DNA from: Aridibaculum aurantiacum
GTDB lineage: Bacteria > Bacteroidota > Bacteroidia > Chitinophagales > Chitinophagaceae
Direction: 5' to 3'
Length of the DNA stretch: 64,000 bases
Assembly: GCF_017355875.1 (NCBI RefSeq)
Contig: NZ_JAFEWC010000001.1
Span: forward strand, 1,550,001 to 1,614,000
A model generated the notes under the pieces. The model was not told the DNA's origin and made no database searches. It worked only from the letters and a program-made list of their open reading frames with translations. Shown here one piece after another: positions 1 to 64,000 of this stretch (its first letter is position 1; every line of letters starts with the position of its first letter). The translations under genes and the position numbers were made by a program.

Positions 1-21
1 ACTAATCTGGCTATAACGGAA

Positions 22-615
22 ATGCAACTTAAACTACTATATTGTATGAATGGAACCTTTACACTCACCCAAAACCAACTGCTTGAGAGTTGTATTTCAG
101 GAAATCGTAAAAGCCAAAAAGAGCTTTACGATCAATACGCTCCTAAGATGTTTGCTGTTTGTCTTCGCTACGCGAAAAACCAAATGGATGCCGAAGACAT
201 CCTTCAAGATGGTTTCGTAAAACTTTTTAACAACCTGCACCGTTTTCGTGGTGAAGGCTCTTTTGACGGATGGGTTAGAAGAATTTTTGTGAACACCGCT
301 ATTGAGCACATTCGCCGTAAGAACTTAAATACTACTGTAAGTGAAGGATTAGAAAACACAGTAGTTGATAAGCATAAGAACGCTCTTGATAATCTTTACG
401 AAAAAGATATCCTGAAAACAGCAAGGACTTTAAGCGATGGCTACCGTACCGTATTCAATCTTTATGCAGTGGAGGGGTTCTCTCATAAAGAAATAGCGGC
501 TCAATTAGGTATCACAGAAAGTACCAGTAAATCACAGTTTTCAAGGGCTAAAGCTATCCTGCGCAATATGCTGCAGAACACGCATAGAAAACCTTTACAG
601 GTAGCTGCGAGCTAA
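22..615 (+). CDS. ECF-type RNA polymerase sigma factor
   Basis: Sigma-70 family factor of the extracytoplasmic-function type, expected to direct RNA polymerase to a small regulon. Region 2 is visible in roughly residues 35-105 (LYDQYAPKMF, DAEDILQDGF, FDGWVRRIFVN) and region 4 in about 135-185 (VFNLYAVEGFSHKEIAAQLG, then a helix-turn-helix ending SQFSRAKAILR). The length of 197 aa is normal. A second in-frame ATG at 46 (MNGTFTL) is an equally good start because the upstream region is cut by the window edge. No anti-sigma factor follows: a terminator lies directly downstream and the next gene is a sensor kinase. Family is clear; the regulon is unknown. Confidence 0.93.
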   Translation: MQLKLLYCMNGTFTLTQNQLLESCISGNRKSQKELYDQYAPKMFAVCLRYAKNQMDAEDILQDGFVKLFNNLHRFRGEGSFDGWVRRIFVNTAIEHIRRKNLNTTVSEGLENTVVDKHKNALDNLYEKDILKTARTLSDGYRTVFNLYAVEGFSHKEIAAQLGITESTSKSQFSRAKAILRNMLQNTHRKPLQVAAS

Positions 616-640
616 TCTTACTGATAATAATAATTTGTTG

Positions 641-669
641 AAATGGCTTCCCTAGAGGAAGCCATTTTT
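641..669 (+). terminator. Rho-independent terminator after the sigma factor
   Basis: Stem TGGCTTCC / GGAAGCCA with a 5-nt loop, flanked by AAA and TTTTT, 26 nt after the sigma factor stop. It separates the sigma gene from the signalling operon. Confidence 0.85.
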
Positions 670-740
670 GCATATGTAGAAGTTCTTAAAAATTACTGGA
701 GCAGAGGGTTGTACTTTTATATTCAGTAGAAGATATATTC

Positions 741-3700
741 ATGAGATTAGATAGTTTTTCTTTAGGTAGAAGTTTGAAAGCTGGATTTGCATTAGCGATC
801 ATATTGGTGTTAGGAGTAGGTGTCATTTCTCTGCTAACATTCAGGCACCAGGAACAACAGGCACAACTGGTGAATCATAAGTACGACATAGTAAACCAGG
901 CCGCTTATATACAAACGCTTCTAATTGATATGGAAACCGGTAGAAGAGGTTTTAGAAGTACAAATGACCGCAAGTTTCTTCAGTCATATTTTCAAGGCAT
1001 ACAAAATATAGATCCCGCTTTTGATACATTGAAGATTTTGGCCTCAGCTGACCAGGCTTTACTTGCAAGGGTAAAAGGTTTAAAACAAGAGGTGGATACA
1101 CTCTTGAACTTCTGGGCTTCATTAAGTGGAGATGCCAGTAAGTATACGAAAGAAGACATTGTACAAACAATGAACCGGGAGAAGATATTGATGGATGATG
1201 TACGTGCTGCTGTTTCTACCATTTTGCGTGAGCAAAAACAAGAACTTGAATACCACGAAAAGCTTTCCCATAAAAGGATTGATCGATCAACAGCAACTTT
1301 GATCGTTTGTATCTTCCTTATTCTTCTCATTGTTGTTTCCCTGATCTTTAAGATCGTTCACGAGTTTAGAACAAGGCGAAAGGCAGAGGCGCAAACGCAA
1401 AAAAACAACGAAGACCTGTTGATCGTAAACCAGGAGATTGCCAACCAGAACTGGTTACTTGCAGGGGTAGCAGAAGTGAATAATTCATTACATGGCACCA
1501 ATAGTTTAAAAGAACTTTCTGAGTCTATACTTAATGCTTTACAGTCGTACCTGCAGGTTGATTCAGGTGCTATCTATGTTTATAATGCAGACGACCATCA
1601 ATTAACACTTACAGCAGCGTATGCATTACCAGCCGGGGCAAAAGAAAGCTATGCTTTGCATGAGGGATTAGTGGGGCAAGCTGCTGCAGCCGATGTGCCT
1701 TTGATCATTAAAGATGCCTCAGAACTACAGTTGGTGGTTGAAGCAGGTACTTTAAAAGTCACTCCATCAGTCGCAGCTTTTGTACCTGTTATCTTAGACG
1801 GAGAAACTAAAGCTATAGTTGAGCTTTGTTGGTTTAATCACGTTTCCAAGAACGAATACAAGCTGCTGGATGTGGTGAAGAAGAATATAGCCGTAGCTAT
1901 AGATTCTTCGCAAGCCCGCGATCATGTACTTAAGTTGCTTGAGCAGGTACAAAAGCAAAAGAAAGAACTCGAACACCAGCAAGAAGAACTGCGACAAATA
2001 AATGAAGAGCTAAATCAGCAGGCAGAAGTACTGCAGGCATCTGAAGAGGAACTGCGTGTGCAGGAAGAAGAACTACGACAAATAAATGCTGAACTGGAAG
2101 CAAAGAATCATGCAGTTGAAACAGCGCGGCAATCGCTTGCAGTGAAGGCCAAAGAGCTGGAAAGCATCAGCAGGTACAAAACGGACTTCCTTGCGAATAT
2201 GTCGCATGAGTTACGAACACCATTGAACAGCATACTGATACTGGCAAAATTGTTAGCTGAAAATGCAGCAAATAATCTTACTGAAAAACAAGTTTCGCAT
2301 GCTAAGATCATCCATAAATCAGGTAGCGATCTGCTACAACTCATTAATGATATTTTAGATCTTTCTAAAATAGAATCAGGTAAAATGGAACTGGTTTATG
2401 AACCAGTTAATGTAAGTACTATCACCACTAATATGCAACAGCTCTTCCATGTGGTGGCAGAGGAAAAGCAGATGAAATTTGAAATCAAAGCTGATCCATC
2501 TGTTCCAGTACAGATAACAACAGATAAGCAGAAGGTAGAGCAAATATTGATCAACCTTTTATCCAATGCTTTCAAATTCACACCTGCAAAAGGAACTGTT
2601 TCTTTACATACTACTACAGGTAAAATTGGTGATAAGCCAGCTATAAAATTTATTGTCAGCGATACTGGTATAGGTATTCCTGCACCCAAACAACAATTGA
2701 TCTTCCAGGCATTTCAACAAGCAGATTCTTCTACCAGTAGAAAGTTTGGTGGTACCGGGCTTGGTCTGTCTATCATAAGCAGGCTGGTAGAACTTTTGGG
2801 TGGTACAATAGAATTGAAGAGTGCCGAAAATGAGGGAAGTACATTTACTGTTACAATACCAGTAACTGGTAAAGCAGAAACAGCCCAATCATCCACTTCT
2901 ATTGCTAAACCACAACTGCCTGCAGCTATACCAGAGCAAAAGCAAGTAGCAGACGATAGGGCGCACCTAATGGAGGGAGATAAGCGTATGCTTATTATAG
3001 AAGATGATGCTTCATTGGCAAGGATGATATTTGAATATGCACATGCCAATAATTATAAAGCAATAGTGGCCATGCAGGGTGATGAAGGTTTATACTATGC
3101 GAAAGTGTATCAGCCGGATGTGATCATTCTTGATATGAAATTGCCAGGTATGGATGGCGCAACCGTTCTGCGAATGCTTAAGAACGATCCTGACCTGCAT
3201 CACATCCCGGTGCATATAATCTCCTCGTTAGAAGATGGAAGAAATGCAACAGGTGCATTCTCATTTTTAAAGAAGCCTTTTAATACAGCAGATCTAGATA
3301 AGGCATTTGCAGATATAGGTAAATATCTATCTGAAGCTGTAAAACATGTACTGCTTATTTCTGCAGATGAAGCCAATCGTAAAGAGCTCGTTCAATTATT
3401 GCAATCGAAGAAACTGAAAGTTCAATGCGATATAGTGGCCACTATGCAGCAAGCAGCGGCTAAACTTTCTGCCACCAAGTATGATACTATCATAGCTGAT
3501 CTTTCGAACAATATCAAAGAAGGTATAAACCAACTAGACTGGCTACATAAACAGGTGCAACCACAGCAGGTGCCTATTATCGTTTATATAGATGAAGATA
3601 TTCAGCAGGCTAAGGAGCTCGAGCTGAAAAAACTAGCCGACGTTGTTGTTCGTAAATCGTTGTATAGCCAGAAGCGGTTGATTGATGAAATTGAATTGTT

Positions 3701-4145
3701 CTTGAATAAAGTAAACGAGACAGTAGTTCCAGCTAACAACCAGGAAGTAGTTCATGGTATTTCTGAAAACATACTTGCTGGTAAGAAGATCTTATTGGTA
3801 GATGATGATATGCGAAACGTATTTGCACTGAATGCCGCATTAGAACAGCACGATATGCAAGTGATGGTAGCAAATGATGGTAAAGAAGCTATCAGGTGTT
3901 TACAGGAAGATGCCAATATAGATCTTGTTCTAATGGATGTAATGATGCCTGAAATGGATGGTTATGAAGCTACAAGAATAATAAGGAACCAGTTGCACCT
4001 GAACGATCTTCCGATCATTGCTTTAACTGCAAAAGCAATGGCCGAGGATAAAGAAAAATGTATACAGGCAGGTGCATCCGATTATATAACCAAACCTGTA
4101 GATGTACAAAAGTTGATCTCACTCATGCGTGTATGGCTTGCATAA
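741..4145 (+). CDS. Hybrid histidine kinase: CHASE3-GAF-HisKA-HATPase with three receiver domains
   Basis: Membrane sensor kinase of 1134 aa. One transmembrane helix near residues 13-35, a CHASE3-type extracytoplasmic domain (METGRRGFRST, then a helical region) and a second helix near 186-209. A GAF domain follows at about 240-395, then a long Glu/Gln-rich coiled coil at about 395-480. HisKA carries the phospho-acceptor His489 in MSHELRTPLNS. The HATPase has N box NLLSNAFKF, SDTGIGIP and GTGLGLSI. Three receivers follow: REC1 (Asp798 in IILDMKLPG), a diverged REC2 (Asp920, with its first acidic pair weakened) and REC3 (Asp1066 in LMDVMMPEMDG). It is the first gene of a coupled operon with CheR, CheB and a REC-kinase. 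The signal sensed is unknown. The coiled coil could be a methylation target of the adjacent CheR, which is inference only. Confidence 0.93.
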   Translation: MRLDSFSLGRSLKAGFALAIILVLGVGVISLLTFRHQEQQAQLVNHKYDIVNQAAYIQTLLIDMETGRRGFRSTNDRKFLQSYFQGIQNIDPAFDTLKILASADQALLARVKGLKQEVDTLLNFWASLSGDASKYTKEDIVQTMNREKILMDDVRAAVSTILREQKQELEYHEKLSHKRIDRSTATLIVCIFLILLIVVSLIFKIVHEFRTRRKAEAQTQKNNEDLLIVNQEIANQNWLLAGVAEVNNSLHGTNSLKELSESILNALQSYLQVDSGAIYVYNADDHQLTLTAAYALPAGAKESYALHEGLVGQAAAADVPLIIKDASELQLVVEAGTLKVTPSVAAFVPVILDGETKAIVELCWFNHVSKNEYKLLDVVKKNIAVAIDSSQARDHVLKLLEQVQKQKKELEHQQEELRQINEELNQQAEVLQASEEELRVQEEELRQINAELEAKNHAVETARQSLAVKAKELESISRYKTDFLANMSHELRTPLNSILILAKLLAENAANNLTEKQVSHAKIIHKSGSDLLQLINDILDLSKIESGKMELVYEPVNVSTITTNMQQLFHVVAEEKQMKFEIKADPSVPVQITTDKQKVEQILINLLSNAFKFTPAKGTVSLHTTTGKIGDKPAIKFIVSDTGIGIPAPKQQLIFQAFQQADSSTSRKFGGTGLGLSIISRLVELLGGTIELKSAENEGSTFTVTIPVTGKAETAQSSTSIAKPQLPAAIPEQKQVADDRAHLMEGDKRMLIIEDDASLARMIFEYAHANNYKAIVAMQGDEGLYYAKVYQPDVIILDMKLPGMDGATVLRMLKNDPDLHHIPVHIISSLEDGRNATGAFSFLKKPFNTADLDKAFADIGKYLSEAVKHVLLISADEANRKELVQLLQSKKLKVQCDIVATMQQAAAKLSATKYDTIIADLSNNIKEGINQLDWLHKQVQPQQVPIIVYIDEDIQQAKELELKKLADVVVRKSLYSQKRLIDEIELFLNKVNETVVPANNQEVVHGISENILAGKKILLVDDDMRNVFALNAALEQHDMQVMVANDGKEAIRCLQEDANIDLVLMDVMMPEMDGYEATRIIRNQLHLNDLPIIALTAKAMAEDKEKCIQAGASDYITKPVDVQKLISLMRVWLA

Positions 4146-4146
4146 T

Positions 4147-4977
4147 ATGGACAAAGAAACCGTAGATATAACATTAAAGGATGTAGAGGATGTCCTCGAA
4201 CTATTGAATAGCGTGTATGGCTACGATTTCAGGAATTATGCAAGAGCATCTATGTACAGGCGTATCGTAAAGTTTATGAGCGATGTGGGCATTAGTCAGG
4301 TGTTCGATCTAAAGCACAGGCTTGTAAACGACCGCACATTCTTTGATTACCTGTTGCAGCGTATAACGGTGAATGTAACGGAGATGTTCAGGGATCCAAC
4401 CTTTTATCTTTCATTGCGACAAAACATTCTTCCTATGCTTGCTTCTTACCCGGTTATCAAAATATGGCACCCGGGTTGTTCTTCAGGCGAGGAGGTATAT
4501 TCAATGGCAATTTTACTTCACGAAGCTGGCTTGTTGCAGCGCAGCAGGATATATGCTACAGACATCAATCCACATAATATTCAAAAGGCTAAAGATGGAC
4601 TTGTGCCTGCCACCTACATAAAGGATTATACTTCCAATTATATTAAGTCGGGAGGTACTGCTGATTTTTCTTCTTATTATAAATCCGATAATGATCATGT
4701 AGTGTTCAATGCTGAACTGCGTAAACAGTTGATCTTTTCTCAGCACAACCTTGTAACAGATCATGTATTCAATGAATTTCAATTGGTGTGCTGCAGGAAT
4801 GTATTGATCTATTTCAATAAGGATCTGCAGAACAGGGTGCTCAATCTATTTTACGATAGCCTTTCCCCGTTGGGCTATCTTGCATTAGGCATCAAAGAGT
4901 CGGTTTTATTTTCTGATTTAAAAATGAAGTTTGCAAACGTAGACAGGTCCAACAAAATCTACCGGCGAATAATGTAA
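4147..4977 (+). CDS. cheR: CheR-type protein-glutamate methyltransferase
   Basis: S-adenosylmethionine-dependent methyltransferase of the CheR family, which methylates glutamates in chemoreceptor coiled coils. The all-alpha N-terminal domain is followed by the SAM-binding motif WHPGCSSGEEVYS and the downstream family motif VCCRNVLIYFN. I place the start at ATG 4147 (MDKETVD), one base after the kinase stop; an upstream GTG at 4129 would overlap the kinase by 17 bp. About 276 aa, normal for CheR. Its stop overlaps the cheB start in TAATG, which implies translational coupling. No MCP, CheA, CheW or flagellar gene is present in the window, so the substrate is probably not a classical chemoreceptor. 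Confidence 0.93.
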   Translation: MDKETVDITLKDVEDVLELLNSVYGYDFRNYARASMYRRIVKFMSDVGISQVFDLKHRLVNDRTFFDYLLQRITVNVTEMFRDPTFYLSLRQNILPMLASYPVIKIWHPGCSSGEEVYSMAILLHEAGLLQRSRIYATDINPHNIQKAKDGLVPATYIKDYTSNYIKSGGTADFSSYYKSDNDHVVFNAELRKQLIFSQHNLVTDHVFNEFQLVCCRNVLIYFNKDLQNRVLNLFYDSLSPLGYLALGIKESVLFSDLKMKFANVDRSNKIYRRIM

Positions 4978-5552
4978 TGGAAGTAGCAGATAAGATATTA
5001 TTGATTGGTGGATCCGCAGGAAGTTTACCTGTGCTCATTGATATATTGAAAGCTTTGCCATCGGAGTTCCAGGTGCCTGTTGTTTTGGTATTACATCGGC
5101 AACGAAATGTGGTAAGCGAAATGAAGCAGGTGCTTAGTTCTTTTCACCAGAAGGAGATACGTGAGCCGGATGATAAAGATCCGGTGGAAAAATGTTGCAT
5201 TTACCTGGCGCCGCAAAACTATCACCTGCTGATAGAAGATAATAAAACCTTCAGCCTTGATTATTCAGAGGTTGTTAGGTTTAGCAGGCCTGCGATAGAT
5301 GTAACCTTTGAGAGTGCTGCAATGATCTATAAAGCTGGTACGATAGCTGTACTGTTAAGTGGCGCGAATAACGATGGAACAGAAGGTTTACGATCTGTTA
5401 TAAGCAATGGAGGAGTTGCAATAGTACAAGATCCTTCAACTGCAGAATTCGCTGCTATGCCCCTGGCTGCTATTTCGGCTAATAAGCAGGCGATGGTAAT
5501 GACGCCTGAGCAGATCACTCATTATTTATTAAGTCTTAATAACCTCAAATGA
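4977..5552 (+). CDS. cheB: CheB-type protein-glutamate methylesterase, catalytic domain only
   Basis: Methylesterase/deamidase domain that would reverse CheR methylation. The expected catalytic triad is visible: Ser13 in IGGSAGS, His40 in LVLHRQR and Asp133 in LLSGANNDGTEG. At 191 aa it lacks the N-terminal receiver domain that regulates canonical CheB. Phosphorylation control must therefore be absent or supplied by a separate receiver protein such as the neighbouring REC-kinase (inference). The start overlaps the cheR stop by one base and the stop overlaps the next start in ATGA, so the short form is genuine and not a truncated gene. Confidence 0.92.
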   Translation: MEVADKILLIGGSAGSLPVLIDILKALPSEFQVPVVLVLHRQRNVVSEMKQVLSSFHQKEIREPDDKDPVEKCCIYLAPQNYHLLIEDNKTFSLDYSEVVRFSRPAIDVTFESAAMIYKAGTIAVLLSGANNDGTEGLRSVISNGGVAIVQDPSTAEFAAMPLAAISANKQAMVMTPEQITHYLLSLNNLK

Positions 5553-6658
5553 AAAATGTGAATACTGCCCCTAAAGAATTCACCATTTTACTGGTTGATG
5601 ATAAGCCGGAGAATATTGTTTCGTTAGAAGAGATTCTGGCTGCACCAAACCGCAATTTTCTTCATGCATACAATGGTAATGATGCACTAAAGCTTGCGCT
5701 GAAACATGAGCAGATAGGTTTGATCATGCTTGATGTGCAGATGCCAGGAATGGATGGATATGAAGTGGCGCGCATTCTTAAAACCAATGCGAAAACAAAA
5801 GAGAAAGCAGTAATATTTGTAACAGCCATCAATAAAGAAGAGCAATTCATTTTAAAAGGTTTTGAAGAAGGTGCAGTGGATTACCTGCAGAAACCTTTGG
5901 ATGTGAATGTTACCAAAGCAAAGGTGAACGTATTTGAGAAACTATATTTCTCACAGCAAGAGCTGAAGCTATCTCTCATTGAACTGGAAAAGGTAAATAA
6001 GCAACTGGAAAGATTTGTATCAGTTGCATCACACGATCTTAAATCTCCGTTGGCAAGTGTGGTTACCATCTTATCTATCCTAAAAAATCACCCGGTAGTA
6101 AACCAGCATAACGACCTGCAGGATAGCATTGATATGGTGTATATGTCTTCTACTCATTTAGCCACTATGATAGAAAGTATATTGCGCTATAGCCGGCAAA
6201 GCCTGAATGAACAAGAAATAGAAGAAGTAGATACTTACGAACTGGTGAACCAGGTTGTCTTTCTATTGTTCCCTCCAAAACACATTAGTATTACGGTTTC
6301 AGATAGCCTGCCCGTTTTTCGTACACGAAAACAAAAGCTCCAGCAGGTCATCCAAAATCTCATTTCAAATGCTATAAAATACAATGACAAACCTGCTGGT
6401 AAAATTGAAATAGGTGCAACTGAGAAAGAAGATTTTTACGAGTTCTATGTGCGCGATAATGGTCCCGGCATCAGGCAGGTAGATGAGAGCAGGATATTTA
6501 AACTATTTGAAGTGACAGAAAATAAAGCAGCATCTGAGAGTAGTACAGGAGTAGGATTGAACATCATCAAGCTGCTGGTAGAAGAGCAGGGCGGAAGAAT
6601 ATGGGTAGAGAGTGAGCCCGGTTCAGGCAGTACTTTTTTCTTTACATGGAGAAAGTAG
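5549..6658 (+). CDS. Receiver-histidine kinase hybrid (REC-HisKA-HATPase)
   Basis: Soluble two-component protein of 369 aa with its receiver first: acidic pocket LLVDDKPEN, phospho-acceptor Asp62 in MLDVQMPGMDG, and the conserved Lys in YLQKPLDV. A short coiled coil leads to HisKA (His162 in ASHDLKSPL) and HATPase (NLISNAIKYN, RDNGPGIR, GVGLNIIK). No membrane segment or output DNA-binding domain was seen. The start overlaps cheB by 4 bp (ATGA), making it the last gene of the four-gene operon. It probably receives phosphate from the upstream hybrid kinase and relays it on, but direction of flow cannot be read from sequence. It converges with the 2H phosphoesterase gene only 10 bp away. Confidence 0.92.
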   Translation: MKNVNTAPKEFTILLVDDKPENIVSLEEILAAPNRNFLHAYNGNDALKLALKHEQIGLIMLDVQMPGMDGYEVARILKTNAKTKEKAVIFVTAINKEEQFILKGFEEGAVDYLQKPLDVNVTKAKVNVFEKLYFSQQELKLSLIELEKVNKQLERFVSVASHDLKSPLASVVTILSILKNHPVVNQHNDLQDSIDMVYMSSTHLATMIESILRYSRQSLNEQEIEEVDTYELVNQVVFLLFPPKHISITVSDSLPVFRTRKQKLQQVIQNLISNAIKYNDKPAGKIEIGATEKEDFYEFYVRDNGPGIRQVDESRIFKLFEVTENKAASESSTGVGLNIIKLLVEEQGGRIWVESEPGSGSTFFFTWRK

Positions 6659-6667
6659 AAACAATTT

Positions 6668-7189
6668 TTATGCACGCTTCAGAGGAACATCTTCAAAGAC
6701 TTTATAACGCTCTTTTACTGACGGCTTATAAAATATTCTTATAAAACTGGCTTCAAAAACTATGGGTGTAGCCAGCATCTCATTTGCCAGTTGCTTCATC
6801 TCTTCCAATGCTTTTGGCGAGAAGCCAACATTCAATCTTCCCAGCGTCAGGTGTGCGTGAAACGGCTGATCCTTTTTTCCTGTGGCTTGTTCATAAGGTT
6901 CTATTGCAGGTACAAGTGACCTTTCCAATTGATATAGCTCTGTGCTTTCACTTTTAATGAACAACACTCTTTTTCCAAAGTTGCCGGTGCCGGTTAGGTG
7001 TACATCAAACGTAGGGAAGGCTTGTGCAACTTTATGTATTGCCTGTAGCCATTGATGCTGGTCTGTCAGCAATACGGGTGGTCGCAGCGTTATATGTGGT
7101 TCCGTGCGATTATCTCCATACTGCTGTTGAATGCGTAGTATAGCCTGCGAAATCTCCGGTGGTAGTACTATAGCTAAAAAGAATTGCAT
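6668..7189 (-). CDS. 2'-5' RNA ligase family / 2H phosphoesterase
   Basis: Two-histidine phosphoesterase of the 2'-5' RNA ligase (ThpR-like) family; members act on 2',3'-cyclic phosphates or 2'-5' linkages in RNA. Both HxT signature motifs are present: His32-Ile-Thr34 in TEPHITLRPP and His113-Leu-Thr115 in FHAHLTLGRL. At 173 aa it has the family's usual size. It is transcribed divergently from the DNA ligase D gene, with about 67 bp between the two starts, so the two could share a regulatory region. The true substrate in bacteria is usually unknown, so the call is to the family only. Confidence 0.88.
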   Translation of the reverse strand: MQFFLAIVLPPEISQAILRIQQQYGDNRTEPHITLRPPVLLTDQHQWLQAIHKVAQAFPTFDVHLTGTGNFGKRVLFIKSESTELYQLERSLVPAIEPYEQATGKKDQPFHAHLTLGRLNVGFSPKALEEMKQLANEMLATPIVFEASFIRIFYKPSVKERYKVFEDVPLKRA

Positions 7190-7256
7190 GTTGCAGATCT
7201 TTAAAATAATTGTACCCTAATGCAGTGGCATAGTTTTGCCACTTCTGCATGTAATT

Positions 7257-9884
7257 ATGAGCCTGGAGAAGTACAAGCAGAAACGGAAATTTGAAAAAAC
7301 GCCTGAACCTACAGGTGGTAAAAGTGATGAACCTGCATTGACTTTTGTAGTGCAGAAACATGCGGCTTCACACCTGCATTACGACTTCAGGCTCGAGATG
7401 AGAGGCGTCTTAAAAAGTTGGGCAGTACCCAAAGGACCTTCACTTAATCCCAATGACAGGCGGCTGGCAATGATGGTGGAAGATCATCCTTATGACTACA
7501 AAAATTTTGAAGGCATCATACCTAAAGGGAATTATGGTGCAGGTGCTGTTATCATTTGGGATGAAGGTACATACGAACTGACCAGTGCTATAGGCAAAAG
7601 CAAAAAGCAACAGGAAAAGGAATTGCTTTCCAATTTCTATAAAGGATCACTGAAACTAAGGCTGTATGGCAAAAAGCTACAAGGTGATTTTGCCCTGGTT
7701 AAGGCACCGGAAAAAGAACAGGACAATGCATGGTTTCTTATAAAAATAAAAGATGAATATGCCTCTGCTGTAGATGTTACCAAACAAGATAAATCCATTA
7801 AGTCTGGCCTTACCGTTGAGCAAATGGCTGCAAAGAAAAATGCTGCACAATGGCAGAGTAACCGCAATCCAAATGGCAGCTTGAAAGAAGAGAAAGAAGA
7901 AGAAACTGCCGTTGCGGTTTTAGATGAAGCATTACTGAAATCAGGAAGGAAATCAGCCTTTCCTGCCAGGCCACAACCTATGCTAGCCACACTGGTGAAA
8001 GATGTTATGAATGATGATGAATGGCTTTACGAAGTGAAGTGGGACGGCTACAGGATACTTGGAACTAAAAAGAACAAGAAGGTAAGCTTGCTTACCAGGA
8101 GTGGCTTAGACTACAGCCGTTACTATCCTGTGCTGGTAGATGAGCTGGCAGCCTTACCGGTAGATGTTGTGCTGGATGGTGAAGTGGTGGTTTTGGATAA
8201 AGAAGGTAAGCCTGATTTTGATGCACTGCAGGCATACAAAGGTGAGGAGCACCTGGCGTATTATGTTTTCGATCTTTTGTGGGTGGATGGATATGACGTA
8301 ACAGGACTAACGCTTGTTGAAAGAAAGGAACTATTGCAGCAATTGCTGCCAGCAAGCGATGTGCTGAAGTATAGCGATCATTTTGATGATGGTGAGTCGC
8401 TGCTTGCACAGGTAAAGCAACTAGGTTTAGAAGGCATTGTTGCTAAGAAGAGAGATAGCATTTACCAGCCAGCTAAAAGAAGTAAACATTGGCTGAAGCT
8501 GCCAACACATGTAAGGCAGGAATTTGTTATAGGAGGCTGGACAGAGTCTGACAGTGGAAGGCTTTTCAGGTCTTTGCTGTTTGGTCATTATGATAATGGG
8601 CAGCTGCATTTTGTTGGCCACGCAGGTGGTGGTTTCAAAGAAGCAGAGATGCCGGAGTTATTCCAGCAGCTGAAAAAGCTGGAGATAAGGAAGAAGCCTT
8701 TTGTAAACGATGTTGATCATTCTACCACACCGCATTGGGTAAAACCACAGCTGGTTGCAGTTATCAAGTATGCCACATTTACCAAAGGTGGCAAGATTCG
8801 TAAGCCCGCTACTTTTCTTGGTTTGCGCACCGATAAACCCGCTACTGAAGTTGTAAAAGAAGAGCCTTTATCTATTAAAGAGGAAAGGAAAGTTGTAAAA
8901 ACATCACCTGTAAAGAAAGATGTAGAAGTACAGGTTGATAGCAACTGGTCATTGATTAAAGAGCAAAAGATAACATCGCAATCTGAGGTGCTTATAGATG
9001 AGTTGCCGGTGCTGCTAACCAACGTGGAGCATAAGCTATGGAAAGATGTTACAAAGGCGCAGCTGATAGAATACTATCATCATGTGGCTCCTTATATTTT
9101 GCCGCATGTAAAAGATCGTCCGCAATCGCTGCATATAAAGCTTCATGGTGCTACACGCCCGGGTTTTTATATCAAAGACATGGAGAATAACCAGCCCGGT
9201 TGGGCAGAGATATTTTCTATAGAGCGTAAACATAAAAAGAAGGACAGGCGCGACATCATAGACTACCTGGTTTGCCAAAATGAAGCAACACTTTTATACA
9301 TGATCAATCTTGGATGTATAGACGTAAACCCGTGGACGGCAACCATACACGATCACTTGCACCCTGATTACATTATTATTGATCTGGATCCTTCAGACGA
9401 TGATTTTTCTAAAGCAATAGAAGCTGCACTTGCTGCCAAAGATTACCTGCAGAAGCAAAAGATAAAGGGTTTTGCAAAAACATCCGGTAAAACAGGAATT
9501 CATATTTACCTGCCGTGCCGCGGCTTCACTTTTCCTGAAGCGCGTTCCATAGCCGAAAATATTTGCGCAGAAATTCATAGCCTTACTTCTTCATTTACTA
9601 CTACAGAAATAAGTGTTTCCCAACGGGGGAACAGGCTTTACCTTGATCCAAATCAAAATGATGAAGCCGATACCGTAGCTGCACCTTATTCGGTGCGGCC
9701 GTTTCATCAGCCTTCTGTTTCTACTCCACTCAAATGGAGCGAGATCAAGCTGGGGCTCGACCCGCTTCAGTTCAATATCAATACAATCTTGAAGCGACTT
9801 GAGAAAACAGGCGATATTTTCAGCGAAGTGCTTTTAAAGAAGCATGCTACTGCTAACAGTAAGATCTTAAAGAACCTTCTTTGA
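7257..9884 (+). CDS. ligD: DNA ligase D (phosphoesterase-ligase-polymerase), non-homologous end joining
   Basis: Multifunctional repair enzyme for double-strand break joining. Domains in order: 3'-phosphoesterase at about residues 1-190 (HYDFRLEMRG, AVPKGPSLNP, GNYGAGAV), ATP-dependent ligase at about 225-540 (adenylated Lys261 in YEVKWDGYR; later EGIVAKKRDS and HWLKLP), and primase/polymerase at about 590-875 (IIIDLDPSDDDF, KTSGKTGIHIYLP). The order PE-Lig-Pol differs from the Pol-PE-Lig order known in Mycobacterium. I use ATG 7257 (MSLEKYKQKRKF), since this matches the usual N-terminus; an in-frame start at 7236 would add 7 residues. LigD normally works with Ku, and no ku gene is in this window. 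Confidence 0.95.
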   Translation: MSLEKYKQKRKFEKTPEPTGGKSDEPALTFVVQKHAASHLHYDFRLEMRGVLKSWAVPKGPSLNPNDRRLAMMVEDHPYDYKNFEGIIPKGNYGAGAVIIWDEGTYELTSAIGKSKKQQEKELLSNFYKGSLKLRLYGKKLQGDFALVKAPEKEQDNAWFLIKIKDEYASAVDVTKQDKSIKSGLTVEQMAAKKNAAQWQSNRNPNGSLKEEKEEETAVAVLDEALLKSGRKSAFPARPQPMLATLVKDVMNDDEWLYEVKWDGYRILGTKKNKKVSLLTRSGLDYSRYYPVLVDELAALPVDVVLDGEVVVLDKEGKPDFDALQAYKGEEHLAYYVFDLLWVDGYDVTGLTLVERKELLQQLLPASDVLKYSDHFDDGESLLAQVKQLGLEGIVAKKRDSIYQPAKRSKHWLKLPTHVRQEFVIGGWTESDSGRLFRSLLFGHYDNGQLHFVGHAGGGFKEAEMPELFQQLKKLEIRKKPFVNDVDHSTTPHWVKPQLVAVIKYATFTKGGKIRKPATFLGLRTDKPATEVVKEEPLSIKEERKVVKTSPVKKDVEVQVDSNWSLIKEQKITSQSEVLIDELPVLLTNVEHKLWKDVTKAQLIEYYHHVAPYILPHVKDRPQSLHIKLHGATRPGFYIKDMENNQPGWAEIFSIERKHKKKDRRDIIDYLVCQNEATLLYMINLGCIDVNPWTATIHDHLHPDYIIIDLDPSDDDFSKAIEAALAAKDYLQKQKIKGFAKTSGKTGIHIYLPCRGFTFPEARSIAENICAEIHSLTSSFTTTEISVSQRGNRLYLDPNQNDEADTVAAPYSVRPFHQPSVSTPLKWSEIKLGLDPLQFNINTILKRLEKTGDIFSEVLLKKHATANSKILKNLL

Positions 9885-9985
9885 TCGATGTCTTGTAGAA
9901 GTGTTTCCTCCTCTTGCAGTTATTGTTTTTCATTTTTGCCGACAAAAGATTGAAGAAAATCGGTGAACTGAAGATTGCAGTCGCC

Positions 9986-10008
9986 CATGCCGAAAGGCAT
10001 GATTTTTA
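9986..10008 (+). terminator. Probable terminator after ligD
   Basis: Stem CATGCC / GGCATG closed by a GAAA tetraloop and followed by ATTTTTA, about 100 bp after the ligD stop. The stem is short but the tetraloop should stabilise it. Confidence 0.6.
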
Positions 10009-10063
10009 GGCCTGCACAGGTTTACAGGTAAATCAGCCGTATAGTACAGGTAATATAATAGAC

Positions 10064-12643
10064 ATGAGAAAGTTTTACTTTTTGATAATTACACTATTTT
10101 CTTTGACCAGCGTTTTTTCGCAAGATCCTACAGGTGTAACTGCAGGTGAAAGGCGGGTAGTAGGACGTATAATAGGTAAGGTAGTAGATGCGCGTAATAG
10201 GGGTGTGGAAGCTGCTTCCGTGCAGATCATCATTGCAAAATTTGATGAGAATTTTCAAAGGCAGGGCGACTCGCTGATTACCGGTATGCTTACCCGGCCA
10301 AATGGTGATTTTAGCTTCGAGAATATTTTATTGAACAATAATTACAGGCTTGTTGTAACCGCTATTGGTTTTGGTAGGGTAGAAGAATCCATACTCATCA
10401 ACCAGGTAGAACTAAGTGATGGTGAAAAAGACATGGGCAACATAAGGATAGAGCAGGAAGCACAGGTGCTGCAGAATGTAACCGTTACCACTACCGCCAC
10501 GCCTCCGGCGCAGATAGGAATAGATAGAAAAGTATACAATGTAGAAAGAAACATAACCGCTACTGGTGGTACTGCCGTGGATGTAATGCGCAATATTCCA
10601 TCTGTTACGGTGGATGTGGAGGGCAATGTGCAACTGCGTAATAGCTCGCCGCAGATATTTGTAGATGGCCGCCCAACCATTCTTACACTTGACCAGATAC
10701 CTTCTGATAACATTGAGAGCGTGGAGCTAATAACCAATCCTTCGGCAAAATTTGATGCCGCAAGTACGGGTGGTATCATAAACGTGGTTTTAAAAAAGAA
10801 CCGCACCCTTGGTTTGAATGGAACGGTATCAGCAGGTGCGGGATATCCTAAAGTGCTTACAGGTAACCTTGCGCTCAACTTGAGGCAGGGCAAGTTCAAT
10901 TTCTTCGCCAGTGGAAACTTTAATCAATCCGGTGGTATAGCGTCTGGTGAAACTTTTAGGCAAAACAAGCGGAACGGCAGGATAACTGATTACTTCAACC
11001 AGTTTTCCAACACAGACAGATTGAGACGTTTTTACTCTGTGCGTTTTGGCTTTGACTTTTTCCTCGACAATAGAAATACTATTACACTTTCGCAAAACCT
11101 GGTTCGTGGCAGGTTCGACAGTGATGAAGATCAGGACCAGGAATTCAGGGATGTAAACAACCGGATCTACCAGCTGGGAGAAAGGCTGGCTATTAGCAAT
11201 TCTGATTTTACCCGCAATAATACACAGTTCATTTACACGCACAAGTTTGCAAAGCAAGGCAAGCAGATATCTGCCGATGTGAATTACAACTTTGGAAGCC
11301 GGAACACATTTTCAACCATATTGAATACCTATACTTTTCCTAATGGTTTGCCTTCAGCCTCACCTAACCGCGTAAGGAACGATGGCCTGGGCGACAATGA
11401 CCAGCTGACCGTTCAGCTGGATTATGTGAACCCGGTAGGAGAGAACGGTAAGATAGAAACAGGAGCTCGCACCTTCATCAGCAACTTCACTAGCTTGTTC
11501 GATGCGTTTTCTGTAGGTTCTACAGGTAGCGAGGTAAAGCTTCCGCTGAGCAACCACTACCGTTACAAAGAAGTGGTGAACGCAGCATATATCACCTACA
11601 GCAATAAAGTGAACACTTTTGCATATCAACTAGGTTTACGCGCCGAACAATCGGATTTCCAGGGCGAGCTGCTTGACCGCAACCAGCAGTTTGGATACAA
11701 ATATCCTGCTTCGCTGCGCAATCTTTGGGATGCACTTTTTCCTAGTATATACCTAACTAAAACTATAGGTGAAAGACAAGACCTGCAGCTGAATTATTCA
11801 AGGCGTATACGCAGGCCAGGTTTCCGTCAGCTGAATCCATTCATTGATATTAGCGACCCGGTAAATCTTCAGCAGGGAAACCCACAGCTGCGCCCGGTAT
11901 TCACCAATTCGTACGAGTTAAACTACAGCAAAGGATATAAAGGAGGAAACTTCTTGGGTGTGCTTTACTGGCGCAATAGCCAGGGTGAGATCACGCAGTT
12001 TAGTGATACTATTACGGCCGCTCAATACCAGCAGCTTAACAATGCAGCCATAGAGCCTAATGCTATTTTGAACACGTTCATCAATGCTAATACTTCTAAT
12101 AGGATAGGTGCAGAATTTACACTTCAGCAACAGCTGGCGCAAAACTTTGATATTGTGCCTACGCTTAATCTCCAGTACAGGAATGTGAATGCATCGAGCA
12201 ACAACAGTAACAACCTCAACAACGACTTGAGTAATGAAGGTTTTAACTGGAACTCGAAGCTGATCATTAATTATAAAATAGTAACTGAACGTGCTCCGCT
12301 GTTGAACAATCTTAGCTTCCAGCTTACCGGCCAATATGAATCGCCTGAAGTGATACCACAAGGTTTACGTAAAGAGCAGTATTCGGTTGATTTTGCCCTG
12401 CGTAAGGAAGTATTGAAACGAAAAGGGTCCATCACATTTAACATCAACGACGTCTTCAACCACAGGCGTTTTGGAACCATTTACGATACCGAAAACTTTT
12501 ACCAGGACTCGTACCGCCGCTGGAATGTCCGCAACTTTAGGCTGGTGTTTAGTTACCGTTTTGGTAATCCAAACTTCTCGCTGCGCCGCGACAGGGGCCG
12601 CCGCTCTGCTGATGAGCCAGACGGAGGAGATATGGAGTTTTAA
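10064..12643 (+). CDS. Outer-membrane beta-barrel protein, TonB-dependent receptor-like
   Basis: Secreted outer-membrane protein of 859 aa. A signal peptide is visible at residues 1-19 (ending SVFSQ). A carboxypeptidase-regulatory-like domain follows (GRIIGKVVDARNRGV to about residue 110), then a plug-like domain (AVDVMRNIPSVTVD, IFVDGRPT, SVELITNPSAKFDA, GGIINVVLKKN), then a long beta-barrel rich in aromatic and Asn residues, ending in FRLVFSYRFG plus a short Asp/Arg tail. This is the architecture of the TonB-dependent outer-membrane beta-barrel family common in Bacteroidota. No SusD partner lies next to it, so the ligand is unknown. It converges with the next gene, 6 bp separating the stops. 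Confidence 0.9.
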   Translation: MRKFYFLIITLFSLTSVFSQDPTGVTAGERRVVGRIIGKVVDARNRGVEAASVQIIIAKFDENFQRQGDSLITGMLTRPNGDFSFENILLNNNYRLVVTAIGFGRVEESILINQVELSDGEKDMGNIRIEQEAQVLQNVTVTTTATPPAQIGIDRKVYNVERNITATGGTAVDVMRNIPSVTVDVEGNVQLRNSSPQIFVDGRPTILTLDQIPSDNIESVELITNPSAKFDAASTGGIINVVLKKNRTLGLNGTVSAGAGYPKVLTGNLALNLRQGKFNFFASGNFNQSGGIASGETFRQNKRNGRITDYFNQFSNTDRLRRFYSVRFGFDFFLDNRNTITLSQNLVRGRFDSDEDQDQEFRDVNNRIYQLGERLAISNSDFTRNNTQFIYTHKFAKQGKQISADVNYNFGSRNTFSTILNTYTFPNGLPSASPNRVRNDGLGDNDQLTVQLDYVNPVGENGKIETGARTFISNFTSLFDAFSVGSTGSEVKLPLSNHYRYKEVVNAAYITYSNKVNTFAYQLGLRAEQSDFQGELLDRNQQFGYKYPASLRNLWDALFPSIYLTKTIGERQDLQLNYSRRIRRPGFRQLNPFIDISDPVNLQQGNPQLRPVFTNSYELNYSKGYKGGNFLGVLYWRNSQGEITQFSDTITAAQYQQLNNAAIEPNAILNTFINANTSNRIGAEFTLQQQLAQNFDIVPTLNLQYRNVNASSNNSNNLNNDLSNEGFNWNSKLIINYKIVTERAPLLNNLSFQLTGQYESPEVIPQGLRKEQYSVDFALRKEVLKRKGSITFNINDVFNHRRFGTIYDTENFYQDSYRRWNVRNFRLVFSYRFGNPNFSLRRDRGRRSADEPDGGDMEF

Positions 12644-12649
12644 AGAAGA

Positions 12650-13693
12650 TTATTTACAATGATTAGCAGGCAGCGCATCATCAATAATGTTCTTGATGTT
12701 CATGTACACATTGCGCGCCGGCTCCGATGATAGTTCTTTTGTGAACAGGATAAATGCATAACCGCGGCAAAGGTCAAGCACTGGCCAGGTGCCAGCAAGC
12801 GAAGGAACGGTAACAATAGAAGCGCTTCCTTTTGCTGATGTTTCCATGATCCAGGTGCCAAGTCCATAGCTCCAGCCTTCAGTGGTTTTAGGTGCATTTT
12901 TTGCCGGAATGGCAGATGCCTGCAGTTCATGCATCATGGCTACAGATTCTTCTGAAAGGATTTGCTTGTCTTTGAACTTGCCTTTCTGCAGTAGCATAGA
13001 AAGGAAGTTGACCATATCTGCAGGCGTACTCCTGGCGCCACCAGATGGGTTAAAGGCAAGGTCATAGTTATCGCTTGCAAATGTGGTTGCCCGCATGCCC
13101 AAGGGACGTGTGATGCGCTCCTGCATTAGCCTGTCGAAAGTACGTTTGGTAACTACCTCCAGCACACGCGCTGCTATGTTTAAACCAATGTTGCTATACC
13201 TGAATTCGGTACCTGCATTGGTTTGTATATCTTTTTTAGATGCAAAATCATTTACCTCTTCTTCAAGGCTGCTATAGCGGCGGCTGCTGGTAAGGCGTGT
13301 TACACCTTCGCTTTGTATGCCTGTATAGTGGGTAAGGCAGTGGCGGATGGTAATATAGCTTTTGTAATACTTGCTGAAGATGGGCAGGTAGTCGCTCACT
13401 TTATCATCCAGCGATATCTTTCCTTCCTGTACAAAGGTCATCACAAGTGCAGCTGTCAGCCACTGGCTGCTCGCATTGATCGGCTGCTGGATTTTCATAT
13501 TGAAGTCGCCACTTTCTTTCTTGTACTCGATCTTTCCGTCTTTGTACAATGCAAAAACAATATTCTTTCCCAGTTGCGATTTTACCTGCTCTAGTTTGGC
13601 CGAAAGTAACGAAGTGTCAACTTGGGCAAAAGAATTTGCAGAACAAATAAAAGTCAGTGCTAATAAAAGGATTCGGGACTGGAGGTGCTTCAT
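12650..13693 (-). CDS. Serine-hydrolase (class C beta-lactamase-like) protein lacking the catalytic Ser and Lys
   Basis: Exported protein of about 347 aa with the fold signature of the beta-lactamase class C/PBP-like family: FVQEGKISLDDKVSDYLP, the THYTG segment and the Y165-S-N motif in FRYSNIGLNIAARVLE. The ATG at 13693 starts a clear signal peptide (LLLALTFICSANSFAQ); the upstream extension to 13789 is unlikely. The family's SxxK motif should fall just before WLTAAL, but reads Ala73-Ser-Ser-Gln76, so both nucleophile and general base are replaced. The C-terminal HxG/KTG motif is also unrecognisable (PSLAGTWPVLD). It is probably a non-catalytic binding protein. Alternative: Ser74 or Ser75 acts as nucleophile in a shifted geometry, which I think unlikely. 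Confidence 0.85.
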   Translation of the reverse strand: MKHLQSRILLLALTFICSANSFAQVDTSLLSAKLEQVKSQLGKNIVFALYKDGKIEYKKESGDFNMKIQQPINASSQWLTAALVMTFVQEGKISLDDKVSDYLPIFSKYYKSYITIRHCLTHYTGIQSEGVTRLTSSRRYSSLEEEVNDFASKKDIQTNAGTEFRYSNIGLNIAARVLEVVTKRTFDRLMQERITRPLGMRATTFASDNYDLAFNPSGGARSTPADMVNFLSMLLQKGKFKDKQILSEESVAMMHELQASAIPAKNAPKTTEGWSYGLGTWIMETSAKGSASIVTVPSLAGTWPVLDLCRGYAFILFTKELSSEPARNVYMNIKNIIDDALPANHCK

Positions 13694-13898
13694 GATAAAA
13701 AGCCGGTTGAAGATGGCTTGAGCATCAAATATAACATGAGAGCAAATACCATCTTTTCTAATTGGTAAAAACTTGTTAGGCCACATCATTGGGTTGGTAA
13801 AAGGTAAAATCTGTGGATTGACGCATTAGGCAATCCGCTAAAGTCTTGTGGCTCAGTTGTTGAATATATGCTTCTGTACAACAATTAAAATATCTATT

Positions 13899-14216
13899 AT
13901 GAAAAAAGATCTTAGTGGAATGACACTGAAAACATGTATGACATTTTCTTTCGCAATGATAGTACATGCATTGCTAATGGCCCAGGATGGCGGCGGCTCT
14001 GGCTCAGGTGGCGGCGTTGCTGAAACAACAACATCTATCACGCGTACAGAAACTACCACATCTAACTGGTATGCCTCTCCATGGGTTTGGGTAGTAGGAA
14101 TTGCGGTTTTTGTACTGCTGTTGGTAGCACTAATGCGTGGCGGTGGTTCAGATAGAACAGTTAGCAGTCACACCGACAGGGTAACTGTAACAAAATCCAG
14201 TTCTACTGATTTGTAA
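13899..14216 (+). CDS. Small membrane protein, function unknown
   Basis: About 105 aa from ATG 13899 (MKKDLSGMTL). An N-terminal hydrophobic segment (FSFAMIVHALLMAQ) resembles a signal peptide and is followed by a Gly/Ser linker, a Thr-rich stretch and one strong transmembrane helix (WVWVVGIAVFVLLLVALM), then a short basic Ser/Thr-rich tail. No enzyme motif is visible and I do not recognise the family. It stands alone, divergent from the serine-hydrolase-like gene and followed by its own terminator. The Gly-rich linker plus single helix suggests a small envelope or stress protein; this is a guess from composition. Confidence 0.7.
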   Translation: MKKDLSGMTLKTCMTFSFAMIVHALLMAQDGGGSGSGGGVAETTTSITRTETTTSNWYASPWVWVVGIAVFVLLLVALMRGGGSDRTVSSHTDRVTVTKSSSTDL

Positions 14217-14249
14217 CGACTGAAGCATAAGATCATCTACAATAAAAAA

Positions 14250-14281
14250 AAGAGCCACCATGCATTAGCTGGTGGCTTTTC
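14250..14281 (+). terminator. Rho-independent terminator
   Basis: Stem AGCCACCA / TGGTGGCT with a 9-nt loop, A-run before and TTTT after, 33 bp downstream of the small membrane protein gene. Confidence 0.85.
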
Positions 14282-14491
14282 TAATGCTCTTTGGCATTAG
14301 CAGATATGTTTTTGAACGAGCTCGGCGAACTAGAAAGTTACCGAAGGCGCCCATGACTGATCTGTAGACATGAATACCTCCTTTTTCTTTGGTGAGGAAT
14401 AAAATTAGCTACAATGTTTTTCCCTGCCAAACTTTCTGCAGCTTCTGTTCCTGTTTTTGGAAATTTTTTGCAAACCCGCGCCTGGTAAGGC

Positions 14492-14716
14492 TTAGCTGCT
14501 TTTTTGTTCGGTTGTACCCTCTTTATCTTGTATGTCAGGAGCGCTATCCAAAGTAGGTGTTTTGTTGTGCTCCAGGTTAGCATTATCCGAGAATTTTACA
14601 CCATCCGTCGTAGTAGGTGAGTCTGTTGGTTTGATGGTGTTGTCGCCTGGCATCAATGGTTCATTTGCTGCCTCCGGGCCTTTGTCCAATCGTATTTCCT
14701 CATCGTTGTTTGCCAT
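14492..14716 (-). CDS. Small acidic, probably disordered protein
   Basis: An ATG-started frame of 74 aa rich in Asp, Glu, Asn, Pro and Thr (begins MANNDEEIRLDKGPEAAN, ends TTEQKSS), with no hydrophobic core and no recognisable domain. It is divergent from the MutS-like gene with about 114 bp between the starts. Composition looks like a genuine soluble, disordered small protein. A shorter opposite-strand frame overlaps it, and no homology can be shown without a search, so confidence is moderate. Confidence 0.5.
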   Translation of the reverse strand: MANNDEEIRLDKGPEAANEPLMPGDNTIKPTDSPTTTDGVKFSDNANLEHNKTPTLDSAPDIQDKEGTTEQKSS

Positions 14717-14830
14717 GATCTTTTTTTAGACATTCTCCAAAAACCTGTGCCATCTACAAATCGTTATTGTTTATACCACCAGCTATTGCAATCCCTGCTA
14801 TCGGTTTATCTTTCAGTTTTTTTGCTAAAC

Positions 14831-16621
14831 ATGGAAGTGACAGAAATTTATAAGGAAAGGGTACAATCTTTTGCAGAAGCACTTGCAGGATTAAAGAAGA
14901 AAAGACGCATGTTGGGGTGGCTGAGGCTGGCAGTTATTGCTATCACTTTTGCTGTGGCTATGTATGCTTTTGGATCTTCAACATTAGCAGGATGGCTGGT
15001 GATAGCTGCAGGTATTGCTTTGTTTTTATTAGCAGTGGCTATAGATGCGAAGAACAACGAAAAGATAGCGCACAACGAAAGGATGCTGACCATTAATGAA
15101 GAAGAGCTGAAGATCCTTGAGCATAATTTTGATCACCGCGATGATGGCAAACAATACGAGCCACATGACCATGCCTATGCAGCAGATATTGATCTTTTCG
15201 GTGCATTCTCATTATACCAATTTACGGATCGTTGTACATCAGAACAAGGAAAAGCTTTGCTGGCTAACAGGCTGCTGGCGCCGCTGGATAAAGAAATGAT
15301 ATTGTACGTTCAGCAAGCGGTAAAGGAGCTGGCTCCGCAGGTACAGTGGCGGCAGGAATTCCAGGCTGCAGGCATAGCCAATCCTTTGTCGTTGCATGCA
15401 GAAGGTAGCATCCACAACTGGCTGCAAAGCAAAATGCCTTACAGCAAGCCAATCTGGAAATTCATCGTGTGGATCTATGCTTTTATCACTTTAGCAACAG
15501 TAGCTGCTTACAGTTTTGAATTCATCAATTCTTCGTTGTTCACGTTGCTGGTGTTTGTTTATTTTTTTACAGGCTTAAGTATTAGCAAAAACATCAACGA
15601 GACCTATAGTAAACTTTCTAAAATAGTAGACGAGGTAGTAACGCTTAACCAGCAGTTACGGCATTTTGAAAACCTGCAGGTGCAGTCGCCTTTGCTGGTG
15701 CGTTTTCAGCAGCAGTTATCGGCTACAGGCAAAGCGTCAGCAAGTATCCACCAGTTAAGAAACATCCTCAACAGGTTTGACTACAGGTTGAACATTCTCG
15801 TTTTCTTTTTGCTAAACACATTCCTGCTGTGGGATCTGAAGCAATTGCTGGCGCTTCGCAAATGGCGTAAACAGCATAAGCAGGATGTAGCACATTGGTT
15901 CGAGACAGTGGCGCAGTTAGAAGTGGTTTCTACTTTAGCTACACTACATTTCAATTATCCTCAATGGGTGTTCCCTGAAGTGGTAGACCAGCATTTTACT
16001 CTACATGCTACCGATGTAGGCCACCCGCTGATAAAGGAAAAGGTACGGGTAAACAATAGTTTTAGTACAACAGGTACGGGTAGAGTGGCCATCATCACTG
16101 GTTCTAACATGGCTGGTAAAAGCACCTTTTTACGAAGCATAGGTGTAAACATTGTGCTGGCGCAAATGGGCGCGCCGGTATGTGCGACTTCCTTCACCCT
16201 CAGCCCCGTGAACTTATATACGAGCATGCGTATAGCAGATAATCTTGCCGAGAATACTTCTACTTTTTATGCAGAACTAAAAAAGCTGAAGCGTATCATA
16301 GAGCAAGTGAATACGCAGGAAAAAATGTTCATCCTGCTTGACGAGATATTAAGAGGCACCAATTCCCTCGACCGCCACACCGGCTCTAAGGCTTTGATAA
16401 AGCAGCTGCTAAACAAGCGTGCTGTAGCAGTCATTGCTACGCATGATGTAGAACTGGCAGCACTGGAACGGTCCTATATCACCAGCATTAAGAACTACCA
16501 TTTTGATGTACAGGTAGAAGGAGAGGAGCTATACTTCGATTATAAGTTAAAGACCGGCATTTGCCAAAGCTTGAATGCATCCATTCTTATGAAGAAGATA
16601 GGGATACAGATGGAACCATGA
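14831..16621 (+). CDS. Membrane-anchored MutS-family ATPase
   Basis: About 596 aa from ATG 14831 (MEVTEIYKERVQ). The C-terminal third is a MutS-type ABC ATPase: Walker A ITGSNMAGKSTFLRSIG with Lys430, Walker B MFILLDEILRGTNS and the His-switch segment VAVIATHDVELA. The N-terminal half differs from mismatch-repair MutS. It has no mismatch-recognition domain and instead shows hydrophobic stretches near residues 35-70 (two helices), about 205-255 (two helices) and a further one near 320-340. This matches MutS-related membrane proteins widespread in Bacteroidota whose role is not settled. Participation in mismatch repair should not be assumed. It converges with rseP across a repeat-rich spacer. 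Confidence 0.88.
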   Translation: MEVTEIYKERVQSFAEALAGLKKKRRMLGWLRLAVIAITFAVAMYAFGSSTLAGWLVIAAGIALFLLAVAIDAKNNEKIAHNERMLTINEEELKILEHNFDHRDDGKQYEPHDHAYAADIDLFGAFSLYQFTDRCTSEQGKALLANRLLAPLDKEMILYVQQAVKELAPQVQWRQEFQAAGIANPLSLHAEGSIHNWLQSKMPYSKPIWKFIVWIYAFITLATVAAYSFEFINSSLFTLLVFVYFFTGLSISKNINETYSKLSKIVDEVVTLNQQLRHFENLQVQSPLLVRFQQQLSATGKASASIHQLRNILNRFDYRLNILVFFLLNTFLLWDLKQLLALRKWRKQHKQDVAHWFETVAQLEVVSTLATLHFNYPQWVFPEVVDQHFTLHATDVGHPLIKEKVRVNNSFSTTGTGRVAIITGSNMAGKSTFLRSIGVNIVLAQMGAPVCATSFTLSPVNLYTSMRIADNLAENTSTFYAELKKLKRIIEQVNTQEKMFILLDEILRGTNSLDRHTGSKALIKQLLNKRAVAVIATHDVELAALERSYITSIKNYHFDVQVEGEELYFDYKLKTGICQSLNASILMKKIGIQMEP

Positions 16622-16650
16622 TGAATGGAACCTTGATTTTTAGGATAAGG

Positions 16651-16837
16651 AAAGGATTATGAGGAAATTGGGATGTGGGAACTATTGATTACTCTTGAGT
16701 GGGAAGGAAGGAAGTAAGATTTGACCTTTTCCTCATAATCTTTCCAATCCTTTCAATCGTGGTTCTGCAAAAACGAAAAAGGATTATGAAGAATCCTTCT
16801 CCTCATAATCCTTTTAATCTTATTAATCGTGGTTCTG
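16651..16837. repeat. Direct and inverted repeats between mutS-like gene and rseP
   Basis: Two 37-bp direct repeats, exactly 70 bp apart (16731-16767 and 16801-16837), begin CCTCATAATC and end AATCGTGGTTCTG. The complement of the first word also occurs at 16651-16664 and, slightly changed, at 16777-16790. As a result 16777-16789 and 16803-16815 form a perfect 13-bp stem with a 13-nt loop. The stem lies between convergent genes and could act as a bidirectional transcription stop, though it is AT-rich rather than a classical terminator. Confidence 0.75.
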
Positions 16838-16839
16838 TG

Positions 16840-18189
16840 TTATTTGAACAATCTCCAGAAGTCTAAGCCAAGCGCATAAGCCATTAGTCCAAGCAGGAGT
16901 ATCATGCCCACCATCTGGGCATATTCCATAAACTTGTCGCTAGGCTTGCGGCCTGTGATCATTTCTACCAGCGTAAACAATGCATGTCCACCATCCAGTG
17001 CCGGAATAGGAAGGATATTCATGAACGCAAGAATAATAGAAAAAATAGCGGTAAGTGTCCAGAACCGCTGCCAATCCCACACGCCCGGAAATGTATTACC
17101 AATACTGATCACACTTCCCAAAGAGTCGCTTGCATTCACTTTACCTGTGAATAACTGCTTCAGGCCTGTCATGTATCTATCAAGCGTTTCAAAGCATTTG
17201 TTGAAGCCAGCAGGAATGGATTGTGCAAATGTGTAGCGTTTTGTAGTGGTTCCAAACAATACAGCTGGCGACCTGGTGCCAAATCCAATAGATGCTTTAT
17301 CATTCAGCTTTACTTTTACCTGCGCAGTATCCTGACCACGGAGTACAGTAAGTGTTGCTTCCTTGTCTCCCTGGTTCTTTTTTATCCTGTTCAGGTCGTG
17401 GAAAAAAGGTACAGGTGTTCCGTTGAAGGCAATGATCTGGTCATCTTTCTGAAGCTTTCCTTCAATGAAATTTGCTGAGCCCAGCACGGTATCTACCACT
17501 GTAGGAACACGAACATCAACAAAACCTTCCAGTTTGTTTTTGTTCAATTTCTTGATGAAGTGTTCAGGCACCGGCAGGTTTACCAGCTGGCCATCACGCT
17601 GCACTTGTATTTGCTGCGCATCGTTCAATATTATTTCTGCCGGAATGGTTCCAAAATTATCAACAGGTTTACCATCTATGGCTACTATATTATCACCATC
17701 GCGTATGCCTATTTGCGTAGCAAGGCTATCAGCATACACACCATATTGAAGATTTTTTGCAGGCAGGTATTCTTCGCCCCACACCCACATGATCATTATG
17801 AATAGAACAATAGCAAGCACAATGTTTACAAATACACCGCCTACCATTATTATCAATCGCTGCCAGGCTGGTTTACTTCTAAACTCCCACGGCTGAGGTG
17901 GCTGCTTCATTTGGTCTTTATCCATGCTTTCATCCACCATGCCGGCTATTTTTACATAACCACCAAATGGTACCCAGCCCAGTCCATATTCTGTTTCGCC
18001 TCGCTTTGTTTTAAACAAACTAAAGTACGGGTTGAAGAAAAGATAGAACTTTTCGACCCTGCACTTAAACCATTTCGCCGGGAAAAAGTGCCCCATCTCG
18101 TGGAGCACTACCAGTATAGAAAACGATAGAATAAACTGTCCTGTCTTCACAGCAACACTACTCCAGTCAATCGCTAATAATGTCATCAT
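16840..18189 (-). CDS. rseP: Site-2 membrane metalloprotease RseP (M50 family)
   Basis: Intramembrane zinc protease of 449 aa that cuts transmembrane regulators such as anti-sigma factors. The zinc motif His30-Glu-Met-Gly-His34 lies in the first transmembrane helix (LHEMGHFF). The second active-site motif, LPIPALDGGHALF, is near the C-terminus. At least one PDZ domain is visible (YADSLATQIGIRDGDNIVAIDG), with a second, weaker one (LQKDDQIIAFNGTPV). Start is ATG 18189 or the adjacent ATG 18186. It lies downstream of dxr on the same strand, an arrangement common in Bacteroidota. The 272-bp gap before it holds one copy of the 55-bp repeat family. Confidence 0.95.
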   Translation of the reverse strand: MMTLLAIDWSSVAVKTGQFILSFSILVVLHEMGHFFPAKWFKCRVEKFYLFFNPYFSLFKTKRGETEYGLGWVPFGGYVKIAGMVDESMDKDQMKQPPQPWEFRSKPAWQRLIIMVGGVFVNIVLAIVLFIMIMWVWGEEYLPAKNLQYGVYADSLATQIGIRDGDNIVAIDGKPVDNFGTIPAEIILNDAQQIQVQRDGQLVNLPVPEHFIKKLNKNKLEGFVDVRVPTVVDTVLGSANFIEGKLQKDDQIIAFNGTPVPFFHDLNRIKKNQGDKEATLTVLRGQDTAQVKVKLNDKASIGFGTRSPAVLFGTTTKRYTFAQSIPAGFNKCFETLDRYMTGLKQLFTGKVNASDSLGSVISIGNTFPGVWDWQRFWTLTAIFSIILAFMNILPIPALDGGHALFTLVEMITGRKPSDKFMEYAQMVGMILLLGLMAYALGLDFWRLFK

Positions 18190-18218
18190 TCTTTGTGATC
18201 GCGTTATGCGTATTTTAT

Positions 18219-18272
18219 TTTGGTGACCAACGGCAGAGCTTTTTTCAACATCGTTGTGTCACTCACTTGTAC
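18219..18272 (-). repeat. Repeat family copy A (5' of rseP)
   Basis: Core at 18249-18272, reading on the minus strand GTACAAGTGAGTGAC then ACAACGATG. The degenerate tail TGGTCACCAAA is at 18219-18229. This is the variant core shared with copy E. It starts 60 bp upstream of the rseP start codon and has the same orientation as rseP. Confidence 0.8.
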
Positions 18273-18423
18273 GGTAGTACTGCCAGCCCCAGTACATGCA
18301 TTTATTTTCAATGGCAGCAAAGAAAGAATATTTCACCATTCCTTCCGCACCACCTGTATATAAAGCTCAGCTAATGTTTATGTTGCCAGGAGCAAAGTCA
18401 GAAGTTAAAATTCGAAAGGCTTT

Positions 18424-18458
18424 AACCTCCAACCTCCAACATCCAACCTCCAACCTCA
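18424..18458. repeat. Simple repeat of CCAACCT/CCAACAT words
   Basis: Tandem run of the 7-mer CTCCAAC and close variants just beyond the dxr stop. Low-complexity word repeats of this kind recur in several intergenic gaps of this window. Confidence 0.75.
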
Positions 18459-18461
18459 AAC

Positions 18462-19619
18462 TTACATTTGTATCAAAGATGCAGCAAAGCTTCTTGCTTC
18501 ACCATCTGTATCATAATATTCCTCCAAGGTAGGGGATTCAATAAAGCTGATCCTGTTCATGGTTTGTTCTACTACTTCGGTCATATCTAAAAACCCAATA
18601 CGGTTACGTAGAAATGCATAAACCGCTATTTCGTTAGCAGCATTTAGTATGCAAGGCATGTTTCCACCTTTGGCCAGTGCTTCCATTGCAAGTCCAAGGT
18701 TCCTGAAGGTTTTTACATCAGGCTCTTCAAAAGTGAGCGTAGAAACAGATTTGAAATTGAAACGTGGAAAATCATTTTGTATACGGTAAGGAAAACCAAG
18801 TGCGTACTGTATCGGCAGTTTCATATCAGGCAGTCCCATCTGCGCCTTCAGGCTGCCGTCCTCAAACTGCACCATGCTATGAATAATGCTTTGTGGGTGA
18901 ATTACCACCTGTATCTGGTCAGGCTTCAGGTTAAACAGCCATTTCGCTTCAATCATCTCCAGCCCCTTATTCATCAGGGTGGCGCTGTCAATAGTTATTT
19001 TGGCGCCCATCGTCCAGTTAGGGTGCTGCAGCGCGTGGTCGCGCTTCACATTTACCAGGAAGTTTGGCTTCTTTCCGCGAAAAGGTCCGCCACTTGCAGT
19101 AAGAATAACCTTCTCAATCTTATTTCTTGTTTCTCCCACCAGGCATTGAAAGATGGCAGAGTGCTCACTATCAACAGGTATAACCGGAACTCGATTTTCC
19201 AGCGCCTTCTGCATTACAATATCGCCGGCCACTACCAGCGTTTCTTTATTAGCCAGCGCCACCGGCTTACCATTTTCAATAGCTTGTAAGGTAGGTTTTA
19301 GACCAGCATAGCCAACAATCGCAGCCAGCATCAGGTCGTAAATATCCATAGCCGCCACCTCTTCCAATGCGCTTTCGCTTGTAAATACTTTTATATCTGT
19401 TTTAGAAAGCGCGTCTTTTACTTTTTGATATTTCCGCTCATCACCAATCACCACCACATTGGGGTTAAAATGCAATGCTTGTTGTATCAGCAGCTCGTCA
19501 TTTGTTTGAGCTGTAAGAACTTCTACAGAAAATTTATCAGTGTTGGCCGCAATAACTTCAAGGGCTTGTGTGCCTATAGAACCAGTTGAACCAAAGATTG
19601 CAATTCTTTTTTGCGACAT
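18462..19619 (-). CDS. dxr: 1-deoxy-D-xylulose 5-phosphate reductoisomerase
   Basis: Second enzyme of the MEP isoprenoid pathway, converting DXP to 2-C-methyl-D-erythritol 4-phosphate with NADPH and a divalent metal. The NADPH-binding motif IAIFGSTGSIGTQALEV is at the N-terminus. The active-site segments PVDSEHSAIFQCL and LTASGGPFRG are present, as are NKGLEMIEAKWLF and the C-terminal NAANEIAVYAFL. The length of 385 aa is typical. It follows the GH3-like gene by 43 bp on the same strand and precedes rseP. Confidence 0.97.
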   Translation of the reverse strand: MSQKRIAIFGSTGSIGTQALEVIAANTDKFSVEVLTAQTNDELLIQQALHFNPNVVVIGDERKYQKVKDALSKTDIKVFTSESALEEVAAMDIYDLMLAAIVGYAGLKPTLQAIENGKPVALANKETLVVAGDIVMQKALENRVPVIPVDSEHSAIFQCLVGETRNKIEKVILTASGGPFRGKKPNFLVNVKRDHALQHPNWTMGAKITIDSATLMNKGLEMIEAKWLFNLKPDQIQVVIHPQSIIHSMVQFEDGSLKAQMGLPDMKLPIQYALGFPYRIQNDFPRFNFKSVSTLTFEEPDVKTFRNLGLAMEALAKGGNMPCILNAANEIAVYAFLRNRIGFLDMTEVVEQTMNRISFIESPTLEEYYDTDGEARSFAASLIQM

Positions 19620-19662
19620 GTTTTGTTTTTAGCCTCGTAAAGGTAATGGATGAATAAACCTG

Positions 19663-21168
19663 TTACAGAATTCCATGAACCACAAAAGGTTGTAGCTCAT
19701 CGGAGAGCTTACGGTCGTTGCTCAGCCGGGGTACTTTGTTTTGGCCACCTAATTTGCCAATGCTCTTCATATAATTGATAAAGCCGTTCTTCTTTACCCG
19801 TGTTATCTTCAATACTTCAAGGATGTTACCGCTAATAAGGTCATCGTAGTATACATTCTTACCTCTTAGTTTATCATCAACTTTTTTTGCAAATGCCTTC
19901 AGGTCTGCCGGCTCGTTTTCAAATTCAATAAACCACTCGTGGTAGCTTTTGCCTTCATTAGAAGATATAAAAGGAGCCACAGTAAATTCAATAATACGCA
20001 CGCCTTCTTCTTTAGCGGCATTCAGCAATGCATATTCTACTTCTTCGCCAATCACGTGTTCTCCAAATGCTGAAATAAAATGCTTGATACGCCCAGACAC
20101 GATCAACCTGTACGGTGATGTACTGATGAACTTAACCGTATCGCCTATGTTATAGGCCCACAAGCCTGCATTGCTGCTAATAATGAGGGCGTAGTTCTCG
20201 CCGATCTTCACATCCTTCAGGCTGAGCCTGGTAGGGTTCTCGTTGAAAATTTCGTTGGCCGGGATAAACTCAAAGAATATGCCTGAGTTGGTATTTAGCA
20301 ACAACCCCGGCTCCTTATAATTATCCTGGAAAGCGAAAAAACCTTCTGATGCAGGAAAAAGTTCAATAGTATCTAATGGCCTGCCAATGCTTTCGAACAG
20401 TTTCGCCTTGTATGGTTCAAAGTTTACGCCTCCCTGTACCATGACAGAAAAGTTAGGAAAGAGCTCGCCTACTTTTTTACCGCTGCGTTTTACCAATGCA
20501 TCAAAATACATCTGCATCCAAGGGGGAATTCCGCTAATAAGCGTCATATCCTGGTTGATGGTCTCGTCAACGATCTTATCCAGTTTGGTTTCCCAATCTT
20601 CTATACAGTTGGTTTCGTAGCTAGGTAGTTGGTTAGTTCTTAAGTAAGATGGAACGTGGTGATTCACTATTCCGCTCAACCTGCCGGTTGGTATATCCGC
20701 TATTCTTTCAAGTTCCGGCGACCCACTCAGGAAAATCAATTTACCACTCGCAAATGCATAGTTGCCGCTTTGCGCCATATAGCACAGCAGTGCATTGCGA
20801 GCTGTATTTATGTGGTTTGGAATGGAGTCTTTAGTGATTGGTATGTATTTAACTCCACTGGTTGTGCCGCTGGTTTTCGCAAAATAACTTGGCTTACCCT
20901 TCCATAATATATTGTGCTTACCCTGCTTTACCTTTTCTATATATGGCTTCAACTGCTCGTAGTCTCGTACAGGAACAGCCTTTTTGAAATCGTCGTAATT
21001 CTTTATTTCATCAAAACCATGATCTTTTCCGAATTCAATGTTGCGCCCGGTCTTTACCAGGTTTTTGAAAATAGCATCCTGGTCTGCCAACGCCGTTTCT
21101 GTTCCTTTTTTTATCTGGTTGAATATATAATAGGCAAAAGGTTTTGCCAGCAGCGATTTTAGATTCAT
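19663..21168 (-). CDS. GH3-family acyl-adenylate-forming enzyme
   Basis: Protein of 501 aa in the GH3 (auxin-responsive) family, whose plant members join amino acids to carboxylic acids through an acyl-adenylate. The adenylation motif AKTSGTTSGVKYIPIT is clear. Further conserved stretches are SVMVQGGVNFEPYK, FPASEGFFAFQ, and VSGRIKHFISAFGEHVIGEEVE. No auxin biology is implied: bacterial GH3 homologues are common in Bacteroidota and their substrate is not known to me. A likely -7 box (TATTTTTG on the minus strand, 21198-21205) sits 30 bp upstream of the ATG. Confidence 0.88.
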   Translation of the reverse strand: MNLKSLLAKPFAYYIFNQIKKGTETALADQDAIFKNLVKTGRNIEFGKDHGFDEIKNYDDFKKAVPVRDYEQLKPYIEKVKQGKHNILWKGKPSYFAKTSGTTSGVKYIPITKDSIPNHINTARNALLCYMAQSGNYAFASGKLIFLSGSPELERIADIPTGRLSGIVNHHVPSYLRTNQLPSYETNCIEDWETKLDKIVDETINQDMTLISGIPPWMQMYFDALVKRSGKKVGELFPNFSVMVQGGVNFEPYKAKLFESIGRPLDTIELFPASEGFFAFQDNYKEPGLLLNTNSGIFFEFIPANEIFNENPTRLSLKDVKIGENYALIISSNAGLWAYNIGDTVKFISTSPYRLIVSGRIKHFISAFGEHVIGEEVEYALLNAAKEEGVRIIEFTVAPFISSNEGKSYHEWFIEFENEPADLKAFAKKVDDKLRGKNVYYDDLISGNILEVLKITRVKKNGFINYMKSIGKLGGQNKVPRLSNDRKLSDELQPFVVHGIL

Positions 21169-21197
21169 GCAACAAGCCGGATTTTACCAGCGGTGGG

Positions 21198-21205
21198 CAA
21201 AAATA
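21198..21205 (-). promoter_or_regulatory. Candidate Bacteroidota -7 box for the GH3-like gene
   Basis: TATTTTTG on the minus strand fits TAnnTTTG, 30 bp before the start codon. No clear TTG -33 element at the expected spacing, so support is partial. Confidence 0.35.
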
Positions 21206-21332
21206 GAGAAACAGTAGCTGATAAAGTTTATTTTTGCACCCATACCAGTGGCCGAAACAAAATGAACTGCCAATCCTTCTAGTTTTTTTATTATTTTTTG
21301 TCTTTTGTCCCTCTTTGTAAGTGCTAAACCCT

Positions 21333-21340
21333 TACCTTTG
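21333..21340 (+). promoter_or_regulatory. Candidate -7 box of the rplU-rpmA promoter
   Basis: TACCTTTG matches the Bacteroidota -7 consensus TAnnTTTG, 22 bp before the rplU start codon. TTTG words lie 15 and 25 bp upstream, neither at the ideal 19-21 bp spacing, so the -33 element is uncertain. Confidence 0.5.
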
Positions 21341-21362
21341 CACTCCTAATTTTGGAAAAGTT

Positions 21363-21668
21363 ATGTTCGCAGTAGTTAAAATCGCAGGACAACAATTTAA
21401 AGTTCAAGCTGGACAAAGCTTGTATGTACCTCACCTGCAAGGTAAATCCGGAGATAAAGTTGAGTTCAGCGATGTGCTGTTAACTGACGACAACGGAACT
21501 CTTTCTACCGGTTCAGATGTAAAAGCAAAAGTTACCGCCGAGATCCTTGCTGATCTTGTTCAAGGTGATAAAGTAATTGCTTTTAAAATGAAAAGAAGAA
21601 AAGGTTACCGTAAGAAGAAAGGTCATCGTACGCATTACACTCAAATAAAAATTGAAAGCATCGCGTAA
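21363..21668 (+). CDS. rplU: 50S ribosomal protein L21
   Basis: Ribosomal large-subunit protein that binds 23S rRNA. It opens MFAVVKIAGQQFKVQAGQ, the family's N-terminal signature, and carries the basic segment FKMKRRKGYRKKKGHRTHYT near the C-terminus. From ATG 21363 it is 101 aa, the normal length; an in-frame start at 21321 would add residues not found in the family. It is followed after 86 bp by rpmA, the usual L21-L27 pairing. Confidence 0.98.
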   Translation: MFAVVKIAGQQFKVQAGQSLYVPHLQGKSGDKVEFSDVLLTDDNGTLSTGSDVKAKVTAEILADLVQGDKVIAFKMKRRKGYRKKKGHRTHYTQIKIESIA

Positions 21669-21754
21669 TTTTTGGGTTGCTGAATTATCTATTATGTAGA
21701 TATTTTGCATGCTCCGAAATCTCACTATCTCAAAAAATATCAAAATAATTTACA

Positions 21755-22021
21755 ATGGCTCACAAAAAAGGTGAAGGTTCCGTAAAGAACGGTCGTGATT
21801 CACAAAGCAAGCGCTTGGGCGTAAAGATCTACGGTGGACAACCTGCTATTGCTGGTAACATCATCGTTCGCCAACGTGGTACATCTTACCACCCAGGTAA
21901 AAACGTTGGTGTAGGTAAAGATTTTACCCTGTTCGCATTGACTGATGGAGTGGTAGAATTTAGGAAAGGACGCAACGAAAGAACCACAGTATCAGTGGTT
22001 AATGTAGAAGCTACAGCTTAA
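21755..22021 (+). CDS. rpmA: 50S ribosomal protein L27
   Basis: Ribosomal protein whose N-terminus reaches toward the peptidyl-transferase centre. The sequence starts [20 protein letters not shown] and continues [25 protein letters not shown] and DFTLFAL, all diagnostic. The 88-aa form begins directly with the mature AHKKG sequence, so it lacks the cleavable extension seen in Firmicutes. Second gene of the rplU operon. Confidence 0.98.
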
Positions 22022-22090
22022 ATATTTTTTGGCAGTACCGAATAAGTTTTTACTTTTAATGCATATTTACTAACCATTAAATTTAAAAAC

Positions 22091-22426
22091 ATGGCAACTG
22101 CAAAAAAAGCAGCTCCTAAAAAGGCTGCTGCAAAAAAAGCTGCTGCTGCACCTAAAAAGGCTGCCGCTGCTCCAAAAAAAGCTGCCGCTAAAGCTGCTGC
22201 TCCTAAGAAAGCCGCTGCAAAAGCTGCCGCTCCTAAAAAGGCTGCTGCTAAAGCTGCTGCTCCAAAGAAAGCTGCTGCAAAAGCTGCTGCCCCTAAAAAA
22301 GCCGCTGCAAAAGCTGCTGCTCCTAAAAAGGCCGCTGCAAAAGCCGCTGCTCCAAAGAAAGCCGCTGCAAAAGCTGCTGCTCCTAAGAAGGCTGCTACTA
22401 AAAAAGCTGCTGCGAAAAAATCATAA
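22091..22426 (+). CDS. Histone H1-like Ala/Lys/Pro repeat protein
   Basis: A 111-aa protein made almost entirely of Ala, Lys and Pro, with about seven tandem copies of the 10-residue unit AAPKKAAAKA after an irregular start (MATAKKAAPKKAAAKK). It is strongly basic and resembles the C-terminal tails of eukaryotic histone H1 and the bacterial H1-like proteins, so binding to DNA or RNA is likely. The DNA carries a matching 30-bp tandem repeat with synonymous changes (GCT/GCC/GCA), which suggests the repeat is under protein-level selection. It lies 69 bp after rpmA and is closed by a strong terminator, so it may be co-expressed with ribosomal proteins. The long opposite-strand open frame is a by-product of the repeat. 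Confidence 0.8.
   Translation: MATAKKAAPKKAAAKKAAAAPKKAAAAPKKAAAKAAAPKKAAAKAAAPKKAAAKAAAPKKAAAKAAAPKKAAAKAAAPKKAAAKAAAPKKAAAKAAAPKKAATKKAAAKKS
22186..22395. repeat. 30-bp tandem repeat inside the histone-like gene
   Basis: About seven imperfect copies of a 30-bp unit encoding AAPKKAAAKA. Copy number is likely to vary between strains by slippage, in steps that keep the frame. Confidence 0.85.
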
Positions 22427-22453
22427 TAGGTTTTTAGGACGCTTAAATTATAG

Positions 22454-22480
22454 ATCCCGCTCAATGAGCGGGATTTTTTT
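22454..22480 (+). terminator. Strong Rho-independent terminator of the rplU-rpmA-histone-like operon
   Basis: Perfect 9-bp stem ATCCCGCTC / GAGCGGGAT with a 3-nt loop, followed by a run of seven T. Confidence 0.95.
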
Positions 22481-22500
22481 ATGTGGGTCTTGTATGGTTG

Positions 22501-23115
22501 TTAGTGCATCCTGTCGCCGCGAACTTCTAGTTTTGGGATGACAAGGGCTTCATATTCCAGCCACTCCTGCCAACGTTTTCTTACCACCTCTTTATCCAGG
22601 TATGTTTCCGCCAGTTCAATAAAGAGCGTGTAATGACCCGCTTCGCTTTCCATGAAACGGCGATAGAAGTTTGACATATATGGATCATTCAATCCTTCGC
22701 TTAAACGTTTGAAGCGTTCGCAGCTGCGAGCTTCTATAAGAGCAAATATCAATAAGCGATCTAATAAGGTTTCTGCCTCACTGCCGCCTTTCTTCTGAAA
22801 CTCCATCAGTTTATTTACATACTCATCTTTACGCTGGCGACCTAACTTCAAGTTCCGCTTTTTTAATTCAGCTAAAACAAGCCTGAAGTGGCCCCATTCT
22901 TCAGTAACGATGGGAGCGAGTTCTGTTACTAGTTTCTCTTTTTCTGAATAACGTTGAATGAGGGAAATGCAACTGGTAGCTGCTTTCTGTTCGCAGTATG
23001 CATGATCTGTCAGTATTTCTTCTAACGAAATATTCGCCAGGTCTACCCACCGCGGATCGGTAGGCAGTTTCAGGCCTAATATGTTTTTATCGTATTGTGA
23101 TTGCTCTTCTGTCAT
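22501..23115 (-). CDS. miaE: tRNA-(ms2io6A)-hydroxylase-like diiron enzyme
   Basis: Non-haem diiron monooxygenase that hydroxylates the isopentenyl group of ms2i6A37 in tRNA. Paired iron-ligand motifs are visible: the EEWGHFRLVL and EARSCERFKRL segments, and ESEAGHYTLFIELAE, each with the ferritin-like Glu plus His pattern. About 204 aa from ATG 23115 (MTEEQSQYDKN); an upstream TTG at 23139 is less likely. Monocistronic between the operon terminator and the divergent acylase gene. Confidence 0.9.
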   Translation of the reverse strand: MTEEQSQYDKNILGLKLPTDPRWVDLANISLEEILTDHAYCEQKAATSCISLIQRYSEKEKLVTELAPIVTEEWGHFRLVLAELKKRNLKLGRQRKDEYVNKLMEFQKKGGSEAETLLDRLLIFALIEARSCERFKRLSEGLNDPYMSNFYRRFMESEAGHYTLFIELAETYLDKEVVRKRWQEWLEYEALVIPKLEVRGDRMH

Positions 23116-23288
23116 TGTGATAGGTTCTGTGAGTTGCAAATATCTTTAACTCTGGCTACATGTATCAAAGCTTACAAGCTCTTATGTTTCCATCCGCACA
23201 CTGCGTTGTTGTAATAGATGAAACTATACAGCTGATTAAGGATTCTGTCTTTCTTAAAATCCTTATTTTCAAGCTATAATTGCTTTTT

Positions 23289-25745
23289 ATGCGTTTTGTT
23301 GCTTTCCTGGTTTCTTTGTTTTCCACTATTGGTTTGATATATATTCTCAACATACAACTGCATCTGGCAGGCACCACTGTACCTCCTTTAGGTAAATTTT
23401 TAAGTCCGCAACACGGGTTTTGGCAAAATGCTGAAAGTAGGTTTACAGAACCGAATGGTGAATTGAAGCTTGCAGGTTTGCAAGGTAAAGTAGATGTATA
23501 TTTTGATGAGCGACTTGTGCCGCACGTTTATGCTGACAATGAGCGTGATGCATACTTCGTGCAAGGTTATTTGCATGCTAAGTATAGGCTTTGGCAAATG
23601 GATTTTCAAACATATGCTGCTGGTGGCCGGCTTAGTGAAATAATGGGTGAGAAAGTGGGTGAGACAGATTTCCTGGCACTTGATAGGTTTTTCAGAAGGT
23701 TAGGAATGGTGTATGGTGCCGAGCAATCTCTTAAGGAAATGGAAGCCAATGCTATTACCAAACTTGAAACAGATGCATACACAGCAGGAGTGAATTCCTA
23801 CATACAATCACTGCAGCCACATCAATTACCGCTAGAGTATAAACTGCTGAATTATGCTCCCGAGCCGTGGACAAATATGAAAACGGCATTGTTTCTAAAA
23901 TATATGTCCTATGATCTTGCAGGTTCGGAGTGGGATTTTGAAATGAGTAATGCAAAGCAGCTTTTTTCTGCTGAAGATTTTGAATTGTTATACCCCGCCT
24001 TCCAGGATTTTTTAGATCCCATGGTGCCAAAGGGAACCGTTTTTCAAAAAGCAGGACTGGCATTGACAAAACCCGCCAGCGCCGATTCTCTATACTTTGG
24101 AAGGAAGGCACAATTGGAATCCACACTAGTAAAACCTGACAAAGACAACGGTAGTAACAATTGGGCAGTAGCAGGAAGTAAAACCCAAAGTGGACGACCC
24201 ATATTATGCAATGACCCGCACCTGGGATTAAACCTGCCTTCGCTGTGGTACGAAATGCAATTAACTACTCCTACATTCAGTAGTTACGGCGCTACATTTC
24301 CAGGTTCACCTGCTATAATAATTGGCTTTAATGATAGCAGTGCGTGGGGCTTTACCAATGCCATGCGCGATGTTCGGGATTACTACGAGATACAATTCAG
24401 GGACAGCAGCATGCAGGAGTACATGTACAATGGAAGCTGGCACAAATCCACCTTTAGAACTGAAGTAATTAAAGTCAAGGGCAAACCAGATGTTGTAGAA
24501 AGGATAGCTATGACCGTTTTTGGTCCAGTGATGTACGATCACAAATACGAGAATAAGTTAGGAGACAAAAAGTATTACGCGGTAAAATGGAAGGCACACG
24601 AGGGAAGCAATGAACTGTTGACATTTACCATGCTTAACCGTGCCCATAATTACGATGATTATAAGCAGGCAATCAGCACCTACCAGACACCCGGACAAAA
24701 TATGTTGTTCGCAACAAAGACCGGTGATATAGCTATAACCCAGCAAGGCGCATTTCCAGCAAAGTGGTTCAGGCAAGGTGATTTCCCAATGCCTGGAACA
24801 GACTCTTCTTATCTATGGGAAGGAGATATACCTGCTAATGAAAACCCTATGATGCTTAATCCGCCACGTGGATTTGTGAGCAGTGCCAACCAGCTTCCTG
24901 TCGATAATACTTACCCATACTACCTGGGTGGCTCTTACCCCGTGTACCGCGGCGTTATCATAAACCGGCTGTTGAACCAAATGAACAATATCACACCCAA
25001 TGACATGATGCAATTGCAAACCAACAACTACAATGTGTTTGCTGAAATGGCCCGGCCGGTGTTGGTGAAATACATGGATGCAGGAAAGCTGGCGGATGAT
25101 GAAAAAGAGCTTTATGAAAATTTTGTGGGATGGAACCTATATAACGATCCCACTTCTGAAGGTGCTACCATATTTAAAGTTTGGTGGGATAGCCTGGAAG
25201 CAGAAGTTTGGGGCGATGAATTTGCTCAAACGAAACTTCCGTTACGCTGGCCTGATGAAGGAACTTTATTAGAAGCAATCACCAGGGATAGTTCGTTTAA
25301 GTTCATTGATGACATAAGAACACCTACGGTAGAAACAATCAATGAAAAGGTTCTAACAGCTTTTAAGAGTGCAGCAAAGGAATTGAAAATTGCATCAGCT
25401 AAGAACAACCTGGCGTGGGCAAAATATAAAGACACAGGCGTGCGGCATCTGTTACGTACATCCGCATTAGGAAGACTTCACCTTCCTATTGGTGGAGGTG
25501 AACATATCATCAACGCTACCAAAAGATATCATGGCCCGAGTTGGCGCATGGTAGTTCACCTGACGGACGAAATAGAAGCTTATGGTGTTTACCCCGGTGG
25601 CCAGAGTGGTAACCCCGGCAGCAAGTATTATGATACTTTCATTAATAATTGGGCAGACGGTAAATTCTACAAGCTTCTGTTTATAAAACAATCACAAGCT
25701 GCTAATCATCCCGCTATTAAGTGGAAAATTACTTTCACCCCTTAA
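23289..25745 (+). CDS. Penicillin-acylase-family Ntn hydrolase (S45)
   Basis: N-terminal-nucleophile amidohydrolase that matures by self-cleavage into two chains. A hydrophobic N-terminal segment (AFLVSLFSTIGLIYIL) serves as signal or anchor. The alpha-chain part has the family motif VPHVYADNERDAYFVQGYLHA. The cleavage point and nucleophile Ser289 lie in DNGSNNWAVAGSKT, followed by NDPHLGLNLPSLWYEM, as in the family. About 818 aa from ATG 23289. The substrate is not predictable: members hydrolyse penicillins, acyl-homoserine lactones or other N-acyl amides. A small membrane protein gene follows after 9 bp and is probably co-transcribed. Confidence 0.92.
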   Translation: MRFVAFLVSLFSTIGLIYILNIQLHLAGTTVPPLGKFLSPQHGFWQNAESRFTEPNGELKLAGLQGKVDVYFDERLVPHVYADNERDAYFVQGYLHAKYRLWQMDFQTYAAGGRLSEIMGEKVGETDFLALDRFFRRLGMVYGAEQSLKEMEANAITKLETDAYTAGVNSYIQSLQPHQLPLEYKLLNYAPEPWTNMKTALFLKYMSYDLAGSEWDFEMSNAKQLFSAEDFELLYPAFQDFLDPMVPKGTVFQKAGLALTKPASADSLYFGRKAQLESTLVKPDKDNGSNNWAVAGSKTQSGRPILCNDPHLGLNLPSLWYEMQLTTPTFSSYGATFPGSPAIIIGFNDSSAWGFTNAMRDVRDYYEIQFRDSSMQEYMYNGSWHKSTFRTEVIKVKGKPDVVERIAMTVFGPVMYDHKYENKLGDKKYYAVKWKAHEGSNELLTFTMLNRAHNYDDYKQAISTYQTPGQNMLFATKTGDIAITQQGAFPAKWFRQGDFPMPGTDSSYLWEGDIPANENPMMLNPPRGFVSSANQLPVDNTYPYYLGGSYPVYRGVIINRLLNQMNNITPNDMMQLQTNNYNVFAEMARPVLVKYMDAGKLADDEKELYENFVGWNLYNDPTSEGATIFKVWWDSLEAEVWGDEFAQTKLPLRWPDEGTLLEAITRDSSFKFIDDIRTPTVETINEKVLTAFKSAAKELKIASAKNNLAWAKYKDTGVRHLLRTSALGRLHLPIGGGEHIINATKRYHGPSWRMVVHLTDEIEAYGVYPGGQSGNPGSKYYDTFINNWADGKFYKLLFIKQSQAANHPAIKWKITFTP

Positions 25746-25754
25746 TAAACCTTC

Positions 25755-26147
25755 ATGAAGAATTTCTCTGCTTATATTCTTACGATGCTGCTTGCTTTTG
25801 CAGGTAGTTTATTCTTCCCATGGTGGATAATTGCTGTGGCAGCTTTTATTGTAGCTGTGGCTATACCACAAAAACCAGCAGCAGCACTGGCTACCGGCTC
25901 CGGAGCTTTGGTCACTTTATGGACTACCATTGCTATGGTTATTTCTTTTCAAAATGATGATATACTCGCCAAACGAGTAGCGTCTATTCTTTACCTGCAA
26001 GGATCAACTACTTACTTGATAATGGTTACGGCCTTTTTAGGAGGTTTGGTAGCCGGGATGGCTGCATTCTCAGGAAGCCTATTAAGAAGTTTAATTTTCC
26101 CAAAGCAAAAAGAAAAAACATCTGCTGTGGCTTTGGCAGAAGAATGA
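25755..26147 (+). CDS. Small integral membrane protein
   Basis: 130 aa with about four hydrophobic segments (LTMLLAFAGSLFF, WWIIAVAAFIVAVAI, ALVTLWTTIAMVI, YLIMVTAFLGGLVAGMAAF) and a short charged C-terminus. No known family is recognised. The gene starts 9 bp after the acylase stop, so the two likely form an operon, but nothing in the sequence links their functions. Confidence 0.75.
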   Translation: MKNFSAYILTMLLAFAGSLFFPWWIIAVAAFIVAVAIPQKPAAALATGSGALVTLWTTIAMVISFQNDDILAKRVASILYLQGSTTYLIMVTAFLGGLVAGMAAFSGSLLRSLIFPKQKEKTSAVALAEE

Positions 26148-26215
26148 AGCGGCTGTAAGATACCAGTCGTTTGAAATAAAAAAAGCTACTGCTATATTCG
26201 TTACAATAACTACTC

Positions 26216-28651
26216 ATGAGAACCCTAATCTTCCTTCATTTTTTCATTCTTCCCATTTTTTCTTTTGCAGGAAAAATATCCGGTAAAATAACTGATCAAA
26301 ACAATCAGCCTCTATCTTTTTCCTCTATCCTGGTAAAGGGAACATTGAAAGGCACTTCAGCAAATGTAAAAGGAGAATATTCTATCATGCTCGATCCGGG
26401 TACTTATACGCTGGTTGCTCAACATGTTGGATATCGTAGTTTGGAAAAGACAGTAACCGTGACAAATAGTGATCAGCAAGTGGATTTTGCACTACCTGAG
26501 CAGCAGTACGATCTTGGAAATGTAGTTGTAAAACAAGGTGAGGACCCTGCTTATGAGATCATCAGAAACACAATAAAAAAGAAGCCGGATTACGAGAATG
26601 AAATAAAGAAATACCAGGCTGAAGTGTACGCCAAAGGCCAGCTTAAAGTCCGTGATCATCCTAATAAATTCATGGGACAAAAAGTTGATTTTGAAGATGG
26701 TGACACCAGCAAAAAGAAAGTGCTCTTTTTGAGCGAAACAGTAGCTAAACTTTCTGTTGATGGAAACAAACAAAAGATTGAGGTATTGTCTACTAAAGTA
26801 AGTGGAAACAGCGACGCCTTTGGTTTTAGTGGCCCGCAGGTATTTTCATTTTACCAGGATAATATTATGCTCGGAAATTTAAATCCTCGTGGTTTTATTT
26901 CGCCTATAGCTATCGGTGCTCTTAATTTTTATAATTATAAACTAGAAGGTACCTTCTTTGAAAACAACCAAATGATCAACCGCATACGCGTAGCACCAAA
27001 GCGAAAGTATGAGCCTTTGTTCAATGGTTATATCAACATTATAGAAAATGAATGGCGGGTACATAGTGTGCAACTGATTCTGTATAAAGAGAACCAGATG
27101 CAGTTTGTTGATACGCTCCGTATCGAACAACTATATGTGCCGGCAGGAAATGTATGGACCATCAAACAACAAACAATTTACCCTGCTATAAAAATGTTTG
27201 GTTTTGATATGCATGGGTATTTTCTGCAGGTCTACGATGACTTCAATTTAAATCCTGTTTTTGCAAAAGGTTTTTTTGATAACACTATCCTGAAGTACAA
27301 CGACAGCTCCAACAAAAAGCCTGCTTCCTATTGGGATACGGCCAGGCCGGTTCCGCTGCTGGAGGAGGAGGTAAAGGACTACCAGAAAAAGGATAGCCTG
27401 GAGGTAGCGCGGCAGGATCCTAAGTACCTGGATTCGCTTGACAGGAAACGTAACCAGCCAAACGTAATGGGACTTATTACAACCGGCCAAACATTCGGTA
27501 AAGAAAAGCAGTTGCTTACTGTGTCAGTTGATGCACTGCTTGATATTGTGAATTACAATACCATGGAAGGAGCTGTGATAAATTTCGCTCCACAAATAGT
27601 TAAGCGATTTTCTAAAACGGGAAGAAAACGACTAGCTATCATTCCTTCAATACGATATGGATTTAGTAACCAGCGGTTCAATTCCCACTTAACTACAGCA
27701 TATACTTTTGGTAAGAAATATTCTTCCACAGTATCACTATCAGGCGGTAGGCGTGTTTACCAGTTTGACAACAATAATCCAATTCTGCCGAGAACCAACA
27801 CGATCAGCACACTGTACTACGAACGTAATTATTTAAAGTTATATGAAGCCGCCTATATGCGTGCTGCATATTCAGCTGGAATAGGAGAGGGTTTTACCAT
27901 TGGTGCTAATGTGCAATTCCAGGACAGGTCGCAGATGGTAAACACCACTGATTATAAATGGCGCGACCTTGAAGACCGCTTCTTTACCCCTAACCTGCCA
28001 TTGCCAAGACACCAGGCTTTGCAGGCTACTTTTAGTGTAACCTGGCAACCAGGCGCCCGATATATAGAAATGCCTGACAGGAAGATCAATATTGGTTCCA
28101 GGTATCCAACATTGTCTTTTGCTTATACCCATGGTATAAAAGGCCTTGCCGGTAGTGATGTAGATTTTTCGCGCTGGCAGTTTGTAGTGAACGACGATAT
28201 AAACCTGAAGCTTTTGGGACGGCTTAGTTACAGGGCAACAGCAGGTGGTTTCATCCACTCCAAAAGTGCCTATTTACCCGACTACCAGCACTATTTAGCT
28301 AACCAATACAATGCTGCTTCTCGCTACTTGCAAAGCTTCCAATTGATGCCGTTCTATACGTTTAGCAATACGCAACGCCTATCTACCACAGCGCATATTG
28401 AATACCACCTGAATGGTTTACTTACAAATAAGATCCCGGGCTTTAAGAAGCTGAATTGGTTTTTGGTTACAGGTAGCAACCTATTGTACCTTAACAATGG
28501 CACTTATTACACTGAAGCCTTTGTTGGTGTCGAGAATATTCTGAAGGTTTTCAGGATTGATTATGTTCGATCCTTCACCAATCATGCTTCTGGTAATAAT
28601 TCTGGTATTCGTTTCTCTGTGCCTGTTATACTTCGTGGAGAGGAGCATTAA
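26216..28651 (+). CDS. DUF5686-type outer-membrane protein with carboxypeptidase-like N-terminal domain
   Basis: Exported protein of 811 aa. A signal peptide (LIFLHFFILPIFSFAG) precedes a carboxypeptidase-regulatory-like domain (GKISGKITDQNNQPLSFSSILVKGT to about residue 95). The remainder matches the DUF5686 layout common in Bacteroidota: YEIIRNTIKKKPDYEN, the FLSETVAKL region, GALNFYNYKLEGTF, and a C-terminal half with alternating aromatic strands typical of a beta-barrel. The role is unknown. It is close to the acylase and small membrane protein genes on the same strand, 68 bp downstream. Confidence 0.82.
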   Translation: MRTLIFLHFFILPIFSFAGKISGKITDQNNQPLSFSSILVKGTLKGTSANVKGEYSIMLDPGTYTLVAQHVGYRSLEKTVTVTNSDQQVDFALPEQQYDLGNVVVKQGEDPAYEIIRNTIKKKPDYENEIKKYQAEVYAKGQLKVRDHPNKFMGQKVDFEDGDTSKKKVLFLSETVAKLSVDGNKQKIEVLSTKVSGNSDAFGFSGPQVFSFYQDNIMLGNLNPRGFISPIAIGALNFYNYKLEGTFFENNQMINRIRVAPKRKYEPLFNGYINIIENEWRVHSVQLILYKENQMQFVDTLRIEQLYVPAGNVWTIKQQTIYPAIKMFGFDMHGYFLQVYDDFNLNPVFAKGFFDNTILKYNDSSNKKPASYWDTARPVPLLEEEVKDYQKKDSLEVARQDPKYLDSLDRKRNQPNVMGLITTGQTFGKEKQLLTVSVDALLDIVNYNTMEGAVINFAPQIVKRFSKTGRKRLAIIPSIRYGFSNQRFNSHLTTAYTFGKKYSSTVSLSGGRRVYQFDNNNPILPRTNTISTLYYERNYLKLYEAAYMRAAYSAGIGEGFTIGANVQFQDRSQMVNTTDYKWRDLEDRFFTPNLPLPRHQALQATFSVTWQPGARYIEMPDRKINIGSRYPTLSFAYTHGIKGLAGSDVDFSRWQFVVNDDINLKLLGRLSYRATAGGFIHSKSAYLPDYQHYLANQYNAASRYLQSFQLMPFYTFSNTQRLSTTAHIEYHLNGLLTNKIPGFKKLNWFLVTGSNLLYLNNGTYYTEAFVGVENILKVFRIDYVRSFTNHASGNNSGIRFSVPVILRGEEH

Positions 28652-28755
28652 TAATTAGGTTTTAAAACATCCATGCTGTCCTTGTTAGTCAAAACTTTTA
28701 ATAAGATGATTTCTTAATTCTGCTTTTCGTCATAATTATTCTGGAGCAGCAAGAC

Positions 28756-28763
28756 TATTTTTG
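28756..28763 (+). promoter_or_regulatory. Candidate -7 box upstream of trhO
   Basis: TATTTTTG fits the TAnnTTTG consensus, 91 bp before the trhO start, within a 204-bp gap. No matching -33 TTG was found at standard spacing. Confidence 0.3.
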
Positions 28764-28854
28764 CCGCGCAATTTTTGCCCATCCTGCAAATGGGTCCATT
28801 GTATCATGGAACACGCATCATTCACCAAATGATGAGTGGCTTAAAAAATATTAT

Positions 28855-29940
28855 ATGGCATTACTACACAACCGTGTTTCTCAAAAGGAACTTAAAGAGA
28901 GGCTGTACCAGGAAACCCAGCCCCGCACAACTATCAGCTTTTACCAGTATCATCCTATTGCTAACCCGCAAGAGTTTAGAGATCAATTGTACAAAGGCAT
29001 GAATGCCCTGAAGGTATTCGGGCGTATTTATGTGGCGAAAGAAGGGATCAATGCACAGGTAAGTGTTCCTTCTTCCAATTTTGAAGCCCTGAAAGCATTT
29101 CTATATTCATTCAGTTTTTTAGATGGAATTCGATTGAACATTGCCGTAGACGATGATGGTAAATCATTTTGGGTTTTGAAGATCAAGGTGCGTGAAAAGA
29201 TAGTGGCAGATGGTATTGATGATCCTAATTTCTCGATGGAGAGAAAGGGTAAGTATGTGAATGCTGAGCAGATGAATCAACTGCTGGAAGATCCGGATAC
29301 TATTGTTGTAGATATGCGCAATCATTACGAGTTTGAAGTGGGACATTTTACCAAAGCGCTTGAAGTTCCTTCTGATACTTTTCGTGAACAACTGCCAATG
29401 GCAGTAGATATGCTACAGGACAAAAAAGACAAGAACATTATTATGTACTGTACTGGTGGCATTCGCTGCGAAAAAGCAAGTGCTTATATGCTGCATCATG
29501 GTTTCGATCATGTATTTCACCTGGAAGGTGGAATAATCAATTATGCTAAGCAGGTAAAGGAACATGGTATCCAAAGCAAATTCATTGGAAAGAACTTTGT
29601 GTTTGACGATAGACTGGGAGAGCGTATAACAGAGGATGTGATTGCTAAATGTCATCAATGTGGAACGCCTGCCGATACACATACTAATTGTAAAAACGAT
29701 GCGTGCCATTTATTATTCATCCAGTGTGAAGCTTGCGCAGCTAAATATGATGGCTGTTGTACGCCTGAATGTCAACATGTATACAACCTGCCGGAAGAGG
29801 AGCAAAAGAAACTGCGGGAAGGAAAACAAAATGGAATAATGGTTTTCAATAAATCAAGAATGCGTCTTCGTCCAACCATTGAAGAAATGAAACAGATGCG
29901 GTTTAGCCTAGATAAAGCCAGTATTAAAACTGAAGATTGA
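28855..29940 (+). CDS. trhO: tRNA uridine-34 hydroxylase TrhO (rhodanese family)
   Basis: Oxygen-dependent enzyme that forms 5-hydroxyuridine at wobble position 34 of certain tRNAs. An N-terminal acylphosphatase-like domain ([18 protein letters not shown]) is followed by a rhodanese domain with [13 protein letters not shown] and the active-site loop [18 protein letters not shown] Cys-rich C-terminal region follows ([24 protein letters not shown]). The start [18 protein letters not shown] and length of 361 aa fit the family. Together with miaE and dxr-derived isoprenoid supply, the region carries two O2-dependent tRNA wobble/anticodon-loop modifiers, probably a coincidence. Confidence 0.93.
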
Positions 29941-29960
29941 ATATCATTTTCACCTTTATT

Positions 29961-29990
29961 AAAAAGGCATCTTACCAGGTGCCTTTTTTT
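29961..29990 (+). terminator. Rho-independent terminator after trhO
   Basis: Stem AAAAAGGCA / TGCCTTTTT with a 10-nt loop and a terminal T run, 20 bp after the stop codon. Confidence 0.88.
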
Positions 29991-30162
29991 CATTTTATAG
30001 TAATAAATATAGCTATTGCTGCTGCTGTAGAAGGTATAAAAATTTAAGGTGCAACGTGGATTAACCATCTATAAACTTATCATTCCAATCATTTTATTTA
30101 ACTGGCTGTTGAAGGGTTTCGTGGAAATATTAGAGTAACTTAATATAATTAAATACGACAAT

Positions 30163-30543
30163 ATGAACCAGCAGCTCACCTCCCGAATTTCCATCATAAT
30201 ACTTGCTGTTGTGATGATCATTTTTGGAATATACCATTACATGTATCCCAAAAATTTATTAGTGTTTGTTCCTTCTTATATACCTGGCGGAATTATTTGG
30301 GTATATATTACCGGTACCGCATTTATACTGGCAGCCATTTCATTTCTTTTACATAAAATGGTGCGGTTGTCTGCCATATTATTAGCAACCATGCTTGCAA
30401 TTTTTGTTTTCACTATTCATCTTCCAAATTACATGCATGCAGGCGATGTAGAGATGCAGCAAATGGCATTGATCAGTTTTTTAAAAGACCTTGCTATTGC
30501 TGCTTTTGCTTTGCATATAGCAAGCAATGCACGAACTGTTTGA
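30163..30543 (+). CDS. DoxX-like membrane protein
   Basis: 126 aa with four predicted helices (IIILAVVMIIFGIYHY, GGIIWVYITGTAFILAAIS, LSAILLATMLAIFVFTIHL, LKDLAIAAFALHIA). The layout and the motifs FGIYHYMYP and MLAIFVFTIHLPNYM fit the DoxX/DoxD-like family. Function is unknown; some relatives are linked to quinone or redox metabolism. It is a single-gene unit convergent with the MpaB-like oxygenase gene. Confidence 0.75.
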   Translation: MNQQLTSRISIIILAVVMIIFGIYHYMYPKNLLVFVPSYIPGGIIWVYITGTAFILAAISFLLHKMVRLSAILLATMLAIFVFTIHLPNYMHAGDVEMQQMALISFLKDLAIAAFALHIASNARTV

Positions 30544-30603
30544 TGAGCTGACTTTGAAGTTTTGCGAAATTCTCAAGACAATTTTTGCCTTGACAGGCAG
30601 AAT

Positions 30604-31380
30604 CTATTTTACCGGTTCATGTAAATTTTCTTCCAGTGCTTTAAAATCATCTTTATACTTAAAAGGTAAAATGGCTGCTTTAATTAGCTTGTCCATATGA
30701 ATGAGCCGGCTGAATTTGAAGATAGGTACCACAGGAGCCATCCAATGGATAGATGAAAATTGTAGTAGCTCGCCAACCCGCTTTGGAACAACCAGTTTTT
30801 GACCTTCTATTAATATGGCATAACGTGCAGCACCCAGGTGCTTGCGGTACTGTTTAAAAAGGTCAATGGAATGATCACTAACTGCCAGGTCTGCTTGTAA
30901 ATGTGCTTCACGCACCGGAAGCCATGCTTTATAAGTAGCTGGAAGATCTTCAATACCCATATTGATCCCCATCTCGTAAAACACCTGGTAAACTTCTTCT
31001 TTTTGCGGATCTGAAAGTTTCTTTTCGAGCAATTCGTACGCAGCAATAGAATAGTAGATAAGCATGAAAAGAACATCGCGGTAAGCCCACATAGGAATTA
31101 CTGAACCTCTTTTGTTTTCAACGCCCTGGTGTATAGAAGTTATTTTATGAATGGCTTTAAGTGCGGCATCGCGTGGCGAAAAAACAATCTCTCTCGCATA
31201 ACGAACAGTTGAGAATAACCTGCCTATTGGATCGGCTGGTAAGCGACCAGTGAAGTATAGCCAATCGACTGCTTTGTTCAAAGCAAATTCAGCAGAGGCA
31301 CCCGCAAAAATAAAAAGTATGGTATCGCTCTTACCCCAGATTTCTCTAACAACATTACCGGGTCTTACAAAATATTCCAT
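30604..31380 (-). CDS. MpaB/rubber-oxygenase-like protein (DUF2236)
   Basis: 258-aa protein of the DUF2236 family, which includes the latex-clearing b-type haem oxygenase and fungal MpaB. It begins with the typical REIWGKSDTILFIFAGASAEFALNKAVDW. It continues RLFSTVRYAREIVF and MWAYRDVLFMLIYYSIAAYELL, where family members carry the conserved Trp/Arg and helix. It is shorter than latex-clearing protein and I see no signal peptide, so a cytoplasmic enzyme is likely. The substrate is unknown; haem binding is not directly provable here. Confidence 0.8.
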   Translation of the reverse strand: MEYFVRPGNVVREIWGKSDTILFIFAGASAEFALNKAVDWLYFTGRLPADPIGRLFSTVRYAREIVFSPRDAALKAIHKITSIHQGVENKRGSVIPMWAYRDVLFMLIYYSIAAYELLEKKLSDPQKEEVYQVFYEMGINMGIEDLPATYKAWLPVREAHLQADLAVSDHSIDLFKQYRKHLGAARYAILIEGQKLVVPKRVGELLQFSSIHWMAPVVPIFKFSRLIHMDKLIKAAILPFKYKDDFKALEENLHEPVK

Positions 31381-31427
31381 AGCGGAAAATACAAAATGAA
31401 AGCGTCTGTAGGAGTTGGTAAATCAAA

Positions 31428-31925
31428 TCATCGCCTGTCAGTAGTGCGGCGAATAATAATGCCGTTGAAAGCTACCGGTTGTTTATTCAGCATTCCTACA
31501 TTCAGCATAGCAAATCCATCTGGCGAAACGGATAAGTTCATTTGCCTGACCTCGCGGTTGTCTTTGGGTATAATGGTTATCTCTATTCTTCCATTGCGGC
31601 GTGCGGTTTCCTGGTATTCAAAATTAGTAGAATTAAAATCAAGTCCTATCTGCCTTGGATCCATTGGAGCAGTAAAGCTTCTGCCCATGTAAGGCAAAAA
31701 GCAATGAATAGTATCTTTTGAAACGGTCAATTCATATTCAGGCGTTAATGGACGCAAACCTCCTCCTTGTGGAGTGATAGATTGAGCCTGGAAAATATAT
31801 GATCGTTGCTTCACCAGGTTTACTGCTTCAGAATTGCTAGTGCCGCTAGTATTGCTGGCTGTAGAACAACTGGTAAATATTGCTGTACTGATCACACTTA
31901 GAATGACGGCTATCCTTAAAAACAT
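31428..31925 (-). CDS. DUF4251 lipoprotein
   Basis: 165 aa with a lipoprotein signal peptide (IAVILSVISTAIFTSCS, lipobox Cys near residue 20). The mature part matches DUF4251: RSYIFQAQSITPQGGG, LTPEYELTVSKDTIHCFLPYMGRSF and PMDPRQIGLDFNSTNFEY. These are Bacteroidota envelope proteins of unknown role. It lies 68 bp downstream of the flavoprotein gene on the same strand and 47 bp upstream of the oxygenase gene; co-transcription is possible. Confidence 0.85.
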   Translation of the reverse strand: MFLRIAVILSVISTAIFTSCSTASNTSGTSNSEAVNLVKQRSYIFQAQSITPQGGGLRPLTPEYELTVSKDTIHCFLPYMGRSFTAPMDPRQIGLDFNSTNFEYQETARRNGRIEITIIPKDNREVRQMNLSVSPDGFAMLNVGMLNKQPVAFNGIIIRRTTDRR

Positions 31926-31993
31926 ATGCTTGATATTTTGCTTTAGATGTCCAAATGATATACCATCCTTCCGCAGCTGGCATACATGAAGCG

Positions 31994-32935
31994 TTAAATG
32001 CCTACTACTGCTGTTTCGGCTACTTTCTCTACGTTCGCCATCGTTACCTGGTGTTGTAATTCTTTATTGATGCTTACACCTGCTTTGGCTCCTTCAGCAG
32101 CAGCGACCACTACAAAATGCATATCCCTTGCGGCATCTCCCGCTACGTACAATCCTTCTATATTAGTCTGTTGCATTTTGTTGGCTTTAACTACGCCTTT
32201 GTTGGTCATTTCGCAGCCAAAAGCTTCGGCAAGGTTACATTGTTGTGTAAAACCATTTACAAAGAATATAGCATCTACCGGTGCTGTAGTTCCATTTTTA
32301 AAAACAATGGTTTCCAGGTGCTCATTGCCTTCTACACGCTCTATCGGCATAGTTACAACTGTAATATCATTTGCCATCAACTGTTCCATTTGCGATGGTT
32401 TTACAGTTTGCTTACCATCAGTATAAAGAACTACTTTATCGGTCCAGCCCTTTAGTGCCAGTGCTAGTTCCCAGCCATTTTTATTTCTTGCATAAACACC
32501 TATACGTTTGTCACGTACTTCCCAACCATCGCAGTAAGGGCAGTGAAAGATTGACTTGCCATAATATTTCTCAAAGCCTGGGATCTTAGGCAGGTTATCC
32601 ATAAGGCCAGTTGCTACTAATAATTTCTTGCTATAGTAATTGTTACCCTCGCTATCCACTGCTACAAAATAGCCTTCATCATTTTTGCGTGCATTCACTA
32701 TTCTTTTCGTTATCCGCTGAACGCCGTATTTCTTTAGCTCTTCATGACATATTTTGATAAACTCTACAGGATCTACATGATCGCGGGTAAGGTAATTATG
32801 CATTCCATGAGAAGATTTGTTCCTGTAGCTTTCTGTATCGAACAACAAAACGGAGCGCCTGCATCTTCCTAAAACCACGGCAGCGTTCAGGCCTGCAGGC
32901 CCGCCACCAATGATGATCACATCCACTAATTCCAT
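31994..32935 (-). CDS. Thioredoxin-reductase-like FAD protein with CPYC motif but no visible NADPH motif
   Basis: 313-aa flavoprotein of the thioredoxin reductase fold. The FAD-binding site VIIIGGGPAGLNAAV is at the N-terminus, the redox-active pair Cys132-Pro-Tyr-Cys135 lies in FHCPYCDGWEV, and the C-terminal FAD motif is YVAGDAARDMHF. Where thioredoxin reductases carry GxGxxA for NADPH, this protein reads RIGVYARNKNGWELAL, and the HRR phosphate-binding motif is also missing (VVLYTDGKQTVK). It may therefore work as a thiol oxidase that uses O2, as known for the related GliT/HlmI dithiol oxidases, or use another donor. A plain TrxB assignment is not supported. Confidence 0.85.
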   Translation of the reverse strand: MELVDVIIIGGGPAGLNAAVVLGRCRRSVLLFDTESYRNKSSHGMHNYLTRDHVDPVEFIKICHEELKKYGVQRITKRIVNARKNDEGYFVAVDSEGNNYYSKKLLVATGLMDNLPKIPGFEKYYGKSIFHCPYCDGWEVRDKRIGVYARNKNGWELALALKGWTDKVVLYTDGKQTVKPSQMEQLMANDITVVTMPIERVEGNEHLETIVFKNGTTAPVDAIFFVNGFTQQCNLAEAFGCEMTNKGVVKANKMQQTNIEGLYVAGDAARDMHFVVVAAAEGAKAGVSINKELQHQVTMANVEKVAETAVVGI

Positions 32936-33138
32936 ATCTTTTTTTTGACTGATAAGGTCAGTGTTGCAAACATGATGCTAATATGAAACGGTGCAGCTTC
33001 AGCAGGTGTGGGTAAAGAAGGTAACATATAAGTAAATAGTTGGTAAAAGCCGGTGAAATAACCAGGCTGTGCTGTTTCGTTCACTTCTTCTTCACGGTTT
33101 ATGTCATAGTTTAGCGCAAAATTTTCAAACTAAGTTTT

Positions 33139-33948
33139 ATGCGTTCATCCTTTTTGTTATGGATCGTTATTTTTTGCATGGCCTGTCACCTGCCACTGGA
33201 GTCTTTAGCCTGGGGACAAAATGGACATAGAGTAGTGGGCGAAATAGCCCAAGGTTATTTAACAGGTGCTACAAAAAGAAAGATCCGTAAGCTGGTGGGT
33301 AATGAAACGCTGGCAATGGGCAGCAACTGGGCAGATTTTATAAAGTCAGATAGCAACTACCGCTACCTGAATACCTGGCACTATATTAATTTTGAACAAG
33401 GTCTTTCGTACCAGCAAATGAAGGATTTCCTTGCATCCGATAAAGAGGTAGATGCATATACCAAGCTCAACTTTATGATGGAGGAGATGAAGAAGAAAGA
33501 TGTGCCGAAAGAAACCAAAGCCATGTACCTGCGCCTGATAGTACATATTGTTGGCGACCTTCACCAGCCATTGCACGTAAGTGCCAAAGGAACCACTGGA
33601 GGCAACCAGGTGAAGGTGAATTGGTTTAATGAGCCAAGTAACCTGCACAGGGTGTGGGATGAGCACCTGGTAAGTTTCCAGGACCTGAGCTATACAGAAA
33701 TGGTACGTGCTATCAATTTCACCAATAAACAACAGAGAAGAACGTGGCAAAGCCAGCCGATAAGTCAGTGGCTATACGAGTCGTATTCTATCAGTAATGT
33801 ATTGCATGAAGAAATAAAGCAGCCGAACCAGAAGTTGATGTATGAATACAACTTCAGGCACCAGCAAACCATGTACGACCAGATGCTGAAAGGCGGTGTT
33901 CGTCTTGCAGGCCTGCTGAATGAGTTATTTAAGAATGTAACTGTATAA
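33139..33948 (+). CDS. S1/P1-type zinc nuclease
   Basis: Secreted single-strand nuclease/3'-nucleotidase of the S1/P1 family with a trinuclear zinc site. The signal peptide ends at SLA, leaving a mature N-terminal Trp (WGQNGHRVVGEIAQ), and that Trp is itself a zinc ligand in this family. Other ligand segments are NWADFIKSD, TWHYINF, VGDLHQPLHVS and NLHRVWDEHL. Length of 269 aa is normal. Likely exported for nucleic-acid scavenging. A strong terminator follows at once. Confidence 0.94.
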   Translation: MRSSFLLWIVIFCMACHLPLESLAWGQNGHRVVGEIAQGYLTGATKRKIRKLVGNETLAMGSNWADFIKSDSNYRYLNTWHYINFEQGLSYQQMKDFLASDKEVDAYTKLNFMMEEMKKKDVPKETKAMYLRLIVHIVGDLHQPLHVSAKGTTGGNQVKVNWFNEPSNLHRVWDEHLVSFQDLSYTEMVRAINFTNKQQRRTWQSQPISQWLYESYSISNVLHEEIKQPNQKLMYEYNFRHQQTMYDQMLKGGVRLAGLLNELFKNVTV

Positions 33949-33965
33949 ATATTTTTACAAAAGCG

Positions 33966-34000
33966 AAAGCAGGAGTTCCACCAGGGCTCCTGCTTTTTTT
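33966..34000 (+). terminator. Rho-independent terminator after the S1/P1 nuclease gene
   Basis: Perfect 10-bp stem AAAGCAGGAG / CTCCTGCTTT with an 11-nt loop and seven T's. Confidence 0.93.
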
Positions 34001-34040
34001 GTACTGGCAGCATTATTGAATGATTAGCTGAAAAAGCAGT

Positions 34041-34667
34041 ATGAAAAGCCTTATTCTTCTTCTATTAATTTCACTCGTTACTTCTACTATGCAAGCACAA
34101 GATTCAATACTTGTCACCGGCGAAGCTTATATACCAGTAGAGGGTAGGGGAGAAACGCCGGGCAGGTTGGAAGGAAGTTGGACGCTGGTATCTGGCGTTA
34201 AAGCAGCCAATAAACAAAGAATGCAGGAGGTGTATAAGAAGAAACCTGCACCAGGTACTGAAACGAAACGGGAGACGACCACTACTACAGAAACTGTTGG
34301 AGGAGGTACTGTAGTGACCACTGAAACCGAGATACAGATGATAAGGGAGCAGGAGAAACAGATAACTCCGCAGCAGAAAGAAATCATGCATAAGCCTCAG
34401 CCACCCAGCATTAGCTTTTTTGGAAAGAACCACACTTTCACCGGCTTTACCGGTTGTAACCGCTTTGCAGGTAGGTATACCAGTTCAGGAAATAAACTAA
34501 CGATTAAAGCGGCCAATCCTTCTACAAGAATGGAATGCATAGGTGAATTTGATGAGAAAGATTTTCTAGAAAAGATCAACCAAGTAAACTCGTTTAGGAT
34601 AAGCAATGGACGCCTGCATTTAATGCGTGGTAATGATGTTCTACTGGTGATGGCGCAAAACAATTAA
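34041..34667 (+). CDS. META-domain (HslJ-like) secreted protein
   Basis: 208 aa with a signal peptide (SLILLLLISLVTSTMQA). The N-terminal part has LEGSWTLVSGV, interrupted by a charged, Thr-rich insert (about residues 65-105: TETKRETTTTTETVGGG, then Glu/Gln-rich). The C-terminal part contains the META/DUF306 signature (PSISFFGKNHTFTGFTGCNRFAGRYTS, split by family position, and RMECIGEFDEKDFLEKINQV). The insert splits the META domain, which is usually continuous. Envelope stress role is suggested by relatives, not shown here. Confidence 0.8.
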   Translation: MKSLILLLLISLVTSTMQAQDSILVTGEAYIPVEGRGETPGRLEGSWTLVSGVKAANKQRMQEVYKKKPAPGTETKRETTTTTETVGGGTVVTTETEIQMIREQEKQITPQQKEIMHKPQPPSISFFGKNHTFTGFTGCNRFAGRYTSSGNKLTIKAANPSTRMECIGEFDEKDFLEKINQVNSFRISNGRLHLMRGNDVLLVMAQNN

Positions 34668-34675
34668 AGCTTTTG

Positions 34676-36631
34676 TTACCGTAACAAGACGAAGCTTCCT
34701 TTTGTACTGTAATTTTTCCCATCAACGCCTATGGCTTCTGCTATCCATACATAGGTGCCAGGTGGTTGCTGCAGTCCTTTAAACATGCCATTCCAGCCAC
34801 TTCTCATTTGGTTGGTTTCATACATGATCTGTCCCCAACGGTTGAATATCTTGAATGTCTTTAGCTGGCGCACGCCGTAAAGGATTGGTCTTATCAAATC
34901 ATTCCGTCCATCGTTGTTAGGTGTAAACGCGGTAGGAACAATAATCTCTACCTGCTTTACAGTTCTTACCAGCAGGGTATCTACCACTTTACATTCATTA
35001 ATGGTCCTGATGTCTATTGTATACAACTGCTCCCTGGTGCCATTGAAGATGGGTGTAAATGAATTCCTGTTATTGAGCTGGAAACCTGGCGACCAGGATA
35101 CTGAACTTCCAATGCGTCGGGCGTTTAGTTGAAGAGGTTGATTTTCCAAAGCATATTCATCAGCATAACGTACGGGCGTAGCAGGTGTTTCTATTACTAT
35201 CCTTCTGGGAATAGTGCTGACAGCGCAGCCGTCCACATTTTGAATATTCGCGGAATAAACACCAGGAGCGTTTACTTTATACCTATTAGTAGTAGCGCCT
35301 GGAATTACTACTCCATCTTTTAGCCATTGAATTCTTCTTTGAGGCGCCACTTCTAAAACGGCGCTATCGCCACTGCCCTGGCAAAAACCTTCTTTACCGA
35401 TAAGCTGTACCGCTTTATCTATGTAGGAAGTTGTAACCACCACCGTGTCTGATGTTTTACACCCACCGCCACTACTGCTGGTATAAAGCACATAGGTAGT
35501 GGTGGTATCCGGCGCCGCCATCGGATTCGCCACATATGGATCGGATAATCCTGTTGCCGGTTCCCACCTATAAACCAACCCCGGTATAGGTCGTTTACCT
35601 ATCTGAACTGGAGCGCGGTTGCATGATAAAGTGTCGTTACCTGCATTTGCTCTTACAGATAATGTATCCATCAATTGCGCATAAAATGTTTGTTCGCAGC
35701 CATAGCCACTGTAAGGAACAACGCTTACAGCTACGGTAGTGCCAGAGGCTGGAGGTGGCCTCATTGTCAAAACCTGGCCTGTGCCTAATTCTGTTGTTTT
35801 TGCGCTATCGTACCATGTGTAAAATTGGTAGCCATAGGGTGCTACTACATTTACAGCTGTATCATCTGGGCAAAAATTTGCGCCGACAAACGTACTGCTG
35901 CATTCGCTGTTCACATCAATATAAGCATATCCAAAATGACGTTCAAAGGTGCAGTCTGCTGTTTTAAAGATCAGCCGGATCGTTTTGCCGGCAAGACCAG
36001 AAAGATCAACCGAAACAGCAGACCAATCTTTATAAAGCACCTCTGTAGTATCAACTGTGTTTGTTGCATGCTGAAAGCCTGGTAGTGCTGAGCCGGCAAT
36101 AAAACTAAAGGTGGCACAACTAACAAACCGGTTGTCCGTTACATTGAGAACTTCAGTTTCCATGCGCGGCTGTTGGTGAGGCTGGTGGCGGGGCGCCTCA
36201 AAAACAACCGCGTAATGATAGATCAGCTGGAAATTATTGTTGTTAGCAGGGATGGTAAATTGATAAGCAATTCCCTCAGCCTGGCCGCCGCCCATATCGT
36301 TTCCAAGCTTTACAGAATACCCGCTGCCGTTGGGGCAGGTAACAGGAAAGCGGCCATAAGGATCTACTTCTCCTGTGCCGGCGCGGTAAATTGTATGCTG
36401 CCCAGGAACAGGGGCATTTACCGGCATGAGCGCCATAACATTGGTAGTTCCTGCTGCATGAGTGGTGCCGGTATAGCAGGTCCAACCTGTGAAATTGCCG
36501 GCTTCAAAATCAATATTGGGAGGGCATTCCTGCCCATTTGTTTTTGTAATAGTATATAGGAAGAGCAAAAGGATCAACCCTCTCCAACTGCGCAGCGAAG
36601 GAGTATATATGTATAACAGGTAGCGTTTCAA
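34676..36631 (-). CDS. Secreted T9SS type B cargo protein with gliding-motility-type C-terminal domain
   Basis: 651-aa exported protein. A hydrophobic stretch (GLILLLFLYTITKTNGQ) acts as signal peptide, and the start codon is TTG at 36631, with no ATG nearby. A jelly-roll-like N-terminal region (IDFEAGNFTGWTCYTG, DWSAVSVDLSGLAGKTIRLIF) is followed by PKD/Ig-like segments (VRANAGNDTLSCNRAPVQI). The end is the type B sorting domain: VPTAFTPNNDGRNDLIRP, FKIFNRWGQIMYET and PPGTYVWIAEAIG. Type IX secretion to the cell surface is expected. Function may be adhesion or matrix, but no enzyme motif was seen. Confidence 0.87.
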   Translation of the reverse strand: MKRYLLYIYTPSLRSWRGLILLLFLYTITKTNGQECPPNIDFEAGNFTGWTCYTGTTHAAGTTNVMALMPVNAPVPGQHTIYRAGTGEVDPYGRFPVTCPNGSGYSVKLGNDMGGGQAEGIAYQFTIPANNNNFQLIYHYAVVFEAPRHQPHQQPRMETEVLNVTDNRFVSCATFSFIAGSALPGFQHATNTVDTTEVLYKDWSAVSVDLSGLAGKTIRLIFKTADCTFERHFGYAYIDVNSECSSTFVGANFCPDDTAVNVVAPYGYQFYTWYDSAKTTELGTGQVLTMRPPPASGTTVAVSVVPYSGYGCEQTFYAQLMDTLSVRANAGNDTLSCNRAPVQIGKRPIPGLVYRWEPATGLSDPYVANPMAAPDTTTTYVLYTSSSGGGCKTSDTVVVTTSYIDKAVQLIGKEGFCQGSGDSAVLEVAPQRRIQWLKDGVVIPGATTNRYKVNAPGVYSANIQNVDGCAVSTIPRRIVIETPATPVRYADEYALENQPLQLNARRIGSSVSWSPGFQLNNRNSFTPIFNGTREQLYTIDIRTINECKVVDTLLVRTVKQVEIIVPTAFTPNNDGRNDLIRPILYGVRQLKTFKIFNRWGQIMYETNQMRSGWNGMFKGLQQPPGTYVWIAEAIGVDGKNYSTKGSFVLLR

Positions 36632-36779
36632 GTTTTGTTCTTGTTGCTACTAAGGTAAGTATTATACATTTTGAAAATGCTTACCAGGAATGAGAGGTTT
36701 AGATGTTTGAATTTATATTTCCGTGTATAGTTTATTGTTCTACGTATAGTAAAAGATGAACTCAAGTATTTCTATTTTT

Positions 36780-38279
36780 TTATGTTACTGCTACTGGTTG
36801 TTCTAACTGAAGTACAGCTTCTGTATGAGCTCGTAAGCGCTGCAGTAAGTCTGCATTTTCTGCCAGCGACTCACCAAAAGAAGGAATGATCTCCTTTAGT
36901 TTTCGCTGCCATTCGGGTGAGTTGAATTCATTTGGAAAACATCTTTTCAGCAAATTAATCATTATGGAAACTGCAGTGGATGCGCCAGGTGAAGCACCTA
37001 ATAAGGATGCAATTGTGCCATCTGCCGCACTTACTACCTCGGTACCAAATTCAAGAATGCCGCCTTCTTTTTCGTCTTTCTTTATCACCTGTACGCGTTG
37101 GCCCGCTACCTCCATTTCCCAATCTTCCATCCTCGCATCGGGCACATAATGTGTCAAATATTCTAAGCGTGCTTCCGGCGTCAGCCTTACCTGGTTGATG
37201 AGGTATTTGGTGAGCGGAATGTTCTTAAAACCCGCAGCCACCATTGGCCATAAGTTGGACAACCTGATAGATTTTACCAGGTCGAGAATAGAACCTTCTT
37301 TTAAAAATTTTGTGGTGAAGCCTGCATAGGGACCGAATAGAAGTTCTCTTTTTCCTTTGATCCACCGGGTATCCAGGTGAGGTACAGACATAGGTGGCGA
37401 GCCAACAGAAGCAGTGCCGTAAACTTTAGCGCTGTGCTGCTGTATAACATTTTCATTCTTGCAGCGAAGCCATTGCCCGCTTACCGGGAATCCGCCGTAG
37501 CCTTTACCCTCTGGTATGCCTGCTTTCAGCAACAAAGGCAAGGCGCCACCGCCAGCTCCAATAAAAACAAAATTGGCCGTGTAGGTTGTTCTTTCACCGG
37601 TAGCTATATCTCTCACACGGATATGCCAATTGCGTTTCCTGTCTTGTCTCAGTCTTCGCACTTCATGGTTGAATTGCATTACTACATTCTCTTGCTTTTG
37701 CAGGTACTCGAACATGCAGCGGGTAAGCGAGCCGAAATTTACATCCGTACCTATTTCCATTCTTGTTGCAGCCACGCGTTGGCTCTTGTCTCTGCCGTTC
37801 ATTACCAGCGGCATCCATTGTTTTAGCTGTTCGTGATCTTCGGAGTATTGCATGTCGCGGAAAAGGTGACAACGCGTAAGGGTGTCATACCTGGCGCGCA
37901 AATAATCAACAGCATCGTCCCATACAAAACTCATGTGGGGCACCCTCCTGATGAAATTCTGTGGCACCTCTACCAGTTTGTTCTCTATAAGGAAGCTCCA
38001 GAACTGTTTCGACTCTTCAAATGAACTAGCAATTTTCACTGCTTTTGAAGTATCGATAGAACCGTCTTCTTTCTGAGGTGTATAATTCAGTTCACAAAAT
38101 GCCGAGTGGCCGGTGCCTGCATTGTTCCACGCATCTGAACTTTCGGCGGCTGCTTTATCCAGTCTTTCTAATATCCTGATGCTATAGCCGGGGTTAAGCA
38201 GTTTCAATAACGTGCCTAAAGTGGCGCTCATGATACCTGCGCCAATTAAAATTATATCTGTATGCTGTTGATTATTCAT
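36780..38279 (-). CDS. mqo: Malate:quinone oxidoreductase
   Basis: FAD-dependent peripheral-membrane enzyme that oxidises malate to oxaloacetate and passes electrons to quinone. The FAD motif IILIGAGIMSATLGTLL is at the N-terminus. Family stretches AWNNAGTGHSAFCELNYTP, IGAGGGALPLLLKAGIPE, GYGGFPVSGQWLRC and LLGASPGASTAVSIM are all present. 499 aa is the standard length. Single-gene unit; no soluble malate dehydrogenase lies nearby. Confidence 0.97.
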   Translation of the reverse strand: MNNQQHTDIILIGAGIMSATLGTLLKLLNPGYSIRILERLDKAAAESSDAWNNAGTGHSAFCELNYTPQKEDGSIDTSKAVKIASSFEESKQFWSFLIENKLVEVPQNFIRRVPHMSFVWDDAVDYLRARYDTLTRCHLFRDMQYSEDHEQLKQWMPLVMNGRDKSQRVAATRMEIGTDVNFGSLTRCMFEYLQKQENVVMQFNHEVRRLRQDRKRNWHIRVRDIATGERTTYTANFVFIGAGGGALPLLLKAGIPEGKGYGGFPVSGQWLRCKNENVIQQHSAKVYGTASVGSPPMSVPHLDTRWIKGKRELLFGPYAGFTTKFLKEGSILDLVKSIRLSNLWPMVAAGFKNIPLTKYLINQVRLTPEARLEYLTHYVPDARMEDWEMEVAGQRVQVIKKDEKEGGILEFGTEVVSAADGTIASLLGASPGASTAVSIMINLLKRCFPNEFNSPEWQRKLKEIIPSFGESLAENADLLQRLRAHTEAVLQLEQPVAVT

Positions 38280-38483
38280 GACCTGGAGGGGCTTGTAGTT
38301 GAATTTTTATAATAAAATGATGCCTGCAGAGCGCCTTCCGGTTTAAGCTGGTTTTGTAGTAGCAGAAAATGAATGACATTTTACGAGTAGGGCATTGGTA
38401 ACCAGATATTATAAAAAAATAGTTGGAACGATTTTTTACTATTAACAACAAAACCCAATCTCAAAACATTTTAAATCCTGGTT

Positions 38484-38867
38484 ATGTCAAACATTACTTT
38501 AGAAAGTAAGAAGCTGAAGAAGGCCCTGATAATTGAAGACGAAGGTGATATGTGCTTGCTGCTGAACATTATGCTGAATGGTAACGATGTGGAACTTGAT
38601 CATGTGAAAGATCTGAAATCCGCAAAAGAATATCTTGGACAAGAAAATCCTAACGTGATCATCCTTGATAATAAACTGCCTGATGGTTTTGGAATTGATT
38701 TCATCCGTTATATAAAGCAGCATTACCCTGGTATAAAGATCATTATGATATCTGGTTATGATGCTTCTGCTGAAGATGTTGCGCTTGAAAATGGTGCAGA
38801 TATTTTCCTTACAAAGCCATTTACAAAAGATCAGTTGTTCAATTCAATGATGGGACTTTTGAATTAG
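38484..38867 (+). CDS. Single-domain response regulator
   Basis: 127-aa stand-alone receiver. Acidic pocket ALIIEDEGD, phospho-acceptor Asp62 in VIILDNKLPDGFG, the IIMISGYD Thr/Ser position and the conserved Lys in FLTKPFTKDQL are visible. There is no output domain, so it acts by protein interaction or as a relay. It is an orphan here: no kinase lies beside it. A terminator follows 31 bp after the stop. Confidence 0.92.
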   Translation: MSNITLESKKLKKALIIEDEGDMCLLLNIMLNGNDVELDHVKDLKSAKEYLGQENPNVIILDNKLPDGFGIDFIRYIKQHYPGIKIIMISGYDASAEDVALENGADIFLTKPFTKDQLFNSMMGLLN

Positions 38868-38898
38868 AAGCTTCACTATTTTGAATAGATATTATTAT

Positions 38899-38927
38899 AG
38901 AGCCTGCTTTTGCAGGCTCTTCTTTTT
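38899..38927 (+). terminator. Rho-independent terminator
   Basis: Stem AGAGCCTGC / GCAGGCTCT closed by TTTT, followed by TCTTTTT. Confidence 0.93.
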
Positions 38928-39022
38928 ACAGTTGAAAAGGTAATTTTTGTAAATCGGTGAAACCTTCATTGGTACTTATAGTGAGCAAAGGAGTACCGGT
39001 TGAGTTTTTCTTATATTTGGTT

Positions 39023-39247
39023 ATGCAGACATATCAGGTAAACATATTGAACCCGAAAGCAGCAAAATTATTGCAAAATCTTGCCGACCTAAACCTCATT
39101 TCCATTACGCAAACATCAGAAGACGGTTTCTTGAAGAGCATTAATAAATTACGTACAAAAGCAGCTGACAATCCGCCTTCTTTGGAAGACATCACAAAAG
39201 AAGTGGAAACACTAAGAGCAAAACGCTATGGCAAAAACACAGGATAG
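39023..39247 (+). CDS. Probable antitoxin partner of the PIN-domain toxin
   Basis: 74-aa protein from ATG 39023 (MQTYQVNILNPKAAKLLQ). It has an N-terminal short beta-strand and helix resembling a DNA-binding or dimerisation module, and a charged C-terminal helix (SLEDITKEVETLRAKRYG) of the kind that wraps the toxin. Its end overlaps the PIN gene by 20 bp, a typical antitoxin-toxin arrangement. A TATATTTG word at 39012-39019 matches the -7 consensus but lies only 3 bp before the ATG, so if used the transcript would be nearly leaderless or would start at a later codon. Family not firmly recognised. Confidence 0.72.
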   Translation: MQTYQVNILNPKAAKLLQNLADLNLISITQTSEDGFLKSINKLRTKAADNPPSLEDITKEVETLRAKRYGKNTG

Positions 39248-39641
39248 AGTCATTATTGACACGAACCTTTGGATTAGTTTTTTGCTAACGAAAGACTTTT
39301 CCTCTCTTGATAAGTTGATTGCAGAAAAGACAGTTACAATTTTATTTAGCGAGGAACTAATCGATGAATTTCTTGAAGTAGCAAGGAGGCCTAAATTTAA
39401 GAAGTACTTTTCTTTGGCTGATTTACGAGATCTGCTGCAAGAGCTAAGTTTCTGCTCAAAATTTGTTACTGTTACCAGTATTGTAGATGCTTGCAGAGAC
39501 CCGAAAGACAACTTTTTGTTGTCGCTTGCTGCTGACGGAAAAGCTACTCACCTGATCACTGGTGACAAAGACCTTCTTGCCCTCGAAAGCTTTGAAGAGA
39601 CAAAGATTGTAACAATCGCCGCCTACCTCTCCGACAAGTAG
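39228..39641 (+). CDS. PIN-domain ribonuclease toxin
   Basis: 137-aa PIN-domain protein of the VapC-like/COG1569 type. Acidic metal-binding residues are visible: Asp11 in VIIDTNLWIS, the Glu in LIDEFLEVA, Asp in CRDPKDNFLLSLA and Asp in LITGDKDLLAL. It is coupled to the upstream small protein, with the starts and stops overlapping by 20 bp. It is expected to cleave RNA when released from its partner. The target RNA cannot be predicted. Confidence 0.87.
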   Translation: MAKTQDRVIIDTNLWISFLLTKDFSSLDKLIAEKTVTILFSEELIDEFLEVARRPKFKKYFSLADLRDLLQELSFCSKFVTVTSIVDACRDPKDNFLLSLAADGKATHLITGDKDLLALESFEETKIVTIAAYLSDK

Positions 39642-39719
39642 CCTGCAATTGCAAAAGCGAACTACATTATTTGCTTTCATCAAATAAGTGTCCACACTCA
39701 CAAGTAATAATTAAAAGAT

Positions 39720-40475
39720 TTAATACCTCTTTCTTCGCACCACAGTACGTTTACTGACAAACTTTTTTACTAGCAACAAGCCGAAGATAAAACCGCCGAT
39801 GTGGGCGGCGTAAGCCACTCCACCAGCTTCTTCTCCACCAAGTGTTCCAAGACCATTTAGCACCTGGAAAACAAACCAAAGCCCAACAACTATGAACGCC
39901 GGGATAGTGCTTATGAAAAAGAATGTCCACACATGAACGCTTCTTTTTGGAAACAATAAGATATACCCTCCCAGCACAGCCGATATGGCACCCGAAGCAC
40001 CAAGTGAGGGTATGAGAGTATTCTGACCTAATACCAATGTGCTGAATACGTGGCTAAGGCTCGCCAAGACTCCACAAAGCAAATAGAAGATAAGGTAGTT
40101 GATATGCCCCAGCGCGTCCTCTATGTTGTCGCCGAAGATCCAGAGGAACATCATATTGCCAAATAAGTGCGCTAGACCGCCATGCATAAACATAGAGGTA
40201 AATAAGGTGAGGTATACATTTACGGGTGTACGTTGCAAACCCGGCATATCAAACTGCTGACCCGTGTAAGGATCAGTAAGCACTTTTGTTTCAGTAATGA
40301 TATCAGTCCCTGTCAATATTTCTGCAGGTACGGTAGCAAATGCAAAAGTGAAAGGCACATTGTTTCCCCACTGTTGCCAGTAAAAGAAAACAAAGATGTT
40401 GAGTGCTACTAGTAAATAATTAATGAAGGGAAAGATTCGGCGGTCTCTATTGTCATCACCAATAGGTAAAATCAT
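39720..40475 (-). CDS. Rhomboid-family intramembrane serine protease
   Basis: Multi-spanning membrane protease of about 251 aa. The catalytic Ser lies in SLGASGAISAVLGG and the partner His in AYAAHIGGFIFGLLL. The HGGLAHLFGNMMFLWIFGDNIED segment is the family's conserved N-terminal-domain motif. I start at ATG 40475 (MILPIGDDNRD); a TTG at 40487 would add four residues. The gene lies 36 bp behind... the carbonic anhydrase stop is 49 bp upstream on the same strand, so co-transcription is plausible. Confidence 0.93.
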   Translation of the reverse strand: MILPIGDDNRDRRIFPFINYLLVALNIFVFFYWQQWGNNVPFTFAFATVPAEILTGTDIITETKVLTDPYTGQQFDMPGLQRTPVNVYLTLFTSMFMHGGLAHLFGNMMFLWIFGDNIEDALGHINYLIFYLLCGVLASLSHVFSTLVLGQNTLIPSLGASGAISAVLGGYILLFPKRSVHVWTFFFISTIPAFIVVGLWFVFQVLNGLGTLGGEEAGGVAYAAHIGGFIFGLLLVKKFVSKRTVVRRKRY

Positions 40476-40523
40476 CTGTTTTATCAACAGGATAGCAAAT
40501 GTTATTCCGCCTAGTTCCTGCTC

Positions 40524-41183
40524 TTACTTTCTCACCAGGTCAACCTTTCCATTGGAGAGGTGGTAGTAAGCGCCATAAACATTCAAATGACCATGATCCA
40601 CTTTTGGTTTCAGTATGGGTTGACTATGCGCAATGGTGGATACCGCATGTTCAATATTTGCAACAATCGCTTTCTTTAAATTCTTGTTTCTATGTGCAAA
40701 TAGGTCTTGTTCTTCGGGTTCTGTCCGTAAGTATTGTACAAGGTCATTAAGGTGCCCGGGTAGCTTTCCAGTAGGATGTTCCATAAGCGTTTTGATGGCA
40801 CCACAATTCTCATGACCTAATACAATGATATTGTTCATATGCAAATGCTCAACAGCATATTCAATGCTGGCAAGTTCATAATCGCCCAGCGCATGCCCGG
40901 CAGTGCGAATGACAAAAAGATCACCAAGCCCCTGGTCGAAAACTAACTCAGGCGGTACACGTGAATCAGAACAACTGATAACAATAGCAAAAGGATGTTG
41001 TTCTTCAGTAAGCTCTCTTAGGCGAGAACCTGCCTGGTCGGGATGTATAGGTTTATTGGTTTGAAACCGGTTGTTGCCTTTCATTAATATCTCTATGGGA
41101 GAAGGAGATTCTGTTGCTTTTTCAACATGTTGTTTGCACGAGAATAAACAAAGAGCAAAAGCAAGAGTGAGAAAGGCTTTCAT
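40524..41183 (-). CDS. Beta-class carbonic anhydrase, predicted lipoprotein
   Basis: Zinc enzyme interconverting CO2 and bicarbonate. Zinc and active-site residues are in ISCSDSRVPPELVFDQGLGDLFV (CxDxR) and LGHENCGAIKTL (HxxC). Unusually the protein opens with a lipoprotein signal peptide: MKAFLTLAFALCLFSCKQH, lipobox Cys at residue 16. It is therefore predicted to sit in the periplasm or on a membrane rather than in the cytoplasm. About 219 aa from ATG 41183; the upstream ATG at 41195 adds four residues. Confidence 0.92.
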   Translation of the reverse strand: MKAFLTLAFALCLFSCKQHVEKATESPSPIEILMKGNNRFQTNKPIHPDQAGSRLRELTEEQHPFAIVISCSDSRVPPELVFDQGLGDLFVIRTAGHALGDYELASIEYAVEHLHMNNIIVLGHENCGAIKTLMEHPTGKLPGHLNDLVQYLRTEPEEQDLFAHRNKNLKKAIVANIEHAVSTIAHSQPILKPKVDHGHLNVYGAYYHLSNGKVDLVRK

Positions 41184-41361
41184 GTGATGTAACATTTATC
41201 AACTGGTTGATAGCAAAATTATTTGCGTATTTGTTCATCAAACATGATATACATCAGCGGAGGTACCTGTAGTAAATGATTCATCTATGTAGGTAAATGA
41301 ACTTCACTTGTTGCATTGCATAACCAAGCATCGGTGTAGGTGAATAATGCTCAACAACTGA

Positions 41362-41829
41362 TCATTCAATGGTCAATCTTTTTCCTAAGCAAATGCTTTC
41401 TTCAAATCCTTCATAAGGTGGATAATTCTTTACCTGCACATAGCCATTGCTTTTGTATAGGTTGATGGCAACATCAAAATGAATACTTGTTTCCAGTAAG
41501 GCAGAATGGTAACCTAGTTCTTTTGCCCATTGTTCTAATTCTTGCAATACAATTTTTGATAAACCTTTTCCGCGATATTCTTTTTGTACAAACATGCGTT
41601 TCACTTCAATGGTTCCTGTTGCATATTCTTTGAAGCAACCACATGCAGCAGCTTCATTATTTACATAAACAAGCACTGCAGTTTTTATATCAGGAACTTT
41701 ATTTAGTGGATCGTATGTTGCCTGGTCCTCCAGGAGTTCGTTCCAAAGTTCATGATCCAGTTTATGTACTAACTGTTGAAAACCTGGATCAGAAGTATCC
41801 GTTCTTTTTACCACATGCGTAATCATCAT
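41362..41829 (-). CDS. GNAT-family N-acetyltransferase
   Basis: 155-aa acetyl-CoA-dependent acetyltransferase. The acetyl-CoA-binding motif A is clear in VKRMFVQKEYRGKGLSKIVLQELEQWA, with the R-x-x-G-x-G/A loop in YRGKGLS; the C-terminal YKSNGYVQVKNYPPYEG fits the family. The substrate is unknown. Divergent from the aldo/keto reductase, with 93 bp between the starts. Confidence 0.88.
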   Translation of the reverse strand: MMITHVVKRTDTSDPGFQQLVHKLDHELWNELLEDQATYDPLNKVPDIKTAVLVYVNNEAAACGCFKEYATGTIEVKRMFVQKEYRGKGLSKIVLQELEQWAKELGYHSALLETSIHFDVAINLYKSNGYVQVKNYPPYEGFEESICLGKRLTIE

Positions 41830-41922
41830 GCAAAGGTAATTGTTGATGTGCAGCAGGATATTACGGTTTGTATTACATGTTCTACTTTTGAAAAATATTT
41901 TTCAAGCTTCAATACATTATAT

Positions 41923-42906
41923 ATGAACTACAGGTCATTCAGAGGGACAGAAATATCAGAAATAGGATTAGGTACATGGCAATTGGGAAGTGCCGATTGG
42001 GGCGTTGTAAATGATGATGAAGCATTTGCCATACTTCAGTCTTTTGTAGACGCAGGTGGAAACTTTATAGACACAGCTGATGTATACGGATCGGGAATAA
42101 GTGAAAAGGTGATAGGAAGATTTTTAAAGACCACAACCAAAGATCTGTATGTAGCTACCAAGCTTGGCAGACGTCATGATGGAAGTTGTGGCTGGCCGCA
42201 GAACTTTAGCTACGATGGAATGAAAGCCCACCTTGAGAATTCTTTGGAAAATCTCCAGCTTTCGCAGTTATTCCTGGAGCAATTGCATTGTATACCTACT
42301 GATGAATTGCGTAAAGGAGATGTATTCGATCATTTCAGGAAGCTACAGGATGAAAAGCTTATCAGGCATTGGGGTGTAAGCGTAGAAACTTCAGAGGAGG
42401 CTTTGCTTTGTTTGGAACAGGATGGGCTGGCTTCAATGCAGATCATCTTTAATCTTTTCAGGCAGCATGTGGCAGATGAAATATTTGAAAAGGCAAAAGA
42501 AAAAAATGTTGCGCTCATCGTACGCGTGCCGTTAGCCAGTGGTTTACTTTCTGGTAAGTTTCATGAAGGTTATGTGTTTAATGAAACAGATCACCGCAAC
42601 TACAATGCTAATGGGGAAGCGTTCAATGTAGGAGAGACTTTTGCTGGTGTTGCGTTCAATGATGGTGTACAACTAGCAAAAGAGATTGCTGCAATTTTGC
42701 CAGGAGATAATATGGCGCAATTGGCGCTGCGTTGGATACTGGATCATGATGCAGTAACTACAGTTATTCCTGGTGCATCAAAAGTATCGCAGGTAGAAAG
42801 CAATACTGCAGCATCTGATCTTTCACCGTTACCTACAGAAGTTCACGCGCAGTTACGTGACTTATACAATGAAAAAATAAAAGCTAAGATCAGGGGTGTA
42901 TATTGA
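41923..42906 (+). CDS. Aldo/keto reductase
   Basis: NADPH-dependent oxidoreductase with a TIM barrel, about 327 aa from ATG 41923 (MNYRSFRGTEISEIGLG). The catalytic tetrad is visible: Asp and Tyr in NFIDTADVYGSG, Lys in YVATKLGRR, and His in LEQLHCIPTD. The cofactor-binding C-terminal motif is TTVIPGASKVSQVESN. An in-frame start far upstream at 41776 would overlap the divergent acetyltransferase and is rejected. The physiological substrate is unknown. Confidence 0.93.
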   Translation: MNYRSFRGTEISEIGLGTWQLGSADWGVVNDDEAFAILQSFVDAGGNFIDTADVYGSGISEKVIGRFLKTTTKDLYVATKLGRRHDGSCGWPQNFSYDGMKAHLENSLENLQLSQLFLEQLHCIPTDELRKGDVFDHFRKLQDEKLIRHWGVSVETSEEALLCLEQDGLASMQIIFNLFRQHVADEIFEKAKEKNVALIVRVPLASGLLSGKFHEGYVFNETDHRNYNANGEAFNVGETFAGVAFNDGVQLAKEIAAILPGDNMAQLALRWILDHDAVTTVIPGASKVSQVESNTAASDLSPLPTEVHAQLRDLYNEKIKAKIRGVY

Positions 42907-42968
42907 TATCAATCTGAAGCAATAGCTGGTTGTCTGCAGCAATCACATCAAGGTATTCTAAAAACAAC

Positions 42969-42995
42969 AAAGCCTGTTCCAAAAGAACAGGCTTT
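42969..42995. terminator. Bidirectional terminator between aldo/keto reductase and TPR genes
   Basis: Perfect 11-bp stem AAAGCCTGTTC / GAACAGGCTTT with a 5-nt loop. A-rich and T-rich flanks could serve both convergent genes. Confidence 0.85.
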
Positions 42996-43016
42996 CACTA
43001 TTTTTAAAACATGTAG

Positions 43017-44486
43017 TTACTCTTTTATTTTATTCTTTACCTCGTTTCTTATTAGTGCATAACCTACACTATTGAAATTATGATCAGCTATCTCTTTGTA
43101 TATAGCAGTGGCATTTGCTTTATCGCCTGCAGCTTCATATGAGCGGGCAAGCCAGTACTTGTTGTACACATTGTTTTTATTGGATTGCTTAAAGTTGTTT
43201 ACCGCCTGGTCGTAGCGCGCTTGTTTGAAATTGATAAAGCCTAGCAATGATTCATGAGTTTCATATTTACGCGGGTTCACAATGGAAGCAAGTTCTGTTT
43301 TCATTTCATTCGCAGTTTTTTCTGCTGCGTTAAAATCACCTTTGATTGCTTCCGCAATAGCACGCCAGTACAGCATGTCCGACTTTGTAAGATGCTTGCC
43401 TTCTTTGGTGCCCAGGTCATTTCCAATTTGCATACTCAGCGGTTCCATCTTTTTCATGATATCTATTACCTGTTCTGGATTATTGGTATGGCTGGCTATA
43501 TTGGCCGCAGCATAAAGCAGCTCATATTTTCTTTGATTATTTACCGGGTTAGTTGAAGGCGTAATTTCTGATTCTGCATCAACTAAAAATTTATAAGCTG
43601 TGGTCGGGTCATCAGCATATAAATAAGTGAAGGCAATGGATTGGTTCGCCAAGGAACTTCCTTCTTTATCCTTTTGGCCTGCCATCATATAATCTTTACG
43701 TGCATCTTCCAGTTTCCCAAGGTATGTAAGCGCATGGCCTCTTTTGTAATAGGAAACAGGATTGTCTTCCTGGATTTTCATAGCATTCGAATAAGCATCT
43801 CTTGCTTTTTCCAATGCGTGTTGACCACGATAAACATCACCCAGCAATACTTGCATACCTACACTATTAGGCGTTCTCTCTACTGCTTGTGAAGCATATT
43901 TCTCTGCAAGTGCCATGTTCTTCGGCTCATCAAAAGCATACGAGCTGGCAAGGCCAACATAACCACCTACCCAATCAGGCTCTAGCTGAATTGCTTTTTC
44001 AAATGCTTTGCGAGCTTCTGCCATTTTGTAATTAGCTGCATAAGTATTTGCAAGTTCTACATAGGCACGCGCAGATTGAGGAAATGTTTTAACCATGGCT
44101 TGTGCCGCAGCCATCCTTTGGTTCCAGTTGTCTGTCAGGAAACTTTCGGCCAACTGCAACTGCAATTTATCCGCTGCCGTAGCATTCTTAATGGACTTGG
44201 CTTTTGCAATATTCTCAGCGAATTCTTTTGGATTTTGGGAGCTACTACTGGCAAATAAAAAAGCCGCTGCAAAGTTCTGATCTTTGGCGGCCGCCTGTTT
44301 GAATAAGCGATTGGCTGTTGGAAAATCCAGCTCGTCATAAGCCTTCAGACCTTGGTTAAATAGTTCCATTGCCTCGGGATTAGAGGAGGAAAAAGTAATG
44401 GTTTGGCTTTTCTTTTGGCCGAAGGCGGTAAAAGTGGTGCTGAGTAAAAAGCAGGCGGTTACTAACAGGAGTGTTGTCGTTTTCAT
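43017..44486 (-). CDS. Exported tetratricopeptide-repeat protein
   Basis: About 489 aa from ATG 44486, beginning with a clear signal peptide (TTLLLVTACFLLSTTFTAFGQ). Many TPR units follow: NQGLKAYDELDFPTANRLFKQAA, YVELANTYAANYKMAEARKAFEKAIQLEP, and GDVYRGQHALEKARDAYSNAMKIQ among them. No enzyme domain. TPR arrays mediate protein contacts, so this is probably a periplasmic scaffold. The open frame's first in-frame codon at 44537 is upstream of the signal peptide and unlikely to be used. Confidence 0.88.
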   Translation of the reverse strand: MKTTTLLLVTACFLLSTTFTAFGQKKSQTITFSSSNPEAMELFNQGLKAYDELDFPTANRLFKQAAAKDQNFAAAFLFASSSSQNPKEFAENIAKAKSIKNATAADKLQLQLAESFLTDNWNQRMAAAQAMVKTFPQSARAYVELANTYAANYKMAEARKAFEKAIQLEPDWVGGYVGLASSYAFDEPKNMALAEKYASQAVERTPNSVGMQVLLGDVYRGQHALEKARDAYSNAMKIQEDNPVSYYKRGHALTYLGKLEDARKDYMMAGQKDKEGSSLANQSIAFTYLYADDPTTAYKFLVDAESEITPSTNPVNNQRKYELLYAAANIASHTNNPEQVIDIMKKMEPLSMQIGNDLGTKEGKHLTKSDMLYWRAIAEAIKGDFNAAEKTANEMKTELASIVNPRKYETHESLLGFINFKQARYDQAVNNFKQSNKNNVYNKYWLARSYEAAGDKANATAIYKEIADHNFNSVGYALIRNEVKNKIKE

Positions 44487-44608
44487 GTGCAAAATGTTTT
44501 TGATTGATGAAGTGGCGAGGTTAGCAACAACTACCACGCAGGTAGTACAACCAAAGTAGACATTCTGCTAGAAGAATGCAAGTCTTATAACGGAAAAATT
44601 ATATGTAA

Positions 44609-45112
44609 CTATACGTGCTCTTCTTTGAACGATAGTTCTATATTTTCCCTGTTTACAACAACTTTTCTATAAGCCACACCAGCCGCATTCAGCATGGCTT
44701 TGCTTGCTCTAGAAACATCAGTGCCGTCGTATTTATCACTTAAGAAAATCACCTCTACAATTCCTGATTGAATGATTGCTTTGGCGCATTCATTACAGGG
44801 AAATAGTGCGGTGTAAATTCGGCATCCTGCCAGGTTCATACCTATGTTATTCAGGATAGCATTCAATTCGGCGTGGCATACATACGGGTACTTTGTCTCC
44901 AGGAAATCGCCGGTTTTTTGCCAGGGGAACTGATCGTCGCTTAGCCCTATGGGTAAGCCGTTGTAACCAGCACCAACGATCTTGTTTTGATGATTTACAA
45001 TGCATGCACCCACCTGTGTATTTGGATCTTTGCTACGGCGGCCACTCAATAATGCAACACCCATAAAATATTCATCCCAGCTTATATAGTCACTTCGTTT
45101 AGACACGTTCAT
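44609..45112 (-). CDS. dCMP deaminase
   Basis: Zinc-dependent deoxycytidylate deaminase that makes dUMP for thymidylate synthesis. The zinc motif HAELNAI is paired with ALFPCNECAKAIIQSG, and the opening SWDEYFMGVALLSGRRSKDPNTQVGACIV is typical. 167 aa from ATG 45112 (MNVSKRSDYISW). Related ComE-B proteins share this fold, but dCMP deaminase is the plain reading. The same strand carries FKBP upstream, 105 bp away. Confidence 0.93.
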   Translation of the reverse strand: MNVSKRSDYISWDEYFMGVALLSGRRSKDPNTQVGACIVNHQNKIVGAGYNGLPIGLSDDQFPWQKTGDFLETKYPYVCHAELNAILNNIGMNLAGCRIYTALFPCNECAKAIIQSGIVEVIFLSDKYDGTDVSRASKAMLNAAGVAYRKVVVNRENIELSFKEEHV

Positions 45113-45216
45113 CTTTTTGGAATGGGGAAGATATTTCAAATGCATGAATAGTTGTTTCAACAAGCTTACTCATGCGTAGTGGTTGTAGGTACATATTAAT
45201 GAAAATTGGGAACGCA

Positions 45217-46236
45217 TCACTTCGCTGCAGGCTTTGCATCCAGCACATCAATATCAAAAACAAGAACGCTGTTAGGAGGTATTTTGGGTGAGCGTGTTCT
45301 AATGGAATAAGCCATGCCTGATGGTATTACTAATCTTATTTTACCTCCAGTCTTAACCAATGGTACAGCCAGTTGCCAACCCCTTATCAGGCTGCCAAGC
45401 ATGAATGTATATTGTTCCGTTTCACTGCCGCTAATTACTTCTTGTGAGCCCAGCAGGCGCAGTTGGTAACGGACAGATACGGAGTCTTTTGCAGTAAATG
45501 ATGTGCCGCTTCCCGGGTTGATGATTTCGTAGTATACACCTTCAATGTTTTCCTTTGCTTTGATGGCACCTAAACCTGTGGCAACGTCAATGAGATCTTT
45601 ATCGGCCTGTACCTGGTAGACACTATCAACATTGGCAAGTGGCGGCACAGCAGGAGAGGGTACAGGTTGTTTTGTATCATCCAGTCTTCTCCAGCCTCTT
45701 GCCGTTTGTACCATCACATTGCTAAATGATACATCCATTCTTGATGCTTTGCCTGTTGATCTTACTGCTTTCAAATCTTCAAGAGGACGCACTTCATCTT
45801 TCATTCTGCAGGTGCCGATCAACTTCCATTTTTGTTCGGCTGGTAGAAAAATATAAGCGGAGACGATGCTGAATTTCTCCGCTGTGTCCGTAGCGGTGGC
45901 CAGCATCAGCTTGTATGTTGTATTCAATTGCCAATCAAACTTCCACTCAAGTTGAGCCTTTTTCATGCGCACGTCACGGCCTCTAACAATCGTCTTGCTA
46001 GCCTCAGGAAATTTGAAGCTTACCAGGTGCTCTTTCTTATTTTTTTCTACATACAGTTTTACTGACTTTGTTCCAATCCCTGCAAATGCTTCTTTCTTTC
46101 CATAGCCAGTGACGGTTATATCCACAACCATACTTACTGGCTTAACAGTATCAGGTAAAGAATAAGTAATAGTTGAATCGCTGGAAGCTATAGTGCTTAG
46201 GGAAATGAAGCATAGGAGGACTGTAAGCAGGCGCAT
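45217..46236 (-). CDS. FKBP-type peptidyl-prolyl isomerase with long N-terminal extension
   Basis: 339 aa from ATG 46236, opening with a signal peptide (LLTVLLCFISLSTIASS). The C-terminal 100 residues are an FKBP domain: GSGTSFTAKDSVSVRYQLRL, TFMLGSLIRGWQLAVPLVKTGG, IPSGMAYS, and IPPNSVLVFDIDVLDA. The preceding 200 residues form a beta-rich domain of unknown identity (YKLMLATATDTAEKF, WKLIGTCRMKDEV). Periplasmic folding helper is likely. Canonical Tyr of the ligand pocket is partly replaced, so isomerase activity is probable but not certain. Copy B of the repeat family lies 150 bp upstream. Confidence 0.86.
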   Translation of the reverse strand: MRLLTVLLCFISLSTIASSDSTITYSLPDTVKPVSMVVDITVTGYGKKEAFAGIGTKSVKLYVEKNKKEHLVSFKFPEASKTIVRGRDVRMKKAQLEWKFDWQLNTTYKLMLATATDTAEKFSIVSAYIFLPAEQKWKLIGTCRMKDEVRPLEDLKAVRSTGKASRMDVSFSNVMVQTARGWRRLDDTKQPVPSPAVPPLANVDSVYQVQADKDLIDVATGLGAIKAKENIEGVYYEIINPGSGTSFTAKDSVSVRYQLRLLGSQEVISGSETEQYTFMLGSLIRGWQLAVPLVKTGGKIRLVIPSGMAYSIRTRSPKIPPNSVLVFDIDVLDAKPAAK

Positions 46237-46385
46237 GAAAAGTTGTTTGGCCAAACTTACAGGAAATAGTGAAAGAGAAGGAAGTTACTATTCCATGGCT
46301 ATGCTCTTCTTGTGACGATGCAGCCTGGTTTGTGTATTTCAGTTCATTGGAAGCTTTATGTTGGACTGCTGAAGGAAGTGCATAT

Positions 46386-46440
46386 GTACAAGTGTGCGAC
46401 GCAACGATGTTCCGTAAACATTCACATGCTGGTACCAAAC
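46386..46440 (+). repeat. Repeat family copy B (5' of FKBP gene)
   Basis: Core 46386-46409 (GTACAAGTGTGCGAC then GCAACGATG), 17-bp spacer, tail TGCTGGTACCAAAC at 46427-46440. Lies in the 206-bp gap between the FKBP start and the LytTR gene stop, antisense to both. Confidence 0.85.
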
Positions 46441-46459
46441 TTATTCTTCGCTACCTGGT

Positions 46460-47179
46460 TTAGCTCAGCATTTTAAGTACCTCATTGCGATAAAGTTTGC
46501 CAATGGGTACCTCGTTGTTGTCTATTTGGATCAGCTCGTGCGTGTAAGATCTTATTTTAGATAATGAGACGATGAAGGAACGGTGGGTTCTTACAAACTG
46601 CTGCTCGGGTAGCATGGCTTCTACTGAATTGAGCGATTGTTTTGTGATGATGACCTGCTCGTTGGTGAAGATCTTTACGTAGTCTTTCATGCTTTCGACA
46701 AAGTGGATGTCGTTGAGCATGACCTTCACCATTTTCCTGTCGGCCCGCACATATACGAACGATGGCTGGTTCCGTTCCTCCTTCACAGGTGCAATGTCTG
46801 CGGGCTTATGTTCTTTGATGTTGGATACTTTGTTTACTGCCCGTAAAAAACGATCGAAACGAATTGGCTTCAGAAGATAGTCTACTGCATCGAGCTCGAA
46901 ACCTTCTATGGCATACTCAGGATGCGCTGTGGTGAAGATGACCGGCGGCGGGTTCTTAAGCGCCTTTAAAAATTCAGTTCCTTTTAGCTGCGGCATTTGT
47001 ATGTCGAGAAACACAAGATCCACCTGGTGTTGGTGGAGATGTGTCATAGCCTCAATGGCATTGCCAAATTGTGCCTGTAACTGCAACGTTGGTAGTTGGT
47101 CGATGTACCTACCCAGGATTTCACGCGCAGGTGGTTCGTCGTCAATCACAATGCATGCTAATGGTTGCAGGTTATTCAT
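46460..47179 (-). CDS. LytTR-type response regulator
   Basis: 239-aa transcription regulator. Receiver domain with CIVIDDEPPAREIL, phospho-acceptor Asp59 in LVFLDIQMPQLKG and Lys in YLLKPIRFDRF. The LytTR DNA-binding domain covers about 140-239: VKVMLNDIHFVESMKDYVKI, FVRTHRSFIVSLSKI. The start overlaps its kinase gene by 8 bp, so the two are translated together. Target promoters are unknown. Confidence 0.94.
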   Translation of the reverse strand: MNNLQPLACIVIDDEPPAREILGRYIDQLPTLQLQAQFGNAIEAMTHLHQHQVDLVFLDIQMPQLKGTEFLKALKNPPPVIFTTAHPEYAIEGFELDAVDYLLKPIRFDRFLRAVNKVSNIKEHKPADIAPVKEERNQPSFVYVRADRKMVKVMLNDIHFVESMKDYVKIFTNEQVIITKQSLNSVEAMLPEQQFVRTHRSFIVSLSKIRSYTHELIQIDNNEVPIGKLYRNEVLKMLS

Positions 47180-48323
47180 AAACGGGTGTTTTGGTTAATG
47201 CCTTTGGCTTTGTGGTCACTGCCATTTTTGTAAGCCTGAGCTTTAGGTCAACAATGAAAACCTCTTCTTCGTCCTGGATTTTCAGAAGATGGTTATCGGG
47301 ATATAATAGTTCGAGTCGGCGCTGTACATTTTGTATGCCTATGCCGGACGAAGTTTTAGGCGCTTGATAGTTTGGCGCTTTTCCATTGATAAGCTTGAAG
47401 TGCATGTTCTCGCCTTCGAGGTGCAGGCTAAGGCTTACCCAAGGCTGATCGAGCATCTGACTGGCGCCATGCTTGAAGCTGTTTTCAACAAACGGAAGTA
47501 AGATCAATGGTGCTATAGCAAGATGATCTATGTTGTCGTCAATTTGAAAATTCACTTCCAGCTTATTGCCATAGCGTATCTTCTCTACCATGATGTAGTC
47601 TTCCAACATTTTTATCTCGTTTGCCAGCAGCACTAGAGGTTTATTTCCTTCGTACAACATGTACCTGAGCATGTCGGACAAGCCCATGACCAGTTGCGAT
47701 GCTACAGGTGATGTTTGCTGTGTGTGCGAGAAAATATTGTTGAGGGTGTTGAACAGGAAATGCGGATGAACCTGCGCTTTAAGTACCTGCAGTTGCGATT
47801 GTATATTTTCCTTTTGCAGCTGCATGTTTCTCTGTTCCTTCAGGTACAGGTGCTTCATGATCTTTATAGAAGCTGCCATACCGCCAATGGTCAATCCGCC
47901 ACGTAAACCGGCCAATACTGAAAGAAAAATAGTGGCATTGTGGCCGCGGGGCGAGTTCAATGGGAACAGGTCAGGTACAAAAAGTTTCTTGATTGGATGA
48001 AGGACATACAATCCTATTACTGCTGAAGAAAAAGCAGTGAGTAAAGCAACAGCAATAACTGTTATTAGCGCCAGTACGTAACGGTGCTTTAGTACCTGCT
48101 GAGGAACCACAAAATACATGAGCGTGTACGACATGAAGGCCTGCGGCACCAGGAAGAACAGCGAGTCGGTCATACTCATGAGCAGCCTGAGGTGTAGGGG
48201 AAAAGGCAGAATGGCTGCGCTGTAGCCGTAGAGCAATGTGCTGAAAATCCACCAGCTGATCCAGAATAGTATATGCCGTTTCAGCCGGTGTTTATCAGAA
48301 AATATGAATTGGTACGACTCCAT
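47172..48323 (-). CDS. LytS/YehU-type sensor histidine kinase
   Basis: 383-aa membrane kinase, partner of the LytTR regulator. Four hydrophobic segments at the N-terminus (HILFWISWWIFSTLLYG, SLFFLVPQAFMSYTLMYFVV, YVLALITVIAVALLTAF, and a Gly-rich one near 140) are followed by a coiled coil and the His_kinase box VHPHFLFNTLNNIFSH with the phospho-acceptor His. The ATPase region has PLILLPFVENSFKHG and SSGIGIQNVQRRLELLYP. No separate sensor domain, so the signal is probably membrane-derived. Confidence 0.93.
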   Translation of the reverse strand: MESYQFIFSDKHRLKRHILFWISWWIFSTLLYGYSAAILPFPLHLRLLMSMTDSLFFLVPQAFMSYTLMYFVVPQQVLKHRYVLALITVIAVALLTAFSSAVIGLYVLHPIKKLFVPDLFPLNSPRGHNATIFLSVLAGLRGGLTIGGMAASIKIMKHLYLKEQRNMQLQKENIQSQLQVLKAQVHPHFLFNTLNNIFSHTQQTSPVASQLVMGLSDMLRYMLYEGNKPLVLLANEIKMLEDYIMVEKIRYGNKLEVNFQIDDNIDHLAIAPLILLPFVENSFKHGASQMLDQPWVSLSLHLEGENMHFKLINGKAPNYQAPKTSSGIGIQNVQRRLELLYPDNHLLKIQDEEEVFIVDLKLRLTKMAVTTKPKALTKTPVYE

Positions 48324-48418
48324 TTATGCGGTTAAAACTATTTAAAAATGATCTTTGGAAGAAGCAAGTTTTTTATGTACGGGAAATGATAATATTGAAC
48401 AGGGTGTTCTTCTAATGC

Positions 48419-48766
48419 TTATTTGTTTGACAAGCCAGCTATATGGTTGTTTTGTTTGTTTACATTCTCCCAGGCTACCAATGCAGAGTCCAATGCATGC
48501 TTCAATTTCATCAGTGTTCTTTTCTTTTTGATGTTGATAGATCTTCCGTCAACCATTTCAGAATAAATCCTCTGGTTGTCGTTGTTGTAGAAATGAATGG
48601 TAGCCCAAGTCTTGTCGTTGATGTTGCTTTCTACTATCCAGAAACCTTTATCGCTTACCCACTTGCATTTAGTGGTTTTTTGTTGTTCTTGTTCCTGCGC
48701 GAAAGAAGATTGGCTGCCGGTAACCAGGATCGTAAAAAGAAGCGTAGAGATCAGTAACTGTTTCAT
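48419..48766 (-). CDS. Small exported protein of unknown function
   Basis: 115 aa from ATG 48766 with a signal peptide (LLISTLLFTILVTGSQSSFAQ), a central segment CKWVSDKGFWIVESNINDKTW and a basic C-terminal half (RSINIKKKRTLMKLKHAL). I do not recognise the family. It is 95 bp upstream of the LytS-type kinase gene on the same strand, so it might be co-transcribed with that pair. Copy C of the repeat lies 194 bp upstream of its start. Confidence 0.65.
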   Translation of the reverse strand: MKQLLISTLLFTILVTGSQSSFAQEQEQQKTTKCKWVSDKGFWIVESNINDKTWATIHFYNNDNQRIYSEMVDGRSINIKKKRTLMKLKHALDSALVAWENVNKQNNHIAGLSNK

Positions 48767-48959
48767 GATGTTTAGTTGTTTGGTGAATAATTACATCGAA
48801 AACTATGCTGGCGCTAAAGGAAGAATTTGCTTAATAGGCAGGTGTTGGATGTGCGTATGCCGAAGGCCGAGATTTGTCGATAAACGGTGTTTGTAGACGA
48901 TGCTAATTATGGCCAGTAGGCAGAATAGGTGAGTAGCAAATGCTGCAGGGAGTAGTACA

Positions 48960-49015
48960 GCACAAGTGTGCGACGCAACGATGCTTCATTATAGTACTTC
49001 AGCTAAGTACCAAAC
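48960..49015 (+). repeat. Repeat family copy C (5' of the small exported gene)
   Basis: Core 48960-48983 (GCACAAGTGTGCGAC then GCAACGATG, one base off copy B), 17-bp spacer, tail AGCTAAGTACCAAAC at 49001-49015, which runs straight into the terminator repeat. Confidence 0.82.
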
Positions 49016-49062
49016 AAAAAACCCGCTCCATAACTGAAGCGGGTCTTTTTATTTTTGACTTT
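49011..49062 (-). terminator. Terminator and direct repeat, copy 1 (downstream of hicB)
   Basis: Hairpin ACCCGCT(TC) with loop and AGCGGGT at about 49021-49044, followed by T-rich DNA. The whole stretch CAAACAAAAA to TTTTTGACTTT is nearly identical to 49588-49639. It stops transcription from the hicBA side (minus strand). Confidence 0.85.
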
Positions 49063-49095
49063 ATCAATCAATCCCCTTGAATTTCCGACTTAGTC

Positions 49096-49308
49096 TCACG
49101 CAAATATCAGGCGTCCTTTAGGTTCCGGAATGTGCCACGAATTCTCCTGTGCCAGTTTGATCCATTCCTCAGCTACCAGTTTTACTTCCCGTAAGGCTTC
49201 ATCCTGTGTATCACCATGAGCAAGGCATCCTTTTAGCTCAGGCATCTCTGCAATATAGGACCCATCTTCCTCACTCCAAAAGATGATAACTTCATATTTA
49301 CTCACCAT
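49096..49308 (-). CDS. hicB: HicB-family antitoxin
   Basis: 70-aa antitoxin with the partially degraded RNase-H-like fold of HicB: YEVIIFWSEEDGSYIAEMPELKGCLAHGDT-type core (positions 5-34) and EALREVKLVAEEWIKLAQE. It lacks a separate C-terminal helix-turn-helix or ribbon-helix-helix, so it may neutralise HicA directly without strong autorepression (inference). The start overlaps hicA by 11 bp in hicA-hicB order. Confidence 0.9.
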   Translation of the reverse strand: MVSKYEVIIFWSEEDGSYIAEMPELKGCLAHGDTQDEALREVKLVAEEWIKLAQENSWHIPEPKGRLIFA

Positions 49309-49561
49309 GGTCTATCAGTTTATGTGTTACCAGGAACTCTCTTACCTGCTTTACCTGGTAAGGTTTAGCCTGGCTGGTTTTTGTCTTCTGCAAATTAATA
49401 ATTCCCTCTACACCTTTATGTGAAAAAATCCTGTGGCTACCACCCGTATGCCTTTCTTCAAAACCCAGCCGGATAAGAAGATTAACTAAATCGTCAAACA
49501 GGAAATTCTTATCTGACTTACCCGACAGAAGTTTAAGCAATATCTTTTCCATTTTGCTCAT
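49298..49561 (-). CDS. hicA: HicA-family toxin (mRNA interferase)
   Basis: 87 aa from ATG 49561 (MSKMEKILLKLL); the open frame reaches to 49594. The double-stranded-RNA-binding-like HicA core is present: LVNLLIRLGFEERHTGGSHRIFSH contains the conserved His in GGSHR, and VKQVREFL follows. Predicted RNase that blocks translation. It lies first, with hicB overlapping its 3' end. The whole module sits between two copies of the ahcY terminator. Confidence 0.9.
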   Translation of the reverse strand: MSKMEKILLKLLSGKSDKNFLFDDLVNLLIRLGFEERHTGGSHRIFSHKGVEGIINLQKTKTSQAKPYQVKQVREFLVTHKLIDHGE

Positions 49562-49587
49562 AACATAAAAGTATGACACTAGTTGTT

Positions 49588-49639
49588 CAAACAAAAACCC
49601 GCTCCATAACTGAAGCGGGTTTTTTTATTTTTGACTTTT
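49588..49639 (-). terminator. Terminator and direct repeat, copy 2 (downstream of ahcY)
   Basis: ACCCGCT(CCA) stem and AGCGGGT with T-run, immediately after ahcY on the minus strand. Near-identical to 49011-49062 over about 50 bp; the two copies bracket the hicBA module. Confidence 0.87.
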
Positions 49640-49649
49640 ACATTTTGCA

Positions 49650-50975
49650 TTAGTACCTATAAGCTTCCGGCTTGAACGGACCATCTTTAGGAAGACCAAG
49701 GTATTCAGCTTGCGCATCTGTCAGTTCATCCAGTACCACACCGATCTTAGCAAGGTGCAAACGCGCAACTTTCTCATCCAGGTGCTTAGGCAGAACGTAA
49801 ACTTTGTTCTCGTACTTATCAGTGTTTGTCCAAAGTTCGATCTGTGCAAGGGTTTGGTTAGTGAAAGAGTTACTCATCACAAATGATGGGTGACCAGTAG
49901 CACAACCGAGGTTTACCAGGCGACCTTCAGCCAACAGGATGATGTCTTTACCATCAATGGTGTACATATCAACCTGAGGTTTAATAGTATCCTTCGTGTT
50001 ACCATAGTTATCGTTCAACCATGCAACGTCAATCTCGATATCGAAGTGACCGATGTTACAAACGATCGCTTTATCCTTCATTGCTTTGAAGTGCTCGCCA
50101 GTGATCAGGTCGCGGCAGCCAGAAGCAGTAACGATGATGTCAGCTTCTTTCACAGCGTCAATCATACGCTTAACTTCAAAACCATCCATAGCAGCTTGCA
50201 GCGCACAGATAGGATCGATCTCGGTAACGATCACGCGGCAACCAGCACCAGCCAGTGAAGCAGCAGAACCTTTACCTACATCACCATAACCACCCACTAC
50301 AGCTACTTTACCAGCCAGCATTACATCGGTAGCGCGGCGGATAGAGTCAACCAGTGATTCTTTACAACCATATTTGTTGTCAAACTTAGATTTAGTTACG
50401 CTGTCGTTGACGTTGATCGCAGGGATAGGCAAAGTACCTTTCGCCATGCGCTCATACAGGCGGTGAACACCAGTGGTAGTTTCTTCAGAAAGACCCTTCA
50501 CGTGCTGGATCAGCTCAGGATATACATCAAACACCATGTTGGTCAGGTCACCACCATCGTCAAGGATCATGTTCAAAGGACGATCAGCAGCACCGAAGAA
50601 CAGCGTCTGCTCGATACACCAATCAGCTTCTGCCTGGCTCTGACCTTTCCATGCAAATACACCGATACCTGCAGCGGCAATAGCAGCAGCAGCGTGGTCT
50701 TGCGTAGAGAAGATGTTGCAAGAGCTCCACTTCACTTCAGCACCAAGAGCAACCAAAGTTTCGATCAGCACCGCAGTCTGGATCGTCATGTGTAGACAAC
50801 CAGCAATGCGTGCGCCTTTCAGTGGCTGGCTTGGACCGTACTCAGCACGGATAGCCATCAGGCCCGGCATTTCAGCTTCCGCCAAACGGATTTCTTTACG
50901 ACCCCACTCAGCCAGGCTGATGTCAGCCACTTTGTACTTCAGGCTGAAGTCGATGTTTTTAGATACTGTAGACAT
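49650..50975 (-). CDS. ahcY: Adenosylhomocysteinase
   Basis: NAD-dependent S-adenosylhomocysteine hydrolase of the methyl cycle, 441 aa from ATG 50975 ([15 protein letters not shown]). Diagnostic segments are [16 protein letters not shown], the NAD site [13 protein letters not shown] and the C-terminal [14 protein letters not shown]. The open frame's upstream extension to 51059 is not needed. It lies directly before the duplicated terminator. Repeat copy D and an inverted repeat are in its 5' region. Confidence 0.97.
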
Positions 50976-51014
50976 AATTGTTATTTCTGATTTTGAGATT
51001 TTGTGATATCTGAT

Positions 51015-51067
51015 TTTGTTACCAGCAGTAGGACGCTCTTCATCATCGTTGCGTCGCACACTTGTAC
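51015..51067 (-). repeat. Repeat family copy D (5' of ahcY)
   Basis: Core 51044-51067, on the minus strand GTACAAGTGTGCGAC then GCAACGATG, identical to copy B over its 24 bp. Tail TGCTGGTAACAAA at 51015-51027, spacer 16 bp. It lies 68 bp before the ahcY ATG and is co-oriented with ahcY. Confidence 0.85.
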
Positions 51068-51092
51068 TGGATGTTCTTTATTCATCTTTCTC

Positions 51093-51173
51093 TTGAACCA
51101 CAAAGACACAAAGGTCGCAAAGGAACACAAAGCCTTAGTGCATCTTAGTGTACTTGCTGTCTTAGTGGTTCAA
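51093..51173. repeat. 81-bp imperfect inverted repeat with TTGAACCAC ends
   Basis: TTGAACCAC (51093-51101) pairs perfectly with GTGGTTCAA (51165-51173). The interior continues the complementarity imperfectly (AAAGACACAAAGG against TTAGTG/CTTAGTG words). The ends resemble the GAACCACAAAGACAC words seen in non-coding DNA of many bacteria. Confidence 0.75.
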
Positions 51174-51283
51174 ACCAACAGCTACAAATCTACCTCCTAT
51201 AGTAGAATATCCTGCCACAGCCGCAAAGTTTAGGATGAACCTGTAGATAAAGCTACTTTTGCAGTACATCCACGCAGTTTATC

Positions 51284-51781
51284 ATGGCAAAAGCAGTTAA
51301 AACAGTAGAATCCACTACCACACCTATATCACTCGACGAAAAGGACCTATCGATCCTCCGGCTGCTGCAGGAAAATGCGCGGATAACTGTCAAAGAGATC
51401 TCTGAGAAAGTCCACTTGAGCACCACACCCGTACACGAACGCATCAAGCGGATGGAAGAGAGCGGCGTCATCAAACAATACGCAACACTCGTTGATTATG
51501 CAAAGGTGAAGAAAGGCCTGATGGTCATCTGCTATGTCTCACTAAAGCAGCACAGCAAGAACGCCGGCGACAAGTTTATCAAAACCATCCAGCAGCTAGA
51601 CGAGGTAATCGAATGCTACAACATCTCCGGTGAGTTCGACTTCATGCTAAAGGTGGTGGCGGAGGATATGAATGCCTACTACAACTTCCACGTAAACAAA
51701 CTAAGCTCCATAGAAAACATGGGCAATGTGCAGAGCGTATTTGTGATGGGTGTGATTAAAGAGACGCATAGGGTGGTGTGA
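51284..51781 (+). CDS. Lrp/AsnC-family transcription regulator
   Basis: 165-aa regulator. An N-terminal extension (KAVKTVESTTTPIS) precedes the helix-turn-helix (LDEKDLSILRLLQENARITVK, STTPVHERIKRMEESGVI) and the C-terminal ligand-binding RAM domain (GLMVICYVSLKQHS, IECYNISGEFDFMLKVVAED). These proteins sense amino acids. It is divergent from ahcY, so regulation of methionine/SAM metabolism is possible but only inferred from position. Confidence 0.94.
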   Translation: MAKAVKTVESTTTPISLDEKDLSILRLLQENARITVKEISEKVHLSTTPVHERIKRMEESGVIKQYATLVDYAKVKKGLMVICYVSLKQHSKNAGDKFIKTIQQLDEVIECYNISGEFDFMLKVVAEDMNAYYNFHVNKLSSIENMGNVQSVFVMGVIKETHRVV

Positions 51782-52163
51782 GGCGGAGGCGATAGGCATT
51801 AGGCGATAGGTAGAAGTCAAAAGTCAAAAGTCAAAAGTCAAAAGTCGAAATTCAAAAGAGGAAGGCGTAGGTTAAAGTCAGAATAGCAACGAAAAAACTC
51901 AACGCACCAAGACAAACATCAGCAACCCACTTTTACTTTTTTGACTTTTGACTTGAAATTCCTCTCACATAAATAAGTGATAACAGCAGGTCATCAACTG
52001 TAAGCTTGTTATTCATCTATGAGTTATAGCATGCTCTCGCTTCCTCTTATACCGCTGTAGCCGGGGTTTATCCATCTCTCTTTACGTTCATCACCAGTCA
52101 CATCTTTATGCGGGAACGGTGAGGGTGCAGGCATTCTAAGTTTGCGGTCATAACAAAACTGCA
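51782..52163. other. 382-bp gap with simple repeats before the ELWxxDGT gene
   Basis: No coding frame found. It starts with a duplicated AGGCGATAGG word, then an AAAAGTC 7-mer run (51814-51846) and its inverse word near 51943-51954 (GACTTTTGACTT), which could pair with it. TAAGTTTG at 52137-52144 fits the -7 consensus 20 bp before the next ATG, but no TTG is present at proper spacing. Confidence 0.55.
51814..51846. repeat. AAAAGTC heptamer tandem repeat
   Basis: About 4.7 copies of the 7-mer AAAAGTC. The reverse-complement word GACTTTTGACTT lies 97 bp further on. The same words recur at 54963-55000. Confidence 0.85.
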
Positions 52164-54248
52164 ATGAAAACAAAATTACTCCTCGCTTTAGCTACAGGTC
52201 TATCTATTGCCTCTGTAGCACAGGTTACAAAAATCAACTCCAACAAAAGCCTGTCAAGGGCTTATGAGATCAGCAATACAAAAACAATACTGGTATCAGG
52301 TATAGATTCAACGCTTTGGATAACCGATGCTACCAGTGCTGGTACCACACAATTGAGTGCCGGTATCATGTACAAGGGTGATGGTATCTTGTACAATGGC
52401 AAACTGATATTCAGAGCACACACTGCAGCCAGCGGTACTGAATTATTTATCTCTGATGGTACGGCCAACGGCACAAAGCTTCTGAAAGATATAAATGGTG
52501 GTACAGCGTCATCAACACCTGCAGACTTTATCATCTTCAACAATGCAGTGTACTTCTCTGCTATCACGCCTAATGAAGGCCGCGAACTATGGAAGACAGA
52601 CGGAACAGAATCAGGTACATCACTCGTGCTGGACGTTATGCCAGGAACAACCGGCAGCAACAATGCGGATAGTTACAGCATGTTCTCCAACGGCAGCTAC
52701 TTATTGTTTTCTGCGCGTACACCTGCAGCAGGTTTTGAGTTATTCAAATCAAATGGTACAGCAGCAGGTACTGCTATGTTGAAAGACATCAACCCTGGTT
52801 CTCCTTCCTCCAATACTACCAGCTTCTTTAAGTACAACAACATTGTGTTGTTCCAGGCTTCCACTGCCACGCATGGTACAGAGGTTTGGAAAACAGATGG
52901 TACAGAGGCAGGAACAGTGCTACTGAGAAACATTCACCCTACCGGTAGTGCAAAGTCAATGTTAATGGACTTTATATTTTTTGAGTTGAATGGCAAAGCC
53001 TTGTTTGCTGCGAACGACGGTGTACATGGTGAAGAGCTTTGGTCTACTGATGGCACAGAAGCTAACACTGCTATGATCAAGGATATTCAAACAGGACCTA
53101 ACGGTTCATTCAGCTTCCTTTTCAACTCAATCAAGATCGGCAATAAGATGTTCTTTCCGGTAAGTAATTTGTTTGGTACGCGATACCAGATATGGGAGAC
53201 AGATGGTACAACTGCCGGTACTGCTTTGTTCAAAGATTTCACTTTTGATGAAGGCACCTATCCGCTCATTCTTTCTGCGTATGAGTTCACAGGTGAAACG
53301 TATACGCAGCCTTTGTTCCAGGGCAATAAATTCTTCTTTATTGCTAAAACAGAAACAGAAGGTACAGAGCTGTGGGTGAGTGATGGAACACAAGGAGGTA
53401 CAAGCATGTTGAAGGACATCTTGCCTGGTGAAGAGGGTGGATTAGAAGGCTCGAATCTGCTGTTCGTATACACTTCCGAAGGGCTTTATTTTACGGCAGA
53501 TGATGGTGTTAATGGAACAGAAGTTTGGAAGAGTGATGGTACATCAGCAGGAACAGTGCGGGTAACGAATATCAACACCGCCGGCGACTCATACCCTGAA
53601 GGTTACTGGATATTGAATGGTAAGATTGTATTTGAAGCTACAGACGGCGATGATCCGGAAGCAGACCTCTATGTACTGAATACGTCTGTGTCACCATTAC
53701 CAATTTTGTTGTCAGACTTCGCTGTTACTTCTGATCGTAAAGATGCATTGCTGCAGTGGTCTACATCATCGGAGCAAAATAGTATAGCTTTCAATGTGCA
53801 AAGGAGTTTCAACGGAATAAACTATGAAAGCATAGGTACTGTGGCTGCAGCCGGTAATTCTTCTGCAGTGCGTAATTATTCTTTTGTAGACAAAGACATT
53901 GCTGCTGCAGGTAAAGAGGTGGTGTACTATCGCTTGCAACTGGTAGATGCTGACGGTTCTAATACCTACAGCACTACAAGAAGTGTACGCTTTGGCAACA
54001 AGTCTACCCTAGAGGTTAAATTGCTAGGCAATCCTGTACAATCAGTAGCTGCCATATCTTTTCGTGGTGCAACAAGTTCATTGACTGTCTCTGTAAAAGA
54101 TTTTTCAGGTAGAACATTGGCCACTACATCGGCTGCCGCATCAGCAGAGCACATCACCATTCCGGTGAGCAACCTCGGAGCTGGTATATATACACTGGTG
54201 ATAGAAACAACAACCGAGCGAAAGGTGCTGCCTTTTGTGAAGAGATAG
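52164..54248 (+). CDS. Secreted ELWxxDGT-repeat protein with T9SS type A sorting domain
   Basis: 694-aa exported protein. A signal peptide (LLLALATGLSIASVAQ) is followed by nine ELWxxDGT-type repeats such as GTELFISDGTANGT, GRELWKTDGTESGT and GTEVWKTDGTEAGT. A degraded first repeat (LWITDATSAGT) opens the array. Then a beta-sandwich region (LPILLSDFAVTSDRKDALLQW) leads to a C-terminal type A sorting domain (VSVKDFSGRTLATT, GIYTLVIETTTERKVLPF). The repeats are thought to build a beta-propeller. Function unknown; probably surface-exposed. Confidence 0.9.
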   Translation: MKTKLLLALATGLSIASVAQVTKINSNKSLSRAYEISNTKTILVSGIDSTLWITDATSAGTTQLSAGIMYKGDGILYNGKLIFRAHTAASGTELFISDGTANGTKLLKDINGGTASSTPADFIIFNNAVYFSAITPNEGRELWKTDGTESGTSLVLDVMPGTTGSNNADSYSMFSNGSYLLFSARTPAAGFELFKSNGTAAGTAMLKDINPGSPSSNTTSFFKYNNIVLFQASTATHGTEVWKTDGTEAGTVLLRNIHPTGSAKSMLMDFIFFELNGKALFAANDGVHGEELWSTDGTEANTAMIKDIQTGPNGSFSFLFNSIKIGNKMFFPVSNLFGTRYQIWETDGTTAGTALFKDFTFDEGTYPLILSAYEFTGETYTQPLFQGNKFFFIAKTETEGTELWVSDGTQGGTSMLKDILPGEEGGLEGSNLLFVYTSEGLYFTADDGVNGTEVWKSDGTSAGTVRVTNINTAGDSYPEGYWILNGKIVFEATDGDDPEADLYVLNTSVSPLPILLSDFAVTSDRKDALLQWSTSSEQNSIAFNVQRSFNGINYESIGTVAAAGNSSAVRNYSFVDKDIAAAGKEVVYYRLQLVDADGSNTYSTTRSVRFGNKSTLEVKLLGNPVQSVAAISFRGATSSLTVSVKDFSGRTLATTSAAASAEHITIPVSNLGAGIYTLVIETTTERKVLPFVKR

Positions 54249-54270
54249 TATAGTTCTTCTGACTAAATAC

Positions 54271-54300
54271 AATAGCAGCCTGGAAGGGCTGCTATTGTTG
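54271..54300 (+). terminator. Terminator after the ELWxxDGT gene
   Basis: Perfect 10-bp stem AATAGCAGCC / GGCTGCTATT with a 6-nt loop, followed by GTTGTTT rather than a pure T run. Confidence 0.75.
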
Positions 54301-54389
54301 TTTACATGCTTATGGATGAAGATTTAGATGTGGGCTGTCTAACCAATGCAAATGATAAAAATCATCAGCCGAAGATCAAAAACCATTGC

Positions 54390-54959
54390 TCATTCTATTG
54401 ACTGCGTAGGCCTCTGTTCGCGGATGCCGTCATTGTTTTCTTCTGTCAGTTCCTTCTGCATAATGAAGTCGATCATCCAGTATCCATTGCCAATGTCTAT
54501 GTCTTTTTCTGCTATTACCTTATAGCCATTCTTTTCGTAGAAATTCTTTGCATTGTTCTTCCTGTTTACATTTAGCTGAAGATATTTTCCACCCATACTA
54601 TACGCTACTGCTTCTACTGTGTGCAGCAGCTTTATACCTGCTCCGGTTCCTTGAACAGTAGGCAGTACATACAGTTTCTGCAGTTTGTATATATCTCCTT
54701 CAATAAAGTTGAAGCTAGCGAAGCCAATCGGTTGCGCATCCTTGATAGCCAGGAAAAAGTGGTGGTTATCCTTCATCTGCTGTTCCAGCGCCGGGTGGGT
54801 ATAGAACAGCCCCAGCATATACTCCAGTTGCTCTTTGCTTAGTATCTCTTTATACGCCACCGGCCATGTCTCCGCAGCTATTTGTTGTATGTACCTGATA
54901 TCATTGAACGACGCAGGCCGTATCACAAGATCAGTAGAGGATGGTATGTGGTTGTTCAT
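54390..54959 (-). CDS. GNAT-family N-acetyltransferase
   Basis: 189-aa acetyltransferase from ATG 54959 (MNNHIPSSTDLVIRP). Acetyl-CoA motif A is visible in LQKLYVLPTVQGTGAGIKLLHTVE, with QGTGAG as the pyrophosphate loop, and the conserved NAKNFYEKNGYKVI near the end. The C-terminus is extended by about 25 charged residues. Substrate unknown. It follows the M14 peptidase gene on the same strand across a 128-bp gap of simple repeats. Confidence 0.88.
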   Translation of the reverse strand: MNNHIPSSTDLVIRPASFNDIRYIQQIAAETWPVAYKEILSKEQLEYMLGLFYTHPALEQQMKDNHHFFLAIKDAQPIGFASFNFIEGDIYKLQKLYVLPTVQGTGAGIKLLHTVEAVAYSMGGKYLQLNVNRKNNAKNFYEKNGYKVIAEKDIDIGNGYWMIDFIMQKELTEENNDGIREQRPTQSIE

Positions 54960-54962
54960 TTC

Positions 54963-55087
54963 TAAGTCAAAATTCAAAATTCAAAAGTCAAAAGTCAAAA
55001 TGTAAAATGCAAAATGTAAAACGGGTGGCTCAAAATCTCAAAATCCCACATCAGACATCCGACATCATAACATCCGACATCCGCCAT
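54963..55087. repeat. Simple word repeats between GNAT and M14 genes
   Basis: Runs of AAAATTC/AAAAGTC/AAAATGT 7-mers at 54963-55021, then ACATCCGAC/ACATCAGAC words at 55046-55087, just beyond the M14 stop. These are the same type of heptamer words as at 51814. Confidence 0.7.
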
Positions 55088-56818
55088 CTATCTTCTCACT
55101 ACTCCTCCTTTCTTACTATCCACCACCACGTTCACTTTACCTGCGCCTTGTACTATCCATCTTGCCGTCACCTGCCCTAAGCCAGGAATATTCGGAACCT
55201 CAACAGTAGCCGGGTTATTACGTTGCTCTACGGCAGCAGTGGGATTGCGATTATCAACCGTCATTCCTGCTATCACTTTAGCACCTTCTAAGGTGATGTA
55301 ATCTGGCCTTTCAATCTTATACTTCAGGTCCTGGCTGCTGTGCGTAGGCATCAGGCGCTTGTTCGATATCACTGCCGTGATCTCTCGTAAACCATCACCT
55401 AAACTTTTCTCCATTACCGTGTCTATCTCCAGCTTAGGCGTGTGGTAGGCATGGTAAATAGTGAATGCCATATTGCGGTGCGCATCACTCTCCAATAAGA
55501 AGCCCGGGTGCATACGACTGAAGTTTTTCTTTGGACCACCTATTTCTATTTTACCATACTGCGGGTGATCATATGACTTCCAATCTACAAAGGCATCTTT
55601 GAATAGCAGGTAGCGGTCAAACTCGTACGACGACAGATCATTTACACCACGTGTTGCGGAGGTATCATTAAACATCAGGCTAGGCGTCCACAATTCATTA
55701 CTGAAAGTATATACACCACGGCCACCATAGAACCAATCCAGCTCGCCGCCGTACACCGAGTACAGGTCTTTGTACACCACCAGGTACTTGTACGAAGGAA
55801 TGATCTGCTCACCTTTCTTACCAATAGCATCATATATCTGCACATCGGCAGCATTGTATGTATTCACATCTTCAATGGCACCCGGACCACGCAAGATCAT
55901 ACCGCCGGCGTTGTGGTACGACTGCGCCGCAGCAATGTTCGGATGCTTCATTACAAACTCCATCACCGCCCGGTTCTCAGGAAGCGAGAAAGGATATTTG
56001 TACGCGCCATTTTGAATGTAGTTAGGTTGCCAGTTCCAGCCCCAGTCGCGGTTAGGATCATATTCAAACTGCCCGCCGTCTTCATTCACCTGCCCATCAC
56101 CATCATTGTCTATTCCTTCCAGTCCCAGCATCTCGTATTCTCCCTGCTCATCAGGTCCCACCTGTATCATACGCGCCGGAAATGCAGGATCAATTTTGAA
56201 CCTTCCTGTGCTGCTCTTCCTACGCATCAGCGTAATGTGACCATCACCATCCAGGTCGTCATAACCATCTTCATTTACCAGCCCATCGCGGTCATTGTCT
56301 ACTGGCACAACACCACTGCGCGGCGAGCTTGCATTGTTAGGTGTTTTAAAAAATTTATCACGTGCATCTGGATTAATGGTAGGAACGATGTAGAAAGTTT
56401 TATCAGCTAGCAGGTCCTGGATGAACTTCGTATCGCCGAATGATTCGGTGAGGTACCAGGCGGTATACATGGCAAACTCGCTGCCTTGCACTTCATTGCT
56501 GTGAATGTTGCCGTCAATGTACATCGCCGGCTTTTTATTAGCATCACCTTTTTTATAATCTGTAATGGCTATGCACCAGATGTCGCGGCCTTCGTACGAC
56601 TTGCTAATGGATTCCACTTTGGCAAGATTAGGATATGCTGCAGCAATCTTCTTTAGTATCTCGCTAATGCCGCCATGGTCGTAGTATTTGTTCCAGCTTA
56701 CCTGCACCTTTGGATTAACAGGTGTACCCGCTGCTTTATATATCTGCTCCCTTGTTTGCGCCTGCGCTGTAGTTGCCAGGCCCACAATAACTATAATGAT
56801 TTGTATGATTGATTTCAT
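55088..56818 (-). CDS. M14-family zinc carboxypeptidase
   Basis: Exported zinc peptidase of 576 aa. The signal peptide is residues 1-20 (ending TAQA). Zinc ligands His106 and Glu109 lie in IDGNIHSNEVQGSE; the second zinc His is in AAAQSYHNAGGMIL; the general base Glu is in YTFSNELW; Arg/Asn substrate-binding residues fall near NPDARDKFF. Two Asp-rich inserts (DNDRDGLVNEDGYDD, IDNDGDGQVNEDGG) look like calcium-binding loops. All expected catalytic residues are present. It is directly downstream of a non-catalytic paralogue. Confidence 0.92.
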   Translation of the reverse strand: MKSIIQIIIVIVGLATTAQAQTREQIYKAAGTPVNPKVQVSWNKYYDHGGISEILKKIAAAYPNLAKVESISKSYEGRDIWCIAITDYKKGDANKKPAMYIDGNIHSNEVQGSEFAMYTAWYLTESFGDTKFIQDLLADKTFYIVPTINPDARDKFFKTPNNASSPRSGVVPVDNDRDGLVNEDGYDDLDGDGHITLMRRKSSTGRFKIDPAFPARMIQVGPDEQGEYEMLGLEGIDNDGDGQVNEDGGQFEYDPNRDWGWNWQPNYIQNGAYKYPFSLPENRAVMEFVMKHPNIAAAQSYHNAGGMILRGPGAIEDVNTYNAADVQIYDAIGKKGEQIIPSYKYLVVYKDLYSVYGGELDWFYGGRGVYTFSNELWTPSLMFNDTSATRGVNDLSSYEFDRYLLFKDAFVDWKSYDHPQYGKIEIGGPKKNFSRMHPGFLLESDAHRNMAFTIYHAYHTPKLEIDTVMEKSLGDGLREITAVISNKRLMPTHSSQDLKYKIERPDYITLEGAKVIAGMTVDNRNPTAAVEQRNNPATVEVPNIPGLGQVTARWIVQGAGKVNVVVDSKKGGVVRR

Positions 56819-56829
56819 GCGTATCTTTT

Positions 56830-56883
56830 TTTGTTTACCAGCATTTGTACTTGTGTCAACATCGTTGTGTCACTCACTTGTAC
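56830..56883 (-). repeat. Repeat family copy E (5' of the M14 gene)
   Basis: Core 56860-56883, on the minus strand GTACAAGTGAGTGAC then ACAACGATG, identical to copy A over its 24 bp. Tail TGCTGGTAAACAAA at 56830-56843, spacer 16 bp. It ends 12 bp before the M14 start codon. CAACGATGTTG can form a 4-bp hairpin here. Confidence 0.85.
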
Positions 56884-56948
56884 TGAATATCATTTTTCAG
56901 CTAAAGCTTCAGCCAAATAAGGCTATCACTCCACAAGCTCATTTCTTC

Positions 56949-56984
56949 ATTATCAAATTTTCAAATTGCCAAATTTTCAAATTA
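56949..56984. repeat. Simple TCAAATTTTCAAATT repeat
   Basis: Repeated TTTTCAAATT words just beyond the stop of the second M14 gene. Low-complexity. Confidence 0.7.
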
Positions 56985-56985
56985 C

Positions 56986-58626
56986 TCAGAGGTTGATGTC
57001 GATTCGTTTGGTGCCGGTGGTTGGGCTTCCTGCTTCCAGCGTTACCTTACCTGTGCCTCTTACAAGCCAGGTAAGCGTTTCACTACTATAACCTTCTAAG
57101 GAATTAAGCACCTGGTTCTTTTTGCCACTCAAAACAGATTGGTTGTTGTTGGTATCCATCTTCACTACTATCCGCTTTACCCAATAAGTTCTTTCACCGA
57201 GTTTACTATGACTAGCCAAAGCACCTTTGTTCATTACAGTAGCAGTAATGCGCGTAATGTTGTTGCCGAGTTTTTCTGTTTGAACATTCGTAATATCTAC
57301 TTCTGGTTGTAACGCAGCCAGCCGCGTTAAAAACGTAGTATGTTTCCGTACAATGGAATCAACCATAGCATAAGGCGGGTTGATCAATACAAAAGGATCT
57401 AAACCACCTACCTCAACTGTTTGGTTGGGATAGTCAGGATGGTTAACCTTTTTCCATTCTGTAAATGCGGGAGTGATATTATTTTGAGTAGCCCATCGCA
57501 GGTAATTGGCAGATGCGTCATCTACACTAAGCGGTTTTTCTTTTTTAGCTGTATCCGCTTTTGCTTTAGGTATATACCATCCCGGTGTACTAAAGCTGTG
57601 GCGGCCATAATGGAAGTACGCCCATGAAAGAAAATCTCCACCTGCTGCCGTAGTCTTTGGTGCGTCTTTCATGCTGGTCACTTTGTTGTACAAGTCACTC
57701 ACCATTGCATTGGCTTTTGCATCTGGCTCCAGCAGTCCCGCTACCAGCTTTTGATTAGCTTGTTGTGCATTGAAAGCAAGTGGCGTAGACAGGTTGTTAT
57801 TGCTGCCAAAGCTCACCACTGCATATATGTTGAACTGCTCGTACATGCGGTCGAGCAAGGCTCTTGTTTCTGGTTCACTTACTGCAAACTCGCCAGAGCC
57901 TTGTGTAAAAGAAGGGTGCTTGTAACTAAAGTTTTTATTGAACCAAACACCACCTTCACCATCTTCATTCAGGTTGCCATCCTTATCATTGTCTATGCCT
58001 TCAATAAGAAGCAGGTACTTGCCTTTCTCGTTCTTTGCAAGATCTGCTTTTATAAGTATGCGTGCATCATCAGGATGTGTGCGCCATTCGCCAATAGGAG
58101 AGGCTACCCGCATCTGGGTGATCTTGCCGTTGCCGTCTAAGTCATCATAACCATCTTCATTCGTCCTCCCATCGCGATCATCATCAGTCTGTGAAGCATT
58201 CCCCTGCCGCTCGTATCTCAGTTTAGCAAAGTATTGCTCCATGGCATCAGGGCTCATGTTGGGATAGATGTAAAACGTTGTTTTGTTCAGCAGGTTCCTG
58301 ATGCTGTCGGTGCTGCTGCCTTGCAATAACTTTTCGGCAAAGCCAATGGCCAGTTCTGTTCCCAGCAGGTGATTGCCTTCTACACCACCTACTACTGCTA
58401 TGGCAGGCTTGGTAGCGGTAATACCTGTACCAATGGTGATCATCCAGATGTCTTTACCGCCGGCTGTTTTTGCAATAGAAGCCACTTTGGCCAGTTGGCT
58501 ATAGCTCTTGCCAAGACTGTTGATGCGGCTGGATTGCTGCGCATAGTTGCTGTAGTCGGTTTGCGAAAAGCCGTAATGAGAAATAGATAAAGCGACACAA
58601 ATACAGGCCGCTATACGTTTTATCAT
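56986..58626 (-). CDS. M14-like protein lacking catalytic residues (pseudopeptidase)
   Basis: 546-aa exported paralogue of the next gene, with a signal peptide ending around residue 21 (SHYGFSQ). It aligns along its length, including the calcium-loop inserts (DDDRDGRTNEDGYDD, GIDNDKDGNLNEDGEGG). The zinc HxxE is replaced by Glu83-x-x-His86 in GGVEGNHLLG, the second zinc His falls on Gly (VVSFGSNNN), and the base Glu falls on Pro (SFSTPGW). Three key sites are changed, so peptidase activity is unlikely. It may bind peptides or partner the active M14 enzyme encoded 167 bp downstream. Confidence 0.88.
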   Translation of the reverse strand: MIKRIAACICVALSISHYGFSQTDYSNYAQQSSRINSLGKSYSQLAKVASIAKTAGGKDIWMITIGTGITATKPAIAVVGGVEGNHLLGTELAIGFAEKLLQGSSTDSIRNLLNKTTFYIYPNMSPDAMEQYFAKLRYERQGNASQTDDDRDGRTNEDGYDDLDGNGKITQMRVASPIGEWRTHPDDARILIKADLAKNEKGKYLLLIEGIDNDKDGNLNEDGEGGVWFNKNFSYKHPSFTQGSGEFAVSEPETRALLDRMYEQFNIYAVVSFGSNNNLSTPLAFNAQQANQKLVAGLLEPDAKANAMVSDLYNKVTSMKDAPKTTAAGGDFLSWAYFHYGRHSFSTPGWYIPKAKADTAKKEKPLSVDDASANYLRWATQNNITPAFTEWKKVNHPDYPNQTVEVGGLDPFVLINPPYAMVDSIVRKHTTFLTRLAALQPEVDITNVQTEKLGNNITRITATVMNKGALASHSKLGERTYWVKRIVVKMDTNNNQSVLSGKKNQVLNSLEGYSSETLTWLVRGTGKVTLEAGSPTTGTKRIDINL

Positions 58627-58751
58627 GTATATGGTTTTGAAAAATAAATATAGGTAAACAGCAGCAGGTTCATTGAAAATTAGTTGCGTTTACAGGTATA
58701 GCTGCTAGAGGCTATTTGTATCGAAAATAAATTGAGAAGATGGCTGGTTGG

Positions 58752-58822
58752 CTGATGCAAAATGATATGCCGTACAAGTGTGCGACGCAACAGGAGCATG
58801 GTCAACGATCTGCTGCTTGTAC
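58752..58822 (+). repeat. Repeat family copy F (5' of the pseudopeptidase gene)
   Basis: Core 58772-58791 (GTACAAGTGTGCGAC then GCAAC), with the last bases diverged (AGGA). A TGCTG tail start lies at 58811-58815 and CTTGTAC (58816-58822) pairs with GTACAAG (58772-58778). A head word AAAATGATAT (about 58759-58768) is shared with copy E. The most divergent copy. Confidence 0.7.
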
Positions 58823-58835
58823 ACAAGAAATCTTC

Positions 58836-59468
58836 TTAAGGAAGTAAAGAGGTGGAAGTAGTTGTATTTTTTTTCCGTTGCATCCAGTTGCTGATGCGGT
58901 TGGCGGCGATGGCGCTACCTGCACCTATGATAGCCGATGCCAAGAGGTCGGTTGGATTATGCTGACCGTAGTAGAGGCGGGCATAACTGACACCAGCAGC
59001 CCATGTGAAGGCGGGCGCTACAACGTACCACTTAGGATGATTGATAGAAAGCGAAGTGGCCGTGAAAAAAGCCACTGATGCATGTCCTGACGGAAATGAC
59101 TTCCCGTCCTTGAACTCGTTAGGGTAGATGCCACTGTAGCTCTGGTATGGCCTAGGGCGGTTTACTACTTGCTTCAGTCCTTCAGTAGCTGCAATGGTGA
59201 CGAGCAGTCCGCCCAGCATTTCATAAGACTCGTTTTGCAGCTGTTTGTCTTTGGTGATGATGCCCGTAGCAAGCAAGGCCAGTGGAAATCCTGCGCTGAT
59301 GGGCTTTGCAGATTGGTTGGTATACTTCCACAGATACGAGCTGGTGTTCTCAGGATTAATAGCACGCACAACATCGGCCTCCCAATTCTGTGCAAAGCAG
59401 GAGATGAATAAAAAATAAAAGCATCCTAACAAAAGGATGCTTTTTATATGATGTGACAGGTGCTTCAT
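58836..59468 (-). CDS. PAP2-family phosphatase
   Basis: 210-aa membrane phosphatase of the phosphatidic-acid phosphatase type 2 superfamily. Motif 1 is KQVVNRPRP, motif 2 SFPSGHASV and motif 3 ARLYYGQHNPTD, where the usual Ser is Ala. An N-terminal signal segment (SILLLGCFYFLFISCFAQ) precedes the core. Function may be lipid phosphate or undecaprenyl pyrophosphate dephosphorylation. The first codons contain a perfect 10-bp hairpin (see separate entry). The start lies 20 bp after valS. Confidence 0.88.
   Translation of the reverse strand: MKHLSHHIKSILLLGCFYFLFISCFAQNWEADVVRAINPENTSSYLWKYTNQSAKPISAGFPLALLATGIITKDKQLQNESYEMLGGLLVTIAATEGLKQVVNRPRPYQSYSGIYPNEFKDGKSFPSGHASVAFFTATSLSINHPKWYVVAPAFTWAAGVSYARLYYGQHNPTDLLASAIIGAGSAIAANRISNWMQRKKNTTTSTSLLP
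59417..59444 (-). terminator. Terminator-like hairpin inside the pap2 signal-peptide codons
   Basis: AAAAGCATCC / GGATGCTTTT with an 8-nt loop lies within codons 9-18 of pap2, 45 bp after the valS stop. On the minus strand it reads as a stem followed by a T-rich stretch. Confidence 0.55.
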
Positions 59469-59488
59469 TATACTAGGGAAAAGGTGAA

Positions 59489-62131
59489 TTAGAAATTTGC
59501 CAGGCTCTCCTCCAGCACTTTAATACGTGCCTCGGCATCGCTAAGCTTCTTTCTTTCCAGGTCAACCACCTCGGGTTTTGCATTGGCTACAAATTTCTCA
59601 TTGCTCAGCTTTTTGGAAACCGATTCGCGGAACCGTTGCTGGTGCTCCAGGTCTTTTAGTAGCTCCGCTTTCAATACTTCTGTGTCCAGCTGCTTTTCGC
59701 TTTCTATATAGAATTTATCTGTTTCTACCGCTACTACGATGGTGTTGGCTACGGCATCATCCACATACGAGATGGAGCCGGCATTCACCTGCTTGGCCAG
59801 GATGTTCTCGATAACGGCATAAGCCGCTTGGTTCTCAGTTTGGATGTGCAGTTGAATTACATCCTTTGGCTTAACCTGGTTTTTATTACGGGCATCACGT
59901 AGTGCAGTGATCACCTGCTTCAGAAGCTCGCCTTCAGCAATGATATTTTTGTCAGCTGCCGCCACTGTTTCAAATTGCTTTACGCAAAGGTCGTCCTGCC
60001 TTTCACGCAATAGGTGATAGATCTCTTCGGTGATGAAAGGCATGTAAGGATGTAGCATTTGTAACAGCTGCTCGAAGAAGTCAACAGTTTTTTCATAAAC
60101 AATAGCATCTATTGGCTGTTCAAAACCTGGTTTTGCCCACTCAAGGTACCAGCTACAGAAGTCGTCCCAGATTAGCGAGTAAAGGCTCTTCAGACCTTCG
60201 CTCAGCCTGAACTGGCTATGAAGGCTGTCTACTTCGGCACGCACCTGCGCAAGACGGCTTTCAAACCATTCAACAGCAAAAGTGCTGGTAGCTGTTTCGC
60301 TGGTGTTTGCATCAGCTTTTCTTCCTTCCCACATCTTCACCAGCTTCAGTGCATTCCATAGCTTGTTGTTGAAGTTGCGGCCTTGCTCCAAACTTGCTTC
60401 GTCGAAGAGCAGGTCGTTACCGGCAGGGGAGGAGATCATTATTCCAAAGCGAACAGCATCAGCTCCATATTTGTCAATAAGCTCCAAAAGGTCCGGGCTG
60501 TTGCCAAGGCTCTTACTCATTTTGCGGCCTTGTTTATCCCGCACCATACCGGTAAAATAAACATCGCTAAATGGTTTCACCTGGTTGTAGTGCATGCCCG
60601 CCATGATCATGCGAGCCACCCAGAAGAAGATAATGTCCTGGCCGGTAACCAATACAGAAGTAGGATAATAGTAGTCTATCTCCTTATTGCCTTCAGGAGC
60701 CGAAATGCCTTTGAAAACCTCCATCGGCCATAGCCAAGATGAGAACCAGGTATCGAGGCAGTCTTCATCCTGTCTTAGTTCATCAATTGTAACTTCTAAA
60801 TTTTGGTTCTTGAATTGTTCTATAGCTTCTTCTCTCGTTTCTGCTACTACAAAACTTCCATCAGGAGCATACCAGGCAGGAATTTGCTGTCCCCACCAAA
60901 GCTGGCGACTAATACACCAGTCTTTTACATTTTCCAGCCAGTATTTATAAGTAGCTAAAAATTTATCTCCCGGGTGAATTTTGATGTCGCCATCAACTAC
61001 AGCTTGCAGTGCAGGCTCAGCCAGTTCCTTCATTTTTACAAACCACTGCGTGCTGATGCGGGGTTCTACCACTGCACCACTGCGTTGGCTGTAACCCAGG
61101 CGGGTAGTGTATTCTTCTTCTTTAAGCAGGTAACCTTTCTCCTGTAGTTCGGTCACGATCTTTTTACGTGCTGCAAAACGATCTTCACCTACATATATCT
61201 GTGCGGCTGCACTCAATGTTCCATCTTCATTTAAAGTATCCACTACTTCCAGGTTGTGTTTCAATCCCAGGTTGTAGTCGTTGATATCGTGTGCTGGTGT
61301 AACTTTTAATGCTCCCGTTCCAAATGCAGGATCTACATATTCATCAAAAATAATTGGCACTTTCTTATTGATCAGCGGTACGATAGCGTACATGCCTTTG
61401 AGGTGTGCATAACGCTCATCAGTAGGATTAACACAGATGGCCGTATCGCCCATAATTGTCTCAGGACGTTGCGTTGCAATGGTTATGTATTGATCAAGTA
61501 ATGGTTCGGCATCGTTTGCCAGCTGGTATTTCAGGTGGTATAGCTTACCATTGATGTCCTTATATTCTACTTCCTCATCGCTTAGGGCTGTCTTGGCTGC
61601 CGGGTCCCAGTTTATCATACGTGCACCGCGGTATACCAAGCCTTTGTTGTATAGGTCCACGAACACTTTGATTACCGCCTTGTAGTAATGATCATCCATA
61701 GTGAAGGTGGTGCGGTCCCAATCTACACTGCAGCCAAGCTTAGCGATCTGGCTGTAAATGATGCCGCCATATTTTTCCTTCCATTCAAAAGCATATTGCA
61801 GGAACTCTTCCCTGGTGAGTGAATTCTTGTCAATGCCTTTTTCTTTCAGCATCTGTACCACCTTTGATTCCGTTGCAATACTTGCGTGGTCACTTCCAGG
61901 AACCCAGCAAGCATTAAAGCCACTCATACGTGCCTTGCGGACCAAAATATCCTGAACCGTTTCATTAAGGGTGTGTCCCATATGAAGGACACCAGTAACG
62001 TTTGGTGGGGGAATAACAACGGTGAAGGGTGGACGATCATCCACCTGGCTTTTGAAATATTTCTTATCAAGCCAATGCTGGTACCATTTTTCTTCTGCCG
62101 CCGACGGTATGTAGTTTTTGCTTAGTTCCAT
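59489..62131 (-). CDS. valS: Valyl-tRNA synthetase
   Basis: Class I aminoacyl-tRNA synthetase of 880 aa. The HIGH motif is HMGH in PPNVTGVLHMGHTLNE; the KMSKS motif is in GRKMSKSLGNSPD. The editing domain (TQRPETIMGDTAICV) and zinc-free connecting region lead to the C-terminal coiled-coil arm (ELLKDLEHQQRFRES). Length is normal. An ATG at 62131 is the clear start. Confidence 0.98.
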   Translation of the reverse strand: MELSKNYIPSAAEEKWYQHWLDKKYFKSQVDDRPPFTVVIPPPNVTGVLHMGHTLNETVQDILVRKARMSGFNACWVPGSDHASIATESKVVQMLKEKGIDKNSLTREEFLQYAFEWKEKYGGIIYSQIAKLGCSVDWDRTTFTMDDHYYKAVIKVFVDLYNKGLVYRGARMINWDPAAKTALSDEEVEYKDINGKLYHLKYQLANDAEPLLDQYITIATQRPETIMGDTAICVNPTDERYAHLKGMYAIVPLINKKVPIIFDEYVDPAFGTGALKVTPAHDINDYNLGLKHNLEVVDTLNEDGTLSAAAQIYVGEDRFAARKKIVTELQEKGYLLKEEEYTTRLGYSQRSGAVVEPRISTQWFVKMKELAEPALQAVVDGDIKIHPGDKFLATYKYWLENVKDWCISRQLWWGQQIPAWYAPDGSFVVAETREEAIEQFKNQNLEVTIDELRQDEDCLDTWFSSWLWPMEVFKGISAPEGNKEIDYYYPTSVLVTGQDIIFFWVARMIMAGMHYNQVKPFSDVYFTGMVRDKQGRKMSKSLGNSPDLLELIDKYGADAVRFGIMISSPAGNDLLFDEASLEQGRNFNNKLWNALKLVKMWEGRKADANTSETATSTFAVEWFESRLAQVRAEVDSLHSQFRLSEGLKSLYSLIWDDFCSWYLEWAKPGFEQPIDAIVYEKTVDFFEQLLQMLHPYMPFITEEIYHLLRERQDDLCVKQFETVAAADKNIIAEGELLKQVITALRDARNKNQVKPKDVIQLHIQTENQAAYAVIENILAKQVNAGSISYVDDAVANTIVVAVETDKFYIESEKQLDTEVLKAELLKDLEHQQRFRESVSKKLSNEKFVANAKPEVVDLERKKLSDAEARIKVLEESLANF

Positions 62132-62240
62132 ATTTTCTTAAGGTGATCCGTAGTGGATGGAGGTTAAAGCTTTAAATACTGCTGTATCTTTTAGCTGGCG
62201 GCAAATGTACAAAAATCGAAGAGTGGAAGGCGGGACAATA

Positions 62241-62270
62241 AAAAATCCCGCAGGCATGCCGGCGGGATTC
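62241..62270 (-). terminator. Terminator for the small lipoprotein gene
   Basis: On the minus strand, AATCCCGC / GCGGGATT with a loop of about 10 nt and an adjacent T run; it lies 22 bp after the stop of the small lipoprotein gene. Confidence 0.85.
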
Positions 62271-62291
62271 AAAGCAGATAGGTTTGGGTGA

Positions 62292-62531
62292 TCAATAAAA
62301 CATCATCTTACTATCCCACGAATACGCAGGTAGCGGGGCAGTTACTTCGTCCTGGTTGCCGCCCGGGTCCTTTACCTGCTGCATATCCAGTTTGCTGCAT
62401 TTTGCATTAAATGCTTTGCAACAGCTAACAATAGTGGATATGCCTGTACAGGCAGATTTTATTTGATTAGAATGACAAGCAGTTATTGTACAACATAAAC
62501 CCAGGGTGGTAATGTAAAGAAACTTTCTCAT
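62292..62531 (-). CDS. Small lipoprotein, function unknown
   Basis: 79 aa from ATG 62531 (MRKFLYITTLGLCC). The N-terminus is a lipoprotein signal (LCCTITACHS, lipobox Cys near residue 18). The mature part contains several Cys (SACTG, SCCKAFNAKCS), which might form disulphides. Family not recognised. It is closed by its own terminator. Confidence 0.65.
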   Translation of the reverse strand: MRKFLYITTLGLCCTITACHSNQIKSACTGISTIVSCCKAFNAKCSKLDMQQVKDPGGNQDEVTAPLPAYSWDSKMMFY

Positions 62532-62667
62532 AGCCTTTGGTTTGTAATGCGAATGTATCAACGAAAGGAAAGCTCTATGGTTAATTTAGGTTAACCTTTC
62601 TTGATTTTTTGAACGATCCGGTATTACAACGGGCTTTAGAGAAATATGTTACACCCTGTAAAAAAAA

Positions 62668-62793
62668 TTAATGCAGTTTACCAGCCCACTCCAGGTAGGT
62701 GATCAATGCAATCAATCCAAAAATGAAAATGAAGATCAGTGTGTTCCTTAAGCCATCGCTCATGTGGTGATGGTGGTGTGTAGAGTTCTCCAT
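62668..62793 (-). CDS. 41-aa membrane microprotein with His-rich N-terminus
   Basis: Short frame reading M-E-N-S-T, five consecutive His, then MSDGLRNTLIF, a hydrophobic helix (IFIFGLIALITYLEW) and AGKLH before the stop. The helix is long enough to cross the membrane once. The His run could bind a metal (inference). It lies between the small lipoprotein and the exonuclease gene and is below usual gene-finding length. Confidence 0.55.
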   Translation of the reverse strand: MENSTHHHHHMSDGLRNTLIFIFIFGLIALITYLEWAGKLH

Positions 62794-63031
62794 GGCAATT
62801 AATATTTAACGTGATAAAAATGATACCGTTAGGGTGGCTTTTCATAGTTAAAAGGCTAAGCCTTTTTTATCAACACTAAAACCTGGGAACATGTTCGTTA
62901 AACCAAGAGCAAATACCTGCGCTTGCTGTGTTTGAAGTTATAAATCGTTTCAATATGAAACAAATCTTTTTCTGGGAATATTTTCTTTACCAGTTCTTCT
63001 TCATGCTACCTTTATCCTTTGAAATTGCCAG

Positions 63032-64000
63032 ATGTTTGCTATTGTAGATATTGAGACGACAGGTGGGTATGCCAGCGCTAATGGTATTACAGAAATTGCT
63101 ATTGCCATACATGATGGAACATCAATGGTGGATTACTATGAAACATTGATTAATCCTGACATGCCTATTCCGAGGTATGTACAGTCGTTGACAGGCATCA
63201 CAAACGCTATGGTTAGCCAGGCGCCTTACTTTGATGAAGTGGCGCCGCGTATCTATGAGCTGCTTCATGATAAGATCTTCGTAGCGCACAATGTAAATTT
63301 TGATTACTCTTTTATAAAGCACCATCTTGAAAGAGCAGGGCTATGCCTGGATTGTAAAAAGCTTTGCACGGTTCGCTTAGGAAGGAAAATATTGCCTGGA
63401 TATCCAAGTTATAGCCTCGGAAAATTATGTAGGAGCCTGGAAATAGAAATTGAGCAACGACATCGGGCTGGTGGCGACACGCTGGCAACGGTGAAGTTGT
63501 TTGAAAGAATGCTGCAGGCAGACGTGGAAGGCGAGTTGAAAGCGATGTTGAAAGGGCGCAATAAGAACAGTCATCTGCCTCCTAATCTTGCAGAAGAACG
63601 TGTTGCTGAATTGCCTGCATTGCCGGGTGTTTACTACTTCCACAACCAGAAGGGAAAGGTGATATATGTAGGCAAAGCCAAAGACCTGAAGAAACGTGTT
63701 ACCAGTCATTTTGCTAATAATAAACCGGGGAAGCAAAAACAAGATTTTCTTAGGGAGATATACAATGTTACCTACCAGGTGTGCGGTACTGAACTTATGG
63801 CCTATATACTGGAGAGTGTAGAGATAAAGCGGTTGTGGCCCATTTACAATAGAAGCCAGAAAGGATTTGAGCAAGCCTATGGTTTGTACATGTTTGAAGA
63901 CGGCAGAGGCTACCAGCGCCTGTTGATAGAGAAGAAGAAAAAGCACCTGCAGCCATTGTATACATTCAGCATGTTGCTGGATGGTCATAATATGATGAAG
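63032..64000 (+). CDS. DEDDh exonuclease / GIY-YIG fusion protein (partial)
   Basis: Frame open from ATG 63032 (MFAIVDIETTGGYAS) to the window edge, 323 codons without a stop, so the 3' end is missing. The N-terminal half is a DnaQ-type DEDDh 3'-5' exonuclease: Asp and Glu in VDIETTG, Asp in AHNVNFDYSF and HRAGGDT for the final His and Asp. The second half is a GIY-YIG nuclease domain as in UvrC: LPGVYYFHN, VIYVGKAKDLKKRV and the downstream Glu (YILESVEIKRLWP). The fold order exonuclease then UvrC-like N-terminal domain is known in Bacteroidota and Cho-like proteins; a repair role is likely. Confidence 0.92.
   Translation, partial: MFAIVDIETTGGYASANGITEIAIAIHDGTSMVDYYETLINPDMPIPRYVQSLTGITNAMVSQAPYFDEVAPRIYELLHDKIFVAHNVNFDYSFIKHHLERAGLCLDCKKLCTVRLGRKILPGYPSYSLGKLCRSLEIEIEQRHRAGGDTLATVKLFERMLQADVEGELKAMLKGRNKNSHLPPNLAEERVAELPALPGVYYFHNQKGKVIYVGKAKDLKKRVTSHFANNKPGKQKQDFLREIYNVTYQVCGTELMAYILESVEIKRLWPIYNRSQKGFEQAYGLYMFEDGRGYQRLLIEKKKKHLQPLYTFSMLLDGHNMMK

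Follow-up and report, generated by a model that had tools for sequence, protein, structure and literature searches.

The intergenic repeat present as six copies in the window, the stretch of 64,000 nucleotides of Aridibaculum aurantiacum analysed here, is best read as a single arm of a REPIN/BIME-like, non-coding element inserted via an enzyme supplied in trans, a reading to which we give a probability of roughly 0.58. Two such arms placed head-to-head would constitute an interrupted palindrome of ~150 nt. This palindrome would enter intergenic DNA as a single-stranded hairpin, presumably used in movement during replication, through the action of an enzyme produced elsewhere. Solo copies, for example the six of the window, may be elements reduced to one arm, and their core would persist through recognition by a host DNA-binding protein.

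The copies, designated A to F, were found within the window where the preliminary description had placed them, A, D and E on the minus strand and the other three on the plus strand:

Copy A, 18216..18291, minus strand: core 18254-18272 of the GTGACAC type; left repeat R1 at 18273-18291; tail towards 18216, with the M50 peptidase gene 16840-18189 starting ~30 bp further on.
Copy B, 46367..46442, plus strand: core 46386-46404 of the GCGACGC type; the LytTR regulator gene 46460-47179 has its stop ~20 bp from the tail.
Copy C, 48941..49016, plus strand: core 48960-48978 of the GCGACGC type, with the variant head GCACAAG; the tail enters the A-run of a terminator-like hairpin, 49016-49048.
Copy D, 51011..51086, minus strand: core 51049-51067 of the GCGACGC type; flanked by the minus-strand AdoHcyase gene and the plus-strand gene of an AsnC-type regulator, 51284-51781.
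Copy E, 56826..56902, minus strand: core 56865-56883 of the GTGACAC type; the M14 peptidase gene 55088-56818 has its ATG ~10 bp downstream of the tail.
Gap holding copy E, 56819..56985, minus strand: 167 bp.
Copy F, 58753..58826, plus strand: core 58772-58790 of the GCGACGC type, in the variant CAACAGGAGC; tail diverged.

Copy F, where CAACAGGAGC replaces CAACGATG, is the most divergent of the six; it still retains the tail GCTTGTACACAAG, and its end is therefore placed at ~58826. Copies E and F flank the M14 peptidase gene 56986-58626 on either side. The statement that all six copies lie 5' of a minus-strand gene is true for each of them, but A, B, C, E and F are located between two minus-strand genes and are therefore also 3' of one, while copy D sits 5' of both its neighbours. 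Copy D overlaps the listed open reading frame 49650-51059, which begins with GTG. The trimmed frame 49650-50960 retains the AdoHcyase domain from residue 8 according to Pfam, so that the listed start is probably too far upstream. A Pfam search of the ten adjoining proteins agreed that no transposase lies beside the copies, as none displayed a transposase domain; the protein 48419-48766 had no Pfam match of any kind. Rfam returned no match in the window at the gathering score.

The arm covers ~75 nt and consists of a 19-nt core flanked by two imperfect direct repeats, with a head reading GTACAAG in most copies (GCACAAG and GTTGAAG are among the variants) and an A-rich tail whose outer tips differ among copies (TAACAAAA, TACATAA, CTCAAAA). 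The two core subtypes recognized earlier are confirmed in a set of 406 copies, of which 210 have C-G at core positions 11 and 15, 191 have T-A and 5 have another combination; the paired change preserves a 7-bp DNA palindrome, GYGACRC. The short stem that this change was taken to support finds no support in single copies. The four copies A, B, D and E, folded singly, yielded z values between -0.8 and +0.8, and two 24-mers on their own fold no better than shuffled sequences (-1.4 and -0.8 kcal/mol). The two combinations behave as near-fixed haplotypes (401/406), and the paired change therefore does not reflect compensatory events that arose repeatedly and independently. Since copies are found in both orientations relative to transcription, the core would be a site on DNA more probably than on RNA.

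The genome-wide search advocated in the preliminary description revealed a large family instead of just six copies: the own genome has 52 matches to the core pattern when up to 2 mismatches are allowed, and none to the reversed pattern. Nine congeners contain 3 to 866 matches each. Matches were present in 16 of 39 genomes searched, the own genome included, and in 91 of 294 genomes and 47 of 101 genera across the Chitinophagaceae. The density reaches 0.435 copies per kb in G164, sampled as evenly spaced tiles, and 0.367 in G001, whose contigs, as well as the stretches of G000, were chosen for holding copies. Copies do avoid genes, with 20/406 inside open reading frames at 84-87% coverage by such frames, taken as the longest ones called rather than as annotated genes. 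Viruses, phages and plasmids gave no match to the 24-base pattern or to one 77-base and one 87-base query. Among sole copies, the tail side measured from the core centre is nearer to a gene end in 30/50, 50/79, 30/40 and 53/87 cases for four sets (p = 0.2, 0.024, 0.0022 and 0.053, respectively), as expected if solo arms derive from a unit of 150 nt; a strict rule by which the tail touches the gene end was abandoned, being weaker when distances are taken from the core centre. A strand bias by replichore, suspected at first for G164 and G262, was likewise withdrawn, as it rested on a subset of the places, and an alternation of orientation over several kb in G001 is read as an effect of head-to-head doublets in adjacent gaps.

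These doublets suggest a two-armed unit. Among relatives, 59 of 62 neighbour pairs less than 200 nt apart are head-to-head, which yields a REPIN/BIME-like interrupted palindrome of ~150 nt. Inverted pairs recur at short spacings; in G164 the distribution peaks at 43 nt, with 12 pairs, and again at 50 nt, with 4. Three doublets, taken out of 16, fold into a predicted hairpin with z values of -5.5, -6.3 and -2.1. The pairs preferentially join one core of each type (44/57 pooled), a count reached in 0 of 5000 permutations (mean 26.1, sd 3.6). This preference is clear on its own in G164 only (31/38); the counts are 3/4 in G048/G144, and 7/11 in G001 and 3/4 in G004/5/9, the last two within chance. 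A single head-to-head pair below 200 nt was seen in the own genome, where nearly all copies are solo, and the window contains none. A profile scan of 221 copies detected no decayed partner arm beside solo copies, partners being either strong or absent. Neither the doublets nor the constraint on the core had been noticed in the preliminary description.

Comparison of occupied and empty orthologous sites, suggested in the same description, gave longer gaps with a copy at two of three sites. The gap holding copy E measures 167 bp versus 16-44 bp between the same gene pair in 21 of 22 related contigs (135 bp in the remaining one), and ~145 bp were therefore likely inserted. The 22 contigs are part of a set of 45 out of 80 retrieved, and gaps were measured to the start of the match, so that a few include first codons. 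In G180, the sole genome out of 45 to carry a copy between S17 and L14, this gap is 248 bp long; in its four congeners it spans 107-121 bp. The extra spacer accompanying a copy thus amounts to ~127-145 bp at these two sites. The third site, rplN-rplX, displays no clear difference: the gap is 84-95 bp with a copy (g74, g84, g86) versus 58-83 bp without (g96), and gaps without a copy elsewhere reach 151 bp. The 45 genomes compared at S17-L14 and rplN-rplX were hand-picked, many for holding copies. Taken with the number of copies, their two orientations and their rarity in open reading frames, the longer gaps uphold the earlier view of a dispersed element rather than an operator.

The little length added at rplN-rplX is one of the observations that would agree with a host-owned DNA site, in which the core is bound by a chromosome protein acting in topology, condensation or segregation and is kept by selection, the copies not being usefully mobile. 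The core at this place is 0.93 identical among seven genomes of the genus, own included, while its flanks (0.33 and 0.51) are near saturation. A copy occupies the site in 16 of the 45 hand-picked genomes, from 8 genera, each genome having one on the strand of the operon. Fourteen of these copies are clear and were used for the core comparison, leaving out G087 (4 mismatches) and G096 (3); G002, where the core is interrupted, was not counted among the 16. In 313 kb of G001, cores with 0, 1, 2 and 3 mismatches number 97, 13, 4 and 2, and hardly any have 4-5 mismatches between flanks that match, the scoring being limited to places with GAC or AAG at fixed core positions. Six places with 6 core mismatches and good flanks (control 0) are possibly degraded or shifted cores. 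However, many genera of the family lack any match, and bursts are patchy: G180 has 53 copies and its congeners G104, G232, G276 and G310 none. The extra spacer at two sites is likewise unfavorable, as is rplN-rplX itself, where G094 retains a tail without a core and G003 and G007 have no copy. We consider such a site, in place of a mobile element, to be unlikely.

Both core types occur at this position. G082 and G164, which belong to one genus, share a common tail at rplN-rplX and differ in core type, at 4/19 positions, and at an orthologous place in G048 and G144 the copies are distinguished by two core positions and a third one adjacent to the core. The mixed core forms of G230 and G040 at rplN-rplX would equally allow stepwise change. 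The constancy of the core may accord with selection and with conversion alike. A broader proposal, tentative and rather improbable in our opinion, is that of a family-wide domesticated jumping palindrome whose 19-nt core is a chromosome-wide recognition site with two alleles, one replacing the other as an entire block even where the copy itself stays in place. For the REPIN/BIME-like element favored here, a site for a host protein would be the likeliest reason for the fixed core.

The enzyme moving this element would, by analogy, most likely be of the Y1 (HUH) tyrosine transposase kind, although none was tied to the copies among the Y1/RAYT loci examined. The possibility that the family represents REPs proper, moved by a RAYT of group 5 or subclass 2.6, was considered. 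Such proteins occur in 18 of 23 genomes searched, and two of five Y1 loci of the own genome have a copy nearby, within ~200 bp (L011) and ~600 bp (L009). One possible flanked RAYT, L266 in G001, contains an internal stop and lies between two head-to-head copies 1 kb apart. Copies are nevertheless not enriched beside Y1/RAYT genes, with 4 in G001 versus 2.5 predicted by density, and 2 in G004/5/9 versus ~5, a count where one G005 locus is entered twice (L103, L255). Matches with at most 2 mismatches were present at 4 of 30 RAYT loci, 6 in total. Copy number does not track Y1 number either: there are 866 copies in G001 for 2 Y1 matches, of which one contains three stops, 63 in G006 for no Y1 match, and 3 in G007 for 7. 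The Pfam model PF01797 found no match in G164 (263 pattern matches); since it misses some group-5 proteins, this genome may still encode one. RAYT flanking was rejected as a general rule, single genomes possibly differing, and this origin appears slightly more doubtful than the host-owned site. A DNA uptake sequence spread by biased natural transformation is very improbable: in its hundreds of copies, its head-to-head pairing and its concerted core types the family is reminiscent of Neisseria uptake sequences, but the unit of 75-150 nt brings extra spacer along at two sites and stays out of genes (20/406), unlike short uptake words, which are tolerated in coding sequence.

It is in Proteobacteria that REP-like elements are best known, in association with a transposase. 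The family resembles REPINs and BIMEs (e.g. the Y and Z units of Escherichia coli) in being made of short intergenic units in high copy number, with inverted close pairs that join two unit types and are foldable, and with solo copies as well. It differs from them in its head, mostly GTACAAG and not GT[AG]G, in a core placed between direct repeats, in arms that are not stable hairpins alone and in that no RAYT link was found. Arms A, B, D and E do not behave as 20-40 nt REP units folding alone, and no GT[AG]G or CGTC tag is left unpaired at a hairpin foot. MITEs are similarly non-coding intergenic insertions of ~150 nt with inverted arms; the variable tail tips depart from the conserved terminal inverted repeats of MITEs derived from DDE transposons. 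Comparison with REP-like systems drew on PMC6006769, PMC3733652 and PMC2817692. CGTC-tagged REPs, described as mostly head-to-head dimers apparently without a dedicated transposase, Bacteroidetes included (PMC3733652), share these three features with our family. Here a CGTC occurs in one core type only, inside it on the reverse strand and away from any stem foot, a distinction based on the text description rather than on the consensus figures of that paper. Group 5 RAYTs, or TnpA subclass 2.6, of Bacteroidetes are reported to have atypical flanking structures with copies elsewhere in the genome (PMC6006769). The phylum, the atypical structures and the genome-wide copies are alike; those repeats flank the transposase gene, whereas no enrichment beside such genes was observed here in four congeners. 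The family is not named in the titles and abstract openings of the papers listed for REP/RAYT, for repeats of Chitinophagaceae, for uptake sequences, for BIMEs and for MITEs of Bacteroidetes. When six core strings were sought in published text, two occurred solely in an unrelated plant paper and the other four had no match.

The family may accordingly be described as a new, REP-like variant without an assigned mobiliser. It is dense, is not tied in this analysis to a known mobiliser and has its core held at a ribosomal-operon position across eight genera. It would thereby open to test both the nature of the mover of REP-like DNA that lacks an adjoining transposase and the turning of a spread repeat into a host binding site.

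All six copies of the repeat in the window were confirmed at the positions given in the preliminary description. In the organism's own genome (4.86 Mb, 5 contigs), a 24-base core pattern allowing at most 2 mismatches retrieved 52 matches (28 forward and 24 reverse), a lower bound given that the fixed part of the pattern is its first 19 bases and the last five are variable; the reversed pattern, used as a control, retrieved 0. Anchored profiles and the neighbours of the copies delimit an arm of about 75 nt. It opens with R1 (near GCTGAATAgAAttAC), followed by the core GTACAAGnGnGYGACRCAA, then by CGATG or one of its variants, by R2 (close to TTAATAGnAGTACTaatGCTGG) and finally by a tail rich in A. 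R2 is similar to R1 and the repeat distance is about 44 nt. GYGACRC, at the core centre, is a 7-bp palindrome whose variable pair is C-G in 210 of 406 copies and T-A in 191. The short stem previously proposed from this paired change is not borne out for the four solo arms folded (A, B, D and E), which gave no significant structure.

Copies are present in 9/9 congeners searched (3 to 866 per genome) and, by the same search with the own genome counted, in 16/39 genomes and 7/30 genera. A family-wide draw yielded the core pattern in 91 of 294 genomes, representing 47 of 101 genera, and in it high-copy genera adjoin empty ones. Genus g96 is a case in point, with 53 copies in genome G180 versus none in G104, G232, G276 and G310; one subtype accounts for 23/24 of the G180 copies listed. 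In the 80 named contigs covering the surroundings of one gene of the window, the only clear copy belongs to a Segetibacter MAG (L133, 1 mismatch), and none of the viral contigs searched carries the core pattern. Only 20 of 406 copies lie within ORFs of at least 80 aa, while such ORFs cover 84-87% of the sequence. Between co-oriented genes, antisense copies are somewhat commoner than sense copies: 28 vs 12 in the own genome, 32 vs 26 in G001 and 21 vs 11 in G004/5/9.

Evidence for insertion was sought in gap lengths. The window features concerned, and others nearby, are:

48941..49016, plus strand, copy C
49017-49062 and 49593-49638, terminator-like hairpin with surroundings (46 nt, 98% identity)
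51786-51871 and 54950-55035, AAGTCAAAA-type repeats of 14 nt, in runs
55088-58626, neighbouring pair of M14 zinc carboxypeptidase genes
56826..56902, minus strand, copy E, between the M14 genes

Copy C adjoins the first hairpin, and the approximately 530 bp between the two hairpins contain no listed ORF of 100 aa. The M14 genes are adjacent in 45/45 related contigs shown. Their gap measures 167 bp with copy E, versus 16-44 bp in 21 of the 22 contigs read among these 45 and 135 bp in the remaining one. The S17-L14 gap contains a copy in G180 only, among 45 genomes, and measures 248 bp there versus 107-121 bp in its four congeners. The excess lengths, about 145 bp and 127-141 bp respectively, are both near that of a doublet (two head-to-head arms), and one intact arm only is present at each site. 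We infer that solo arms are remnants of doublets; a profile scan of 221 copies detected no decayed partner arms beside them. No clear excess accompanies the copy in the rplN-rplX gap (84-95 bp in genera g74, g84 and g86), which without a copy measures 58-83 bp in g96 and up to 151 bp elsewhere.

The core is unusually fixed. Within 313 kb of G001, cores with 0, 1, 2 and 3 mismatches number 97, 13, 4 and 2. At 4-5 mismatches, 50 places were found versus 62 in the reversed control, with matching flanks at one; at 6 mismatches, flanks are good at six places (control 0). The rplN-rplX gap, between the L14 and L24 genes, contains a copy in 16 of 45 hand-picked genomes (8 genera; 14 clear), every one of which has a copy on the operon strand. 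Identity there is 0.93 for the core, 0.33 for R1 and 0.51 for R2 across seven genomes of the genus (own counted), and 0.88, 0.35 and 0.50 across the 14 clear genomes. Exceptions are G094, where the tail is kept and the core absent, and G002 (L444), where about two dozen extra bases interrupt the core; no copy was seen at this gap in G003 and G007. G082 and G164 have a common tail and differing core types, and mixed core forms occur in G230 and G040. In five genomes of genus g1, own counted (L415-L419), a similar hairpin-like stretch follows the copy shortly before rplX (TGCGAAGTCGGAAATTTCGCA in the own genome). Selection on a putative bound site, or core conversion between copies, would give such constancy; a site at the DNA level is favoured because copies occur in both orientations.

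Y1/RAYT transposases were considered as possible mobilisers. Copies are not enriched near their genes in G001 and G004/5/9, copy number does not track Y1 counts across genomes, and a copy lies near 2/5 Y1 loci of the own genome. A search of G164 with PF01797 gave no match, which may not mean absence, since some group-5 proteins retrieved by protein query escape this model. RAYT-like gene fragments, several with stops, gave 11 matches in G004 (C152, C96, C211) and 10 in G005 (C58, C89, C108), as if the gene family had expanded and then decayed. In Bacteroidetes, atypical structures are reported to flank subclass 2.6 genes and to recur elsewhere in the genome (PMC6006769). The present family did not pass the tests for the tag, single-arm hairpin and RAYT flanking of REP sequences, but it works in the manner of REP doublets. 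We assign the repeat to a REPIN/BIME-like family of Chitinophagaceae-type bacteria.
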